A stretch of DNA of 64,000 nt from Branchiostoma floridae (Eukaryota > Chordata > Leptocardii > Amphioxiformes > Branchiostomatidae). This document shows, one piece after another, positions 1-64,000 of the stretch. Below the pieces are notes generated by a model. That model did no database searches. It had not been told where the DNA came from and worked only from the letters and a program-made list of their open reading frames with translations. The translations under genes were made by a program, and so were the position numbers. Where the stretch lies: positions 15,470,409 to 15,534,408 of the forward strand of contig NC_049994.1 in assembly GCF_000003815.2 (NCBI RefSeq). The letters run 5' to 3'. The stretch's first letter is position 1. Every line of letters starts with the position of its first letter.

Positions 1-1125
1 ATATATCCATCCTTACAGTGTACAAATAAATAAATACATGTACATTTTAGAATGCTTAAGTATTTGAAACTGTAGTATGAATGGCCATATTGATAGGGAG
101 AGAGCTGGTAAGGGTACTCAGTGTACCACTAGCACTGTGTTGTATGTACAACACTGCATCATGGTGTGATAGGAGTGGGTGCGGGTCAGAATTACTTGGG
201 GCTTCATATATCCATCCTTACAGTGTACAAATAAATAAATACATGTACATTTTAGAATGCTTAAGTATTGGAAACTGTAGTATGAATGGCCATGTTCATA
301 GGGTAGTGTACTACTGGCACTGTGTTGTATGTACAACACTGCATCGTGGTGTGATAGGAGTGGGTGCGGGTCAGCATTACTTGGGGCTTCATATATCCAT
401 CCTTAAAGTGTACAAATAGATAAATACATGTACTAGTACATTAAAGAATGTTTTAGTATTTGAAACTGTAGTATGAATGGCCATATTCATAGGGGGAGAG
501 CTGGTAAGGGTAGTGTACCACTAGCACTGTGTTGTATGTACAACACTGCATCATGGTGTGATAGGGAAGGGTGCTGGTCAGCATTAATTGAGGCTTCATA
601 TATCCATCCTTAAAGTGTACAAATAGATAAATACATGTACATTAAAGAATGTTTTAGTATTTGAAACTGTAGTATGAATGGCCTTGTTCATAGGGAGGGA
701 GCTGGTAAGGGTAGTGAACCACTAGCACTGTGTTGTACGTACAACACTGCATCATGGTGTGATAGGAGTGGGTGCGGGTCAGCATTAATTGAGGCTTCAT
801 ATATCCATACTTAAAGTGTACAAATAGATAAATACATGTACTAGTACATTAAAGAATGTTTTAGTATTTGAAACTGTAGTATGAATGGCCATATTCATAT
901 ATAGGGAGGGAGCTGGTAATTATAAGGGTAGTGTACTACTGGCACTGTGTTGTATGTACAACACTACTACCAGTACATGATAGGGATGGGTGCGGGTCAG
1001 CATTTCTTGGGAAAGGATTCCATAGTGTACAATTGCATGTACATAGTTAAATACACACATGTACATTTGAGAATGTGTAAGTACTTGAAACTGTAGTATG
1101 AATTGCCATATTGACATGTCTATTT
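1..1125. repeat. Minisatellite, ~185-207 bp unit, about 5.5 copies
   Basis: The phrase atatatccatcc recurs at about 1, 206, 391, 598 and 799, with a degenerate sixth copy near 1020. The unit includes a GTACAAATA..ACATGTACATT block, a TTGAAACTGTAGTATGAATGGCC block and a CACTGTGTTGTATGTACAACACTGCATC block whose middle is self-complementary. Copies differ by a few substitutions and by indels of up to 20 bases. The array runs off the left edge, so its true length is unknown. Open frames across it are repeat artefacts. Confidence 0.9.
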
Positions 1126-1261
1126 AGTACATATACTGTATACATGTGTAAGTATGTTAAAATCACTGTGTATATGGTTATAGAAGACTTTACAAAATTT
1201 CCTTTACTTTTATTTGTTGACTGACAATAAAGATTATCTGTCTAAAGTTATCTCTATCAAT

Positions 1262-1610
1262 GCTATTTCTTTTTGCTGATTGCTACATTTTTTTTAAAAT
1301 GATTCACGTCTGTAGTTGCTATTAGAAACCGTAGGTACGTAATCAGCAAAAAAATAGCAGTATCAAACTACAAACCGAACACTGATAGGTAGGTTTGTGT
1401 TACTTCGGAAGTCATCGGAGAAAGAAAACTATGCTGTATCTTTTTGATGATTTCTACATCTTTTGATGATTCACGTCTGTAGTGGCTATCAGAAAGCATA
1501 CACACGTAAACGTCAAGAAAATAGCAGTATCAAAATACCAACCAAGGGCTGATATGTAGGCACTGTTACTTCTGCAGTCATCTGAGAAAGGAAACTGATT
1601 GCTCCAGTCA
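1262..1610. repeat. Two-copy tandem duplication, ~167 bp unit
   Basis: The block gattcacgtctgtag recurs at 1301 and 1468. It is followed in both copies by a TAGCAGTATCAAA segment, a GATAGGTAGG/GATATGTAGG segment and a GTTACTTC..AGTCATC segment. The copies are clearly diverged. No coding potential is seen. Confidence 0.75.
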
Positions 1611-1625
1611 TTTGTCACGATAGCC

Positions 1626-2900
1626 CTATTACATGTAACTTCACACATAGTAATGTGTACATTTGCACGTAGCTGGTAATTAGAGGGTTGTTGAAGAATA
1701 CTTTACTACCGGAAAGCTGCCCTAGATATATGTTGCACTACATCATGCATAGTCCTGTAAGGAAATTGTTACATGGGTGGGCAGGTCTTTTTCCGTGAGA
1801 GAGCTTCCAAAACTGAATTGAATGTTATTTGGCATCAGAATAAGTGGCATTGGCTTGTACATGTACATATGCACACAGATCCGTATATATCTAACCTTGA
1901 GACAGTCCTACAAGAATTGCACTAACGCCACACAGCTGCCAGTTTCAGTAGTGCAGGAAGAACAGTCTTGTTTGAAACTCATGTACATATTCTTATAAAA
2001 TGTTGTTTTGCAGATTTCATTCAACAGATATTGTTTATCCATTTAAACATTCAAATGTTAAGGCTCCAACACCTTATAAATCAGCAGCTTTGACGCAAAA
2101 ATTACATTGCCATTTACATGTAGATGATTGAGTCCCAGGACTGCAGAATGCATTGGAAAGCTTCCGATTGTACCATAATGTGTTATCGGCCTTTCTGAAT
2201 TTACCCTCCTTTGCCAGGATCCCCCCATGCAGACCCTCCTGAGGCTGACTCAAGTCCATGACCAACCAATGCCACCTACCAGCTAAGCCTGTATTACATG
2301 GGAGTCTGTGTGCCCCTTTTCTGTAAGGCTTAGGCAAAGCTGTTCATTTCACATAACGTCACCAATTCACCTTTATCCATGGGGTAACCTATATCCGTTG
2401 CTTAAAAAAAGGGATATCATTATCAAGCCAACGGACGGTGGATTGCCATTGCAATATCTTCAAAATATTGCAGCTATTTTCAAAATGTTGCAACATCCGT
2501 CTACTTGATATCCCTAGATTCTCTGTTTTTCAAATATAGGTTGATGATGGACGGCCACTCTCACGAGTATGGCAAGTCTACAGGTTTACAGTAAAAGTGA
2601 ACTAAGGTGAACTGATAAAGGTGAACTAAGGTTACATGCATTTTAGGGTGTGGTTCCTATCAGTCCAAACATCTGCTAAAAGTAATTTGTCCTTCAAGCT
2701 CCTTCAAGTATGAATTTGAAAACCTGCCAAGAAAGAATTCCTTAGATGTTCCCAGGCCTTCAGAAAGTTCTGGCAGGCAACAGTATGCCTGTGACCTGAC
2801 CCTGACCTTGACCTTACAGAAGGTGAAAGCTCCAACCTGCCAGTCTGTACCCTCCAAGGCACATATTTAACTTTGCCAAAACAGTTATGCTTGATGTTAT
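1626..2900. other. No gene recognised
   Basis: AT-rich unique sequence with only short chance frames. A CCATGCAGACCCTCC block near 2225-2240 resembles one terminal repeat of the GAGGGTYTGCATG element family found elsewhere in this window, so it may be a solo or degraded end. Confidence 0.5.
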
Positions 2901-2903
2901 ATG

Positions 2904-2980
2904 CTTGTCTGTGTGTCTGTCGGTCTGTCGGTCTGTCTGCGTGTGTGTGTGTGTGTGTGTGTGTGTATCTGTCTGTCTGT
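2904..2980. repeat. GTCT / GT microsatellite
   Basis: TGTCTGTGTGTCTGTCGG repeats lead into a pure GT run of about 28 bases (2940-2967) and then CTGTCTGTCTGT. The sequence after it (GAGAACAGCATAACTCAAGAAGCC) has the look of a microsatellite-tailed dispersed repeat common in marine invertebrates. The Val/Cys-rich translations are artefacts. Confidence 0.9.
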
Positions 2981-3139
2981 TGGAGAACAGCATAACTCAA
3001 GAAGCCTTGAATGGATCCTGATGATATCTGTTAGGTGGTTAAGGGTCAGCAAAACGAAAGTCGAGTTGGATAGTGCAGCCCCACCCAGCAGCTTTCTAAA
3101 GTAACTGCAACAGAGCTTCCAGTTCTGATATCTCGTGTT

Positions 3140-3365
3140 CTTGACAGGCTGTGGTCGTAATTTTTTAGTGGTAAATAGTTCACGTTTTGTCCCGACAACA
3201 CTTAATGCTGAATTTGGAAGAACGCCCTACGCATTACGCTAAAATCAAAGAAAGCAAAATTTGGTCGCCTTGCTGCGAATTATCTAAATAAGACTACTTT
3301 CCCTGCAAATTACGCGAAACCAAGAAGGGTGCCTATGCCACACAGAAAAGAGCATGTAGACCCTC
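3140..3365. mobile_element. Degraded MITE of the GAGGGTYTGCATG family
   Basis: It shares an ordered set of blocks (cccgacaaca, taatgctgaattt, ttacgc, ccctgcaaattac, gaaaagagcatgtagaccctc) with the better-preserved copy at 7970-8171 and a third relic at 13440-13618. The right terminal repeat is clear at 3353-3365; the left end is eroded. Confidence 0.6.
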
Positions 3366-3414
3366 TTGGATAAACCAACCAAGTCAGGCAATGAGATAAA
3401 GTGAAGTCTGTGCA

Positions 3415-3745
3415 ATGTCTGGCTTCTTCTGCTATACTCTTGCCTTAACGTTTGTCCTTCAGCCTTCAGGACACTGAAGCAAGCCAGACCCTTAGCTTGT
3501 CTAGAACTTCTTCAGCTATGTAAGAAGCAAGTAGAATTAGAAAAGTCTCTTGGCTCCGAAGATTCAAACTCATGCTGAACCTGAGCCACTAGCTCAAAAA
3601 CCCACCGCCGCACTAACCACTATACCAAAAGGGTCAAACCCATTGGCATGGTCGGTTTGGCATTGCTTGAACACTGTTACAGCTATACTTGGGCCTTCAT
3701 GCTTGTCCTTCAGCACCCTGAGGCAAGCCAGACCCTTGACATCCC
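3415..3745. repeat. Diverged tandem duplication flanking a tRNA-like SINE head
   Basis: The block cttgtccttcag..cctgaggcaagccagacccttg occurs at about 3450-3500 and 3700-3740. Between the copies lies the tRNA-like segment listed next. The arrangement looks like a SINE inserted in, or flanked by, a duplicated segment. Confidence 0.5.
3561..3633 (-). mobile_element. tRNA-derived SINE head (fragment)
   Basis: On the minus strand the segment begins CCCTTTTGGTATAGTGG, matching a polymerase III A box (TGGTATAGTGG). About 45 bases later comes a B-box-like GAGTTTGAATC. The spacing is that of a tRNA-like promoter, but the sequence does not fold as a complete functional tRNA and the B box is imperfect. 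I read it as a SINE relic rather than a tRNA gene. Confidence 0.5.
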
Positions 3746-4023
3746 CACCCAAGATCAGCAATGTCAGGAAGTATGTGCCAGGTTTGTCAGTGATCTCCCC
3801 TGGCATTTTGGGAGGGTTAGAGCCTGGTTGACAACCTGTGGGGCTAGAGTTAGCTTCAGGACAACTAGGTCAAGACAACTGACTGATATTAAACATCGAA
3901 ACAAAGAGCTCTGGAAAAGACTCTGCATAGAACTTTTATAAATTAGAAGATCCACTGAATTGATAGGAAATGTTAGCCTAGATGCCTGTTTCCAGGCTTA
4001 TACAGGCCAGATCCTTGGCTATA

Positions 4024-4121
4024 GGGCCTAGCCTGGTATCCAGCCGTATTAAAGCTCCCTAGTCTCAGCCATATTATAGCTCGGGAGCTAAAATAGGGCT
4101 GGATACCAGGCTAGCAGGGCC
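4024..4121. mobile_element. Short foldback (hairpin) MITE
   Basis: The left end GGGCCTAGCCTGGTATCCAG is the near-exact reverse complement of the right end CTGGATACCAGGCTAGCAGGGCC, leaving a loop of about 50 bases that also pairs in part (AGCTCC/GGAGCT). A partial related end (GTAGCCTGGCATCCATGC) lies near 4228. Confidence 0.75.
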
Positions 4122-5019
4122 AACATATCCCAAAGAAACAGCCTGTCCCCCAGGTCTAAGTCGGGATGACCTGTGGTAAACTTTCCTTGGGGGAACGTTG
4201 ACCCCGGAGCCTAGGAGCTGACCTGTGTAGCCTGGCATCCATGCTAAAGATTTGAGGATATTTCTTATATATTCAAATGCAACCCTGAACTACCATCTGG
4301 CCCATTTCTCTCCAACTGACACATGCTCACATGTAGAGCAGAACGATTCTACCCACATGTTTATTTTCAATGCCAGTTTGTTTCCTGTCCTCTATTTTGA
4401 AACCAGGGTTGTGTCAGAAGTTTGAGCAAACTCACAGTTACTGTCAAGGAAAGAGTAATGAAGAGCTGAAACTAAATGCTTAGGGTGAATCCACGAAGTA
4501 ACCATCTAACGGCCCAATCATATGCTGACTCCAACCTTATGCGTCAGCATTAATAGGGCCCTAATAACTGTAATAGAAGGAGGTAAGTACTTTTATACAC
4601 CAACATAAAATTCCTAATATCACTTGTATGGCAAGGCAGTCAAAACAGACATATAACTTCAGAACAACTTATGAGAAACTTGTACATGAAATGCAAAATG
4701 ATTCAGGACTAACACTCCCAAATTTGGGTTTTGTTGCTGTTTTCTTCTTGAGCTAGCCTTTAATCTTAGATCCTGTTTCTGAAGAAATATTCTCCAAGTC
4801 CAAGCTTTCACCTGTCAGGTGGTAGAGTTGCCACAAAACTTGAGTAGTGACAACAACCACTTGATGTCATGGAGCTGGCCACTTCATCCGTCCTTCAAGA
4901 CTCAAAATTCAACAAATACCCAGCTAGGATCCATATAGCTCAACCTCACAGCTGATCACAACAAAAATTCAACTGTTTATGGCTTTGACTCAAGAGAGTG
5001 ACATATTTTTTTGGCTTGC

Positions 5020-5020
<1 letters not shown>

Positions 5021-5053
<33 letters not shown>

Positions 5054-5190
5054 ACCTTTGTATACCTGTGTGTTTTGTGTGTTTGTGTCTATATGGCGCA
5101 GTGTATGTCTGTGTGTGTGTATGTCTGTGTGTATGTGTGTCCGTGTGTGTTTTGTGTGTGTGTCGTCTGTCTGTGTGTCTGTCTATCAAT
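5021..5190. repeat. GT microsatellite and GT-rich tract
   Basis: Pure TG dinucleotides from about 5021 to 5052 are followed by imperfect TGTGTC/TGTGTT repeats to 5190. All three plus-strand frames stay open only because the tract lacks stops. These are not genes. Confidence 0.9.
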
Positions 5191-5199
5191 TCAGCTTAC

Positions 5200-7780
5200 T
5201 TTGTTCAATTGTATTGTGATATGTATCACTTGAGTTTTGGCCAGCCTGAAAGAACTTACAGGGCAAAAAGATAAACCCTACCTATTGACCCTAATTTTTT
5301 TCAGGGCTGAAACAGGTCAACAATTTTTGGCCTAATGATTCAGGCAGAAAACATAACCATCTTCCATCCCAGCATCTGCTTGGAGGTTAATTTTGGTACA
5401 CAGGAACAATGCCCCAGGTCGGGAAGGTGTAATAAACGATGCTTTCATCCCAACAAATTATTCATGAGTGTGTATTGATCGATGTCTTTCTCATGTGGGA
5501 ATGACCCAGTTCCTAAAACCACAGACAATTACTGACACAATAGCTGCCCCTCCCCACTGTTACAGCTACAAATGGACCTATTGTCAGCCAGGTATATCAG
5601 TGGCAGCCCAGGGGAATAGCTAGGCAAATTTGACCACAATGTAAACATTCAGGAGTTAGTGCACTAAATAGTATTTATGCAGATACAGATGTAGGACTTG
5701 AAATAATATTTTGTTTCTGCTGTCTCATTTCATATGCATTGATTCTTATTTCCGAGCCACTTTATACTACTAGTATATAGCTACTACAATATTCTTCCAA
5801 CAGTGACAGTTTTTAAAGGCATAGATACATACCTCCAAATTTTTTATGTCTCACTATATATTTTATATCTTTGTCTGCAATCTCACAATTTTTGCTTTTT
5901 GTAACCTTCTTCGTTGCAGGTACATTTTTCGAATCCTGAATATTGAGCATTGGTCTCCTGTTTTTTTCAACCGATGAGTGTATACATAATATGACTCAGT
6001 TACACAGAAAATATTGTTTCTGATAATTACAAAAGTTGCCTGAAACCTTTCACAAGAAAATACACACTTTGCATCATGAAAAACACTGAAATTCCTGACT
6101 GAATACACAACAGAAAGAATGGCAAATCAAATTCTAGCACCCAATATTCTCAGTGGGATATACAGCGATAACAAGTGTCTGTTTTGAGCCCCTCATTATC
6201 AATCTACTAGAGAAGATAACATTTAAATTACTAATGATAATCCTGTTTTAGAAATGGGCACACTAATTGCCAATTTCTCTTTAGCACATTGCACTCTAAT
6301 TGAAGTTCTAAAAATGCATGATACTACGTTGGAACAAGCCTTTTAGATAAATGAGAAGAGAGCTATAAAAAGGCAAAATTATCATATTCCGTTTATCATT
6401 ACTTGCATTTTCCATCTACAACATGTGTAGGAATATAATAATTGCTTTCTAACAAAGTTGAACTTTTGGTCAGCCCAGTCCTTGGCCCAGTGGGGTACTA
6501 GAGTATAAGACAAATTTATTTTTTTTCTACTAAATTGATTTCTTTGTAGTATAATTTCGTTGCAGTCTGGTTTTGGGGATAAACTAACTGGCATTAGGTG
6601 TAAACCTGGTGTAAAATGCTGTAGACTCTCATTATAGTTCATAAAGGGATCAACTACATGCTTTATACAAAATGCTTTAGGTTTGTTTATCAAAGACATT
6701 CTGGGGTAACACTTATTAAGTTTGAGAACAACATCGACATGCAAGTGAGAACAATCAATTGTTACACCTCAGGTATTCTAGACAATAACAAAAGCACAGC
6801 AATTGAATAAATTGAATACAAACACACACACACACAAAGAAACAGATAGCTTAGCATGTATTGCACAAGTAAAGTCAAAGCCCCCTTTACAAATCAAGAA
6901 TTTAGCTCCAAATGGGCATTTTCGGCCGAAATATTATCATGCAGTGTTCTGACGATTTTTAGTTGCTCGGCCGGCATTCATTTTTCCCAAAACTCAGAAG
7001 TTGATCCAAATATTTGCTTTTTACTGGGCTAGTCGAGATTCTCACTTCGTCCATGTCCGAGAGATGCTACCATATATAATCATTAGTGTTGGATGTACGT
7101 CGCCCGAGCCCTGCGCAATTTGTAAAGGGAGCAAATTTTCAGTGAAAAATACAGCCAACGCTTGAGCGATGTTGAAATTCGGCGAGCTCTGACCAATCCA
7201 CAAATTTGGCCGGTGTTCGCATGAATTGAAAAGCCGGCTTAAAGACACAGGAAAGAGTGTCTGTTCCACCCGTTTGATCCCTAATACCACCAATTGAAGA
7301 TAGCGACATGACTCAGTAAGCAATTGCCCTGGGGTTGGTTGACTTCAGGTCACCTGGATTTCAACTGTTTTGTAATGGATCACTCAAGTCCTGGATTCAA
7401 GCCAAAAGCAATTTCTACCCCTCTAGGCATTCCTTATCTTTCTGTTAACCTTCTACATTTGTAAATGACAAAAGATAATGAGGCCTTTAGCTATGATCAG
7501 CCTTGACAGTTAATCTCCAGGCAGATTTACCAATGGTATAAGATAGTACATGTATCAAAGCTTCTGGTAGCTTTTGATTCTATCTTATGCTACCGTAGGA
7601 TCTGCTTGGAGCATGGGTAGTCTGTACTACTAAAGGCCCTATCACAATGATGTCATGGTGACACAGTGGTGGGCAAAGACGAAAGAGCAGGTGGCAGACA
7701 AAATCTATCAGATTCTGTTTATTAGTAATATGATCTGGTAATTCAAATAATACATGGTAATCTAATCTTTTTTCAGTCAT
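5200..7780. other. No gene recognised
   Basis: AT-rich sequence. A minus-strand frame of 120 codons at 6382-6744 has no recognisable domain and no clear splice context. A slightly more GC-rich block at 6890-7330 also has no recognisable product. No tRNA or rRNA is seen. Confidence 0.45.
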
Positions 7781-7789
7781 TTTGCTTAC

Positions 7790-7915
7790 CAGCTGTCGAA
7801 TATCTTGGATGTAAACAAAAGCATTGATCACTCATAGCAGTACCGTTGCATTTCTGGAGATTGTCTTGATACAATGTACTTTCATTTTCTAGCAATTCAT
7901 CAATATCATCATCCA
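7790..7915 (-). other. Possible internal exon of an unknown gene
   Basis: On the minus strand a segment of 126 bases is preceded by TATACAG and followed by GTAAGC, both acceptable splice signals. It is open in one frame, with an acidic start (DDDIDELLENE) and several cysteines. A second Cys-containing open frame lies just upstream at 8215-8475. I recognise no family, and one short open segment with splice-like ends can occur by chance. Confidence 0.2.
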
Positions 7916-7969
7916 CTGTATACCTATCAATATGACCTAACATTAGTGTAATTATCGCTTTTCACTCAG

Positions 7970-8171
7970 GAGGGTTTGCATGGGGGGTCCTGACAACAAT
8001 TTACGCTAAATTCGGGACGGCTGACAATGCTTTACGTCGAATTTACGAAGGCTACCAACGCTTTACGTTTCATCCCACTACAAATTACTTAAAATAAAAT
8101 AGCTTCCCTATGAATTACGGGGTATAAAAAAGGACTGCCTACACCTTACGAAAAAGAGCATGCAGACCCTC
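7970..8171. mobile_element. MITE, GAGGGTYTGCATG terminal repeats
   Basis: The element starts GAGGGTTTGCATGG and ends GCATGCAGACCCTC. The flanking bases CACTCAG occur on both sides, as expected of a 6-7 bp target-site duplication. There is no coding capacity. It is the best-preserved of three copies in this window (others at 3140-3365 and 13440-13618). Confidence 0.75.
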
Positions 8172-8480
8172 ACTCAGTACAAGTAAAACCAGCACAAAGA
8201 CTGAAAGAGGGTTTCTAGGTACACACAGGAAGTTGAATAAAGCAGTCTTTCAAGTTGTTCTGAGAACACGTGCTGCATGTTTTTGTGAGCATATTCTCAA
8301 GACATGTGGTAAGATCTTTGATCATCCAAGATAACTTATCTTCAGAGATCTTAAGCACCTGTTGATGTCTTCCTACCAACTTGGTGAATCTAAATAAACA
8401 ACGATAAACAAAGTCGTCAGTGTTGGATTCCAGTGAAAACTGTTTTTCTAACTTCAAACAACTCTCCCCACACACGTACT

Positions 8481-8695
8481 ACTCCAAGCAGAGGTTAGGA
8501 TCCAGCTCGGTTTTGATTTTTCTTACGTCTTTTTAGGCTTCCTTTTTTTCAATTTTCAAGTTTCCTTTTTGCCCGTTTGGCCAACAAACAAAAAGACAAA
8601 GCTGCAAGATAGAAAACCTGATAAAAATGTTTAAACAGACATTAAACTTTTAAAAAAAACAGCCAAAACCTAACCTCTGCTTTAAATTAAGAGTA
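8481..8695. mobile_element. MITE, CTCCAAGCAGAGGTTAGG terminal repeats
   Basis: The left end ACTCCAAGCAGAGGTTAGG pairs with an eroded right end CCTAACCTCTGCTTT..GAGTAG. The internal motif TTTTTAGGC and a central inverted segment are shared with the copies at 9918, 60702 and 62785. The element is non-coding. Confidence 0.65.
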
Positions 8696-9306
8696 GTTCC
8701 AGGCTTATTCTTCACCCCACCCTATTTTGCATGTTCTTCCCTGTCTGATCTAACTAACCCCAAGTCCACATGTGGCTTCAGTATGTGATCTGTTGTCTCT
8801 ACACACAAGGCAGGGTCTTCCAAAGGTTGTGTACACATGTTTCCCTTACCCCAATTTTACATATCTTTTCTAACATACTTTAAAACATTAAAAAAATACA
8901 TACTTTGAATTGAACCTCCTTGCTTTAACAGATCTTAACTGAGGTTTAAGGTTAGATTTTAAGGTTTGCTACTCAATAAATTAGACATAACATGATACTT
9001 ATTATATAACTTACAAGGTTCAGAATCTAACTTGAGACTGGGAGGTTAAAATTCTTGAAACTTCATAGGACAGCTTAAGAGTGCGCAAAAAATCTATCCC
9101 TATTCATCTACAATGATCCTCCTAAGACGATTTCAACAAGACTCTTTTGTTGGAATACAAGACGTGGACAGTGAAAAATCATCTTCCATGACTTGCCCTG
9201 CTTACACAAACCCTGTGACTTCAACTGTAAAACAAGCCACAACAGGAGATCCCCTGACTACACCAAATATGCCTGGAATGTGAGAAGAGTAGGCTCACAA
9301 CACAGA

Positions 9307-9654
9307 CAGGGCTTGAAATACTTTTTTCTGCATACCTGCACTGGTGCAGGTAACATTGAGAATTACCTACACCAGACAAATTTTACCTGAACCACTCTGA
9401 GTTTAGGAAGCATAAATCATACTAAAATTGTACAGAAACCATTGCTATTTTTTTCTTATATACTTAATAGGTGGTAACAGTCAATGCAGCTAATAACAAT
9501 TCACATATGCCTACATCATAGGACATTTATATACAAAACCCTGTACATGGACCAGTGCAGGTTAGGTGCAGGTAGACACCAGAAATACCTGCACAGCTCT
9601 GATTTTACCTGCACTAACCTGCATACTACTAACCAGGTGGTATTTCGAGCCCTG
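9307..9654. mobile_element. MITE, CAGGGCTCGAAATA terminal repeats (hAT-like ends)
   Basis: It starts CAGGGCTTGAAATAC and ends GTATTTCGAGCCCTG. The interior is rich in TACCTGCACY motifs in both orientations. A nearly collinear second copy lies at 63369-63705. Two further elements with the same ends but different interiors lie at 10594-10935 and 62113-62466. CAGGG ends are typical of hAT-class elements; the class call is inference. Unusually, ~30 bp near-direct repeats (9275-9304 and 9659-9688) flank it. Confidence 0.7.
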
Positions 9655-9917
9655 GCCAGGAATGTGAAAAGAGTAGTCTCACAACACTAAGCACCTCTGT
9701 AAGATTATACAGGTACAAACACTGGCTTTCCTGACCTATTACTTATGTCCTACCACAAATATTTGACCTTACCAAATCTTGTTTCCGAAAACTTGGATGT
9801 ACCATTATAAAAGTCAGAAAAAACACAATTTTTTTAATAACAAACTATCTGCTCTAATTTCTGTGAACTCATACCTAATATGACAGAAAAAACACTGAGA
9901 GACACTGTCTATCATAC

Positions 9918-10079
9918 ACTCCAAGCAGAGGTTAGGCTCCGGTTGTTTTCTGACGTTTTTTTAGGCGTTTCATTGGGCTTTCTATTTTGTAGCATTTTCT
10001 GTATGTCTCGCGGCCTACATATAGAAAATGCTACAACATACAAAGCTTGATAAAAAAGCCTGACCTCTGCTTGGAGAGT
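9918..10079. mobile_element. MITE, CTCCAAGCAGAGGTTAGG family, intact
   Basis: It starts ACTCCAAGCAGAGGTTAGG and ends CCTGACCTCTGCTTGGAGAGT. The central part is also self-complementary (TGTAGCATTTTCTGTATG against CATATAGAAAATGCTACA), so the whole element can fold into one hairpin. This is the cleanest of four copies. Confidence 0.8.
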
Positions 10080-10593
10080 ATGTCTACCACACTGCAGTAT
10101 GAATACACTGTCTCTTCCTTTTTCAAAATAACGTGTACTAGTAGTAGTACAAGTCATGTCAAGTAGCTGTGTAATGCTTGAGCGATTAGGAACAAATAAA
10201 TATTGTGATACCGACCTGACAGGGAAATGCAAACAACAGACCCATTGACACACTTGACACACATTTCCTTACAAGATGTTAACCTCATAAGTTAAAACCA
10301 TCCACAACAACCGTCACACCCCTCGAACATGTTTCCTTCAAGAAACTATGTATCGAGACCGAACACCTAAAAGTTATCGTACCTTACCCTACCTAGTTCC
10401 ATCTAAAACTTATCTATTCTATCATATGATACGAGAAAATCAACTCTACTACAAAGAGAGCTGATTTGCAGCACATTAGTACTTGTTTCTCCCATCTCCA
10501 TGAGATCTATTCACTCAATTATGACTGATTCTGATAAATGTTTCAGCAATGATGCTATAACAGAATGGCAATATGCACAAAATGAAAAGATTC

Positions 10594-10935
10594 CAGGGCC
10601 CAAAATACTTTTTTCAGCCAGGTTGTCCAAGTGGCAACCTGAGTCAAAAGCCAGGTTGCGTCATCAACAATTCAGGTTGCCCCACTTTCAAATTGTTACT
10701 TTCTTCAAATCAGCTACTTATCCATTATCTTTTCTTCCAGTTATATGTAACTATGTAATATGTTTTATGTTATCAAAAAATAAATACAAAAGCTTTTACA
10801 TGTAGGTGGGGAAAAAGCAGTGTTTCAACAGCAAAATTTCAGGTTGCTCAGTGTGCAACCTGGGTTTAAAATTAAGTTGCGCAAAGCAAAATGTGGTTGC
10901 ATTTTCAAGTGGGCAAGTGGGTATTTCGAGCCCTG
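10594..10935. mobile_element. MITE, CAGGGCYCRAAATA terminal repeats
   Basis: It starts CAGGGCCCAAAATACTTTTT and ends GGTATTTCGAGCCCTG. GATTCC lies on both flanks, consistent with a short target duplication. The interior carries AGGTTGC/GCAACCT motifs in both orientations. A frame of about 100 codons over it is not a real gene. A solo end of the same family sits near 11107. Confidence 0.65.
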
Positions 10936-11538
10936 GATTCCAAAGCTGAGGTTGTGAGGCATATATTCCTCTGTTGTTTGCTGGTATGGCATCAATCTTG
11001 TCCTGATAAGGTTATCTTGGTACAGAGAGATAAAAGGTGTTTGGATATGAAGGCAATGTGATTGGAATCTGTACAAATGGCGCCGGCAATTATCCATATT
11101 ATGTACAGGGCTCAAAATACTGGGTGCATAATCTGTACTAATACTTTCGTCCATCTAAATTTGAGACTGTGCACTGGTGCTTTATAGTGGATGCGTGTAG
11201 AAAGTTGTTTCGGACTCCACATGTACTATGGTACACTTTTATACAACTTATACTGTTGACATTTAAGTATAAGAAAATATATCATAACCTTTATTGTATC
11301 CCTTTTTCAAATTTAGACGACAGGTAATAGAATTTGATTGTTTTTTATTCATTACAATTCAAAGGTTGAAACTACCTGTATTTGTTTTCAGTCAGTCAAT
11401 CAGTCAAACTCAAAGCCTTGTTTTACTGACATTCTACTTGACTTTGATTGTTGCACCCATTTTTTCTGCACACCAAAATTTTCCGTGTCAGTGTACTTAT
11501 TCCTAAAATGAATTTTTAGCCCTGATGATATAACTACT

Positions 11539-11564
11539 CCCCCCCCCCCCCACACACACACAGT
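11539..11564. repeat. Poly-C and CA run
   Basis: A run of C residues is followed by a short CA repeat. It is a simple repeat only. Confidence 0.85.
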
Positions 11565-12049
11565 CACAGGGGAACATAGTTAGCCTTATTAGGACAATGT
11601 TTATCAAATATTCAAGGCTTCTGGATCCCGACCAACTCAAAATTAGGTTATCCTGCACACCAGGGTGAAAACTGGGACCGAGCTATAAAAAGGTGCCTCT
11701 TCTAATGGTCCAGTTCCTTCGGTTGAGTCTATAGAACATTCTATGTCAACGAAGGTCAAGCTCAGTGTGTCTTCTGTAGACAGAAACTTGACACCATAAC
11801 TTCCAGGCATCCCCTTAATACTATAACAGTCCACAGAGAAATATGTCGTAGAAATAGAAATTACAAAGACGGATTGAAATGAATATTAGCAATTCAACAA
11901 CATACTTCAGCAAAACATTGAATATTCAGACATTCCTTTAATGAATATTCAAACTTTCTATTCATGAATGTTCAACAGGTTGCTATTTTTTCTATATTGC
12001 ATGTATAATCCAACAATGGGCTTAAATTGTGCAAGAAATATTCTAAGAA

Positions 12050-13138
12050 CTAGAGTTCGGCGACCTCATACCTCCATGAAAATTTAGAGCTTTTGTAAAT
12101 TTCATGCAATTGACTAATACATTAGCATAATTTATGCATGGTGTTGTTCATCATTGACAAACGTACACATGTCACAATTATAAAATTCCCATTATTAATC
12201 ATAAAGCGGTTTTGCAATTTTTACATAAATTATGCAAATAAGTTCCACATTACCATATTTGGTATCTGCTTATATTCCACCTATCATAATTAACATGTGT
12301 TACATTTTTTGAAGTCCAGTTATTGAAAACAATGGAATTATACGATTTCCTCATTAAGTATGCAAATTAACTCCTCATTTGCATAACATGTATATCATTA
12401 TGAACATCTTTGCCTAAGGTACCCGCATGCCTAATATGATGCCAATCCGTGAATCCTTTCTGCAGTTATCCTCTTTGGAATATCTTGACAAAAACGCCCC
12501 TGCAGTTCTCAAATTAAATGTTAGGGGGCTGAAACTTGCCCCACTTTGTCATGACACTGAAAGCTATTTACCAGCCAAATGTCAAGACCATATCACGTCC
12601 AAGACAAGAGATACATAGAAAAAACTGCTATGATTGTATGTTGTCATTAATTATGCAAATTTGCTCCTATTTTGCATAATTAGTATTTTATCTTGTACAA
12701 CATTGTCTAAGGTACCTACATACCAAAAATCATGAAAATCCGTTGTTCCCTTCTTGAGTTATCCTCTTCAGAAGTTTTTGACAAAAATGCCCCTGCTATC
12801 CCAAAACTAAACGCTAGGGGGTCCAAACTTATGTCATTTCGTCCTGAGGACAAGAGCTATCTAATACTCAAAAATCGTGACCATAGCATGTTCAGAACAC
12901 CAAGATAGCAAAACCGGAAGTTGCGCTGCAGTACCAAGGGAAGCCGCTAGGGGGCCCAAAATCTAATCATTTCCAGCTTTCATCACACCCTACCAACATA
13001 CCAAGTATGAAACCAATCCACCCAACCGTTCTTGAGTTATTTTGTTTACACACACACACACACACACAAACACACAGACAGACACACAAACGCGGGGTAA
13101 AATATAACCTCCATGACATTTCATGGAGGTAACTAGGC
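12050..13138. repeat. Dispersed repeat of ~1.1 kb with internal ~290 bp subrepeats and a CA tail
   Basis: The left end ACCTCATACCTCCATGAAA is the inverted partner of the right end AACCTCCATGACATTTCATGGAGGT. Inside, three degenerate copies (near 12420, 12715 and 12985) share a block that runs from CCAATCCG, through TTCTTGAGTTATC and GACAAAAATGCCCCTGC, to GCTAGGGGG. A CA microsatellite occupies 13045-13090. No open frame of note is present. Confidence 0.65.
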
Positions 13139-13439
13139 CAGAAGCAGAAATTATTTCAATACTGCAGCCATATTTATAAAAACAAAATAACCAGAATATA
13201 GGGTTAAGAAATCCTGACTGTATGCAGGCTTCCATCACTGCACAGGCAATGTTACTAGTGGTAGAAGTCTGCACAATATGATGCAAATCCTCTTCTACTA
13301 GTTCTAGCCACAGATTCACAACACTACTCAGAGTACACACAATCCCTAGAATCCTACACGCCTTAGCAGATAGCAGAGAACCTTCCTGATCTTCCCAAAT
13401 GCTTGAGGTCTGCATGGAGGTCTGATACCATTATTATAC

Positions 13440-13618
13440 TATTCAGAAAGGCTGCCTATACTGTATACATTACGCCAAATTCTGGCAGGCATTTAGTTTA
13501 CGAAAAACTTGACTACCTCTAAGGACAAAGCTATGTAAAATCAATTAGTATTCCTACAATTTATCGGAAATTATCATGGTTTCCCTATGCCATGCGGAAA
13601 AGGGCATGCAGATACCAC
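13440..13618. mobile_element. Relic MITE of the GAGGGTYTGCATG family
   Basis: It shares the ordered blocks ctgcctatac, attacgccaaattc, gtttacgaaa, ctatgccatgcgg and aaaagggcatgcaga with the copies at 3140 and 7970. The ends are degraded. Confidence 0.45.
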
Positions 13619-13619
13619 C

Positions 13620-14420
13620 ACCCCCCACCCCCAAAACAGTAGCTCACTTGGCTCCTGTCGGTTCTCCTGTTTGTTGACACAGAATCAGTGTAAAGCAAAG
13701 TTCAGAGGCACCGAGGATGCCTCAAACACCCTCCGTGCCTGGTTGTTTGGCTAGGAGGGTGTGCCTCGCCTTCTCTCAGGGTCCACTTCCACACAAGCTT
13801 ATTCAGCCTGTGCATCCGACCAACACGTCTCAGTTTCTTCAAAACACCAGTCTTAATTTCCGAAGCGTCTTAAGATACAAACACCTTGTGGTCGGTAGTA
13901 ACGAGGCTTTCATGACGTGATCTTATTAAACTGATACACAAGAAAGGCTGCCTGCAGGGAATGCGATAGCACACCAGGACAAGACAAACTTCCAAACCTA
14001 TCAGATTACACCCCATGACATGTGTTTCTGTATTTGCTGTGAGTGTCTCTCACCCCGATGTCAACAACCAACGCCAGGAAAGGAGCTCAAGTTTGTTCCA
14101 CACCGGAAAAAAACTGATACACAAACACTCGTGGAGAGCATTCTTTCATAGGGAGGTCACATGTTTAGGTAAACAAACCTGATGACAGCAAGATGTCATG
14201 GTACATTTAGGATCACTCAAGTTTCTCCCAAAAACTTTGATAGGAGATGATTTATAAGGATTTAATCGATAATATCTGGTGTCAGGCTTAACAGATCTGA
14301 AGGCGGATGTTTGGATCTGTCAACTGCTGTTCCACTAATCACAATGCCACTGACACTGACTTGTTGGCATCTTAGGTGGGAGGGGTATTAGGAATGGGCG
14401 TAAAGGAATATACTTCAGCA
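13620..14420. other. No gene recognised; LASP1-like intron
   Basis: The stretch lies downstream (on the minus strand) of the second LASP1-like coding exon, so it is most simply intron sequence. The next expected exon, with the end of the LIM domain and the nebulin repeats, was not found anywhere between 1 and 14420. The intron therefore probably runs off the left edge. Confidence 0.5.
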
Positions 14421-14425
14421 CTTAC

Positions 14426-14717
14426 GCATTGCAGTATGGTTTCTTGTTGAACCCCTTGTAGTTCTTCATATTGAGGGTCATGCGACACTCCTCGCAGTTG
14501 AAGCATCCCTTGTGCCAGTACTGCAAACGACAAGAAGATCGCCACAATCAGACAAAGACGCGATCTTGTTTTTATTTACGAAATCTACAGATGCTGTCTC
14601 TATCAAAACAGCTGATGATACGAAGTTGGGGCGGTCCCTCTAGCTTACCTTGTCCAGGCAGTTCAGTTTCTCCATCGGGTAGACCGTCTTCTCGCACCGT
14701 GCACACTTCGGATTCAT
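14426..14717 (-). CDS. LASP1: LASP1-like LIM and SH3 domain protein, first two coding exons
   Basis: Minus strand, coding exons 14717-14649 and 14520-14426. The first encodes 23 residues starting [14 protein letters not shown] and ends AAG|GTAAGC. The second starts after TTTGCAG, reads [19 protein letters not shown] and ends GC|GTAAGTG. The Zn ligands Cys5, Cys8, His26, Cys29, Cys32 and Cys35 follow LIM spacing, and the NMKNYKG..KKPYCNA part is diagnostic of the LASP/nebulette family. In that family the LIM domain is followed by nebulin repeats and an SH3 domain and the protein acts on actin at focal contacts. Those later exons lie outside the window. A TAG in frame just upstream of the ATG supports the start. 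The gene is divergent from RPL23, with 208 bp between the two start codons. Confidence 0.92.
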
Positions 14718-14925
14718 GTTGGAGGTCTAGTCCTGATCCAAAGCAATCCAAAAACGTCGACAGTTCGGCTATTGAACGCTCAGAGCGAGAGAAATTAGCC
14801 TTATTTTGCAGAGTTTTTAACAGCTCGAGTCGAGCTGGAATATCCTACTCAGGAAATAAGCGCCCCTTCCCGGCAGGCTCTGCTCGGCGCATGCGTACTG
14901 GTGGTCGGTCTCTTCCTCCGTGAAA
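14718..14925. promoter_or_regulatory. Bidirectional promoter, LASP1-like / RPL23
   Basis: Only 208 bases separate the two divergent start codons, so both 5' UTRs and both core promoters must lie here unless upstream non-coding exons exist. A polypyrimidine stretch TCTCTTCCTCC at 14909-14919, seven bases before the RPL23 ATG, fits a 5' TOP element, the translational control signal of ribosomal protein mRNAs. The segment is relatively CpG-rich and has no clear TATA box. Confidence 0.7.
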
Positions 14926-17910
<2,985 letters not shown>

Positions 17911-17936
17911 TTTCCACCCCCGCTCTGCTAGTCTTC

Positions 17937-17942
17937 AATAAA
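17937..17942 (+). terminator. RPL23 polyadenylation signal
   Basis: AATAAA lies 27 bases after the stop codon and is followed by a T/G-rich stretch (GTTCTGTCTGTTGGTCTTG). This is the usual layout of a cleavage and polyadenylation site. Confidence 0.8.
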
Positions 17943-17984
17943 CCTGGTCACAACCTACTCGTTCTGTCTGTTGGTCTTGCTTCA

Positions 17985-18008
17985 GTTTGTTTGTTTGTTT
18001 GTTTGTTA
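17985..18008. repeat. GTTT tetranucleotide repeat
   Basis: Five to six units of GTTT lie just downstream of the RPL23 polyadenylation region. Confidence 0.85.
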
Positions 18009-18879
18009 GTAGGGCTGTGTACTGGTACAGTCAGTTAGGTGCAACCGTGCAGGTCCAAAATACTGTGTTGAACTCTGATGTACTGGTACTGCACCTATAT
18101 AATCCACAACACATGTGAATTCACAGAGGGACTGCCTGTCGCTAAGCACTACACAGGGGAACTGAATGGAAGATTTAGGGCAAATAATTTCCTTTTAAAC
18201 AAAAATTTTTTATCTTTAGTTGTTCAAGTATACAAGTCCAGACCTGTATTTAACTTTCTGGTGATACTCTGACGATCTTATTGTGTGATTGTTTACATAT
18301 TACGAGTTGTTTTCTTGACAGACTTGTTCATAGAAACACCCTTTGCAACCTTCACCCATAAATGGTATCCAGAAAAAAACTGAAAAATCATATGTTGAAT
18401 CTCTTCTGATTGAAGAAAGGTTGTTCAGTCTAATTAGACAGAAACACCAGAATGGCAGATATATTACATTCCAGGATCGTTTCGTCACTTGAGGTGTATG
18501 AGAGGGTGTGAAGACCAACAATACTTAGCTTTTAGTTAATGAAAGAAGTAATTTGATTACAGCAACATACACGGGTGTGAAGTGTTCCTAGCAGCTGTCG
18601 TGATTGCACTCATACAACTAAAACTAGTACCCAGACATATGAGCTAGTCTGGCATAAGTAGTAAACGGCTTTAGGGCAAAACTACTATAGGTTTGTACAG
18701 TAAGTACAAGCTATGTAAGACATTAAGGTTTAATCCACTCATACTAGGAAGGACCTCGACTCTTTTGGATAAAGTGTGGTGGGATTTTTCTCCTACACAA
18801 GATTCAAACCCATGTCACAGACCTCCACTAACTTTGAGCCAGTCAGAGTTCCATGACCCAGGTATATCCCTGCATAGGA

Positions 18880-19455
18880 GAATGTGTGGAAGACCTCCAA
18901 ACCCTACAGCACCTTCTACAGATCTAGAGCTGCCAATTCGGCCCAACTTGCACCTACGAGAGGCCAACATTGCTGCCCAAGGATGGATCCAGTGGTGGAG
19001 TGAAAGGATCTGATGATGGGCTACTCTTCAGCACCAAGGACAGACCTCTCCTAAACCAAACATCACATACCTGTATGCAGTACTTGCCCTTCCCCATGGT
19101 TGCCTGTGAAATACACCCAGCAACAGTTGATGATATAGAATACTTGGACAGACCTCTCCTAAACCAAACATCATATACTGTAATAGATGGCGGGGATTTT
19201 TTAATTAAAATTTCGCGGTAGCAAGAAAAATGACTTTTCGCAGTGGTTTTTAGTTCGCGGTAGCACCGTGCACTGTTGTCCTCACTGCCATGGAAAAATG
19301 TTCGCGGTGGTTTAAAATTTGCCACTATGAAAACTGCAAACATTAAACCACCGCAAAAGTTTCTACATTTACAGTAGTACTTGCCCTTCCCCATGGTTGC
19401 CTGTGAAATGGAGCCAGAAACAGTTAGTGATATGAAATACTTGGTACCTTTTAAA
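18880..19455 (+). pseudogene. Decayed coding fragment of unknown family (left arm)
   Basis: A plus-strand segment reads KPYSTFYR, then after a frameshift ERPTLLPKDGSSGG..GLLFSTKDRPLLNQTS, then QYLPFPMVACE. The right arm (50380-50870, minus) carries the same segment without the frameshift. In this copy part of it is tandemly duplicated (the FPMVACE block occurs at about 19083 and 19385), with a MITE between the two. The other strand gives a 47-codon frame starting MGKGKYC at 19097, which I regard as a shadow. I do not recognise the family. It may be a truncated gene carried into the duplication. Confidence 0.45.
19176..19376. mobile_element. MITE with TACTGTAA ends and TCGCGGTGG interior
   Basis: It starts TACTGTAATAGATGG and ends CTACATTTACAGTA. 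The interior has TTCGCGGT and ACCGCAAAAG motifs in both orientations, a pattern seen in a widespread invertebrate MITE family. The right arm of the duplication lacks it, so it inserted after the duplication. Confidence 0.7.
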
Positions 19456-19997
19456 CAAAATCTCAATGTGGGGGGGGGGGGTCAATGTTGAAGTAATCAA
19501 AATCGACCCATATCAGCTTTTGTCACCTGCTCAATAGACATTTTTTTACAAAAAAAAAAACAACTGGATGGTTTTCATGTCTTTGAAAAGGATCGTTACA
19601 AGCTGTTGTTATAGTGTGCAAGAAAAAGCTCAGTTCCAGATTATTGCTACATACTATCGAATTTATAGACGAAAGACTCCAAATTAAGGTTTTCTATCCC
19701 CCGTTCATGAAACTAAGTTCGTTCTAAATCGCGTTCCTAATGTTCCTAATTTCATCATTTATCACAACTGTGTTTGAGTCAATGCCTTAAATCTCCAAGC
19801 AGATACTGAACGTAGCTGCGACAGAAGTCAATCCTTCCAGATTCATTACATGCTATTCATTAAGAAAAAATCACGACACGGCCCATGAATCTGTTCGCTG
19901 TATCTTGATATCACTGTACATAATTATCTTAATGGGCCTTGATATATGATATTGTGTTGGACGCGTGACGGTAGCCACGAAGGCGAGTACATGATGT

Positions 19998-20005
19998 TAT
20001 ATATT
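19998..20005 (+). promoter_or_regulatory. TATA box of receptor gene A
   Basis: GTTATATATTTCC lies 66-73 bases before the ATG. The same promoter, with the TATA element and the downstream GCGGTAGTCTACTGAACGG block, is found inverted upstream of gene C (49846-49854). That places the start of transcription near 20030. Confidence 0.6.
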
Positions 20006-20070
20006 TCCTTGCGGTAGTCTACTGAACGGAATCATTGGCAGCTGAAGTGGGGAAGACGTCGGATCCAACC

Positions 20071-23000
20071 ATGAGACGACGAGGTAATGATTGAACATTT
20101 TCATGCTACATGTATTTATCTCTGACAGATTCTCTTGAGCTGAGGTTCAGTTTTTTCCTCTTCTGTTGACACACGAGTTGCAAACAACTTATCTACAAGC
20201 AGGTGCATCCGTCGGACATGTTTTGTGGGTATTTTGTCGGCTTTTCTGTGTTTCGACCTTTATTCTTACAATATCCTCAACTCTTGCACTTTCTCTGTTC
20301 TACCTCCCTGAACAAGAAAAATCCTGGAAATCACACACAAGTCAAACCGATACTTCAACTAAGAAATTGGCGGGCAACTTGTAACATTGTTGGCTTTTAC
20401 TTATAATTGACATAATTCGATGTTCCAGTTAACAAAATTGTGATGCTCTTTTCCTTTGTCTTCGAAGGAAGACAACAAAGCCGGGCAAGAGGTCGTCAAG
20501 ACCGCCCAAGGAACCCGATTGTCCTTCTCTTCCTGATGTCTACAATCTTGTACTTCATATCAAAGTATTTTGCAGGAGATTTCTCTCCCAACAACAGCCC
20601 GGCTATAGAGGAAGCACCGCTCCCAGCACCAGCGAGCACCCCGGTGTCGCCAGTCCACCGCGACTATCAGACCTACCTGCTCCGCAAGCGGCGTGATCGT
20701 TCGGATGATCGGGAGAGAAACGGCAACCTCTCAGCGGCGGCAAGGCCACGCGACATCGAGCAGCTGACCTCTCCTACCAGCGACAAGGGCTTTTCAACTC
20801 ACAGCGGCAAAGTCAACGATGTAGGATCGCCAGGCATCGCTTGGGGGAAAAAGAAAAACATTTCAGACCTTGACGCCAAAAGCTTAAACAACGGAGACGA
20901 TGCTGTCCCTACACAACAAACCGAAATCGACAAACCATCTGATGCACCCCTCAGTATTTCTACAAATGTTGGTGACGAGAGACAACCCTTACCTCAAAGT
21001 AAAGACTCTCATGAATTGCAGGGCTCTGGAGTAGAAATCATTGATTCCAATGACAACCCTGTGGATTCTGATCCCTCACCAAAAAGCGAAGAATTATACC
21101 AACAAGCTGAGTACCCTACTTTTACCGACGACAAAGCGTACCTCTTTCTCGACGCCAAGCGACATCCTGGAAGCACTGAAGAAGAGTTCTACGACATAAA
21201 TCGTGAGAAGATCAATCCTACGTCCCTGCACACGTCAAAAAACGGGGTAATGGAAGCAGACGACGACGATATTTTGAGAGGTAAGACGCAGTCGACTGCA
21301 GAAGATGTAGAGTCAAATGGCGTCTTCACCAGAACCGGCACCTTCGATATCATCGACGAAGGTGACCAGATCCAGGACTCACATACCAAGACCGCACGAG
21401 CCAACCAGATTGGTTTAGGCGCACTGTTTTCTCAGAATAATCACCTTTATCATCAAGATAAAGACATTGCACAGAAAGCAAGGCCTAGTGCCGATGAAGG
21501 CGAACCACAATTAAAGAATCAAGAGAGCAAAGAAGAAGTGCCATACTCCAGAGGAAGTTTTGATACTCAAGAAATCAAGCATCTCCGTGCCTCAAAGGAA
21601 TCTACGAACTCTACCATTCACAGCCACACTTCAAGTGCCCAAACCAACCGTCGGCGTAGACGAGACATCGGCGATCAAGTTTACGAAGAAAGTTCAGGCG
21701 AAGACCTCGAAACTACCGAAATGCCGGTGCAAGATACAATCACAGACGCTGTTAGGGGTGGTAGAAGCACAATTGGACCGGACGTGGAAGAGGTAACACT
21801 AACACATCCGTTACGTGTCACAGGAGAAACCAATGCTACTGCAACACTCAACGGCAAAGAAGCAACTGTGACAATCACCGAAAACACGTCTACATCAGGT
21901 AAGGACAGATAGCGTGACTCGTCTTTCAGCTTCATCTTTACAAAATGTATATGGGCTGCACTGTAAGTAATTCATATAGGCTGTATATATATTCATATAT
22001 CTATATATATATTTATACATTTATATACATTTATATATATATATGTAGAGAGAGAGAGAGAGAAATAGATCTTGTTGTTATAGACCATACGCAAGTCACT
22101 GTAATTGTGTCAATACAGATTTCTCTGTTCTGTTCTTTACTAGGTAGCAATCACCAATGGTTACGGGTTTCTCAGAACTGGGCAGTCCAAGACAACCTGC
22201 AAGACTCAAGGCGGCCCGCCTGGAGGGCTCTAGACCTAGACCCGTACACCACTTGGCGCATTGAGCGGACTCTACCTTTGATCATTGACTTTGGAGCCTC
22301 ATACGAACTTAGTCGGATCCGTGTAACATACGAGGAAAATCAGCATGCCATCACAGGGTACAGACTTTACATGTCAGCCGGACCACATGCGCAAAGACAG
22401 CAAGTGAACTGGACTCAGGTCCTGACCACCCAAAGGCAAAACGTCAGCACAAGAGTAGAAACTATCGCTGGATTTGGGGGCACTGGCCGCTCTTGGAAGC
22501 TGGATTTTGTGCATGTTCTCAATGAACCAGAGTTGTGGTGTAACGCAACGTATATGGGCTTAACCTCTCGCGACAGAAGGAAAGACACAGTTTATGTGAC
22601 AAGTGTGCAATTTTTCGGTACAAAAGGTGAGTTTATTTTGCACGTAAGCAACGATAACATATAAGTCTACAATGCCAACTTTCGCATCGATGTAACAAGT
22701 CGAATCTGATAATTATGAAAGTTAATCCTACACCATTGCATTTTCATATTGTGTATCTTTTCTCTTCTGTCACAATGGGAAGTTGCGGGCGACGAAACAG
22801 CTACATCTTCTGGCCACTGGATAGCACACGCCGACATCAGTCCTGAAGCCCAAGAGTACACCGGCTCCGCTCACTATAGGAGGGGGATGCGGAATGGAGT
22901 TACAGATATACTGAGGGGAGGAAACACCATGTGGAAACCACTGGGAACACCTCGGTACCACAATAACTGGTTTGTCGTCCTGGACTATCATGTCAGTTAC

Positions 23001-26000
23001 ACCATGAAGAAGCTGCGGATTGTCAACTACGGCTGTGACTGGATCCATGACGTCAAGGCGTTCACTCTACAAGTCTCCATCGCGGGAAACCCTTACAGGT
23101 ATATGCGAATCAGTTTTGCATTATTCACTCCACTTCCCTGCGTAACTGCGGGAATTTTGGCCCAGAAGGTGCTGGGTTCGAATCCTCTCATGATACCGAT
23201 CCTGTATCCTTGGTAAAGGCATTTTGCAGGTCTTTCCTCACTCCACCCGGATATAAAAATGGATCGGGCTCCGCGTTCCGATATAGTGCCCTAAATACAA
23301 CATTTTTACTTAAATGCATTGTCCAACATTTAACCCTCTTTTCCAAACTTTTCAGACTTTTAGGACACGTCCTAGACCTAACATCACTCCCAGACTACGC
23401 TTAAACTTTGTGTTTACCCAGAAGCTGACATGCGCATATGCTCTTTAGGATATGCTCTTATGAAACCTACAACTTTTTGTATTTTGATATATTTCAGTCA
23501 TATGTTCCTGCATTTGATTTCCATTTTATGATTAGTAATGCCTTTTCATTTGACGTAAAAATAAGCTTTGTAAACCTAATTATTTCATCACTTGATGTTC
23601 TGATTGTACCTTCGCTATATAAAAAATTCCAGATGGACCCCCGTGCTGACCGTGACTGACGTGGCAGCGAACACCTCCCTCCCGCAGTACTTCGGCGGCT
23701 TCTCGGCGTCGGGCCGCTACTGGATGGTCACCGTAACGGCCACCTACTCGGGCTGGGAGCCGTGGATGAGAACGTTTCAGCTCTTTGGCATAAAAGGTAC
23801 GGTAAAAGTTTATCTGTAATTTTGATAAATCTAAAGCTAAAAGTTTGACGTTGTATGAATCCTATGGAAATGCCAATGATTCCCAGTGACATCACCTCCT
23901 ATTTTGATTTCAGACTCACCATATCTCTGTACCCCGATGTTGTTAACGATCACTGCCACTGGTGTGATAAATGGGCCTACCTGGGATCATATAAACGATG
24001 TGGTAGGAGACATGACTCCAGTTCCTAGCGTTATTGTTAGCAACAGCTTAAGAATATGTTAACGATTTCAACAAACAAAAATGTACCTTTTGATTGCCGT
24101 GGTATGATTCTGTGTTCCGTCTTAAGATGCTTTTCTTTTCTAGTATTCGATTATGTTTCTCTACCACTAGTCAAAAATACAATCTTAAGGCTGTGTTATA
24201 CAATATCAACTTGATGTATTTTGAAAGTCGTGTTATCGTTCTGTGTTCCGTGTAAGGATGATGATGAAATGCCAATGGGGACAGTTATCAATACTCAGTG
24301 GATTGATCATACCCGCATATATGACGTCATGTGGAACAACGGAAGCAGTGGCCAATACGTCATTGGAGACGTCGGAAACACGCGGCGGATTGACCTTTCA
24401 CCTGCTGGCTTTGGTGAGTCGTGCTGCAAGTTTACTGAGATTGAGCTAACTCCTCATTCACTCACTCACTCTTTCACTCACACTCACTCACTCACTCATT
24501 CTCTCACTCACTCACACTCACTCACTCACTCTCTCTCTTACTCACTCACTCTCACACACTCACTCATTCATTCATTCACTCAAAACATTCAATTTCTCAT
24601 CCACTCCTCACTCATTCATTCATTCATTCACTCACTCATTCGTTCATTCACTGATTCATCCACTCCTCGCTCACTCTAGTATTAGTTACATACATTATTG
24701 CGTCTTTATCGTATTTCGAAAAAACAATGGATACCAAAAACGTCATGAGTCCTTCATTAGGAACCCTATAGGAGCAATTCGAAAGAACTGTAAATGAATA
24801 CTGATGTCCATTTTTCTTCGGCAGATTGCCGGAGGGATGTCGTTCCTAACATCATGCTACCACTTAAGGTGGACATCTGCTGCGTTCCAGGTGGGTGATT
24901 AGGTGAACATAAACACGATATTAACCATATCATGCCCAAATAAAAACATATGTAAACCACGCACTTAAATCCAAGGAGGAAAGGGATTGTGAAATATAGC
25001 TAGAAGAAATTTTGATTACTACCAACACAGATGAGCTTCCGTGATATTGAGTGCCTGTCTATTGTCCGTATGTCTGTTCCAGTGTGTATAACTTCAGATG
25101 TCTTGATATTGATTTGTGATCTTTCAGGTCACATAGACTGGAATCCAGAGGTAAGTGTAGTTTCCTCTGTTGACTTTTTCGTCTTAATTAATCTCTTTCA
25201 AACACATACTGTCATCATTGAACATGTAAATACTATACACACGGTCTTCTAGGTCAAGACCATTATTAGATTGGCCCTTTCGTTGGAAGTCTTCAATTAC
25301 ACACCTATCTGGCATCTAAGTTTAATTATCCAACATAGTCAACGTTTCTTGTACTTAAGTTATGCAGACATTTTCTGCAACATCGTAACTGCTGGCCAAG
25401 ACGGTTCTATTAGCCTCTACTAGGTCGGTGAAAAATACCTACTAGTATGTTGTATGTATTTACAATGATTTTTCCACTGACCTGGCATCCTCTTACGCAG
25501 GGACATCCAACAGCGAAACCGCCTGCCTGGATGTACCCTGCTTTCTCAACTGTCACCCTTAGTTCCTGACCACCCTGCTTACAAATATGAATCAGCTTAC
25601 CCTTATATATGCAGGACCCCTTTCGAAAACTGAAAGGCCTATTCTCTTATTGGCTGACAGCTGGTTTGGGGGGGGGGGCGTCCACAGGAACTAAGAGTGA
25701 CGGTTGAGAAAGCAGTGTACATCCAGACAGGTGGTTTCGCCGTTGCATATCCCTGCCTAGGAGGATGCTGACCTGGTAGGGGCTAAAAGAACCGTCTTGG
25801 CCCGCAACTACGACATTGCCACCATAAAATCCTGTTGGAGATGAGAAAATACCTGAATTTTGTGTCGTTGACCTTCGGCTCAGGCCGAGCTGAGTGGACT
25901 GCAGTGTTCCAACACAGCCAGTTGCAGGGTGTGCGGAAGCATGACGGGAAATTCTTGCGGCTGTGACAAGGCATGCAGGTATGATATCTATTCCACCAAC

Positions 26001-28853
26001 AGGCTTTCCTTGGGAGTTTGAAAAAAGATAGAAGTCGACAAAAATACAGGCAATCCAGTAGAGTCCATCCATGAAAAGGGTATCACTGTCCCTAAGTACA
26101 CCACAAAAAGACGAAATTCAAGGTATTTTCCCTACATGGTCTGGTAGAGACTACCAAAACAAACCTTGATACACGAAATGAACATGAAAGTAAAAAGAAA
26201 GAAATACAAGGACAACTGTACAATGTGACACATTTCGGATCGATTTCTTTTGTTGGGTCTCACTGGATGAGACGGCCTTAGAATTACAGGCTATGTTTGT
26301 GCGTGTCGTCGAATTGATAACTCCACGGGTGGGGACGGACTAGTACTGGTCTGTGCCGACCTTTCTCGGCATTTACAATACACTGTGTCATTTTCCTTGA
26401 TATTTCTATCAGGTTGTAACGTACTCTAAGGCTAGGTGGGATAAAGGATTATCAAATCAATACATCAAACTTTGCAAGGTACAGCATTTCAAACATCCAT
26501 AACCGTTCTCTTTGAAGGATATTTAGAGACTGTTGCCATAACTACGCGTCCGCCTGTGGTGATGACGTAACAGATGATGGGGACATCCGGCCAGTGATAC
26601 AGCCGGACTCCTGCAAGGGAAGATGTAACACGGAGAACATTGTCAGGTACAGATTGCTGTTGTTACTAGTTAGAGGGCCTCTAAGTAACTTCAGTCAATC
26701 AAACCACCATCTATTACAACATCCATTGGATTGATTATCTCACATGTAAATAGTACTGATAACTGAACACTACTTCCTTCACTTTAAGCTTTTTACCAGT
26801 CCATAAAGAATACAGTAATCTCTTTCGACTTTCCAGCATGATTGTAATTCCACAGTACCACAATGACAGTGCTATGCTGCTTTCCTTTTTGCAAGGATAC
26901 ACGTTTTGCTGTAAGTCCGATCCTCAATAAACAAAATCTGATAGATGAACTACAATTTCCACATATCTCCACATTTAAGTTTTCCTTATTTTTTATTTTG
27001 TTTTGCTTTGTTCAGCAAAGTGACGTGCAGCTGCACAAGTTCCTGCAACTTGACGGAAACTTGCTGTGATGACTTTGAGGATGTCTGTCAGGGTGGAAAC
27101 GCCAACATCACTACATCTGATAGCAACCAGGTAAGGATGATTTTGTCTTCGAATTCGCGAATCTATTACAGTATTGCTATCAACTAACGAACTACGGGAA
27201 CGAAAAAATCAACTAGTTCAACGGTTTTGTTTCCTTTGACAGCCCCTGCAGTGCGTTGCACCCTGGGACTTCCGCTTCAACTTCTGGATGGTCGCGAGTT
27301 GTCCGCCCAGCTTTGCAGACGACGTCGTCCGAGGGATGTGCGAGACTTCCTACCAGAACGACGACATGTTTCTCCACGCCCCGGTCACGGACAACTCCAC
27401 CAACACCAACTACAGAAACGTGTTCTGTGCCCTATGTAATAACGCTAGGTACATGGTAGGGTGGAAGATGGTTGCCAAATGTGGCTACACTCCTTCAGAT
27501 CCACTGAAAACTATCCTACAAGATAAAAACGACATTTGTGATCATTATTTTAGACCCACTGTTGCCCCTGCGCGACTTTGCTTCCCTCCCCACACAACCC
27601 CGCCCCGTGCAAGTGTTCGCTGCGATGTAGCAAAATGTAGAAACATAACCGCTGTTTTCTACGCAAACGCCCGACCCTTTAGGAACTCTGTATGTGCGGA
27701 GTGCTATGCTGAAGAAGATGACCTTTTCGACACCTCTTGCAAAGCGGATGACACTACGTTCATAGGTTTTCTCGGCACAATCACTGTCCTCTTCGACTAT
27801 TCAGACATTTTGCATAGCAAGATGTCGTCCAATGAACTCGAAGTATTCGAACATACGGAGTCGTGTTCTATGGGGTTTATATACGATCCATTTCGAGATA
27901 CCTGTCGTAAGATCTCTTTTGTACCCCCTACTGAAGAAGTTCCCAAAGATTCAGGTGTAAAACAGGCGGGAGAATCCTTGGAGAATGATCATGATGACCA
28001 TCAAGCACCAACTCAGAGTCCCATTGATGAGTTACCAACTCAAAACTCATATTTCCCACAGCAAAGCGCTACATTTCTCGTCATCAACACTGTTTCTGGT
28101 GCTTCTGCCGTCATTTCTATCTCATATCTCCTATCCGGCCTTCGCCACTTTGCACGAGCCGAATCCGCTGTGAAGATCTGCCTCTTGACATCCCTTCTTC
28201 TGGCACAGATCAGCCAGCTGCTGGGTCAGGTCGTTCCTTCAGCAGCCTGCTGCACGGCCATGTTGGTGTGCACCCTCTGCTTCTGTCTGGCCGCTAGTCT
28301 GTCTCTCACTGCCACAATCCAACACCTGTCTGTCCTACAGCGAGGCGGCACCTGTAAAGCTGCTGCCCAGCTCTTAGTCATTGTGGTTATTCCGCTGGCA
28401 ATGTCAGGAGGGTACGTTGCGCTGGATGATTCAATCCACTTGGGGGCGCCTCGTCCATTGGCTAGTCCTACCTTCTGTTGGATTGACGACCCCGCAAAAA
28501 TGGCAATCACAATGGTCGTGCCCTTAGTGATCTGTACGTTTGTGGATCTCTACTACCTGCTCCGTATGTCCCTGACATGTGCTACCACCGATGGCGTGCA
28601 TGACTCCTTCTTGGCGCTGGGAGCGCTGCAGTTCGTCCCAATCACAGCTGCCATGACCACAGGCGTCATGACTGCCTACTTTGACTCAGAACTACTGCGC
28701 ACGGCTTTCTTATACATGGTGATCTCCTTGGGCGGGGTGGTTGGGTTCCTGTTCCTGGTATTTTCGATTGTTGGGGTTCGGAAGGACGATGCTAACGTAG
28801 TCCCTCCTTTGCCAAGTTCATTTGAAGCCTTGAGTGACCCATCTGCTCCTTAA
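20071..28853 (+). CDS. Receptor A: signal-anchor, two discoidin-like, two somatomedin-B, 7TM
   Basis: Thirteen coding exons: 20071-20083, 20468-21898, 22144-22626, 22783-23098, 23633-23796, 23914-24002, 24257-24413, 24825-24890, 25128-25150, 25884-25978, 26518-26646, 27016-27130, 27243-28853. All junctions are GT-AG and join in frame to 1563 aa. Residues 1-20 are basic and 21-40 form one hydrophobic anchor. Residues 41-481 are an acidic Ser/Thr-rich stalk with RKRR at 77-80 and five Arg at 399-403. Residues 482-642 and 643-802 are F5/8 type C-like. Somatomedin-B domains lie at 928-959 and 978-1013, each with eight Cys in the family spacing. A Cys-rich region (NVFCALCNN; YDPFRDTC) precedes seven hydrophobic segments at about 1304-1540, with a FCWID extracellular-loop motif as in secretin/adhesion receptors. 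No GPS motif is seen. The fourth intron is absent from genes B and C. The exon model is mine from splice signals and paralogue comparison. Confidence 0.85.
21965..22062. repeat. TA-rich microsatellite with GA run (intron 2 of gene A)
   Basis: Repeated TATATATTTATACAT is followed by GAGAGAGAGAGAG. A related TATC/TATA tract sits at the equivalent place in gene C (48100-48180), so the low-complexity tract predates the A/C duplication. Confidence 0.75.
23099..23632 (+). mobile_element. Gene A-specific intron carrying a tRNA-derived SINE
   Basis: In genes B and C the second discoidin-like domain is one uninterrupted exon across a Tyr-Asp-Trp-Thr site. In gene A the same place reads TTACAG, then 534 bases beginning GTATAT and ending TTCCAG, then ATGGACC. 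Splicing keeps the frame, with only Asp changed to Arg. Within the intron, GGTTCGAATCC at 23175-23185 is a perfect polymerase III B box. It is followed by a GGTAAAGGCATTTTGCAGG..TTTCCTCACTCCACCC segment that resembles the conserved central part of marine invertebrate SINEs. The insert is most simply read as a SINE-associated intron gain. Confidence 0.7.
24452..24677 (+). repeat. CTCA/TTCA microsatellite in intron 6 of gene A
   Basis: About 225 bases of CTCACTCA and CATTCATT units lie just after the donor of exon 6. The equivalent intron of gene C has the same repeat on the opposite strand (45685-45838). Gene B lacks it. Confidence 0.9.
25375..25825. mobile_element. Foldback element in intron 8 of gene A
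   Basis: An arm from about 25375 to 25565 (GGCCAAGACGGTTCTATTAG..CTTTCTCAACTGTCACCC) is repeated in inverted orientation at about 25677-25825 (GTGACGGTTGAGAAAGCAG..AAAGAACCGTCTTGGCC). A short loop with a poly-G run separates the arms. It is non-coding and absent from the matching introns of genes B and C. Confidence 0.75.
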
Positions 28854-29332
28854 AAGGGCGACAAAGTTCTCTATACTGACAAGTATCGAAGCCAGTTTCA
28901 TCGCTTCTATTTTAAAAGAATCTGTAACTTGAATATGTCTAAATGTTCAGGGAATATCTTAAAGGTATTGGTTATTATATATACTGCATATACAGGTGAG
29001 ACCGTAATAGCATTAAGTGCGCAAAATTATATCGCTATACAGATATGCATATGTTACGCGATTTTAGTCAGGCTAACTCTATATGTATGTATTGAGCAAC
29101 TTTTGTGGTTGTTGAACTCGGGCGTTTGTGCTCAAGGAACCTGGTCTGAGGTGATCTCTCAACTTTGCCTTGTGTCGTGACAGGCCGGCAACATCAACTA
29201 ATTCGTAAAGCTGCTTATTTTGATGCATTGTGCTGCATCTTCTAATGCTTAAACTTGTAACAGTATCGTCACGTAAATATTAACAGCGAAGCTTGTGATG
29301 TTGATCATAGACGTAAATGAATTTACATCTTC

Positions 29333-29338
29333 AATAAA
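29333..29338 (+). terminator. Probable polyadenylation signal of receptor gene A
   Basis: TTCAATAAATGTG lies 480 bases after the stop codon of gene A. It is the first canonical AATAAA downstream in a plausible context. Confidence 0.45.
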
Positions 29339-29789
29339 TGTGAGGTCAAATAACTCGGTTGAATGCTTCTTTACTAATGAAACTAATCATATCCTTAAGG
29401 TTACTCGCTTATAATTACAATATGCTTCTGATGCAAAACCTGATGAAAAAATGATAAAGTAGTTTCAAAAAGATTTTGATAAAACACGATGTGAACAAAG
29501 CCATGGAAACCGAGTTGTTTAAATTGTTCAGAGACGCACGATCCTGGGTCAGCAAAACAGGCAAAGGATTATTCGTACGACTAATAAGGCATCTATCTTT
29601 CGAGGTCATGGTCAGTTCTTACATAGACATTTCCAGACTTTTCCTTTGAAGTGGGCAGTGACAGTGGCAGTGTAAAAGGTTCGATCGTTGCATGAATAGT
29701 CAACCCATCAAATGATAATGCGAGCCAGGAACCCCGTTGAAATCAACATTTTGGAACCAAAACTCAACACAGTTCATGGTATTGAATAC

Positions 29790-30420
29790 AAAATTTCAAT
29801 ATCTGACAGTGTACTCAAAGTCATCAAAACTACGCATATCAGATGTTTCTCATGTGCGTGTTATACACTTAACTTGCTTCGATAACAACTTGATGAATTT
29901 CATACTTGGAGCAGGGGAAACCGCATCTCTCAAGATTAATCATCTAAATTTCATGTACAAAGTTACAGTTGAATTTTGCTTTTCGCATCACCATGGTAAT
30001 GAAAACTTGGTATCAAGAGGATAAAATTTCAATATCTGACAGCGTACTTAAAGTCATCAAAACTACCCATATCAGATGTTTTTCGTGTGCGTGTTAGAAA
30101 TTTGCTTCGAAAACAACTGGATGAATTTCATACTTGGAGCCGCATCTCTCAAGATTAATCATCTCAAGTTCATGTACAAAGTTACAGTTGCAATTTGCAT
30201 TCCGAATCACTATGGTATTGAATAGTTGATATAGTGAAAACAAAATTTCAATATCTGACAGTGTACTCAAAGTCATCAAAACTACCCATATCAGATGTTT
30301 CTCGTGTGCGTGTTAGAAATTTGCTACGAAAACAACTGGATGAATCTCATACTTGGAGCCGCATCTCTCAAGATTAATCATCTCAAGTTTATGTAGAAAG
30401 TTATTGTTGAAATTTGCTTT
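29790..30420 (+). repeat. Tandem repeat, ~220-233 bp unit, about 2.8 copies, upstream of gene B
   Basis: Copies begin at aaatttcaatatctgac near 29791, 30024 and 30243. Each includes CAAAACTACSCATATCAGATG, CAACTKGATGAAT and CATCTCTCAAGATTAATCATC. The array ends about 100 bases before the gene B TATA box and could influence its promoter, though this is inference. Confidence 0.85.
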
Positions 30421-30518
30421 CCACATCGCGATAGCATCCCAGACAATTATCTTCATGCTTTGAGAGTGTTCTTTTACCCCGATGCATCACGACAGTCACG
30501 AGCGCTAGTATCTGGAGC

Positions 30519-30531
30519 CATATATATATAC
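30519..30531 (+). promoter_or_regulatory. TATA box of receptor gene B
   Basis: CCATATATATATAC lies 68-80 bases before the start codon. The surrounding promoter does not match those of genes A and C. A tiny upstream frame, ATG CCA CCA TGA at 30591-30602, overlaps the real ATG at 30599 by four bases and could modulate initiation. Confidence 0.6.
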
Positions 30532-30598
30532 ATCCTGATTGCCAAACAACTAAAAGTAGTCATTGTAGTAGAGGCAGGAACGACGAACGGATGCCACC

Positions 30599-33500
30599 AT
30601 GAGACAGCGAGGTAAAGTTGGTACATTTCTGTAGAACACATCTTCATTTAGAAAACGTCACCCATGGTTCTGGCTCATGGTACACTGCCTTGTTACTCAT
30701 TTGTCAGTGATGATGCTCATTCAAATATTTTTAATGACCGTCTGTTGTCCTTTTGTTTAAAGCTCGGCGGCAAAGTATAGGAGGTCGCCAGCGGCGTCCA
30801 TTCAGCCTAGTCATTCTTCTCGTAAGTGCCTGGGCCTTATATCTCATCCCGAAGTACCTTGCAGGAGATCTCTTTCTAGATGGAAGCAAGGGAACAGAAG
30901 GAATACCAACCAAGGCAAGATCAACGAGCTCTCCGGAGTCGACAGTCAGCCGTCGGGGCATGGGCGATCTTCTCCGCAGGCGAGGCAATGGCCAGAAGGA
31001 TGGGAAGGGCATTAGCAACTCCCCGGTGAAGAGGCCACACACCGAGCAACTCGCCTTTATCACTGTCGGCCCTAGCACACCGAGTCACAACGTCAGGTTC
31101 AAGAAGGTAATGGTAAAGAAAACGCCAAATGTGACCCTGCTCAAGATCAGAAAATCGCTCAATAAGAATGGCACACAAAAGGGAGCAGACGCCATAGACC
31201 ACTACTTCACATTCTCAGTCTCAGATAAGGATGCCCTTGAGGACAAGCTGCGACCGACTGCCGATGAAGCCACATTTACCAGTGACGGCACCTTCCAGAC
31301 CATCAGCAACGGTGATCAGGAGAGGAGCCAGCCTGTAGGGACTAAGACGCAAGAAATCGGCCAGACTCATTCAGACAGGTTTTTTTCTCATTACAACCAC
31401 ACAGAACATGGCGTCAGGTCTCAACCAGAGACAATGTTCGACGCTGTTGAAGAGAAAACGCCCAAAATGAACCACCGTGGTAAAGATGAGGTGCCAGTAC
31501 CATACAGCATCGAAGAATTAGACACTCGAACAATTCACGAATCGACGGGAAACGCCACCAATCCCAGGCCCGCCCCTAGAGCCCAATACAAGCCTCGACA
31601 AACACGAGAAGCTAGCGACCCACGCCTTGAAGAGAGTTCAAAGCCCAAGCCTGCTACGAGAGCCCAATCCAAGCCTCGGCAAACACGAAAAGCTAGCGAT
31701 CCACGATTTGAAGAGAGTTCAAAGCCCAAGCCTGCTACGAGAGCCCAATCCAAGCCTCGACAAACACGAAAAGCTAGCGATCCACGATTTGAAGAGAGTT
31801 CAAAGCCCAAGCCTGCTACGAGAGCCCAATCCAAGCCTCGGCAAACACGAAAAGCTAGCGATCCACGATTTGAAGAGAGTTCAAAGCCCAAGCCTGCTAC
31901 GAGAGCCCAATCCAAGCCTCGACAAACACGAAAAGCTAGCGACCCACGCCTTGAAGAGAGTTCAAAGCCCAAGCCTGCTACGAGAGCCCAATCCAAGCCT
32001 CGACAAACACGAAAAGCTAGCGATCCACGATTTGAAGAGAGTTCAAAGCCCAAGCCTGCTACGAAAGCCCAATCAAAGCCTCGGCAAACACGAGAAACTA
32101 GCGACCCACGCTTTGAAGAGAGTTCGGGTGAGCAACCTGTTGCTACACAAGTGCCAGAAGAGTTTTCAACAGCAAACACTCTCTGGAGCCGTGGAAGTGC
32201 CGCTGGACCAAGCATGGAGGCAGTAACACAGATGATGCAGACCACAAGACAAGGTACAGTCAGTAACCTAGAAACAACTGCAGTCAGTACAGCCAAAGTG
32301 ACAACTGCAACAATTGTCAAAGGACAACAACAAGGGGGGTTAAATGCAATGGAAAACGTCCCTAAGTCAGGTAACTACGAGTAGACATGTCTGTCAGAAC
32401 GTAACCCCTCTGTCTTTCTGTTCTAAGTCCTACTTCTTCCGCGGGGTCTCTTTTTCTAAGTCCTTGCTGTAGGTCAAGTGCAATTTACATGCACCAGGGG
32501 ATCGAAGGCCTATCTATGTAACATAGGAGACAAGCACCTGTGTGTCCCGTTTGTTGCTTTCTCTGCTTTCTCTGCTTAGCACTCAGCCTCCTGCTGTAGT
32601 GCCTTGCATAAATGTTTGACCCAAGGGCTACAGAAATGGAGATAGGCGCCATCCCTAAATATCTGTTACAGATGTACGGGCAACTTAGACAAAATCACAC
32701 AAAAATGTCCATGTTAGTATTCCGCAGAATGCGAAGAGATCCGGTTCATTGGTAACATGTTTACAAATGGTCAGTGTGCTTTGCTATGGACACAAGTTAT
32801 CCGAGTCCGATGACATTTCAATGTCTTATGGTGTGCATGTTTTATTTTTTATGCCATCCAGGCAGTATTCACGGTCGGTTACATATTTCTCAGTACTGGA
32901 CAATACAAGACAACCTGCAACACTCACTGTCCACCTGGAATGCTCTATATGACCTAGACCCATACACCACTTGGCGCATTGAGCGGACTCTACCTTTGAT
33001 CATTGACTTTGGAGCTTCATACGAACTTAGTCAGATTCGTATAACATACGAGGAAAATCAGCATGCCATCACAGGGTACAGACTTTACATGTCAGCCGGA
33101 CCACATGTTCAAAGACAGCAAGTGAACTGGACTCACGTCCTGTCCACCAAGCGGCAAAACATCAGCACAGACGGAGTGGAAACCATCGCTGGATTTGGGG
33201 GCACTGGTCGCTCTTGGAAGCTGGATTTTGTACATGTTCTCAATGAGCGACAGTTGTGGTGTAACGCAACGTACATGTACGAAACCTCGGGGGACAGAAT
33301 TAAAAACACGGTTTATGTGACAAGGGTGGAATTTTTCGGTGCAAAAGGTGAGTCACTCAAGGCACATGTAACAATAACTTGGATATCTATGATAGTAGCA
33401 GGCTTTTGTTAGATCAGCAGCTATGGATTTACATCTGATGATTCAATTCAATTCGCAATGCGATTCACCCCTTAGCTAATTGTGCGTTGTTACCTTCGCC

Positions 33501-36500
33501 ACGAATGTTATGCTTTCGGTAATGTTCGTGGCTAAGTGTGCATTTGTGTGTGTAATTGCAAGTGAACAAAAATCAAATACATGAAATGATTGAGGTCTAA
33601 AGACAGGTAAGTAAGCTAAATACTAACATATACAAATATTAAGTGGTTTATTGTACATATGGTACAGAATAGGGTACTAGATCTACGTTACCATTGCGGT
33701 GTTTGACTTTTCCATTGAAGACATTTGAAAATGAAACGCCCCATATATTCTATAATAGATTGATTCGATGATCAAAGTAGGAAGAGCATCTTTTGTGGGT
33801 TTGTTAACAATGGAAAGCTTGGTGTGATTTCGGAAACTATATAATATATCAAGCTCTGGACCTGCTACCTTGTAAACATATTACCATTTTCTTTCACGGT
33901 GATGGAAAGTTGCGGGCGAGGAAATGGCTGAAACACCCGGACACTGGGTAACAGAAAACGGTCCGGAGTCTGGTCCAGAAGCCAAAGAGTACACTGGTTC
34001 TGCTTACTTTAAGGAAGAAATGGAACACGAAGTAAACGAGATACTACTGAGATCCAGACCATATTGGAAACCACTGGGAACAACTCGGTACCACAATAAC
34101 TGGTTTGTCGTCCTGGACTATCATGTCAGTTACACCATGAAGAAGCTGCGAATTGTCAACTACGGCTGTGACTGGAACCATGACGTCAAGGCGTTCACTC
34201 TTCAAGTCTCCAACACGAGAAACCCGTATTACGACTGGACCCCCGTGCTGACCGTGACTGACGTGGCAGCGAACACCTCCCTCCCGCAGTACTTCGGCGG
34301 GTTCTCGGCGTCCGGCCGCTACTGGAGGGTCACCGTAACTGCCACCTACTCGGGCTGGGAGCCGTGGATAAGAACGTTTCAGCTCTTTGGCATCAAGGGT
34401 ATGTGATTTATTTTTGTACACTTCGCAAAGCTATCGTCTGATCACTGGCACGCCAGGTGTCAAGTTCAAGCTTTTAAATTAATCAGATTACAACGTAATG
34501 CCGTGTTCTAGATATTCTTGTGAGTTATATTAATCTTGTATTAGCTAATTTCTTGCCGCTTTGCTTGAAATTTTCCTGGTTTAACATACTGTCGCGTCCG
34601 CTATATTTCCAGACTCGCCATATCTCTGTGAAGCCGTGACATCATTTTTGGGAAGAGGCAGTATCGTAGTGCGTGGTCCTACCTTCAATGACACAAACGA
34701 CGTGGTGAGGAATATTTTGGCATCTTTTACTGTCACTTTGCATGTTGAATGCCTATACCCAAGGCAAGCTAATCTCATTTTATCTGATATATAATATTCA
34801 CTGCGAGAACATTACATTTTTAGGGAGTCATGGGAGGGAGTCTTTGTGACATCTAACCATAATGTTCTCACAGGGTCAAATAGACAAATATGGTCTTTTC
34901 TCTTGCCGTAGAGATTCCTAGCCGCAGGTAAATTGCAAAGGTCAGCATATTTGAACTCTCCAGCCTCCAGGGCTTGTACATTTCAGTTTCAGTAAAGAAT
35001 AAGATGAATGAAAATGATTTGACATCTAAAAATGTCGTAACTAGATGTTCTCTTTCAGGAGGACGATGGTACGATGGGCGTGATTCTACGGAGAATGTGG
35101 AGTGACACTGACAGGTTTTCACGCGTATATGACGTCATGTGGAAAAAAAGCGGGGGCACATACGTCATCGGTGAAACCGGAAATTCGCGCACGCGGCATA
35201 TTGATCTTTTTCCCGCCGGCTTCGGTTCGTCTAACCACTTTACTAAGATCTTCTTGATTCTTAACTAAGGGCGCGGTCACATAGGTCGTGCGATCGTCGT
35301 ACGATTTTGATGCCATAGGATTTTCAAGCAGGCCGTGAGAGAACCAACCACCGACATGGGTTGAAAACAGCATTTTGTGTACCAAGACAGTAGAACTTTA
35401 TAGGAGACGTAAGATTTTGTCCTGCAAATTGTCCGAAGTTAGCGATCGTGCGACGATCGCACGACCTATGTGACCACGCCCTTACTGAAAGCTTCTTCAT
35501 TTTAACTCATATCATCATAACCAATGGTAGGTTTGAAACATAATATCTACATAGCCATCACCAATCATAGTTTAGAGTTTCTGTTTCATTTGCTTCCATA
35601 TTTCCTTCAGATTGTCGACGAAATGTCCTTCCGGACACACTGTTACCCGTTCGGTATGACACCTGTTGCGTTCCGGGTAAGACATACTTGACTATGTACT
35701 TTTTAGATATGCACGAAATGAAGAACAAATAAATGCTTCTTGACATCTCTTGATGACTGCGACAGTATGATGTACCATTTTTAATTAGACTATCGTTGAT
35801 ATTTATTGTTTCAGGTCACATAGACTGGAGTCCACAGGTTAGTTCCTTGTTCGTCGAAGAGAGTGTGCTGTTTGTCTCCTTTTCTTATCTATGAGTACCT
35901 TTCTTCCTCTTCAATGCCTATCAGGGTTTTTACACGTATCTTGTGAACCGAATGAAATTTGGCACCAGGATAGAGTGTGCTAATACATCTGCCGTTTAAA
36001 ATGACTTTATTGAGTTTTTTGGCAATTCTGAGACCAAAAGTGTATATTTTGCCCCCTGCACCATGGTATTACAACCGAATGACCTGAAATTTGGTAAAGA
36101 GGTCACCGTGCCTTGATCATATGCCCATATAGATTCAATAACCATTTAACTATAACCTTTTGCCATACAGTAGTCTTTGTTTCCTTCTTGGTTTCAAAGA
36201 GTAGCACGTCAGTTTTGCACCGCAATTTCAAGATAAGACTATATGTTTGATCGAAAATCTTTCAGCTGAATGTCTGATTTCTCCCCCAGCCTGAGCTGAG
36301 GGGGCTCCTGTGTGCCAACAGCGCTACCTGTAAGGTGTGCGGCAGCATGATGGGAAATTCCTGTGGATGTGACAAGGCATGCAGGTAAACTGTCGTCCTA
36401 ATTTTGGTTCTGTTCTTGTATTAATGAAGTCGTAACCCATGTTGATTTAGTTTATTGATTTATTTGTGTTTTGTTGTTTATCCACTGTCTGTACACATAT

Positions 36501-38824
36501 GTATGTATGTCTATGTGCATGCCATATTGTGATGGTCAGTGGGTGGAAAGGAGAGAAAAATAAAGCTCAGAAAGATCATGCCTTCTTTTACTTTTTGTAT
36601 CGTCTTCCTCTTGTGGTATCGAATGGCTTGGTGACTATGCTGCTTGACACGAGATTGAGACATATGCAAACATCAGATTTCATCTTCTGTCGCTTAAAGG
36701 ATATTTGGAGACTGTTGCCATAACTACGAGTCCGCCTGTGGTGATGATGTAACAGATGATGAAGATATCCGGCCAGTGATACAGCCGGACTCCTGCAGGG
36801 GACGATGTAACATGGAGAACATCGTCAGGTACAGATTGCTGTTTATTAGCCTGGGTAACAGAATTCGTCCAAGGCATGTAAATCCTAAGCCTTGTAACGG
36901 CTTATCTTGTACATTTGGTTGTCTCTCTAAAAATTCTGTTATGTTATTTTATCTGCCAGTGTTGTGACGTGCAACTGCATAAGTTCATGCAACACGACGG
37001 GAACTTGCTGCGATGACTTTGAAGCTGTCTGTCAGGGACACAAGGGCGGTTGGACAGGTGACAGTAACGTCAACATCACTGCCACAGAAAGCAACCAGGT
37101 GAGCCATGAATCAATACATGTCGCCTTCGCTTTGCAGTCGTCTTGTTGTTACACACGAACGAACGAACAAACCAACAAACATGTTATCGCTCTGTTGACA
37201 GCCCCTGCAGTGCGTTGCACCCTGGGACTTCCGCTCCCACTTCTGGATGGTCGCGAGTTGTCCGCCCAGCTTTGCAGACGACATCGTCCGAGGCATGTGC
37301 GAGATATCCTTCCAGAACTTCCAGAAATACGACAGGTTTCTCTACGCCCCAATCACGGACAACTCCACCAACACCAACTACAGAAACGTGTTCTGTGCCC
37401 TATGTAATAACGCTAGGTACATGGTAGGGTGGGAAGTGGTTGCCAAGTGTCGTTACACTCCTCCAACTGCAATAAAAGGTGCACTGCAGGATAGAGGCAG
37501 CATTTGCAATCATTATTTCAGGCCAAGTGTTGCCCCCGCGCGACTTTGCTTCCCTCCCCACACAACCCCGCCTCGTGCAAATGTTCGCTGCGATGTGGCA
37601 AAGTGTCGGAACATAACCGCTGTTTTCTACGCAAACACCCGACCCTTTAGAAACTCTGCTTGTGCGGAGTGCTATGCTGATGAGGACGACCTTTCTGATA
37701 CATCTTGTAAATCAGATGACACGGACAAGGTGGGGTTCTTTGGGATCATTACTGTGCTAGTTGACTATTCGGCCATTTTCCAAAGCAAAATGTCATCTAG
37801 CGAACTACAGGTCAGCGACCATATTGAGTCGTGTTCTATAGGGTTTATATACGACCCATTTCGAGATACCTGTCGTAAGATCTCTTTTGTGACCCCTAAT
37901 GAAGAAGTCCCCAAAGATGCAGGTGTAACACAGGCGGGAGAATCCTTGGAGAATGATTATGATGACCATCAAGCACCAACTCAGAGTCCCATTGATGAGT
38001 TACCAACTCAAAACTCATATTTCCCACAGCAAAGCACTACATTTCTCGTCATCAACACAGTTTCTGGTGCTTCTGCCGTCATTTCTATCTTATATCTCCT
38101 ATCCGGCCTTCGCCGCTTTGCGCGCGCCGAATCCGCTGTGAAGATCTGCCTCTTGACATCCCTTCTTCTGGCACAGATCAGCCAGCTGCTGGGTCAGGTC
38201 GTTCCTTCAGCAGCCTGCTGCACGGCCATGTTGGTGTGCACCCTCTGCTTCTGTCTGGCCACTAGTCTGTCTCTCACTGCCACAATCCAACACCTGTCTG
38301 TCCTACAGCGAGGCGGCACCTGTAAAGCTGCTGCCCATCTCTTAGTCATTGTGGTTATTCCGCTGGCAATGTCAGGAGGTTACATTGCACTGGATGACTC
38401 AACCCGCATGGGGGCGCCACGTCCATTGGCTAGTCCTCCCTTCTGTTGGATTGACGACCCCGCAAAAATGGCCATCACAATGGTCGTGCCCTTAGTGATC
38501 TGTACGTTAGTTGACCTCTACTATCTGCTCCGTATGTCCATGACATGTGCTACCACCGATGGCGTGCAGTACTCCTCCCTAGCGCTAGGGGCGCTGGTGT
38601 TTGTCCCATTCACAGCTGCCATGACCACAGGCGTCATGACTGCCTACTTTGACTCAGAACTACTGCGCACGGCTTTCTTATACATGGTGATCTCCTTGGG
38701 CGGGGTGGTTGGGTTCCTGCTCCTGGTATTTTCGATTGTTGGGTTTCGGAAGGACGATGCTGATGTAGTTGTCCCTTCTTTGCCAAATTCAGTTGAAGCC
38801 TCGAGTGACCCGTCTGTTCCCTAA
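30599..38824 (+). CDS. Receptor B: signal-anchor, repeat stalk, two discoidin-like, two somatomedin-B, 7TM
   Basis: Twelve coding exons: 30599-30611, 30763-32370, 32862-33347, 33910-34398, 34613-34704, 35059-35224, 35611-35676, 35815-35837, 36290-36384, 36700-36828, 36960-37098, 37202-38824. They join in frame to 1642 aa with GT-AG introns in the same phases as genes A and C. The basic N-terminus plus hydrophobic segment is kept, but the rest of the stalk is almost unrelated to A/C and carries seven 27-residue repeats (31560-32126). The discoidin-like pair, both somatomedin-B domains and the 7TM exon match A and C closely. The second somatomedin-B exon has eight extra codons. No stops or frameshifts are seen, so the gene appears functional. 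The 3' flank resembles that of gene C. Confidence 0.85.
31560..32126 (+). repeat. In-frame 81-bp (27-residue) coding repeat, seven units
   Basis: Each unit reads KPKPATRAQSKPRQTRKASD followed by PRFEESS, with small changes (the first unit begins NPRPAPRAQ; the last has TKAQ and RETSD). Units 2 to 6 are nearly identical at the DNA level, pointing to recent expansion or homogenisation. Genes A and C carry only a single related (R)RRxRxD...EESSG motif at this place. Every unit has Arg-Gln-Thr-Arg, a minimal RxxR convertase motif. Long open frames in the other phases and on the opposite strand come from the repeat. Confidence 0.95.
33640..33840 (-). mobile_element. LINE 3'-end fragment in intron 3 of gene B
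   Basis: The segment 33720-33838 (TTGAAAATGAAACGCCCCAT..GATTGATTCGATGATC..GGTGTGATTTCGGA) matches 55388-55508. There it directly follows a recognisable LINE coding fragment on the minus strand, so this is the trailing part of the same family. Confidence 0.5.
35266..35484. mobile_element. MITE with TA-flanked TIRs in intron 6 of gene B
   Basis: The ends are TAAGGGCGCGGTCACATAGG and CCTATGTGACCACGCCCTTA, extended inward by TCGTGCGATCGTCGTACGA against TCGTGCGACGATCGCACGA. The TA at both ends suits a Tc1/mariner-type TA target duplication (inference). It is absent from genes A and C. Confidence 0.8.
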
Positions 38825-38869
38825 AGTCCCGCCAAAAATTTCTGCAGAGCGTATACTGTTCCATGAAGG

Positions 38870-39860
38870 TGGTGTCTCACTGCACTTGGGACACATTTTA
38901 AATACAGTGTCCAAAAGGCTAAAAAAGATTGTATTGTGTCCAGTAGATCTGCTTGGAGATGAACAAGACACATGTCTTAAGACAATTCAATCTATAATGT
39001 GACTCATAAGATATAATTACCTGTCTTACGCCTGGAAGATTTTTTTAAGAAGATTGTTTAGAGAAAGGCTATTAGACCACTTCAAGGCAATGAACTAAGA
39101 AGTTGAAAACACGGAGATAGCGGTGAATATGTGTGTTGAAGGCTGATAAGTTGTAGACAGGAGGGATGATAGATAATGACACTCTGTTATGTAGTCCGTT
39201 ATATCTGAATGTACCGTTAACACTTCTCAGTACAGATGACGACCTATGTACCATGTTTCTGTAAATATTGATGTCAATGTTATATCGTCCATTCAGATTT
39301 CTAGCCTAATTAATGCGTTCAGAATTTTAGATTTTAAATGTTACGTTATGTTAGCAGCATTTTAACAACTCTTTTTAACCAGACAACCATCTAAGTTTTA
39401 AAGTAATTCTCTAGTAAGGGGTGGTATGTATGTAAATACTCTCATTTGCTGTTCAAAGTCTGCGAAAGATTTCAAGACACATATAACTTTCTGTTTGCAA
39501 ATTGTATAAGCTTTTGTTCTTTATTTTTCATCTAATTGTATTGTAAACGGACCAGCAAAGTTGTGTGAAAATGGATAGTGTAACACTAAAAGAGATCCAA
39601 CTAAAACAAACAGGATGTAATCTTTAGTAAACTGTATAATACGTTATATCGGCGCCATGTTGTAAATTTGTGCTATCAGTTGTTTATTGATATACATGCA
39701 TTCTGCTACGTTTCCTTATAAACGTGTGTAAGGACAGTAGCCAGGGCACTAATGAGCTCAATCGGCTCCGCCCCTGAGGCGTCGTCAATAAAGTACATCG
39801 TATTTAGATATTGTCTATACATCTGCTGTTGTGTGTTTTTTGAATGTTTGCAATTGTTTG
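38870..39860. other. Gene B 3' flank; possible polyadenylation signal at 39787
   Basis: AT-rich sequence without coding signal. A canonical AATAAA (GTCAATAAAGTAC) lies at 39787-39792, about 960 bases after the stop of gene B. No nearer AATAAA was noticed. A long 3' UTR is possible but unproven. Confidence 0.35.
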
Positions 39861-39865
39861 TAACA

Positions 39866-40098
39866 TCCCTGTCACATTTGGCGAAAATCGATCGGACGAC
39901 GATTCTGCTGCAATCACCAGAGCTTCGCTTCTAATAATAACTTTTTTGCACAACAATTGTACAAGGTACAAAGTATGGCTTATATGTGACAAGGGGGTTT
40001 TCAGGTGAAAAATACGCGCAATCCTCTGTCGATCTTAAATATGGCCGATCTTCCATCGATACGCCCGAAGATCGTGGATAATGTGACCGGGGTATAAG
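39866..40098. mobile_element. Decayed inverted-repeat element between genes B and C
   Basis: The left end CCCTGTCACATTTGGCGAAAA roughly pairs with the right end GATCGTGGATAATGTGACCGGGG. The internal GATCGGACGACGATT and GATCTTCC.TCGATACG blocks recall the gene B MITE at 35266. The arms are strongly diverged. Confidence 0.45.
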
Positions 40099-40446
40099 GA
40101 TGTCACAATGCAAGCATTCAGCAATAACCGAGAGTGTGGTGTGCTAATCATCGACGTTATTAAAGTCTTTTCATTGACTGTTTATCCTTACGTCATCATT
40201 CATTCATTCTAACGTTAGTTTCTTGCTTTAATACAGTATTGTGTATCACTGTACGCGTTAGAGTCGATTGTTATACCTTAGTTACGTCTGCAAATTACTG
40301 CCAGAGGCCATGTCTAATGTAATTCTATACAACACTCCAACGCCGAGGGGCCAAATTAATGAACGCAATTCTAACATAATCTCCTTGATTAAAAACTAGT
40401 CAGAGATGGTAACTTTATAACTAGATTTCACCCTTTTCCTACGTCA

Positions 40447-40572
40447 GAAACACACACACACACACATACACACACACACACACACGCGCGCGCGCACACA
40501 CACACACACACACACGCACACACAGGCACACACACACTCTCTCTCTCTCTCTCTCACGCACACACACTCACA
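40447..40572. repeat. CA / CG / CT compound microsatellite
   Basis: ACACACACAC runs are interrupted by GCGCGCGCGC near 40487 and end in CTCTCTCTCTCTCTC near 40537-40552, then more CACACA. It lies in the tail-to-tail spacer between genes B and C. Confidence 0.95.
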
Positions 40573-40849
40573 CAGATAGAAGCATGACAGAATAAGAATT
40601 TCACTACACTTGGCAGAAAGTCATAATGGTATATTATATATGTATATGTAAGGTCAAAAATACACAAATGGCACATGATTTTACATCACGCACGAAATTC
40701 ATTTACACGACACCATTGAAATACAAGCATTGTTCAATCTGATGTGATCATTGATCAAACCGAAAGAGTCAGTGACTTTAGAGAAGTCCCGATGACATAC
40801 CCCAACTTCCCCACATTCACCGAAGAACAGACAGCCCCTTTCCTCTTAA

Positions 40850-41045
40850 AATCACAGAACCCACAAATTGTAGAAAAAGTGGTACTTTTCGTCTTCCTCT
40901 GCTTCCAAGAAAAAAGAAGTCAAACCCAACCTGTTTAGAAATAGCCAACACTAATATTCGAGTATTCTCTTTAACAATAACGTTTATCACTATCCATTGT
41001 CACATGTTTTACTATGTACTCCGGGCATCAACTAGCAAATAAACT
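40850..41045 (+). repeat. Dispersed repeat, copy 1 (second copy at 61752-61925)
   Basis: The blocks CAGAACCCACAAATT, GAAGTCAAACCCAACCTG, TTTAGAAATAGCCAACACTA, TGTCCATTGTCAC and GCAAATAAACT occur in the same order here and near 61760. It ends in a polyadenylation-like AATAAAC, so it is probably the 3' end of a retroelement. Confidence 0.65.
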
Positions 41046-41214
41046 ATCAATCATTATATAGAGGTACGTAACATCACAAATACCTGTACATGCGGTATAT
41101 ATTATGTGATATCCAATGTCTTTATGCTATTCGCTGAACATTTAGACGTATTCATATTACAGATTCTTTTATCGTTGAAGAGGTCCATTAGTCACGTATG
41201 AATACGGTTACTCC

Positions 41215-41475
41215 AATTTTTTTTCAAACAATGACTGTTTTTAAGGTAAATTTAAGTACATACCTCCAAATTTTCTTCAAGCAATGACTGTTTTTAAAGG
41301 TAAGGTACATACCTCCTGAAATTTTCGACGACTGACAGTCCGTCTTCATCACGGAGACTGACCTAGTCTCGATCTCGCGAGAGAACACTCGTGTATGGTA
41401 CCTTACCTTTAAAAACAGGTATGTACCTTACCTTTAAAACCAGTCCTTGCTTGAAGAAAATTTGGATCAACCACA
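41215..41475. mobile_element. Foldback element downstream of gene C
   Basis: The blocks AATGACTGTTTTTAAAGGTA and GGTACATACCTCC recur, and their reverse complements (GGTACCTTACCTTTAAAAAC, ATGTACCTTACC) follow after a loop holding TCGATCTCGCGAGAG. A short related piece lies near 5808-5845. Confidence 0.6.
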
Positions 41476-41596
41476 TATTATTTTGAAATAAAAGAGATGC
41501 AATTGCCCAGTATAGAGAAGTAAAAAATACACGTTGATTGATATAGATCACGTGAGAGAATATGCTCTGCTCACTGCTGAGAAATTTGGCGCCACT

Positions 41597-44500
41597 TTAT
41601 GAAGTAGACGGGTTACTCAGGGCTTCAACTGAACTTGGCAAAGAAGGGACAGCTACGTTAGCATCGTCCTTACGATCCCAAACAATCGAAAATACCAGGA
41701 ACAGGAACCCAACCACCCCGTCCAAGGAGATCACCATGTATAAGAAAGCCGTGCGCAGTAGTTCTGAGCCAAAATACGCAGTCATGACGCCTGTGGTCAT
41801 GGCAGCTGTGAATGGGACGAACAGCAGCGCCCCCAGCGCCAATAAGGAGTACTGCACACCATCGGTGGTAGCGCATGTCATGGACATACGGAGCAGGTAG
41901 TAGAGGTCCACTAATGCACAGATCACTAAGGGCACGACCATTGTGATTGCCATTTTTGCGGGGTCGTCAATCCAACAGAAGGGAGGACTAGCCAATGGAC
42001 GAGGCGCCCCCAAGTGGATTGAATCATCCAGTGCAACGTAACCTCCTGACATTGCCAGCGGAATAAGCACAATGACTAAGAGATGGGCAGCAGCTTTACA
42101 GGTGCCGCCACGCTGTAGGACAGACAGGTGTTGGATTGTGGCAGTGAGAGACAGACTAGCGGCCAGACAGAAGCAGAGGGTGCAAACCAACATGGCCGTG
42201 CAGCAGGCTGCTGAAGGAACGACCTGACCCAGCAGCTGGCTGATCTGTGCCAGAAGAAGGGATGTCAGGAAGCAGATCTTCACAGCGGATTCGGCGCTTG
42301 CAGAGTGGCGAAGGCCGGAAAGGAGATATAAGATAGAAATGACGGAAGAGGCACCAGAAACTGTGTTGATGACGAGGAATGTAGCGTTTTGCTGTGGGAA
42401 ATATGAGTTTTGAGTTGGTAACTCATCAATGGGACTCTGAGTTGGTGCTTGATGGTCATCATGGTCATTCTCCAATGATTGTCCTGCCTGTGTTACACCT
42501 GCATCTTTGGGAACTTCTTCAGTAGGGGGAACAAAAGATATCTTACGACAGTTATCTCGAAATGGGTCGTATATAAACCCCAAGGAACACGACTCCGTAT
42601 ATTCGAATACTTCGAGTTCGGTGGACGACATCTTGCTATGCAAAATGTCTGAATAGTCGAAGAGGACAGTGATTGTACCGAGAAAACCTATAAATATAGA
42701 TTCATCCGCTTTGCAAGAGGGCTGGTTAAGGTCGGCCTTGTCAGCATAGCACTCCGCACAAGCAGAGTTTCTGAAGGGTCGGGCTTTTGCGTAGAAAACA
42801 GCGGTTATGTTTCTACATTTTGCCACATCGCAGCGAACACTTGCACGAGGTGGTTTTGTGGGGGGAGGGAAGCAAAGTCGCACAGGGGCAACAGTGGGTC
42901 TGAAATAATGACTACAAATTTCGCCTGTATCTTGTAGGAAAGTTTTCAGATTTGAAGGTTTTTTGCCACATTTGGCAACCATCTTCCACCCTACCATGTA
43001 CCTAGCGTTATTACACAGAGCACAGAACACGTTTCTGTAGTTGGTGTTGGTGGAGTTGTCCGTGACCGGGGCGTGGAGAAACATGTCGTCGTTCTGGTAC
43101 GAAGTCTCGCACATCCCTCGGACGACGTCGTCTGCAAAGCTGGGAGGACAACTCGCGACCATCCAGAAGTGGGAGCGGAAGTCCCAGGGTGCAACGCACT
43201 GCAGGGGCTGTCAAAGGAAAGAAAACCGTTGAACTAGTTGGTTTATTCGTTCCTTGGTTCGTTCGTTTGTTGAAAGCAATGCTGCATTACAGCTGCTAAA
43301 CTCAAAACGAAACTAGTACGATGAAATTTGCAAACAAATATGTAATGTTTACCTTCACATGTTTCGTAGTCTAACACTGAATACTGTTATGTCTATTCTT
43401 ACTCCAACAAATGTATATCTAGGAACCTGAACCCCTCCCGCTCTGTGCATAGCCATTTGCTGCATTATGTGACCGAACAAGTAGGTATGTAACCGAACAC
43501 AACAGGTGTGTCTGCTACTTTACCGGTAACCATGGTGATGGCTGTCTGGCCCGGGTCGTTGACCAGGTAAACATAATCATCCTTACCTGGTTGTCATCCG
43601 ACGCAGTGATGTTGGTGTTTCCACCCTGACAGGCATCTTCGAAATCATCACAGCAAGGATCCGTCAAGTTGCAGGAACTTGTGCAACTGCACGTCACTTT
43701 ACTGAACAAAGCAAAACAAAACAGAATATCGACATAAACATAAGAAAAATGTGAATATGATGTCATGAGAAATTGCTAGGTCCTCTCATGGTCTATCAGA
43801 TTTTATTCACATTTGTGTATTGAGGATGAAAGCATGTTGGTAGTCATGCCATTGAATTGCTATATATTGATCTACAATGTTGTAAAGAGATGATAACGGA
43901 TTACTTCATTGGCTGGCTTTAAGTTTACAGTGAATGAGGTAGCGCTCAGCTTGTTTTACTATGGTAACCGCACTTTCGTACATGTGGGATAACCAATAAC
44001 ATGGTGTAGTAATAGATAGTGGTTCAACTGACTAAGGTAACATAGAGGCCCTTTAGCTAAACAACAGCAGGTTGTACCTGACAATGTTCTCCGTGTTACA
44101 TCTTCCCTTGCAGGAGTCCGGCTGTATTACTGGCCGGATGTCGTCATCATCTGTTACGTCATCACCACAGGCGGACTCGTGGTTATGGCAACAGTCTCCA
44201 AACGCCCTTCAAAGAGAACGGTTTAGGATGTTTGAAATGCAATATTTGGCTGGCAAACTATGATTTGATGTATCGATTTGAGAACGCTTTATCCCGTCTT
44301 AGAATGTGTTACATCTATTCAATAGAGTATAGATAAACAACCTGATAGAAATATGAAGCAAAATGGTACAGTGTATTGTAATCGCTGAGAAAGATCGGGA
44401 TAGACCAGTACTATAGCTCGTCAACACCCGTCGAGGTTTCATCAATTCGATGATCTGCACTAAATTTGCTACAGTCATTGCCCGTAATCTTAAATGCCGT

Positions 44501-47500
44501 TTTATCCAGTGAAAGCCAATAAAAGAAATTGATCCGAAATGTGTCGCGTCGCCCAAATTCGGCTAACGTTGAATTTCGTCTTTTTGCCGGTGCACAAGAA
44601 ATGATAACCTTTTTGGGAAGGACTCTACTGGTCAATTATTCACCGTATTGTTGCAGAATCCTACTGTCCATAACCCATAAGGAAGGCCCATTGGTGTAAT
44701 AGCTATCATACCTGCATGCCTTGTCACAGCCGCAAGAATTTCCCGTCATGCTTCCGCACACCCTGCAGCTGGCGGTGTTGGAACACTGCAGTCCACTCAG
44801 CTCGGGCTGAGCAACAGAAGATCAGCAACATGAAATTCAGGTAGATAGGTGTTATGGGAAAGTGAAAGTGACCTTGATTGTGTTTAGTTCAGCAAAGAGC
44901 CCATCTAATAGTGGTCGTGACCTAGAAGACGCTTTGTACAGGGTTAATGCATTTGTGTATTTGAAAGAGATGAATAAAGGGTAAAAATTCAACAGAAGAA
45001 ACTGTACTTACCTCTGGATTCCAGTCTATGTGATCTGAAACATTACAAATCAATATTTAAAAATCTGTGGCTAATAAACACTGGGACAGACACACGGAAA
45101 CATAGATAGGCACTTGTCATGAAAGCTCATCTGTGTTGGTAGTAATCAAACAATGCTAAACTTTCTTCCAGCTATATTTCACGATGCTTTCCCCCTTGGA
45201 TTAAAGTACATGTACATATGTTTTAACTGGAGCATTACATCATATCGTGTTTATGTCCACTTAAACACCCACCTGGAACGCAACAAATGTCCGCCCTTAG
45301 CGGTAGCATGAAGTCAGGGACGACATCCCTCCGGCAACCTGCCGAAGTAAGATGGAAGACATCAGGATTCATTTGCAGTTCTTTCACGGTGTGTTCTTAG
45401 TATTCATTGTTTCACGTTTCATTCCTTCAGCTTACATATGCGATAAAGAATAAATTATGTGTGTACGCAAGATTCAAGTTACGGACAAAAGTTATTGTTT
45501 GCTTTGAATTGATATTTTCCTTTTAATTCCGTGCTTTGCGTCGATAGCAAAGTGTTGACATATAAAATCGCTTAACAAAACATCCCCACAATGACCAAAG
45601 AGGGAAAGAACCCACGTGGACTACCCCGTAAGAGATGGTCTGACAACATCAGGGAAGATTTTCATCTCCTGCACATTGCCAAGTCAGTGAGTGATTGAGT
45701 GAGTGAGTGCTTGAGTGAGTGAGTGAGGAGTGTATGAGAAATTGAATGTTTTGAGTGAATGAATGAGTGAGTGACTGAATAAGTGAATGACTGAAAAAGT
45801 GAGTGAATGAATGAATGAATGAGTGAGCGAGTGAGAAGTTACTCAATCTCAGTAAACTTGCAGCACGACTCACCAAAGCCAGCAGGTGAAAGGTCAATCC
45901 GCCGCGTGTTTCCGACGTCTCCAATGACGTATTGACCACTGCTTCCGTTGCTCCACATGACGTCATATATGCGGGTGTGAGAAAGCGACTGCGTCATGAT
46001 AACTGTCCCCATTGTCATTTCATCATCATCCTTACATGGAACACAGAATCATAACACGACTTACAAAAATACATTTTTGTTTGCTGAAATCAAATAACTC
46101 ATCGAATATTAGAAAAGAAAAGTACACAGAATCATAACACGACAATCGAAAGGTACATTTTTGCTTGTTGAAATCGTATAACACATCCTGAAGCTGTTAA
46201 GGTGGGGTCACACATGCGTATAATATATATTCAAGTCCGTTTGAGGTGCGTATAACGCTCTTAGTCTCTACCAGGCTCCACAGGTCGCGGTAAAAATAAA
46301 ACAAATTGGACAAATATAGAGACATAACATGCCAGATGAGTTAGCTGACCGAGAAGTATGGTTAGCGACCCAGCTAACTCGTCTGACATGTTACCTGTTA
46401 ACGTTTGTCCAATTTCTATCATTTTTCCAACGACCTGTAGGGCCTGGTGGAGGCTATTACTCCCATGCGCGCCTCATACGGACTTAAATATATACGCAGG
46501 TGTGACCCCACCTTTACTAACAATAACACTAGGAACTGGAAACATGTATCTTACCACATTGTTCGTAGGCCCATATATAACACCTTTGTCCAACAAAAAA
46601 AACAGCGGACAGAGGTATGGTGAGTCTGAAATCAAAACAGGAGGCGATGTCACGGAAAACCTCATCCATAGATGAGATTATGGAAGCTCAACAAATCAAA
46701 TCAAGTTTATTGCACAACGATTGCATCAGGTACAATGTATGGCAAGTAAAACGCAGCACTAATAACTGCAAAATATCTACACTATTGTACTAATTTAACA
46801 TCATTGCACAATACAAATATACCGGCAAATTACCGTACCTTTGATGCCAAAGAACTGAATTAGTCTCATCCACGGCTCCCAGCCCGAGTAGGTGGCCGTT
46901 ACGGTGACCATCCAGTAGCGGCCGGACGCCGAGAACCCGCCGAAGTACTGCGGGAGGGAGGTGTTCGCTGCCACGTCAGTCACGGTCAGCACGGGGGTCC
47001 AGTCGTAAGGGTTTCCCGTGATGGAGACTTGAAGAGTGAACGTCTTGACGTCATGGGTCCAGTCACAGCCGTAGTTGACAATTCGCAGCTTCTTCATGGT
47101 GTAACTGGTATGATAGTCCAGGATGACAAACCAGTTATTGTGGTACCGAGGTGTTCCCAGTGGTTTCCACGCTGTTCTCACTCCTATCTCTACGTTTTCA
47201 ACTCCATTCCGCATCCCTCTACTATAGTGAGCAGAGCCGGTGTACTCTTGAACCACAGGACCGATGTCGGCGTGTGCTATCCAGTGGCCAGAAGATGCAA
47301 CCGCTTCGTTGCCTGAAACTTTTCATCGTGGTAGAAGAGAAAAGATACATATCGTCATGAAAATACAATGGCATAGGAATAGCTTTGAATCATATTGCGA
47401 TCATTGTAAGATTCGACTCGTCTCATCGATACGAAAGTTTGTATTCTAGACTTAGATGTACAAAATAAACTCACCTTTTGAACCGAAAAATTCCACCCTT

Positions 47501-49781
47501 GTCACATAAACATTGTCTTTAATTCTGTCGAACAAGGTTTTGTACATATACGTTGCGTTACACCACAACTCTCGCTCATTGAGAACATGTAAAAAATCCA
47601 GCTTCCAAGAGCGCCCAGTGCCCCCAAATCCAGCGATGATTTCTACTCTTGCGCTGACGTTTTGCCTTTGGGCGGTCAGGACATGAGTCCCAGTCACCTG
47701 CTGTCTTTGCGCATGTGGTCCGGCTGACATGTAAAGTCTGTACCCTGTGATTGCATGCTGATTTTCCTCGTATGTTACACGGATCTGACTAAGTTCGTAT
47801 GAGGCTCCAAAGTCAACGATCAAAGGTAGAGTCCGTTCAATGCGCCAAGTGGTAGACGGGTCCAGGTCCAGAGCCTTCCAGGCGGACCGTGAGCCTTGCA
47901 GGTTGTCTTGGACTGCCCAGTACTGAGAAACCCGTAACCATTGGTGATCGCTACCTAACAAAGTATAGAACAGAGAAATCTGTATTGACACAACAAAGGT
48001 ACAGCGACTTTCCTTAAATCTATAACAACTACTTACAGCAAACAGACATATACAGTAACTGACTTTTTGTTGAGCTTTGGCTTTTGGCATTGGCACAATA
48101 TATATATATGTATATTCACATATCTATCAATAGCTATCTATCTATATTTATGTATCTATGTATGTATCTATCTAAATTGTATCTATGCTTCTGAAGCTAA
48201 AAGACAGTTCTACCTGTCTTTACCTGATGTAGACGTGTTTTTGGTGATCGTCGAAGTTGCTTCGTCGTCGATGAGTGTTGCAGTAGCATTGGTTTCTCCT
48301 GTGACACGTAACGGATGTGTTAGTGTTACCTCTTCCACGTCCGGTCCAGCTGTACTCCTTCGTCCCCAAGCAGCGTCTGCAGTTGTATCTTGTACCGGTA
48401 CTACGGTAGTTTTGAGGTCGTCGCCTGAACTTTCTTCGTCGTCAACTTCTCGTGTTCGCCGACGCTTGGCCGATTTGGCACTTGTCTCACGATTTATGTC
48501 GTAGTGCTCTTCTTCAGTCCCGTCAGGTTGTGGATTGTCGTCGAGAAAGAGGTACGCTTCGTCGCCGGTGAAAGTAGGGTACTCAGCTTGTTGGTATAAC
48601 CCTTCACTTTTTGGTGAGGGATCAGAATCCACAGGTTTGTCAAGGGAATCAATGATTTCTACTCCAGAGTCCTGCAATTCATAAGACCCTTTGCCTTGAG
48701 GTAAGGGTTGTCCCTTGTCACCAACATTTGAAGAAATATTGAACGGTGCATCAATTGGTTTGTCGATTTGGGTTTGATGTGAAAGGTTATCATCGTCTCC
48801 CTTGTTTGGCGACCTTTTGGCGTCAAGCTGGATCACATCTGAAATGCTTTTCCATTCTCCCCAAGCGATGTCTGACGATCCAACCTCGTTGACTCTGCCG
48901 CTGTGAGTTGAAAAGCCCTTGTCGCTGCTAGGAGAGGTCAGCTGCTCGATGTCGCGTCGCCTTGCCGCCGCTGAGAGGTTGCCGTTGCTCTCCCGATCAT
49001 CCGAACGATCACGCCGCTTGCGGAGCAGGTAGGTCTGATAGTCGCGGTGGACTGGCGACACCGGGGTGCTCTCTGGTGCTGTGAGCGGAGCTACTTCTGT
49101 GGCCAAACTCTCGTTAGGGGAGAAATCTCCTGCAAAGTACTTTGAGATGAAGTACAAGGCTGTAGACATCAGGAAGAGAAGGACAATCGGGTTCCGCGTA
49201 CGGTCTTGGCGACCCCTCGCCCGTTGTTGTCGTCCTTCGAAGACAAAGGAAAAGAGCATCACAATTTTGTTAACTGGAGCATCGAATTATGTCAATGATA
49301 AATTAGAGCCAACAATGTTACAAGTTGCTCGCCAATGTCTAAGTAGAAGTATCGGTTTGACTTGTTGTGTGGGATTTTCAGCATTTCTCTTGTACAGGGA
49401 GGTGGAACGGAGAAAGTGCAACAGTTAAGAGAAAGGTCGAAAAGCAGAAAAGCCGACAAAATACCCACAAAACAAGTCTGACTAACACACCAGCTTGAAG
49501 ATACATTGTTTGCCACTCAAGTGTCAACGGAAGAGGGAAAATGAACCTCTAAAGTCTAAAAAAAGTCTCTCAGAGATGAATACATGTACGAGAGGTGTTT
49601 CTCGGTCACACCCAACAATAATAAGCACATTCAACTAAACATTTCGAGGCACAGCTTCGTCGTATGAAGGCTTTCATCAATATCCTCCAAATTTCAAATC
49701 TTAACAGCCCTTTCTTTCTAGGCGACGTCTTTTTGAAAATCAGTAGCATAGAAATGTTCAATCTTTACCTCGTCGTCTCAT
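41597..49781 (-). CDS. Receptor C: signal-anchor, two discoidin-like, two somatomedin-B, 7TM
   Basis: Twelve coding exons read on the minus strand: 49781-49769, 49234-48224, 47954-47475, 47318-46839, 46625-46555, 46030-45874, 45338-45273, 45034-45012, 44806-44712, 44206-44078, 43701-43587, 43207-41597. They join in frame to 1416 aa, with every junction GT-AG and in the same phase as genes A and B. The N-terminal half (MRRRGRQQRARGRQDRTRN, anchor, stalk, promoter) is clearly A-like, but the stalk is shorter by 140 codons. The dibasic site RKRR near residue 76 is kept; the second site reads KRRRTRE. The 7TM exon mixes gene B-like residues (AAHLLV, SPPFC, MSMTCATTDGVQYS) with gene A-like ones (YVALDDSIHLGAP). 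No disabling changes are seen. Confidence 0.85.
45685..45838 (-). repeat. GAGT/GAAT microsatellite in intron 6 of gene C
   Basis: GAGTGAGTGAATGAATG units occupy the same intron position and the same sense orientation as the CTCA/TTCA tract of gene A (24452-24677). The tract was therefore present before the two copies separated. Confidence 0.9.
46199..46514. mobile_element. Foldback MITE in intron 5 of gene C
   Basis: The ends are AAGGTGGGGTCACAC and GTGTGACCCCACCTT, with arms of about 120 bases (CAAGTCCGTTTGAGGTGCGTA against TACGCAGG..CTCATACGGACTT, and CTACCAGGC against GCCTGGTGG). The loop also has GAGTTAGCTG against CAGCTAACTC, so the whole unit can fold on itself. Confidence 0.8.
46678..46745 (-). 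mobile_element. LINE-type 3' tail in intron 4 of gene C
   Basis: On the minus strand the segment reads ATTGTACCTGATGCAATCG, then TGTGCAATAAACTTGATTTG. An AATAAA followed by a short degenerate tail repeat is typical of a truncated non-LTR retrotransposon end. Confidence 0.5.
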
Positions 49782-49845
49782 GGTTTGATACTGCGTCTTC
49801 CCCACTTCAGCTGCCAATGATTCCGTTCAGTAGACTACCGCAGGG

Positions 49846-49854
49846 AAATATATA
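49846..49854 (-). promoter_or_regulatory. TATA box of receptor gene C
   Basis: On the minus strand GTTATATATTTCCCTGCGGT lies about 65-73 bases before the ATG at 49781. It is almost identical to the gene A promoter. Confidence 0.6.
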
Positions 49855-50379
49855 ACATCATGTACTCGCCTTCGTGGCTACCGTCACGCGTCCAACACAA
49901 TATCACATATCAAGGCCCATTAAGATAATTATGTACAGTGATATCGAGATACAGCGAACAGATTCTTGTGACCATGTCGTGATCTTTCCTAACGAATCGC
50001 ATATAATGAATCTGGAAAGATTGACTTCTGTCGCAGCTAAGTTCAGTATCTGCTTGGAGATTAAGGGGCAGTCTCAAACACATGTACAGAAATGATGACA
50101 TTAGTACCATTAGGGTTGTAATATAAAACGAAGTTAGTTTTAAGAACTACAGGGATAGAAAATCTTAATTTCGAGCCTATTGTCCATAGCGTCGATAGTA
50201 TGTAGCAATAATCCGGAACTGAGCCTTTTTCTTGTACACTATAACAACAGCTTGCAACGATCCCATTGAAAGACATGAAAACCATCCAGTTGTTTTTGTA
50301 ACAAATGTCTATTGAGCAGGTGACAAAAGCTGATATTTGTTACTTTTGATTACTTCGAGATTGACTCCCCGACATTAAG

Positions 50380-50870
50380 ATTTTGTTTTATAGATACCAA
50401 GTATTCCATATCATCAACTGTTTCTGGGTCCATTTCACAGGTAGCCTGATTATATCTCGCTTATAGCAGCCCGCCCAACATCCGGGGAGGGGCCAATTAC
50501 AGCCCCGGACAGCAGAGTTTGTTTTACACAGACTATTTTACAGGCAACCATGGGGAAGGGCAAGTACTACATACATGTATGTGATGTTTGGTTTAGGAGA
50601 GGTCTGTCCTTGGTGCTGAAGAGTAGCCCATCATCAGATCCTGTCACTCCACCACTGGATTCATCCTTGGGCAGCAATGTTGGCCTCTCGTAGGTGCAGG
50701 TTAGGCCGACAACACGTCCAGCTCTGTAGAAGGTGCTGTAGGGTTTAATGGTCTTCTCCACGTGGGCATGCTGCGCTTGAAGCATTGCTCCATCTGAGCA
50801 TGTTGTCGCCAGTCCTGGTACCTTGGAACAGGCTCTATTGAGAATAACCCTAGTCACTAGTCATATTCAA
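50380..50870 (-). pseudogene. Coding-like fragment of unknown family (right arm), interrupted
   Basis: On the minus strand an open segment reads KPYSTFYRAGRVVGLTCTYE, ERPTLLPKDESSGG, GLLFSTKDRPLLNQTSHTCM and then LPFPMV. An insertion of about 100 bases (50445-50543) splits it, after which CEMDPETVDDMEYLV resumes. The left arm lacks this insertion but has its own frameshift, duplication and MITE. The substitutions between arms favour this strand and frame over the 47-codon plus-strand frame at 50550-50693. The family is not recognised. Confidence 0.45.
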
Positions 50871-51215
50871 TTCCAATCACAGCCACTACTACACCAGATC
50901 ACCCTTTTCCTAACTTAACTCAGGCTAAATTGAATATCAAGTTTCTGTTATGGACGTCCTCTTGGATGGCAGGTAAAGATGGAGGTCCCATGTTTGAGGA
51001 GAGATACACCTTGAGTACTAGTATGTTGAAACCCTTGTCCTGCCGAGGCTGCACATATACGGGTTGCACATACAATGTATATAATGCCTGTATGTGGGTC
51101 CAGTATCTTTACCGGTTTGGGGCATTTCTTACTTAAATCTGGCATTCCGTAGTAAACCGCATCAATTTTGGGAAGTAAGTCTGCAGCAGCAGCATAGAAT
51201 AGGTCAGGTTTTACT

Positions 51216-51246
51216 GATCTGATAAAAAGAAAAAAAAAAAAAACAG
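51216..51246. repeat. Poly-A run in the right arm
   Basis: AAAAAGAAAAAAAAAAAAAA marks a simple A-rich tract. No adjoining retroelement was recognised. Confidence 0.7.
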
Positions 51247-51839
51247 CTCAGAGGGGAGGGGGGTAAGTTGGCAAAAAATTCAAGCATAACCGAGGTCTGT
51301 AAAAATCCCACCGGACTTTATCTTAAGAGTTGAGGTCCTTCCCTGAGTGTGAGTAGATCAAACCTTAATGTCTTAAAAGTTACATAGCTTGTACTTACTG
51401 TACAAACCTATAGCAGCTTTGCCTTAAACTTTAAAGTTGTTTACTATTCATGCCAAACAAATTACCTCATGTGTCTGGGAACTAGTTTAAGTTGTATCAG
51501 TACAATCACGAGCACTGCTAAGTACACTTCACACCCGTGTTTGTTGCTGTAATCAACTTACTTCTTTCATTAACTAAAAGCCAAGCATTGTTGGTCTGCA
51601 CACCCTCTCATACACCTCAGGTAACAAAATCATCCTGGAATGTAATCTATCCGCTGTTCTGGTGTTACTGTCTGATTAGTCTAAACAACCTTTCTCCAAT
51701 CAGGAGATTCAAGAAGATATGATTTTTCAGTTTTTTTTTCCGTGGATACTATTACTCGTACAGAGAGATGGTGACAAATGGAGTTATATGAACGAGCCTG
51801 TTACATGAAAAAAATCACAGACAATTGTCAGAGTATCAC

Positions 51840-53040
51840 CTATGCTGGGGTGAATATCGAATCCAGATTGTTCTGCAGAATCCTTGACCTTTTACTTTTT
51901 TACAGACAATAACCTGATTTAATATTTATAAAGTTGTATTGTTGGTGTTCTTAAAACTGAATGGATAGTTCAGTAATTCATGCTCTTGTTCAGTTAGTGT
52001 TTAATTTACGTTGAGTTGATCACAGTTACCCTTATGTTTGACTAGTCATGCTTTATGTTATACGATTATTGTTACGTTTATGCTGATTAATTTGGACTCC
52101 CTTGGAAATCAGTTCCTTTTTGAACTGTAGGGATTACCCTAGAAGATTAATAAAAAAATTAACAAAAAGTTCTGCTGGGACAAATGTTCGAGCTGGTACC
52201 TCCATGATATTACAGATGAAGGGCTAGCAACTCCTCCCTGTAAAAATATACCCTGCTACAGAAACAGCAAGAAGACTTGCTGGCCTATGTGCCATTGAAC
52301 GAGTAATTTCCAAGCAGACCTACCGGCGGCAAGACAGAATCCCTTTGTCAAAAACAAAATCTATTTGTCATCAGTGGCCTGCTGGATACTATTTATTTCC
52401 TGAATGCTAACATTTACAGAAAACTATAACGTTATGTAATAACGTTATTAAGTGTCCTCAATGTTGTCAGAAGTCTCACGCAAACATAGCACAACGCAGC
52501 AGATACTGTAGACGTATTTATCATTATTACACCATAAATGTTGAAATGTAACATATACATATATGTATAGCGATATAGCTTTGTGCATGAGGAACTTTTA
52601 TAGCTACGGAAAATCTGGAGCCCAAAACCTCGCTTTCTTGCACTTCACATGTACGTCGCTAGGTGTCTAGAAGTCAGCTCAGTTCACCCTTTGTGAGGTG
52701 ACACCAGAATTTTTAAATTTCTTGCTTCTTTTGCAAACAAAACACACAGAAACATTTTCAGTTAGTATATTGACAATTCTTACCGAACACATGACATATT
52801 TTTCTCTTTTGAAGTCTTCAGAACACGTTGCAAGAAAATATATGAAAAATTGTCCTCCCCAGAGCAAAAATGAATGGTTGAGTCCATCACATGACTAGCA
52901 GCTGATTTGCACCCTGCGTCATTTCCAGCTATACCAGCGAAAACTGGAGTCGTTTCGTCTCCAGTCTTCTTCTTTCTGTAACGTTACAGTTGTCTTTCCT
53001 GGCCTCCAAACCACCCGACAAGTCGTGTCTCTGACGTGGC
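51840..53040. other. No gene recognised
   Basis: AT-rich unique sequence beyond the right arm of the duplication. GTAACGTTAC-type palindromes occur near 52430 and 52980. The last 150 bases become less AT-rich before the candidate exon at 53053. Confidence 0.5.
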
Positions 53041-53052
53041 GGTACATCTGCT

Positions 53053-53103
53053 ATGGTGTACCAAGTCAGGATGAACGGGGGAGCCGGCATTCCCTCGGAT
53101 ATG
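53053..53103 (+). CDS. Candidate first coding exon of an unidentified gene
   Basis: ATG at 53053, or at 53071 in the same frame, opens MVYQVRMNGGAGIPSDM and ends exactly at ATG|GTGAGT, a strong donor. The preceding 150 bases are GC-richer than their surroundings and include a pyrimidine-rich stretch (CAGTCTTCTTCTTTCTG), as at a housekeeping promoter. The following sequence is a typical long intron, soon replaced by the composite repeat. I do not recognise the protein, and no second exon was found in the window. Confidence 0.35.
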
Positions 53104-54258
53104 GTGAGTTGGTAGTTCTGTTTTGGAAGGTCACAACGTCGAAGTATGGCAAAAAGGAAGTAACGTTGTAGTGTACTAGTTCTGTGTTTCTATGCTTCTC
53201 TATTTTCATCAGATGTATTTTTACAGTACGAATACACGTAAAATATTGTAGGGTACAAGCAGATTTTTTATACACAGAAACATTGCAGCCGAACAGACAA
53301 ATTATGTGTTTGGCGTTGTCGTTTTCTGCCCGCCAAAATCATGCATGGTGAATGCGTGTTACGTTCCAATGTTTACTGGAGGCGTACAAGCTATTTTAGT
53401 ACGTTTATTTAGTCTCTATCGTTGAACTAAAAGATTTGGACACCGCTACCGTAGCTTGGATCCTCTTTTGTATCCGTATATTTAGTTTTGTGTGCTGTAT
53501 TACGGAGAATTAGGTTGTGTTTTGGGTGGAAATGCAAATGCTGAATGTAAATGTCCCAGATGTGACCTAGATCTCGTGTGTGTTTAGTATTTACATGTCA
53601 TGTACATAATGTATGCAGCCTGGAAAGACACACAGATGGCCATGTGAAACCTTGGACTATATCCTTAGGCCATGTTTTGATTTGATTATACGGATGACAT
53701 CCTCTGGGATGTCCCCAAAACTGATGCGAGCGTGCGAATAAAAGAAGGAGCTAACATATACAGTGTTCCTGATGAAACAGTGACCTCAACATAACCTCCA
53801 CACCAGGGCTGCCTCCAGAGGTGTAGCGCGCCATTTTGAGTACATAGAAGACTCCATTCAATCAGTCGTAGCACAGTTACAATTCGTCAAATCAGGTCAT
53901 CAAATATGTCCACGTAACGATGAAGGCTCAGAGAACCTTGTGTACCTCACAAGATAAATTAGACTTTTACTAGATTGACGGGTTACCACCTCAAAGTTTG
54001 GACTAACTCAGATTTTTCGGAAGCCGCCATGTTTCTAGCCGCCATGTTTCCGGATGAAATACGCACCACATGGGGGTTTTGCGGTACCCGGTCACAAAGT
54101 AAAACGCATCTGTTTCCGGGACACACTGTCGGTAGAAGTGCATGAAACCATGCACATGAACCGACGGACTTAGGCGGTGAAAGAGACAACCTCCTTTACA
54201 ACAAGAAGTTACAGGAACAGTTTAAGACTTCGGCGGGAGGACAGCTGTGTCAATTCAA

Positions 54259-55375
54259 AGCTATTCCGACAGTGTATCATTCAAATGAAACGATGTAGGG
54301 GTGTATCATTCAAATGATACAGGTTAAGATACAAGAATCCCAATTGGTGCAACATTCAAAGGACAAGGCTCCATGGAAAAGACTGAGCTATTCCGACAGT
54401 GTATCATTCAAATGAAACAGGTAATATATTGCGATCTAGAGGTGTATCATTTAAATGATACAGATAAGATACAATAATCCCAACTGTTGCAACATTCAAA
54501 GGACAAAGGGAAAGACTAAGCTATTCCGACAGTGTATCATTCAAATGAAACAGGTAATATATTGCTATCTAGAGGTGTATCATTCAAATGATACAGGATA
54601 AGATACAAGAATCCCAACTGGTGCAACATTCAAAGGACAAAAGGAAAGACTAAGCTATTCTGACAGTGTATCTTTCATATGATACAGGGCGATATACAGC
54701 GATCTAAAGGGTGTATCATTCAAATGATACAGGATAAGATACAAGAATCCCAACTGGTGCAACATTCAAAGGACAAAAGGAAAGACTAAGTTATTCCGAC
54801 AGTGTATCTTTCATATGATACAGGGCGATATACAGCGATCTAAAGGGTGTATCATTCAAATGATACAGGATAAGATACAAGAATCCCAACTGGTGCAACA
54901 TTCAAAGGACAAAAGGAAAGACTAAGCTATTCTGACAGTGTATCATTCAAATGAAACAGGTAATATATTGCTATCTAGGGGTGTATCATTCAAATGATAC
55001 AGGATAAGATACAAGAATCCCAACTAGTGCAACATTCAAAGGACAAAGGGAAAGATTAAGCTATTCCGACAGTGTATCTTTCATATGATACAGGGCAATA
55101 TACAGCGATCTAAAGGGTGTATCATTCAAATGATACAGGATAAGATACAAGAATCCCAACTAGTGCAACATTCAAAGGACAAAGGGAAAGATTAAGTTAT
55201 TCCGACAGTGTATCTTTCATATGATACAGGGCAATATACAGCGATCTAAAGGGTGTATCATTCAAATGATACAGGTTAAGATACAAGAATCCCAACTAGT
55301 GCAACATTCAAAGGACAAAGGGAAAAATTAAGCTATTCCGACAGTGTATCATTCAAATGAAACAGGGTAATATGC
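54259..55375 (+). repeat. Satellite array, 127-136 bp unit, about 8.5 copies
   Basis: Unit starts (AGCTATTCCGACAG or variant) fall at 54259, 54386, 54519, 54653, 54789, 54925, 55059, 55195 and 55331. Each unit has two near-palindromes of the form GTATCATTCAAATGATAC (often GAAAC in the first), then AAGATACAAGAATCCCAACT, GTGCAACATTCAAAGGACAA and AAAGACTAAG. Some units carry GTATCTTTCATATGATAC instead, and the two types alternate in part. Confidence 0.95.
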
Positions 55376-55382
55376 AGCGGGG

Positions 55383-55915
55383 TTTGACTTGAAAATGAAA
55401 TGTCCCACATTTTCTATCATATATAGATTGATTCGATGATCTTAGCAGAAGGTGTGTCCTTTGTGTGTTTTTTTAGAAATGAAAAATTTGGTGTGATTTC
55501 GGACAGTGTGTTTCTTTCAGCATCGAATCGGGGACATTCACAGATGAAATGTGTTTCATTTTCGACTGCATTCGTTGTGCACTGCTTACAAATTCTTTCA
55601 TGAGCAGGTAGCTTTTTATATCTTCCTTTCTCTATTTCTAATGAGTGCGAACTAATTCTTAACTTACATATTGTTGAGCGGAATTCAAAATTGGTACAAG
55701 TAGTTTTCCATGTCGTATGCTGTTTTTAAGTTTTTGTAAAATCTAAGTTTTCCTTCGTCTACGGATAACTTGTGAAAGAAACTTTGAATGTACATGTCAA
55801 TTAGTCTTTACTCCTTAACAATGTACAGGAATAGCCGTTGTCTAAGTTTACATCAACTGGGTATATACCAAGCTCTGCTCTACATGCTGAGTTACTAGAA
55901 CTTCTTTGTACTCCG
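55383..55915 (-). mobile_element. Non-LTR retrotransposon (LINE) 3' fragment, broken
   Basis: On the minus strand the segment reads SNSACRAELGIYPVDVNLD, then after a break LRISSHSLEIEKGRYKKLPA, and then a C-x2-C...H-x-I-C-x-C-P pattern (CKQC..THFICECP). This order is that of the C-terminal end of CR1/Jockey-type LINE polyproteins. Stops and frameshifts interrupt it. The part after it (55388-55508) also occurs alone in gene B intron 3. Confidence 0.7.
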
Positions 55916-55929
55916 AGAATATACAACGA

Positions 55930-56075
55930 TCTAGAGGGTGTATCATTCAAATGACGCAGGGGAATATACATTGATCTAAAGGGTGCATCATTCAGATGAT
56001 ACAGGTTATCAAGATACAAGAATCCCAACTGGTGCAACATTCAAAGGGCAGAGGGAAAGACTAAGACTAAGTTGT
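55930..56075 (+). repeat. Isolated satellite unit between LINE fragments
   Basis: GGTGTATCATTCAAATGACG, GGTGCATCATTCAGATGATA and AGATACAAGAATCCCAACTG show a diverged unit of the 54259 array. Further single units occur near 56415-56550 and 56760-56990. Confidence 0.75.
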
Positions 56076-56094
56076 CTCGTACACATTCCCTTCT

Positions 56095-56425
56095 GCATCT
56101 TTGTTTTGTAATCTAAAAGTAATGACTATATATGATATAAACAAACTTCAAAGTTCTCTTTTCGTCCACAAAACAATAAACAAGTTCTTGTGTACCAAAG
56201 CAATTCCATGGCCTTTTCCATCACTACAGCACTGGACAGTGGAACAACCTAAATCAGATCCAAGTAAAAACGCCAAGTTCAGATACCCGCAAAGTTGGAA
56301 TAGTTTGAATCAAAATATCTGTTCTCCCCCTGCACGTCCTTTCATCCTTTAATTTGTGTTATGTTATCTTTTTTAAACATTGTGCAAAAAAATAAATCAA
56401 ATCAATTAAATCAAGATATCCCGAC
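56095..56425 (+). mobile_element. LINE C-terminal fragment with 3' tail
   Basis: A frame reads MTIYDINKLQSSLFVHKTIN and later KFRYPQSWNSLNQNI, then stops. The pattern (..YD.NKL..LF..K..NK.. then FRY....WNSL...I) is typical of the extreme C-terminus of LINE polyproteins. It ends in AAATAAATCAAATCAATTAAATC, a short-repeat tail, so this is a 5'-truncated insertion. Confidence 0.65.
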
Positions 56426-56639
56426 AGTATATCATTCAAATGATACGGAATAATATACAACGATCTAGAGGGTGTATCATATCAAATGATGCAGGTTAAG
56501 ATACAAGAATCCTAGCATAATCCTAGCATAGGTGTAGCATTCAAAGGACATGGACCTGAACCGGACCTGAATTTTCTGTACCGGTACCCAGCCCTAATGT
56601 GTAGTGATATAGGTTGATGGATTTGTTAGTACTCAATGT

Positions 56640-56745
56640 AATCTGTATTTCTATTATATTTTATCTGACCTCCCTCATGACCTCAATGAAAAGCGGCCTG
56701 CTGGCCGATTTGAGCTTCTCGTGAATGAATAAAGGTTCAAACAAA
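56640..56745 (+). mobile_element. LINE-type 3' end
   Basis: AAAGCGGCCTGCTGGCCGAT is followed by TTGAGCTTCTCGTGAATGAA and TAAAGGTTCAAAC. A GC-rich hairpin (GCGGCCTGCTGGCC) followed by AATAAAGG and a short tail is typical of CR1-like retrotransposon ends. Confidence 0.5.
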
Positions 56746-57000
56746 AAGACAGAAGGAAAGACGAACATATGCCGAATCATTCAAATGAGAAAGGGTAATA
56801 TACAGCGATATAAAGGGTATATCATTCAATTGATACAGGTTAAAATGCAAGCATCCTAAAAGTGTAACATTCAAAGGACAGAGGGAAAAACTAAGATATC
56901 CCAATAGTGCATAATTGAAATGACACAAGGCAATATACAGCAATCTAGTGGGTGAATCATTCAAATGATACAAGAATCCTGAAGGTGTAACATTCGTTCA

Positions 57001-57270
57001 TATAAATTGACAGTTGTCCTCCCGTCGAAACTTTGTAATTGAAGGAGGTGATACGGATAAAACAGCGCCTTTCTACAACTGTGTCATATAAATTGACACA
57101 GAATCCTTCCGTCGAAACTTTGTTATTGAAGGAGGTAATACGGATAAAACAGCGCCTTTCTACAATTGTGTCTTATAAATTGACACAGTTGTCCTTCCGT
57201 CGAAACTTTCTGTTATATTAAAGGAGGTTAATATGGATGGAACAGCGCCTTTCTACAACTGTATCATATA
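57001..57270 (+). repeat. Tandem repeat, 87-88 bp unit, three copies
   Basis: CGTCGAAACTTTGT recurs at 57023, 57110 and 57198. Each is followed by GAAGGAGGT, ATACGGATAAAACAGCGCCT, TTCTACAACTGTGTC and an ATAAATTGACACAG block. The last half-unit abuts the right satellite array. Confidence 0.9.
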
Positions 57271-57274
57271 TAAT

Positions 57275-57990
57275 AGTCTTTCCCGGCGAGTTTGTCCTTT
57301 GAATGTTGCACCAGTCGGGATTCTTGTATCTTATCCTGTATCATTTGAATGATACACCCTTTAGATCGCTGCATATTACCCTGTATCGTTTGAATGATAC
57401 ACTGTCGGAATAGCTTAGTCTTTCCCATGGAGTTTGTCCTTTGAATGTTGCACCAGTTGGGATTCTTGTATCTTAACCTGTATCATTTAAATGATACACC
57501 CCCTAGATCGCTGTATATTGCCCTGTATCATTTGAATGATACACTGTCGGAATAGCTTAGTCTTTCCCATGGAGTTTGTCCTTTGAATGTTGCACCAGTT
57601 GGGATTATTGTATCTTAACCTGTATCATTTGAATGATACACCCCCTAGATCGCTGTATATTGCCCTGTATCATTTGAATGATACACTGTCGGAATAGCTT
57701 AGTCTTTCCCATGGAGTTTGTCCTTTGAATGTTGCACCAGTTGGGATTATTGTATCTTAACCTGTATCATTTGAATGATACACCCCATAGATCGCTGTAT
57801 ATTACCTATTTCATTTGAATGATACACTGCCGGAATAGCTTAGTCTTTCCCTTTGTCCTTTGAATGTTGCACCAGTTGGGATTCTTGTATCTTAACCTAT
57901 ATCATTTGAATGATACACCCCATAGATCGCTGTATGTACATTGTGTATTACCCTGTATCATTTGAATGATACACTGTCGTCGGAATAGCT
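57275..57990 (-). repeat. Satellite array in inverted orientation, ~142 bp unit, about 5 copies
   Basis: GGAATAGCTTAGTC recurs at 57407, 57549, 57691 and 57832, with a last copy at 57982. The unit is the reverse complement of the 54259 array (TTTGTCCTTTGAATGTTGCA, CAGTTGGGATTCTTGTATCT, GTATCATTTGAATGATAC twice). Units here are longer by a CATGGAG segment and more uniform than those on the left. Confidence 0.95.
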
Positions 57991-58819
57991 TTAAGGCTTT
58001 TCCAGAATTCTGGTTCAAATACAGTTAAGTTATATGAGGATATATCTGGCAATATGACAGATAATATTTAGAGGTAAAACTTTCATTCGGTCACTTGTAG
58101 TGCATTGAGTCTCGGGTCAGTTGGGATGAACCAATAAGATAAAACCTCCTAGATCTGGTCAGGTTAATCAAGCTGTCTAAAGTGTATTGACTGAGATACA
58201 TACGATTCTCCAAACTGAGGGTACTCAATCGGTAATCACTGGTAGAGTATTGCGTGATTTGTTTTGGGTAGTTGGTTTGATCCGGAAGTATCACATCGGT
58301 CACCTGGAAACCCCCATGCAGACCGTAAAACACGAGAAACCCTCGCCAAAATGAGTACTTAGAAGGTCAACTTTGACGGAACGAATCTCGTCTTCAACTA
58401 CTTTTTGAAATCTCAACTGATCTACACACGGTTGCCTGACTCTTTTAGATCACGGGGACACATATAATAGCTCGATTTGACGTATCGTGACTGTGCTACG
58501 ACTTATTGAATGGAGTCTTCTATGTACTCAAAATGGCGCGCCACAGCCTCCAGAAAAGCTCCATTGTCTCAGGACAGGAATTTGCCAGAATTGCTTCTTC
58601 AAGTTCTTGACAAAAATTTCACTGGGAGAAAATGTATTTTGTAAGATTTCATTGACAAATGTAACATCAGAATTTGCATCATAGGCTGAAGAATGTTCAA
58701 AGCTCAAGACAGCCTTGTTCTGCATAATTACAGGTTGCAAAAATTATGATCATCGTTATCATTCCACTCTGCATTTATAACAGCACCACTAAACCAATCA
58801 TGCCGCAATAACAATAAGA

Positions 58820-59161
58820 CCCCGTTCACACTCAAAAGAAAACGATTCAAATTCGAATAAAATGACCCAATCCGAATAAGTTATTGCAGTGTGAACGCTC
58901 CCAACTCACTTGGATTTCGTCGAAACGAATCCTTTGGGATCCACCTCGGGGGGTGGATAGAACTGCGCTGCGGGGAGTCCGATTCAGGCAGTGTGAACGC
59001 GCAAGTGGATAGGATTCCATCTGGTTCCGGGTGTGACGCCATACATCCGGGAACTTGCGGTCATAGTTCGCATCGTGCGGGAAACGCAACACACGCCAGG
59101 TTGCTTCGTTTTTCAGCTTGGAGAACATTTTTATCTGAGTTGCTTTTTTGTGTGAACGGGG
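58820..59161. mobile_element. MITE with CCCCGTTCACA ends
   Basis: It starts CCCCGTTCACACTC and ends GTGTGAACGGGG. Internal GCAGTGTGAACGC and GGATT motifs occur in both orientations. No coding capacity is present; the frames over it are chance. Confidence 0.7.
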
Positions 59162-59292
59162 GGGGATGATATACACATGAATGTGTTGTTTGTTTTCCGT
59201 GTTGTATATTTGATGTGAAACTGAAAATAGCTGTTCTAAAAATATAGCTAGATGAAGAGGTGACAACAAATACATTGTCAGGAATCAAATAT

Positions 59293-59512
59293 AGAGACTG
59301 CTTAGCCTCCATAGCAGGCTCTCTGGGGCCTTTTTTCTGTCTTTTTTTGCTCACTTTGCTGGCCATTTCTCTTTGTACCGGGTCGCTTGACCATTGGCCC
59401 AATGACCAAGCGACCCACTTCAAAAAGAAATGGCCAGCAAAAGTGTATTATGAGAAAAAAAACGACGAAACTAGGCCCACAGAGCCTGCTGTGGAGGCTA
59501 GAGACTGCTAAG
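59293..59512. mobile_element. Near-perfect hairpin MITE (~220 bp)
   Basis: The left half (TTAGCCTCCATAGCAGGCTC, then TTTGCTGGCCATTTCT, then GGGTCGCTTG) is mirrored by the right half (CAAGCGACCC, AGAAATGGCCAGCAAA, GAGCCTGCTGTGGAGGCTA). The loop is only about ten bases, so the element can form an almost continuous hairpin. Confidence 0.85.
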
Positions 59513-59519
59513 AATTACA

Positions 59520-60700
59520 GTGAGTGAGGAAAAAGATGTAGTGTTTCTGGTCACCCTAGCAATTTCAAACCTGTCGACCCTAGCCTTTTTTTGTTGATTG
59601 CTGGTACATAAAATTTTTTATCTGACATTGGCGTTATGGATAGGTTCTCAACATTCTGTTGCAAAATATTATATAACTTATAAGATTGTGCTTGTTTTGT
59701 AGCATGTCTATACCTGTACGATAAAAACATGATGTTAAAAATACCAGTTTAAGTCACCAGTACCTAGCACAATTTTTTCAGAACTACTAGTAAATCAGAA
59801 ACACAACTTTAATTTTCCTTGGAAACAATAGGAATTGTCTGTTCCTGATAAGAGAAATTGTTGTTTATTACACTTCATCAAAGAATCTAAGACTCTAATG
59901 TAACCATTACTAACCAATTAAGCTAGTAGTTAATCATGTCTTTTTGAATTTGTAAACCTGTGTTGAAAAATGGCTCAAATTTTAGTCAAAATGTTCTGAA
60001 TCCTCCACTAATTCAATGTGCTGAAACTAAATCTTTATAAATTGTGCATTTGAAATCATGAGGTACTTACCCAAGGTGTGGCATTAGATCAGAATAACAA
60101 TAGCTATAGGGGGAAGTAATACAGGCAGGACTATTGTAGGGGGGAGGGGGTTGGTTCCGGGGACATCCACCTTCCATGGTGCTAGTTTTCGAGAATTTTA
60201 AGTTAAAATGGTGCATTCTAAGGTATCCTGAAGGGCAAAATTACTGTCAGAGAGGACAGTTGAAGACTGTGACCACAAATGACCTGGTAGCATCCCTGGT
60301 CAATCAGAATTTCATGCTTGTCAGAGGATCTGCTTCCCAGTGTAAGGGCTTTGAGCGTCCAATTTCTTGTTATTTTAAGAAAAGCACATCCAACTGACAC
60401 CCTGACGCATGCCTGGCTAAAAGCCTGGCTAACTTATTCCACTTAATATGTTAAAATATAATTTTTCTTCCTAATTGCTAACTTCCTCATTCAGCCAAAG
60501 TATGAACTTGGGTCTGCTGCGTAGAGAACCATATGCAGACAATTAATACTAATAGTTCCTGAGGACTTCCTCATTGTATTTTGTAAGCATGACTGTCCAC
60601 AATACACACTCCCTTCGTCCAAATAACGCCGTCAGTCTATGTGGATGACCAGTTATCTTTTCCGAAAGTCCTAAGAATGTAAACCATTTTTGTCCCTGCT
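59520..60700. other. No gene recognised
   Basis: AT-rich sequence with no convincing exon, RNA gene or intact mobile element. A G-run of moderate length lies near 60140-60150. Confidence 0.5.
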
Positions 60701-60701
60701 T

Positions 60702-60912
60702 ACTCTCCAAGCAGAGGTTGGGCTTCAGTTTGTGTTTTATGTGTTTTTATAGGCATAATTGTTGTCAGGCTTTGTATTTTGTCAGGTATTCTTTTTGCAT
60801 TTGACTTTGAGGAGAAACAGGACCTCCAACACCTATATAGGATAGAAAGTCTGATAAAAATACCAGTAGCAAGCCAGTGTTTAACATTTTGTCTAACCTT
60901 TGCTTGGAAAGT
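60702..60912. mobile_element. MITE, CTCCAAGCAGAGGTTAGG family
   Basis: It starts ACTCTCCAAGCAGAGGTTGG and ends CTAACCTTTGCTTGGAAAGT. It shares TTTTTATAGGC and CTGATAAAAA blocks with the copies at 8481, 9918 and 62785. Confidence 0.7.
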
Positions 60913-61142
60913 ACTAGTACTGTAGTAGTGTCCACTGTCAGTGGAAACACTAATGTGTCGTAAAAGCTGGCTGGTCAGAAAGCGTTACCTTTTTCTACCC
61001 CAACATCTGCTTGGTGATTTATTACCTCGTTCCGTTTACTCTCAGTTGTTTACAGGGGGATTGGTGAGGTTACAATAGCTTGGGGTTTGTGTAGGATTTG
61101 CAGATGTGTTTTATTCCCTGCTTACCTGTGTGTGCTGTTGGG

Positions 61143-61205
61143 ATATAATAATCTTTATTGCAAATTCATGCCCGAGGGCTAATTGCATACAGGGTAAGGT
61201 AGTAG
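61143..61205 (-). mobile_element. LINE-type 3' tail (minus)
   Basis: On the minus strand it reads TTAGCCCTCGGGCATGAATT, then TGCAATAAAGATTATTATAT. A GC hairpin followed by AATAAAGATTATTAT is a common end of CR1-like elements. Confidence 0.5.
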
Positions 61206-61409
61206 TGGTATACATAAACATACTTAACAAAGAAGGGAAATGATAATCATAGATAAATAAAAAGGGAATAACGTCTAAACTAAATCAATTTCTACTTAAG
61301 CTTATTGATGGGTGTGACTTCTTTTCCGTATGCAGTAAAAGATGAATTGTCCAACATTTTCATATATAAAGGGGTTGGACGACTTAAGCAAGAAGATGGA
61401 TATATGTTG

Positions 61410-61465
61410 CTGTTGGCCGACAGGGCTTACCAGTATAAATAAAGGTGAACTGAACTGAACTGATG
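61410..61465 (+). mobile_element. LINE/SINE-type 3' tail (plus)
   Basis: GGGCTTACCAGTATAAATAA continues AGGTGAACTGAACTGAACTG, ending in a short (TGAAC)n repeat. Such tails mark the 3' end of non-LTR retrotransposons. It lies next to the minus-strand tail at 61143. Confidence 0.5.
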
Positions 61466-61751
61466 ATGCAATCTCCATGGACAATTGCAGCTTTAAAAAG
61501 TGTCAATAGACGTCATCACCCAGCAGAACTTCTACACAGTTCAGTGTTTATGTTTGAGCAAGTTGTGGCTGATTTGCTTGCCAGAGATGCTTATCTTCAA
61601 TAGGGGGTTGTGCAGGTGTGTAAAGCCAAGAGACCCAGGTGATAGCCTCTTCATGGAAGTGAACCCAACCCACTCGTGTTCAGAAGACCTAGCTCTCCCT
61701 TTAGATAGTAGACTTTGAGCAAGGCTGGCTTTTATTTTATTTTATTTAAAT

Positions 61752-61925
61752 CGCAGAACCCACAAATTTAGAAAAGGTGGGGCTTTTTGTCTCCCGCTGC
61801 TTCCAAAAAAGAAGTCAAACCCAACCTGTTTAGAAATAGCCAACACTAGTATGAGTGTAGAATATTGTTCATGACTGTCCATTGTCACTATATGTTTATA
61901 CCATGTACTTGCAAATAAACTTCTT
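61752..61925 (+). repeat. Dispersed repeat, copy 2 (partner at 40850-41045)
   Basis: It carries the same ordered blocks as the copy in the B/C spacer, ending GCAAATAAACTTCTTTATTT. It is probably a retroelement 3' end. Confidence 0.65.
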
Positions 61926-62112
61926 TATTTTATGGGGAAGAGAAATGCTAGTTCTTTGGTTTTAAAGTTGGCTTAGGTTCTGTAATGTCAAAGTTTGCTT
62001 AGAAAAGTAGTTGCTGTGAAAGGGAGTTTCGCCCTGCCATGAGGCTAGTGAACCACCCCCTATTATACAAAATAGAAGCTGCTTGAAGTTACAGGAGGCT
62101 ACAAAATAAACC

Positions 62113-62466
62113 CAGGGCTAGAAATTCATTTTTGGGATTAGGTGCACTGGTGCACTCAGCTTAAAAAATTGGATGCACTAAAAAAAATTTGGGTGTACCA
62201 CTTAAATTTAAGTAATAACCTAATAATAAAACTGAGTTACAAGCTATCAAATTCTTAAACAAGTACCATGACAGACATTTCCATCATCTTTCTAACTTAG
62301 ATGTCAAGAATATGTTGTATACTAGTATACTTTTATAGCTTTACATACATAAGTTAATATACCTAAGAAAATATTTGGGTGCATCCTGTGCACCCACAGA
62401 AAATAATTGGGTGCACAGCTTCAATTTTGGGTGCAACTGGGTGCACACGCTCCCAGTATTTTGAGC
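62113..62466. mobile_element. MITE, CAGGGCTMGAAAT ends, degraded right end
   Basis: It starts CAGGGCTAGAAATTC and ends near AGTATTTTGAGC. The interior is rich in GGTGCACT and GTGCACCC in both orientations. The ends belong to the family of 9307 and 63369 while the interior is different. Confidence 0.5.
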
Positions 62467-62784
62467 ACTTAAACCATTTTCACTGTAAACTTGGATGACT
62501 TGCAAATCAGCCGTGATAAAAAGGTCACACTTCCTGTCCACCTGCTGCTACAGCTTCAGAGCCACTGCTGGGTAATCAAATATTTCCTCAATAGTCAAGG
62601 AATCGTATAGATTAAGAATAAGAGATGATATCTTATTATGTTTTGTGTGTTTGTTGTCTTTTATAGCATACCAGTACTTATCTACTTAGCTGCCTTGTCC
62701 CCCCAACGACCTGGAGGTCAAGGGACTTCACAAACCAACATTGACATCAAGGGCCACACAAATCCAGGCCACTTTGTATTCACA

Positions 62785-62925
62785 AAATGACTGTTTTTTA
62801 AATGTTTTTAGGCTTTTTTATTGGCCACCAGACATAGAGAAAATGGCAGAAAATGAAAAGCCTGATAAAAACTCCTTGGAATGTCAGAAAACAGCTGGAG
62901 CCTGACCTCTCCTCGAAGAGTACTC
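62785..62925. mobile_element. MITE, CTCCAAGCAGAGGTTAGG family, left-truncated
   Basis: TTTTTAGGCTTTTTTATTGG, AAAAGCCTGATAAAAA and GAGCCTGACCTCTCC occur in the order of the 9918 copy. The right end is GAAGAGTACTC; the left end is missing. Confidence 0.5.
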
Positions 62926-63368
62926 AATGATCACAGTCTAGTTGAGAGAGGGCCTAAATAATGTCCACTTAACCTTACCATAAGTTAAATGCTTTTGGTG
63001 GTCTTCTACCCCCTAAGTTCAAGTTGGTAAGCTGATACCAGCACGGGTGTGAGAGATGTGAGAAGGGGGTGCTAATCTCTGGTTATCTGAGCATCACCAC
63101 AGCTGTACTCACAGGAACTCACTCAAATATTAACCAGGATTTCCTCACAATGTTGATCCAAGGTGGGAGACACAAGGAGATCAGAGAGGACTCTTCAACC
63201 ACTGTGGTTAGCAAGCGAAAGGATTGAGCCAGAGGTCACTAACGAGGCTGGCACTCAGGCTTGCCATTGCCATGCCCTTTTTTCAATAACTAAAATGGTT
63301 AGCCCATGGGTGCAAGCTTCCATCCTGAGCGCTACATACGAGTTACCACTTATTGGCACTTCCAGTAA

Positions 63369-63705
63369 CAGGGCTCGAAATACTTTTTTCTGCATCCCTG
63401 CACTGGTGCAGGTAACATTAAAAATTATCTGCACCAGACAAATTTTACCTGCACCACTTTGAATTTAGGAAGTATGGATCATACTAAAATTGTTCAGGAA
63501 CCATTGTTTTTTTTTTTCTTTCATACTTTATAGGTGGAAACAGCCAATGTAGCTAAGAACAATCCATATACACCTACATTATAGGACATTTATGTATAAA
63601 ACCCAGTACATAGACCAGTGCAGGTTAGGTGCAGGTAGACACCAAAAATACCTGCACAGCTCCAATTTTACCTGCATACACATGTATGTGCTATTAAGAG
63701 CCCTG
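63369..63705. mobile_element. MITE, CAGGGCTCGAAATA family, copy of 9307-9654
   Basis: It starts CAGGGCTCGAAATACTTTTT and matches 9307-9654 almost base for base until an eroded right end AGAGCCCTG. It lacks the ~30 bp flanking repeat seen at 9307. Confidence 0.75.
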
Positions 63706-63846
63706 AATAAGATTTTTAAGCCAAAACAAATGAAACCTTCTTGATTTGTTGCATCATGAACAGGGATCAGGTCTAAGTCCAAAACATGCAGTAGAAATCC
63801 AAACAAACCTGTTCTACACCAATGTTATTGTTTTGAGATAAGGAAG

Positions 63847-63876
63847 CCCCCCCCTCCCCCCCCCCCCCCACCCCCG
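63847..63876. repeat. Poly-C run
   Basis: A C-rich homopolymer of nearly 30 bases with a few interruptions. No gene is seen from here to the right edge. Confidence 0.9.
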
Positions 63877-64000
63877 GTCAATTCACACCACTTCTTCCCA
63901 CCGCCCCATATTGTTATTCTGATCTCAGTTCACACCTTGGCTAAGTACATCATTATTTCAGATGTACTAGCAAGATTGGTTCAAGATACAATTTTCAGAT

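Follow-up and report, generated by a model that had tools for sequence, protein, structure and literature searches.

Three paralogous genes and a diverged fourth copy

The window, a stretch of 64,000 nucleotides of Branchiostoma floridae DNA, contains three paralogous genes, termed here A, B, and C, whose complete exon chains we have rebuilt. Gene A (20071..28853, + strand) encodes 1563 aa in 13 exons (20071-20083, 20468-21898, 22144-22626, 22783-23098, 23633-23796, 23914-24002, 24257-24413, 24825-24890, 25128-25150, 25884-25978, 26518-26646, 27016-27130, and 27243-28853, the last with the stop), and gene B (30599..38824, + strand) encodes 1642 aa in 12 exons (30599-30611, 30763-32370, 32862-33347, 33910-34398, 34613-34704, 35059-35224, 35611-35676, 35815-35837, 36290-36384, 36700-36828, 36960-37098, and 37202-38824). 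Gene C (49781..41597, − strand) has 12 exons, of which the first is 49781-49769 and the last 43207-41597, and encodes 1416 aa. In the rebuilt chains all introns of the three genes are of the GT..AG type and the joined frames have no internal stop, which bears out a first-pass annotation of this DNA that had described three paralogues joining in frame through 12-13 exons each; its outer coordinates, 20071 and 49781, are the exact ATGs of A and C.

A diverged fourth copy, gene D, lies 2.7 Mb away and matches them in its exons and in exon order, strand, and phases. The phases of exons 2-12 of B, C, and D are 1,1,1,1,0,1,1,0,2,2,0, and a 23-base exon between the discoidin and SMB/7TM halves is retained. 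Comparisons of A-C with D gave dS values from 0.67 to 2.8, one of them saturated, and, where it could be computed, a dN/dS of 0.19-0.50; overall, 35 of 36 comparisons have a dN/dS below 1 and the other is saturated. The last exon gives a dN/dS of 0.29-0.30 against D, and the highest value among the young duplicates is 0.79 (B-C, discoidin 2). It should be noted that gene conversion was detected, so that the independence of the copies is lost for A, B, and C, and in part for D. Conserved DNA between A, B, or C and D is confined to exons except for one upstream repeat; the conserved frames cover 11 of the 13 exons of A and 10 of the 12 of B, and the comparison with D revealed none beyond the modelled exons of either gene. 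That a diverged paralogue keeps every exon and phase makes the domain combination look real. At the level of sequence, the joint domain architecture of the three amphioxus genes is thus confirmed, and these comparisons indicate that it is conserved under purifying selection. The domain inventory of the first-pass annotation, with its order, type II-like N-terminus, two discoidin-like and two somatomedin-B (SMB) domains, and 7TM region, stands according to Pfam, gene D, and hydropathy, and is to be extended by a probable MIB/HERC2-like module and a possible convertase site, which it had left out.

Modules of the predicted ectodomain

Exon 2 of A (20468..21898, + strand) encodes a basic and hydrophobic anchor and a long polar stalk ending in RRRRD..EESSGED, and the gene models and hydropathy place the anchor and stalk at 30763..32370 (+ strand) in B and 48224..49234 (− strand) in C. 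As first reported, the N-termini of all three consist of a basic stretch followed by a hydrophobic segment, with a Kyte-Doolittle peak of 1.76-1.91, a measure that does not discriminate between a signal anchor and a cleaved signal peptide. The stalk of B carries an 81-bp (27-aa) repeat in 6.8 copies (31578-32125), which contains R-Q-T-R. At an aligned stalk position all four genes have R-x-x-R-[D/E] (residues 400-403 in A), a possible proprotein convertase site, with R-x-x-R being frequent in these basic stalks (7, 9, 6, and 4 occurrences in the four). A literature search on the signal anchor and furin returned no matching report.

The first discoidin-like domain of A is a single exon with phase 1 at both ends (22144..22626, + strand), and the second (22783..23796, + strand) is interrupted by an intron (23099-23632) that is absent from B, C, and D. 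They span residues 482-642 and 643-802, where the domains had originally been placed. Their counterparts, from Pfam and the gene models, are 32862-33347 and 33910-34398 (+ strand) in B and 47954-47475 and 47318-46839 (− strand) in C. The earlier claim of two F5/8C-like domains per protein is upheld by the Pfam profile search, in which F5_F8_type_C_2 (PF22633) matches two stretches in each of A, B, and C (E 1.5e-7, 7e-9, and 7e-7) with whole-protein scores above the cut-off, the isolated discoidin exons matching below it; F5_F8_type_C likewise matches two stretches in each and exceeds its cut-off in B only. Full-length D has no F5/8C match at E≤10, although A-C share 53-64% identity with it across the discoidin exons. 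In the discoidin alignment (A4), 14 of 15 members match F5/8C at E≤0.01. AlphaFold gave a mean pLDDT of 30.4 in both predictions and a pTM of 0.21 for discoidin 1, values too low to speak for or against a jelly-roll fold. Among solved structures, the closest to the discoidin profile are modules of bacterial chitosanase/glucanase (PDB 2rv9 and 4zxe; E about 1e-6), which we take to be of the CBM32 type and sugar-binding. This proximity in the profile comparison points to a glycan, more than to collagen or protein, as the discoidin ligand. These best structural relatives are parts of bacterial enzymes, whereas the amphioxus copies are repeated in a receptor ectodomain. About 145 further matches to phase-1 discoidin exons of a similar kind occur in the same genome.

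The module ahead of the SMB pair is probably MIB/HERC2-like. It occupies two exons in A (23914..24413, + strand) and in C (45874..46625, − strand), and in B (34613..35224, + strand) it is assigned by homology to A, C, and D, with no Pfam match of its own. PF06701 matches the A fragment with 17.5 bits (E 0.0038) and C with 14.2 bits, below the curated cut-off of 33.5; it does not match B or D, where the best Pfam match in D is Tudor-knot (E 0.049), and the A-D loci are absent from the matches of this profile across the genome at E≤0.01. Profile comparison by hhalign with five MIB/HERC2 members of the same genome gives E 3.8e-7 from small, uncalibrated profiles, compared with a best E of 0.016 in 200 column shuffles. 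The module shares with the Mind bomb and HERC2 ubiquitin ligases the pattern RGP..W, GTV, VxW, Y..G. Known MIB/HERC2 members are cytosolic; the amphioxus module, in contrast, lies in a predicted extracellular region. Our literature search found no report of an extracellular MIB/HERC2 domain.

Two SMB domains follow, encoded in A by three exons (25884..27130, + strand) and located by Pfam at 36290..37098 (+ strand) in B and 43587..44806 (− strand) in C. Pfam Somatomedin_B matches two stretches in each protein (E 7.1e-10, 1.1e-10, and 8e-9 in A, B, and C), in agreement with the pair described initially, and two stretches in D as well. An exon-wise genome search with PF01033 found 23 places, one in D and none in A-C, where SMB is split by introns.

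The last exon and its relatives

The last exon of A (27243..28853, + strand) encodes a cysteine-rich ectodomain, a polar linker, the 7TM region, and a short tail, and those of B (37202..38824, + strand) and C (41597..43207, − strand) encode the cysteine-rich region and 7TM. The C-terminal Kyte-Doolittle peaks of all three fit seven helices, with one extra above-threshold peak within the cysteine-rich region of B and C. Of the families that the first-pass annotation had named for a profile search, F5/8C and Somatomedin_B match A-C, as described above, but 7tm_2 has no match in A-C at E≤1 or in D at E≤10, so a direct class B assignment via Pfam fails. The same scans gave no GPS or GAIN match (A-C at E≤1, D at E≤10), and the adhesion-type label originally proposed can be kept only with reservations. 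Weak matches to EMP70 (E 0.26-0.82) and to Ago_hook, MUCL1, cEGF, and similar families were taken as chance, and the last-exon profile found nothing among solved structures at E≤1.

Genome-wide, the last exon has 34 matches at 32 loci, and its cysteine-rich region is common to other loci of the genome. Seven of the nine relatives scanned match 7tm_2 at E≤0.01. By hhalign, the 7TM of A-D aligns with that of 16 amphioxus relatives over 225 columns (E 4.3e-5, probability 69%), compared with a best E of 0.13 in 20 block shuffles. Relative L038 connects the two groups, with E 1.5e-9 to A-D and 2.5e-15 to the 16 relatives; relative L035 aligns with A-D at a probability of only 11%. On these comparisons the last exon is akin to an amphioxus SMB-7TM family, and its 7TM appears class-B-related only remotely. 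Among the matches listed, only A-D of the 32 loci have a discoidin match on the same strand in the 20 kb upstream.

A proposed receptor and its alternatives

Based on the gene structure, domain order, conserved architecture, and last-exon kinship, we now put forward a hypothetical mechanism that covers how the protein sits in the membrane, how it is processed, what class of ligand it binds, and how it couples and signals. In this proposal, which we consider probable though well short of secure, each gene would yield a single polypeptide whose basic N-terminus and signal anchor begin an extracellular polar stalk. A proprotein convertase may cut the conserved R-x-x-R-[D/E] directly ahead of the folded part, which would comprise the two CBM32/F5-8C-like discoidins, the MIB/HERC2-like module, the two SMB domains, the cysteine-rich region, and a class-B-related 7TM without GPS. 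The discoidin pair would bind matrix or microbial glycans, and this binding would be relayed by the SMB/cysteine-rich part to the 7TM, which would signal via a G protein. Most likely, then, the proteins act as surface receptors, with sensing and G-protein coupling as their presumed role. A bolder version, which we offer tentatively, is an eight-helix GPCR precursor from which a convertase removes the type II anchor and stalk, exposing glycan-binding discoidins and a fold from cytosolic ubiquitin ligases (MIB/HERC2), the whole being a lancelet-specific glycan sensor exon-shuffled onto an older SMB-7TM receptor.

Novel domain combinations in lancelet proteins have come under suspicion as annotation errors, and chimeric models are a documented hazard (PMC4967905). 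Each unit might thus be two adjoining genes, an anchored double-discoidin protein and a separate SMB-7TM receptor, as 28 of the 32 last-exon loci, among the matches listed, have no same-strand discoidin in the 20 kb ahead of them, and one relative (C4) combines SMB with a 7TM-like region in a single open frame without discoidin. Nevertheless, the small linking exons (exons 6-9 of A, including the 23-base exon) hold phase and order in all four genes, both halves are adjacent on one strand in every copy, and the comparison of A and B with D showed no conserved frame that might serve as a different first exon. The repetition of exons, order, strand, and phases in D, with no conserved frame outside the exons of A or B, argues against a chimeric model, which we regard as very unlikely. 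That the tandem copies are decaying or non-functional, as the dN/dS of up to 0.79 among young duplicates and the insertion in A could suggest, is scarcely credible: the four long frames have no stop or frameshift, dN/dS is below 1 wherever computed, and the insertion is flanked by splice sites and in frame. The fourth copy, the dN/dS values, and the check for conservation beyond the exons speak against the separate-gene, pseudogene, and chance-ORF readings.

A less remote prospect, albeit still an unlikely one, is that one gene gives several products, with a soluble discoidin/MIB-like/SMB ectodomain, a lectin or matrix protein, also released by splicing or proteolysis and a 7TM that signals little or not at all. 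Consistent with this are the R-x-x-R sites within the stalk, a related locus (C1) whose 457-aa open frame has SMB and the cysteine-rich region and no 7tm_2 match, and the weak conservation of the 7TM relative to class B profiles. However, the last exon is constrained relative to D, and the discoidins come after the aligned R-x-x-R, so that cutting there leaves them joined to the 7TM.

The single-polypeptide receptor that we favour has its nearest described group in the SMB-bearing Methuselah-like/NvX/PARF1-type receptors, with homologues in B. floridae, Saccoglossus, and Nematostella and PARF1 in a planarian (PMC4768249, PMC3261222). Like these, A-D have SMB in the ectodomain, as found by Pfam, and their 7TM appears remotely class-B-related; the passages on PARF1 and NvX describe one SMB, two being predicted in one planarian protein, and make no mention of discoidin. 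In the amphioxus adhesion-GPCR set, SMB occurs in the N-termini of some receptors and discoidin (DS) is listed among amphioxus-unique domains in the Figure 2 legend (Nordstrom et al., 2008, PMC2246102). Both SMB-7TM receptors and the presence of discoidin in the adhesion-GPCR domain set of amphioxus are thus already published (PMC2246102, PMC4768249). The relevant text of Nordstrom et al. describes no gene with two discoidin and two SMB domains, a MIB/HERC2-like module, or an N-terminal anchor, and overlap of its set with A-D is possible. For the whole architecture, a narrow literature search found no earlier report, and one on adhesion GPCRs and SMB in Nematostella returned no paper. The genes combine phase-1 discoidin exons with an SMB-7TM receptor and place a MIB/HERC2-like module within the predicted ectodomain; if confirmed, they would be a testable case of a receptor acquiring a new ligand-binding front end.

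Gene models and a fourth gene

Three paralogous receptor genes, A (20071–28853, + strand, 13 exons, 1563 residues), B (30599–38824, + strand, 12 exons, 1642 residues) and C (49781–41597, – strand, 12 exons, 1416 residues), were reconstructed from the raw sequence, and in all three models the introns are GT..AG, the phases are consistent and the spliced frames contain no internal stop. This bears out the first-pass annotation, in which three paralogues joined in frame through 12–13 exons and whose outer coordinates coincide with the A and C start codons. Its observation is confirmed and its interpretation is largely right, yet incomplete. On either side of the three-gene cluster lie two oppositely oriented frames (18928–19218, +, and 50570–50860, –) whose translations share a nearly identical stretch, and a further frame (55420–55725, –) has a C..C, H, C pattern, which we take to resemble the tail of a LINE reverse transcriptase.

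It should be noted that the joined receptor models could in principle be chimeric gene models, a real risk in lancelet annotation (PMC4967905). The main argument against this comes from a diverged fourth copy, D (C16:12782561–12793550, + strand, 12 exons, 1601 aa), which was located in the genome searched (513 Mb, 431 contigs; the window is C16:15470409–15534408) via discoidin (F5/8C-like) and somatomedin-B (SMB) matches at C16:12.79 Mb. D has all of the exons of B and C in identical order and phase, including a 23-base exon, and its identity to A–C is 26–35% in the stalk, 53–64% in the discoidins, 43–47% in a MIB-like part, 68–69% in the SMB exons and 63–65% in the last exon (dS 0.67–2.8, one value saturated; dN/dS 0.19–0.50 where computable). 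By blastn, the DNA conserved between A/B/C and D is confined to modelled exons, not all of which are conserved at this level, except for a single repeat located 5′ of C and of D. When A and B were compared with D, conserved frames were found in 11 of the 13 exons of A and 10 of the 12 of B, and none lay outside modelled exons. A chimeric model is therefore disfavored, and at the level of sequence the gene structure, domain order, constraint and family are shown.

Predicted extracellular domains

The two SMB and two F5/8C-like domains per gene that were initially recognized are recovered by a Pfam scan of A–C, where Somatomedin_B matches two stretches per protein (E 7.1e-10 in A, 1.1e-10 in B and 8e-9 in C), as does F5_F8_type_C_2, above cut-off (1.5e-7, 7e-9 and 7e-7); F5_F8_type_C also matches two stretches in each, exceeding its cut-off in B only. 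Scanned singly, discoidin 1 of A/B/C and discoidin 2 of B/C match both F5/8C models at E ≤0.006, under the curated cut-offs, and full-length D has no F5/8C match at E ≤10. When 11 relatives drawn from this genome were aligned with the C and D domains, 14 of the 15 members matched each model at E ≤0.01 (best 1.3e-13 and 2.4e-13). The 20 solved structures found with this profile at E ≤0.01 are headed by bacterial glucanase/chitosanase modules (E about 1e-6), with other glycosidase modules, alginate lyase AlyQ, sialidases and the fish lectin FBP32 ranked lower. By this comparison, the discoidins in the profile are of a putatively sugar-binding, CBM32-like type.

The domain order first put forward had overlooked a probable MIB/HERC2-like module before the SMB pair, which is encoded by two exons between those of discoidin 2 and SMB. 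Pfam matches to MIB/HERC2 are weak (whole protein A, E 0.13; fragments of A, 0.0038, and C, 0.042), and the fragment scan gave no match for B and only Tudor-knot for D (E 0.049). None of the 11 matches in a genome search with PF06701 (E ≤0.01) lies within A–D. The A–D profile nevertheless aligns with five of these 11 stretches over 54 columns (E 3.8e-7, probability 93%), against E 0.016 for the best of 200 column-shuffled controls; both values derive from small profiles and are uncalibrated. The second module exon has four genome matches at E ≤1, which are A, B, C and D only.

The 7TM region and its relatives

For the 7TM region, linked at first to the adhesion type, neither 7tm_2 nor GPS is matched in A–C (E ≤1) or D (E ≤10); profile alignment to amphioxus relatives, some of which match 7tm_2, suggests a remote kinship with class B. 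The last exon of C, encoding the cysteine-rich region and the 7TM, has 34 genome matches, or 32 loci after merging; of the 30 outside A–D, all but one cover the cysteine-rich region, the exception covering the 7TM part. Open-frame length and hand removal of six retained 18 of the 27 loci L034–L060 for the profile alignment, two of which were compared singly. A 7tm_2 match at E ≤0.01 is present in seven of nine relatives scanned: E is 5.8e-15 or lower in five, 6.2e-5 in L050 and 0.0097 in L035 (58 residues, below cut-off), and L036 and L038 have no such match. The A–D 7TM aligns with 16 relatives over 225 columns, including a CWI..P motif (E 4.3e-5, probability 69%; best of 20 block shuffles 0.13, reversed profile 0.44), with L038 at E 1.5e-9 (probability 96%) and with L035 at E 0.0027 (probability 11%); L038 aligns with the same 16 at E 2.5e-15. 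Structure predictions from three-sequence alignments gave seven long helices for the last exon and seven strands for discoidin 1 (mean pLDDT 30.4 each) and were given no weight.

In L035, on C4, a single 931-aa frame spans two SMB domains, the cysteine-rich region and a region resembling a 7TM. Of the 32 last-exon loci, only the four on C16 have one of the 150 scored matches to the discoidin 2 query on their own strand and no more than 20 kb upstream; a distant discoidin could escape this list. Hence, the SMB/cysteine-rich/7TM part is common in the B. floridae genome, and within the reach of these searches the discoidin front end is particular to A–D.

A 2008 survey reports SMB within the amphioxus adhesion expansion and gives discoidin among amphioxus-only domains (Fig. 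2 legend; PMC2246102), Mth/Mthl homologues with SMB are described in B. floridae, an acorn worm and a sea anemone (PMC4768249), planarian PARF1 and NvX receptors carry SMB (PMC3261222), and lancelet-only architectures containing 7tm_2 are mentioned as well (PMC4967905). We recognized no description of the full discoidin-SMB-7TM architecture in a narrow search of open-licence literature. Amphioxus SMB-7TM receptors and discoidin as an amphioxus domain are already in print (PMC2246102, PMC4768249).

Exon history and a hypothetical mechanism

The discoidin 1 exon in A–D and the discoidin 2 exon in B, C and D are phase 1 at both ends. The discoidin 2 query gave 150 scored genome matches among 205 candidates, five of them inside A–D. 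About 145 are thus elsewhere, and several of these are clustered in tandem, as near C13:13.9 Mb and C7:23.2–23.6 Mb. With a strict donor pattern, nine of 15 discoidin relatives have a candidate donor near the domain end and six have none; the first candidate is phase 1 in all nine, and one relative has a second, of phase 0. The phase-1 exons and donors would suit acquisition by exon shuffling. A 534-base intron inside discoidin 2 of A (23099–23632) is absent in B, C and D, and its bases about 41–170 match at least 40 other places in the genome; it is likely a recent intron gain carrying an interspersed repeat.

Alignment codons 341–380 (TM2–TM3) in the last exon of A/B/C are 98–99% identical to D in nucleotides (third positions 97–100%), compared with 52–75% for most other stretches of this exon. 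This has the appearance of gene conversion over a distance of 2.7 Mb, and a second tract may lie at codons 21–80 or so (80–90% identity). Between A and B, dS ranges from 1.95 for the stalk through 0.79 (MIB-like part) and 0.54 (SMB) to 0.22–0.29 for the discoidins and 0.21 for the last exon; this mosaic is suggestive of conversion in the exons that encode the discoidins and the 7TM.

The basic and hydrophobic N-terminus is seen in all four proteins, where MR(R/Q)R and more basic residues are accompanied by a hydrophobic segment (peaks 1.76–2.08); the type II-like anchor originally proposed fits, with a cleaved signal peptide a possible alternative. Later hydrophobic peaks fit seven helices, B and C having an extra above-threshold peak in the cysteine-rich region. 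At the end of the stalk, all four proteins have R-x-x-R-[D/E] at an aligned position, with EESSG[E/D] after it. It could be a proprotein convertase site; R-x-x-R is a frequent motif in the basic stalks (A 7, B 9, C 6, D 4). The B stalk contains an 81-bp coding repeat (6.8 copies, 31578–32125) with R-Q-T-R (7 occurrences).

For membrane topology, processing, ligand and signaling, we infer a receptor that would be held by its N-terminal anchor and possibly processed, in which the discoidin pair would bind glycans, the SMB/cysteine-rich part would relay binding to the 7TM, and the 7TM would signal to a G protein.
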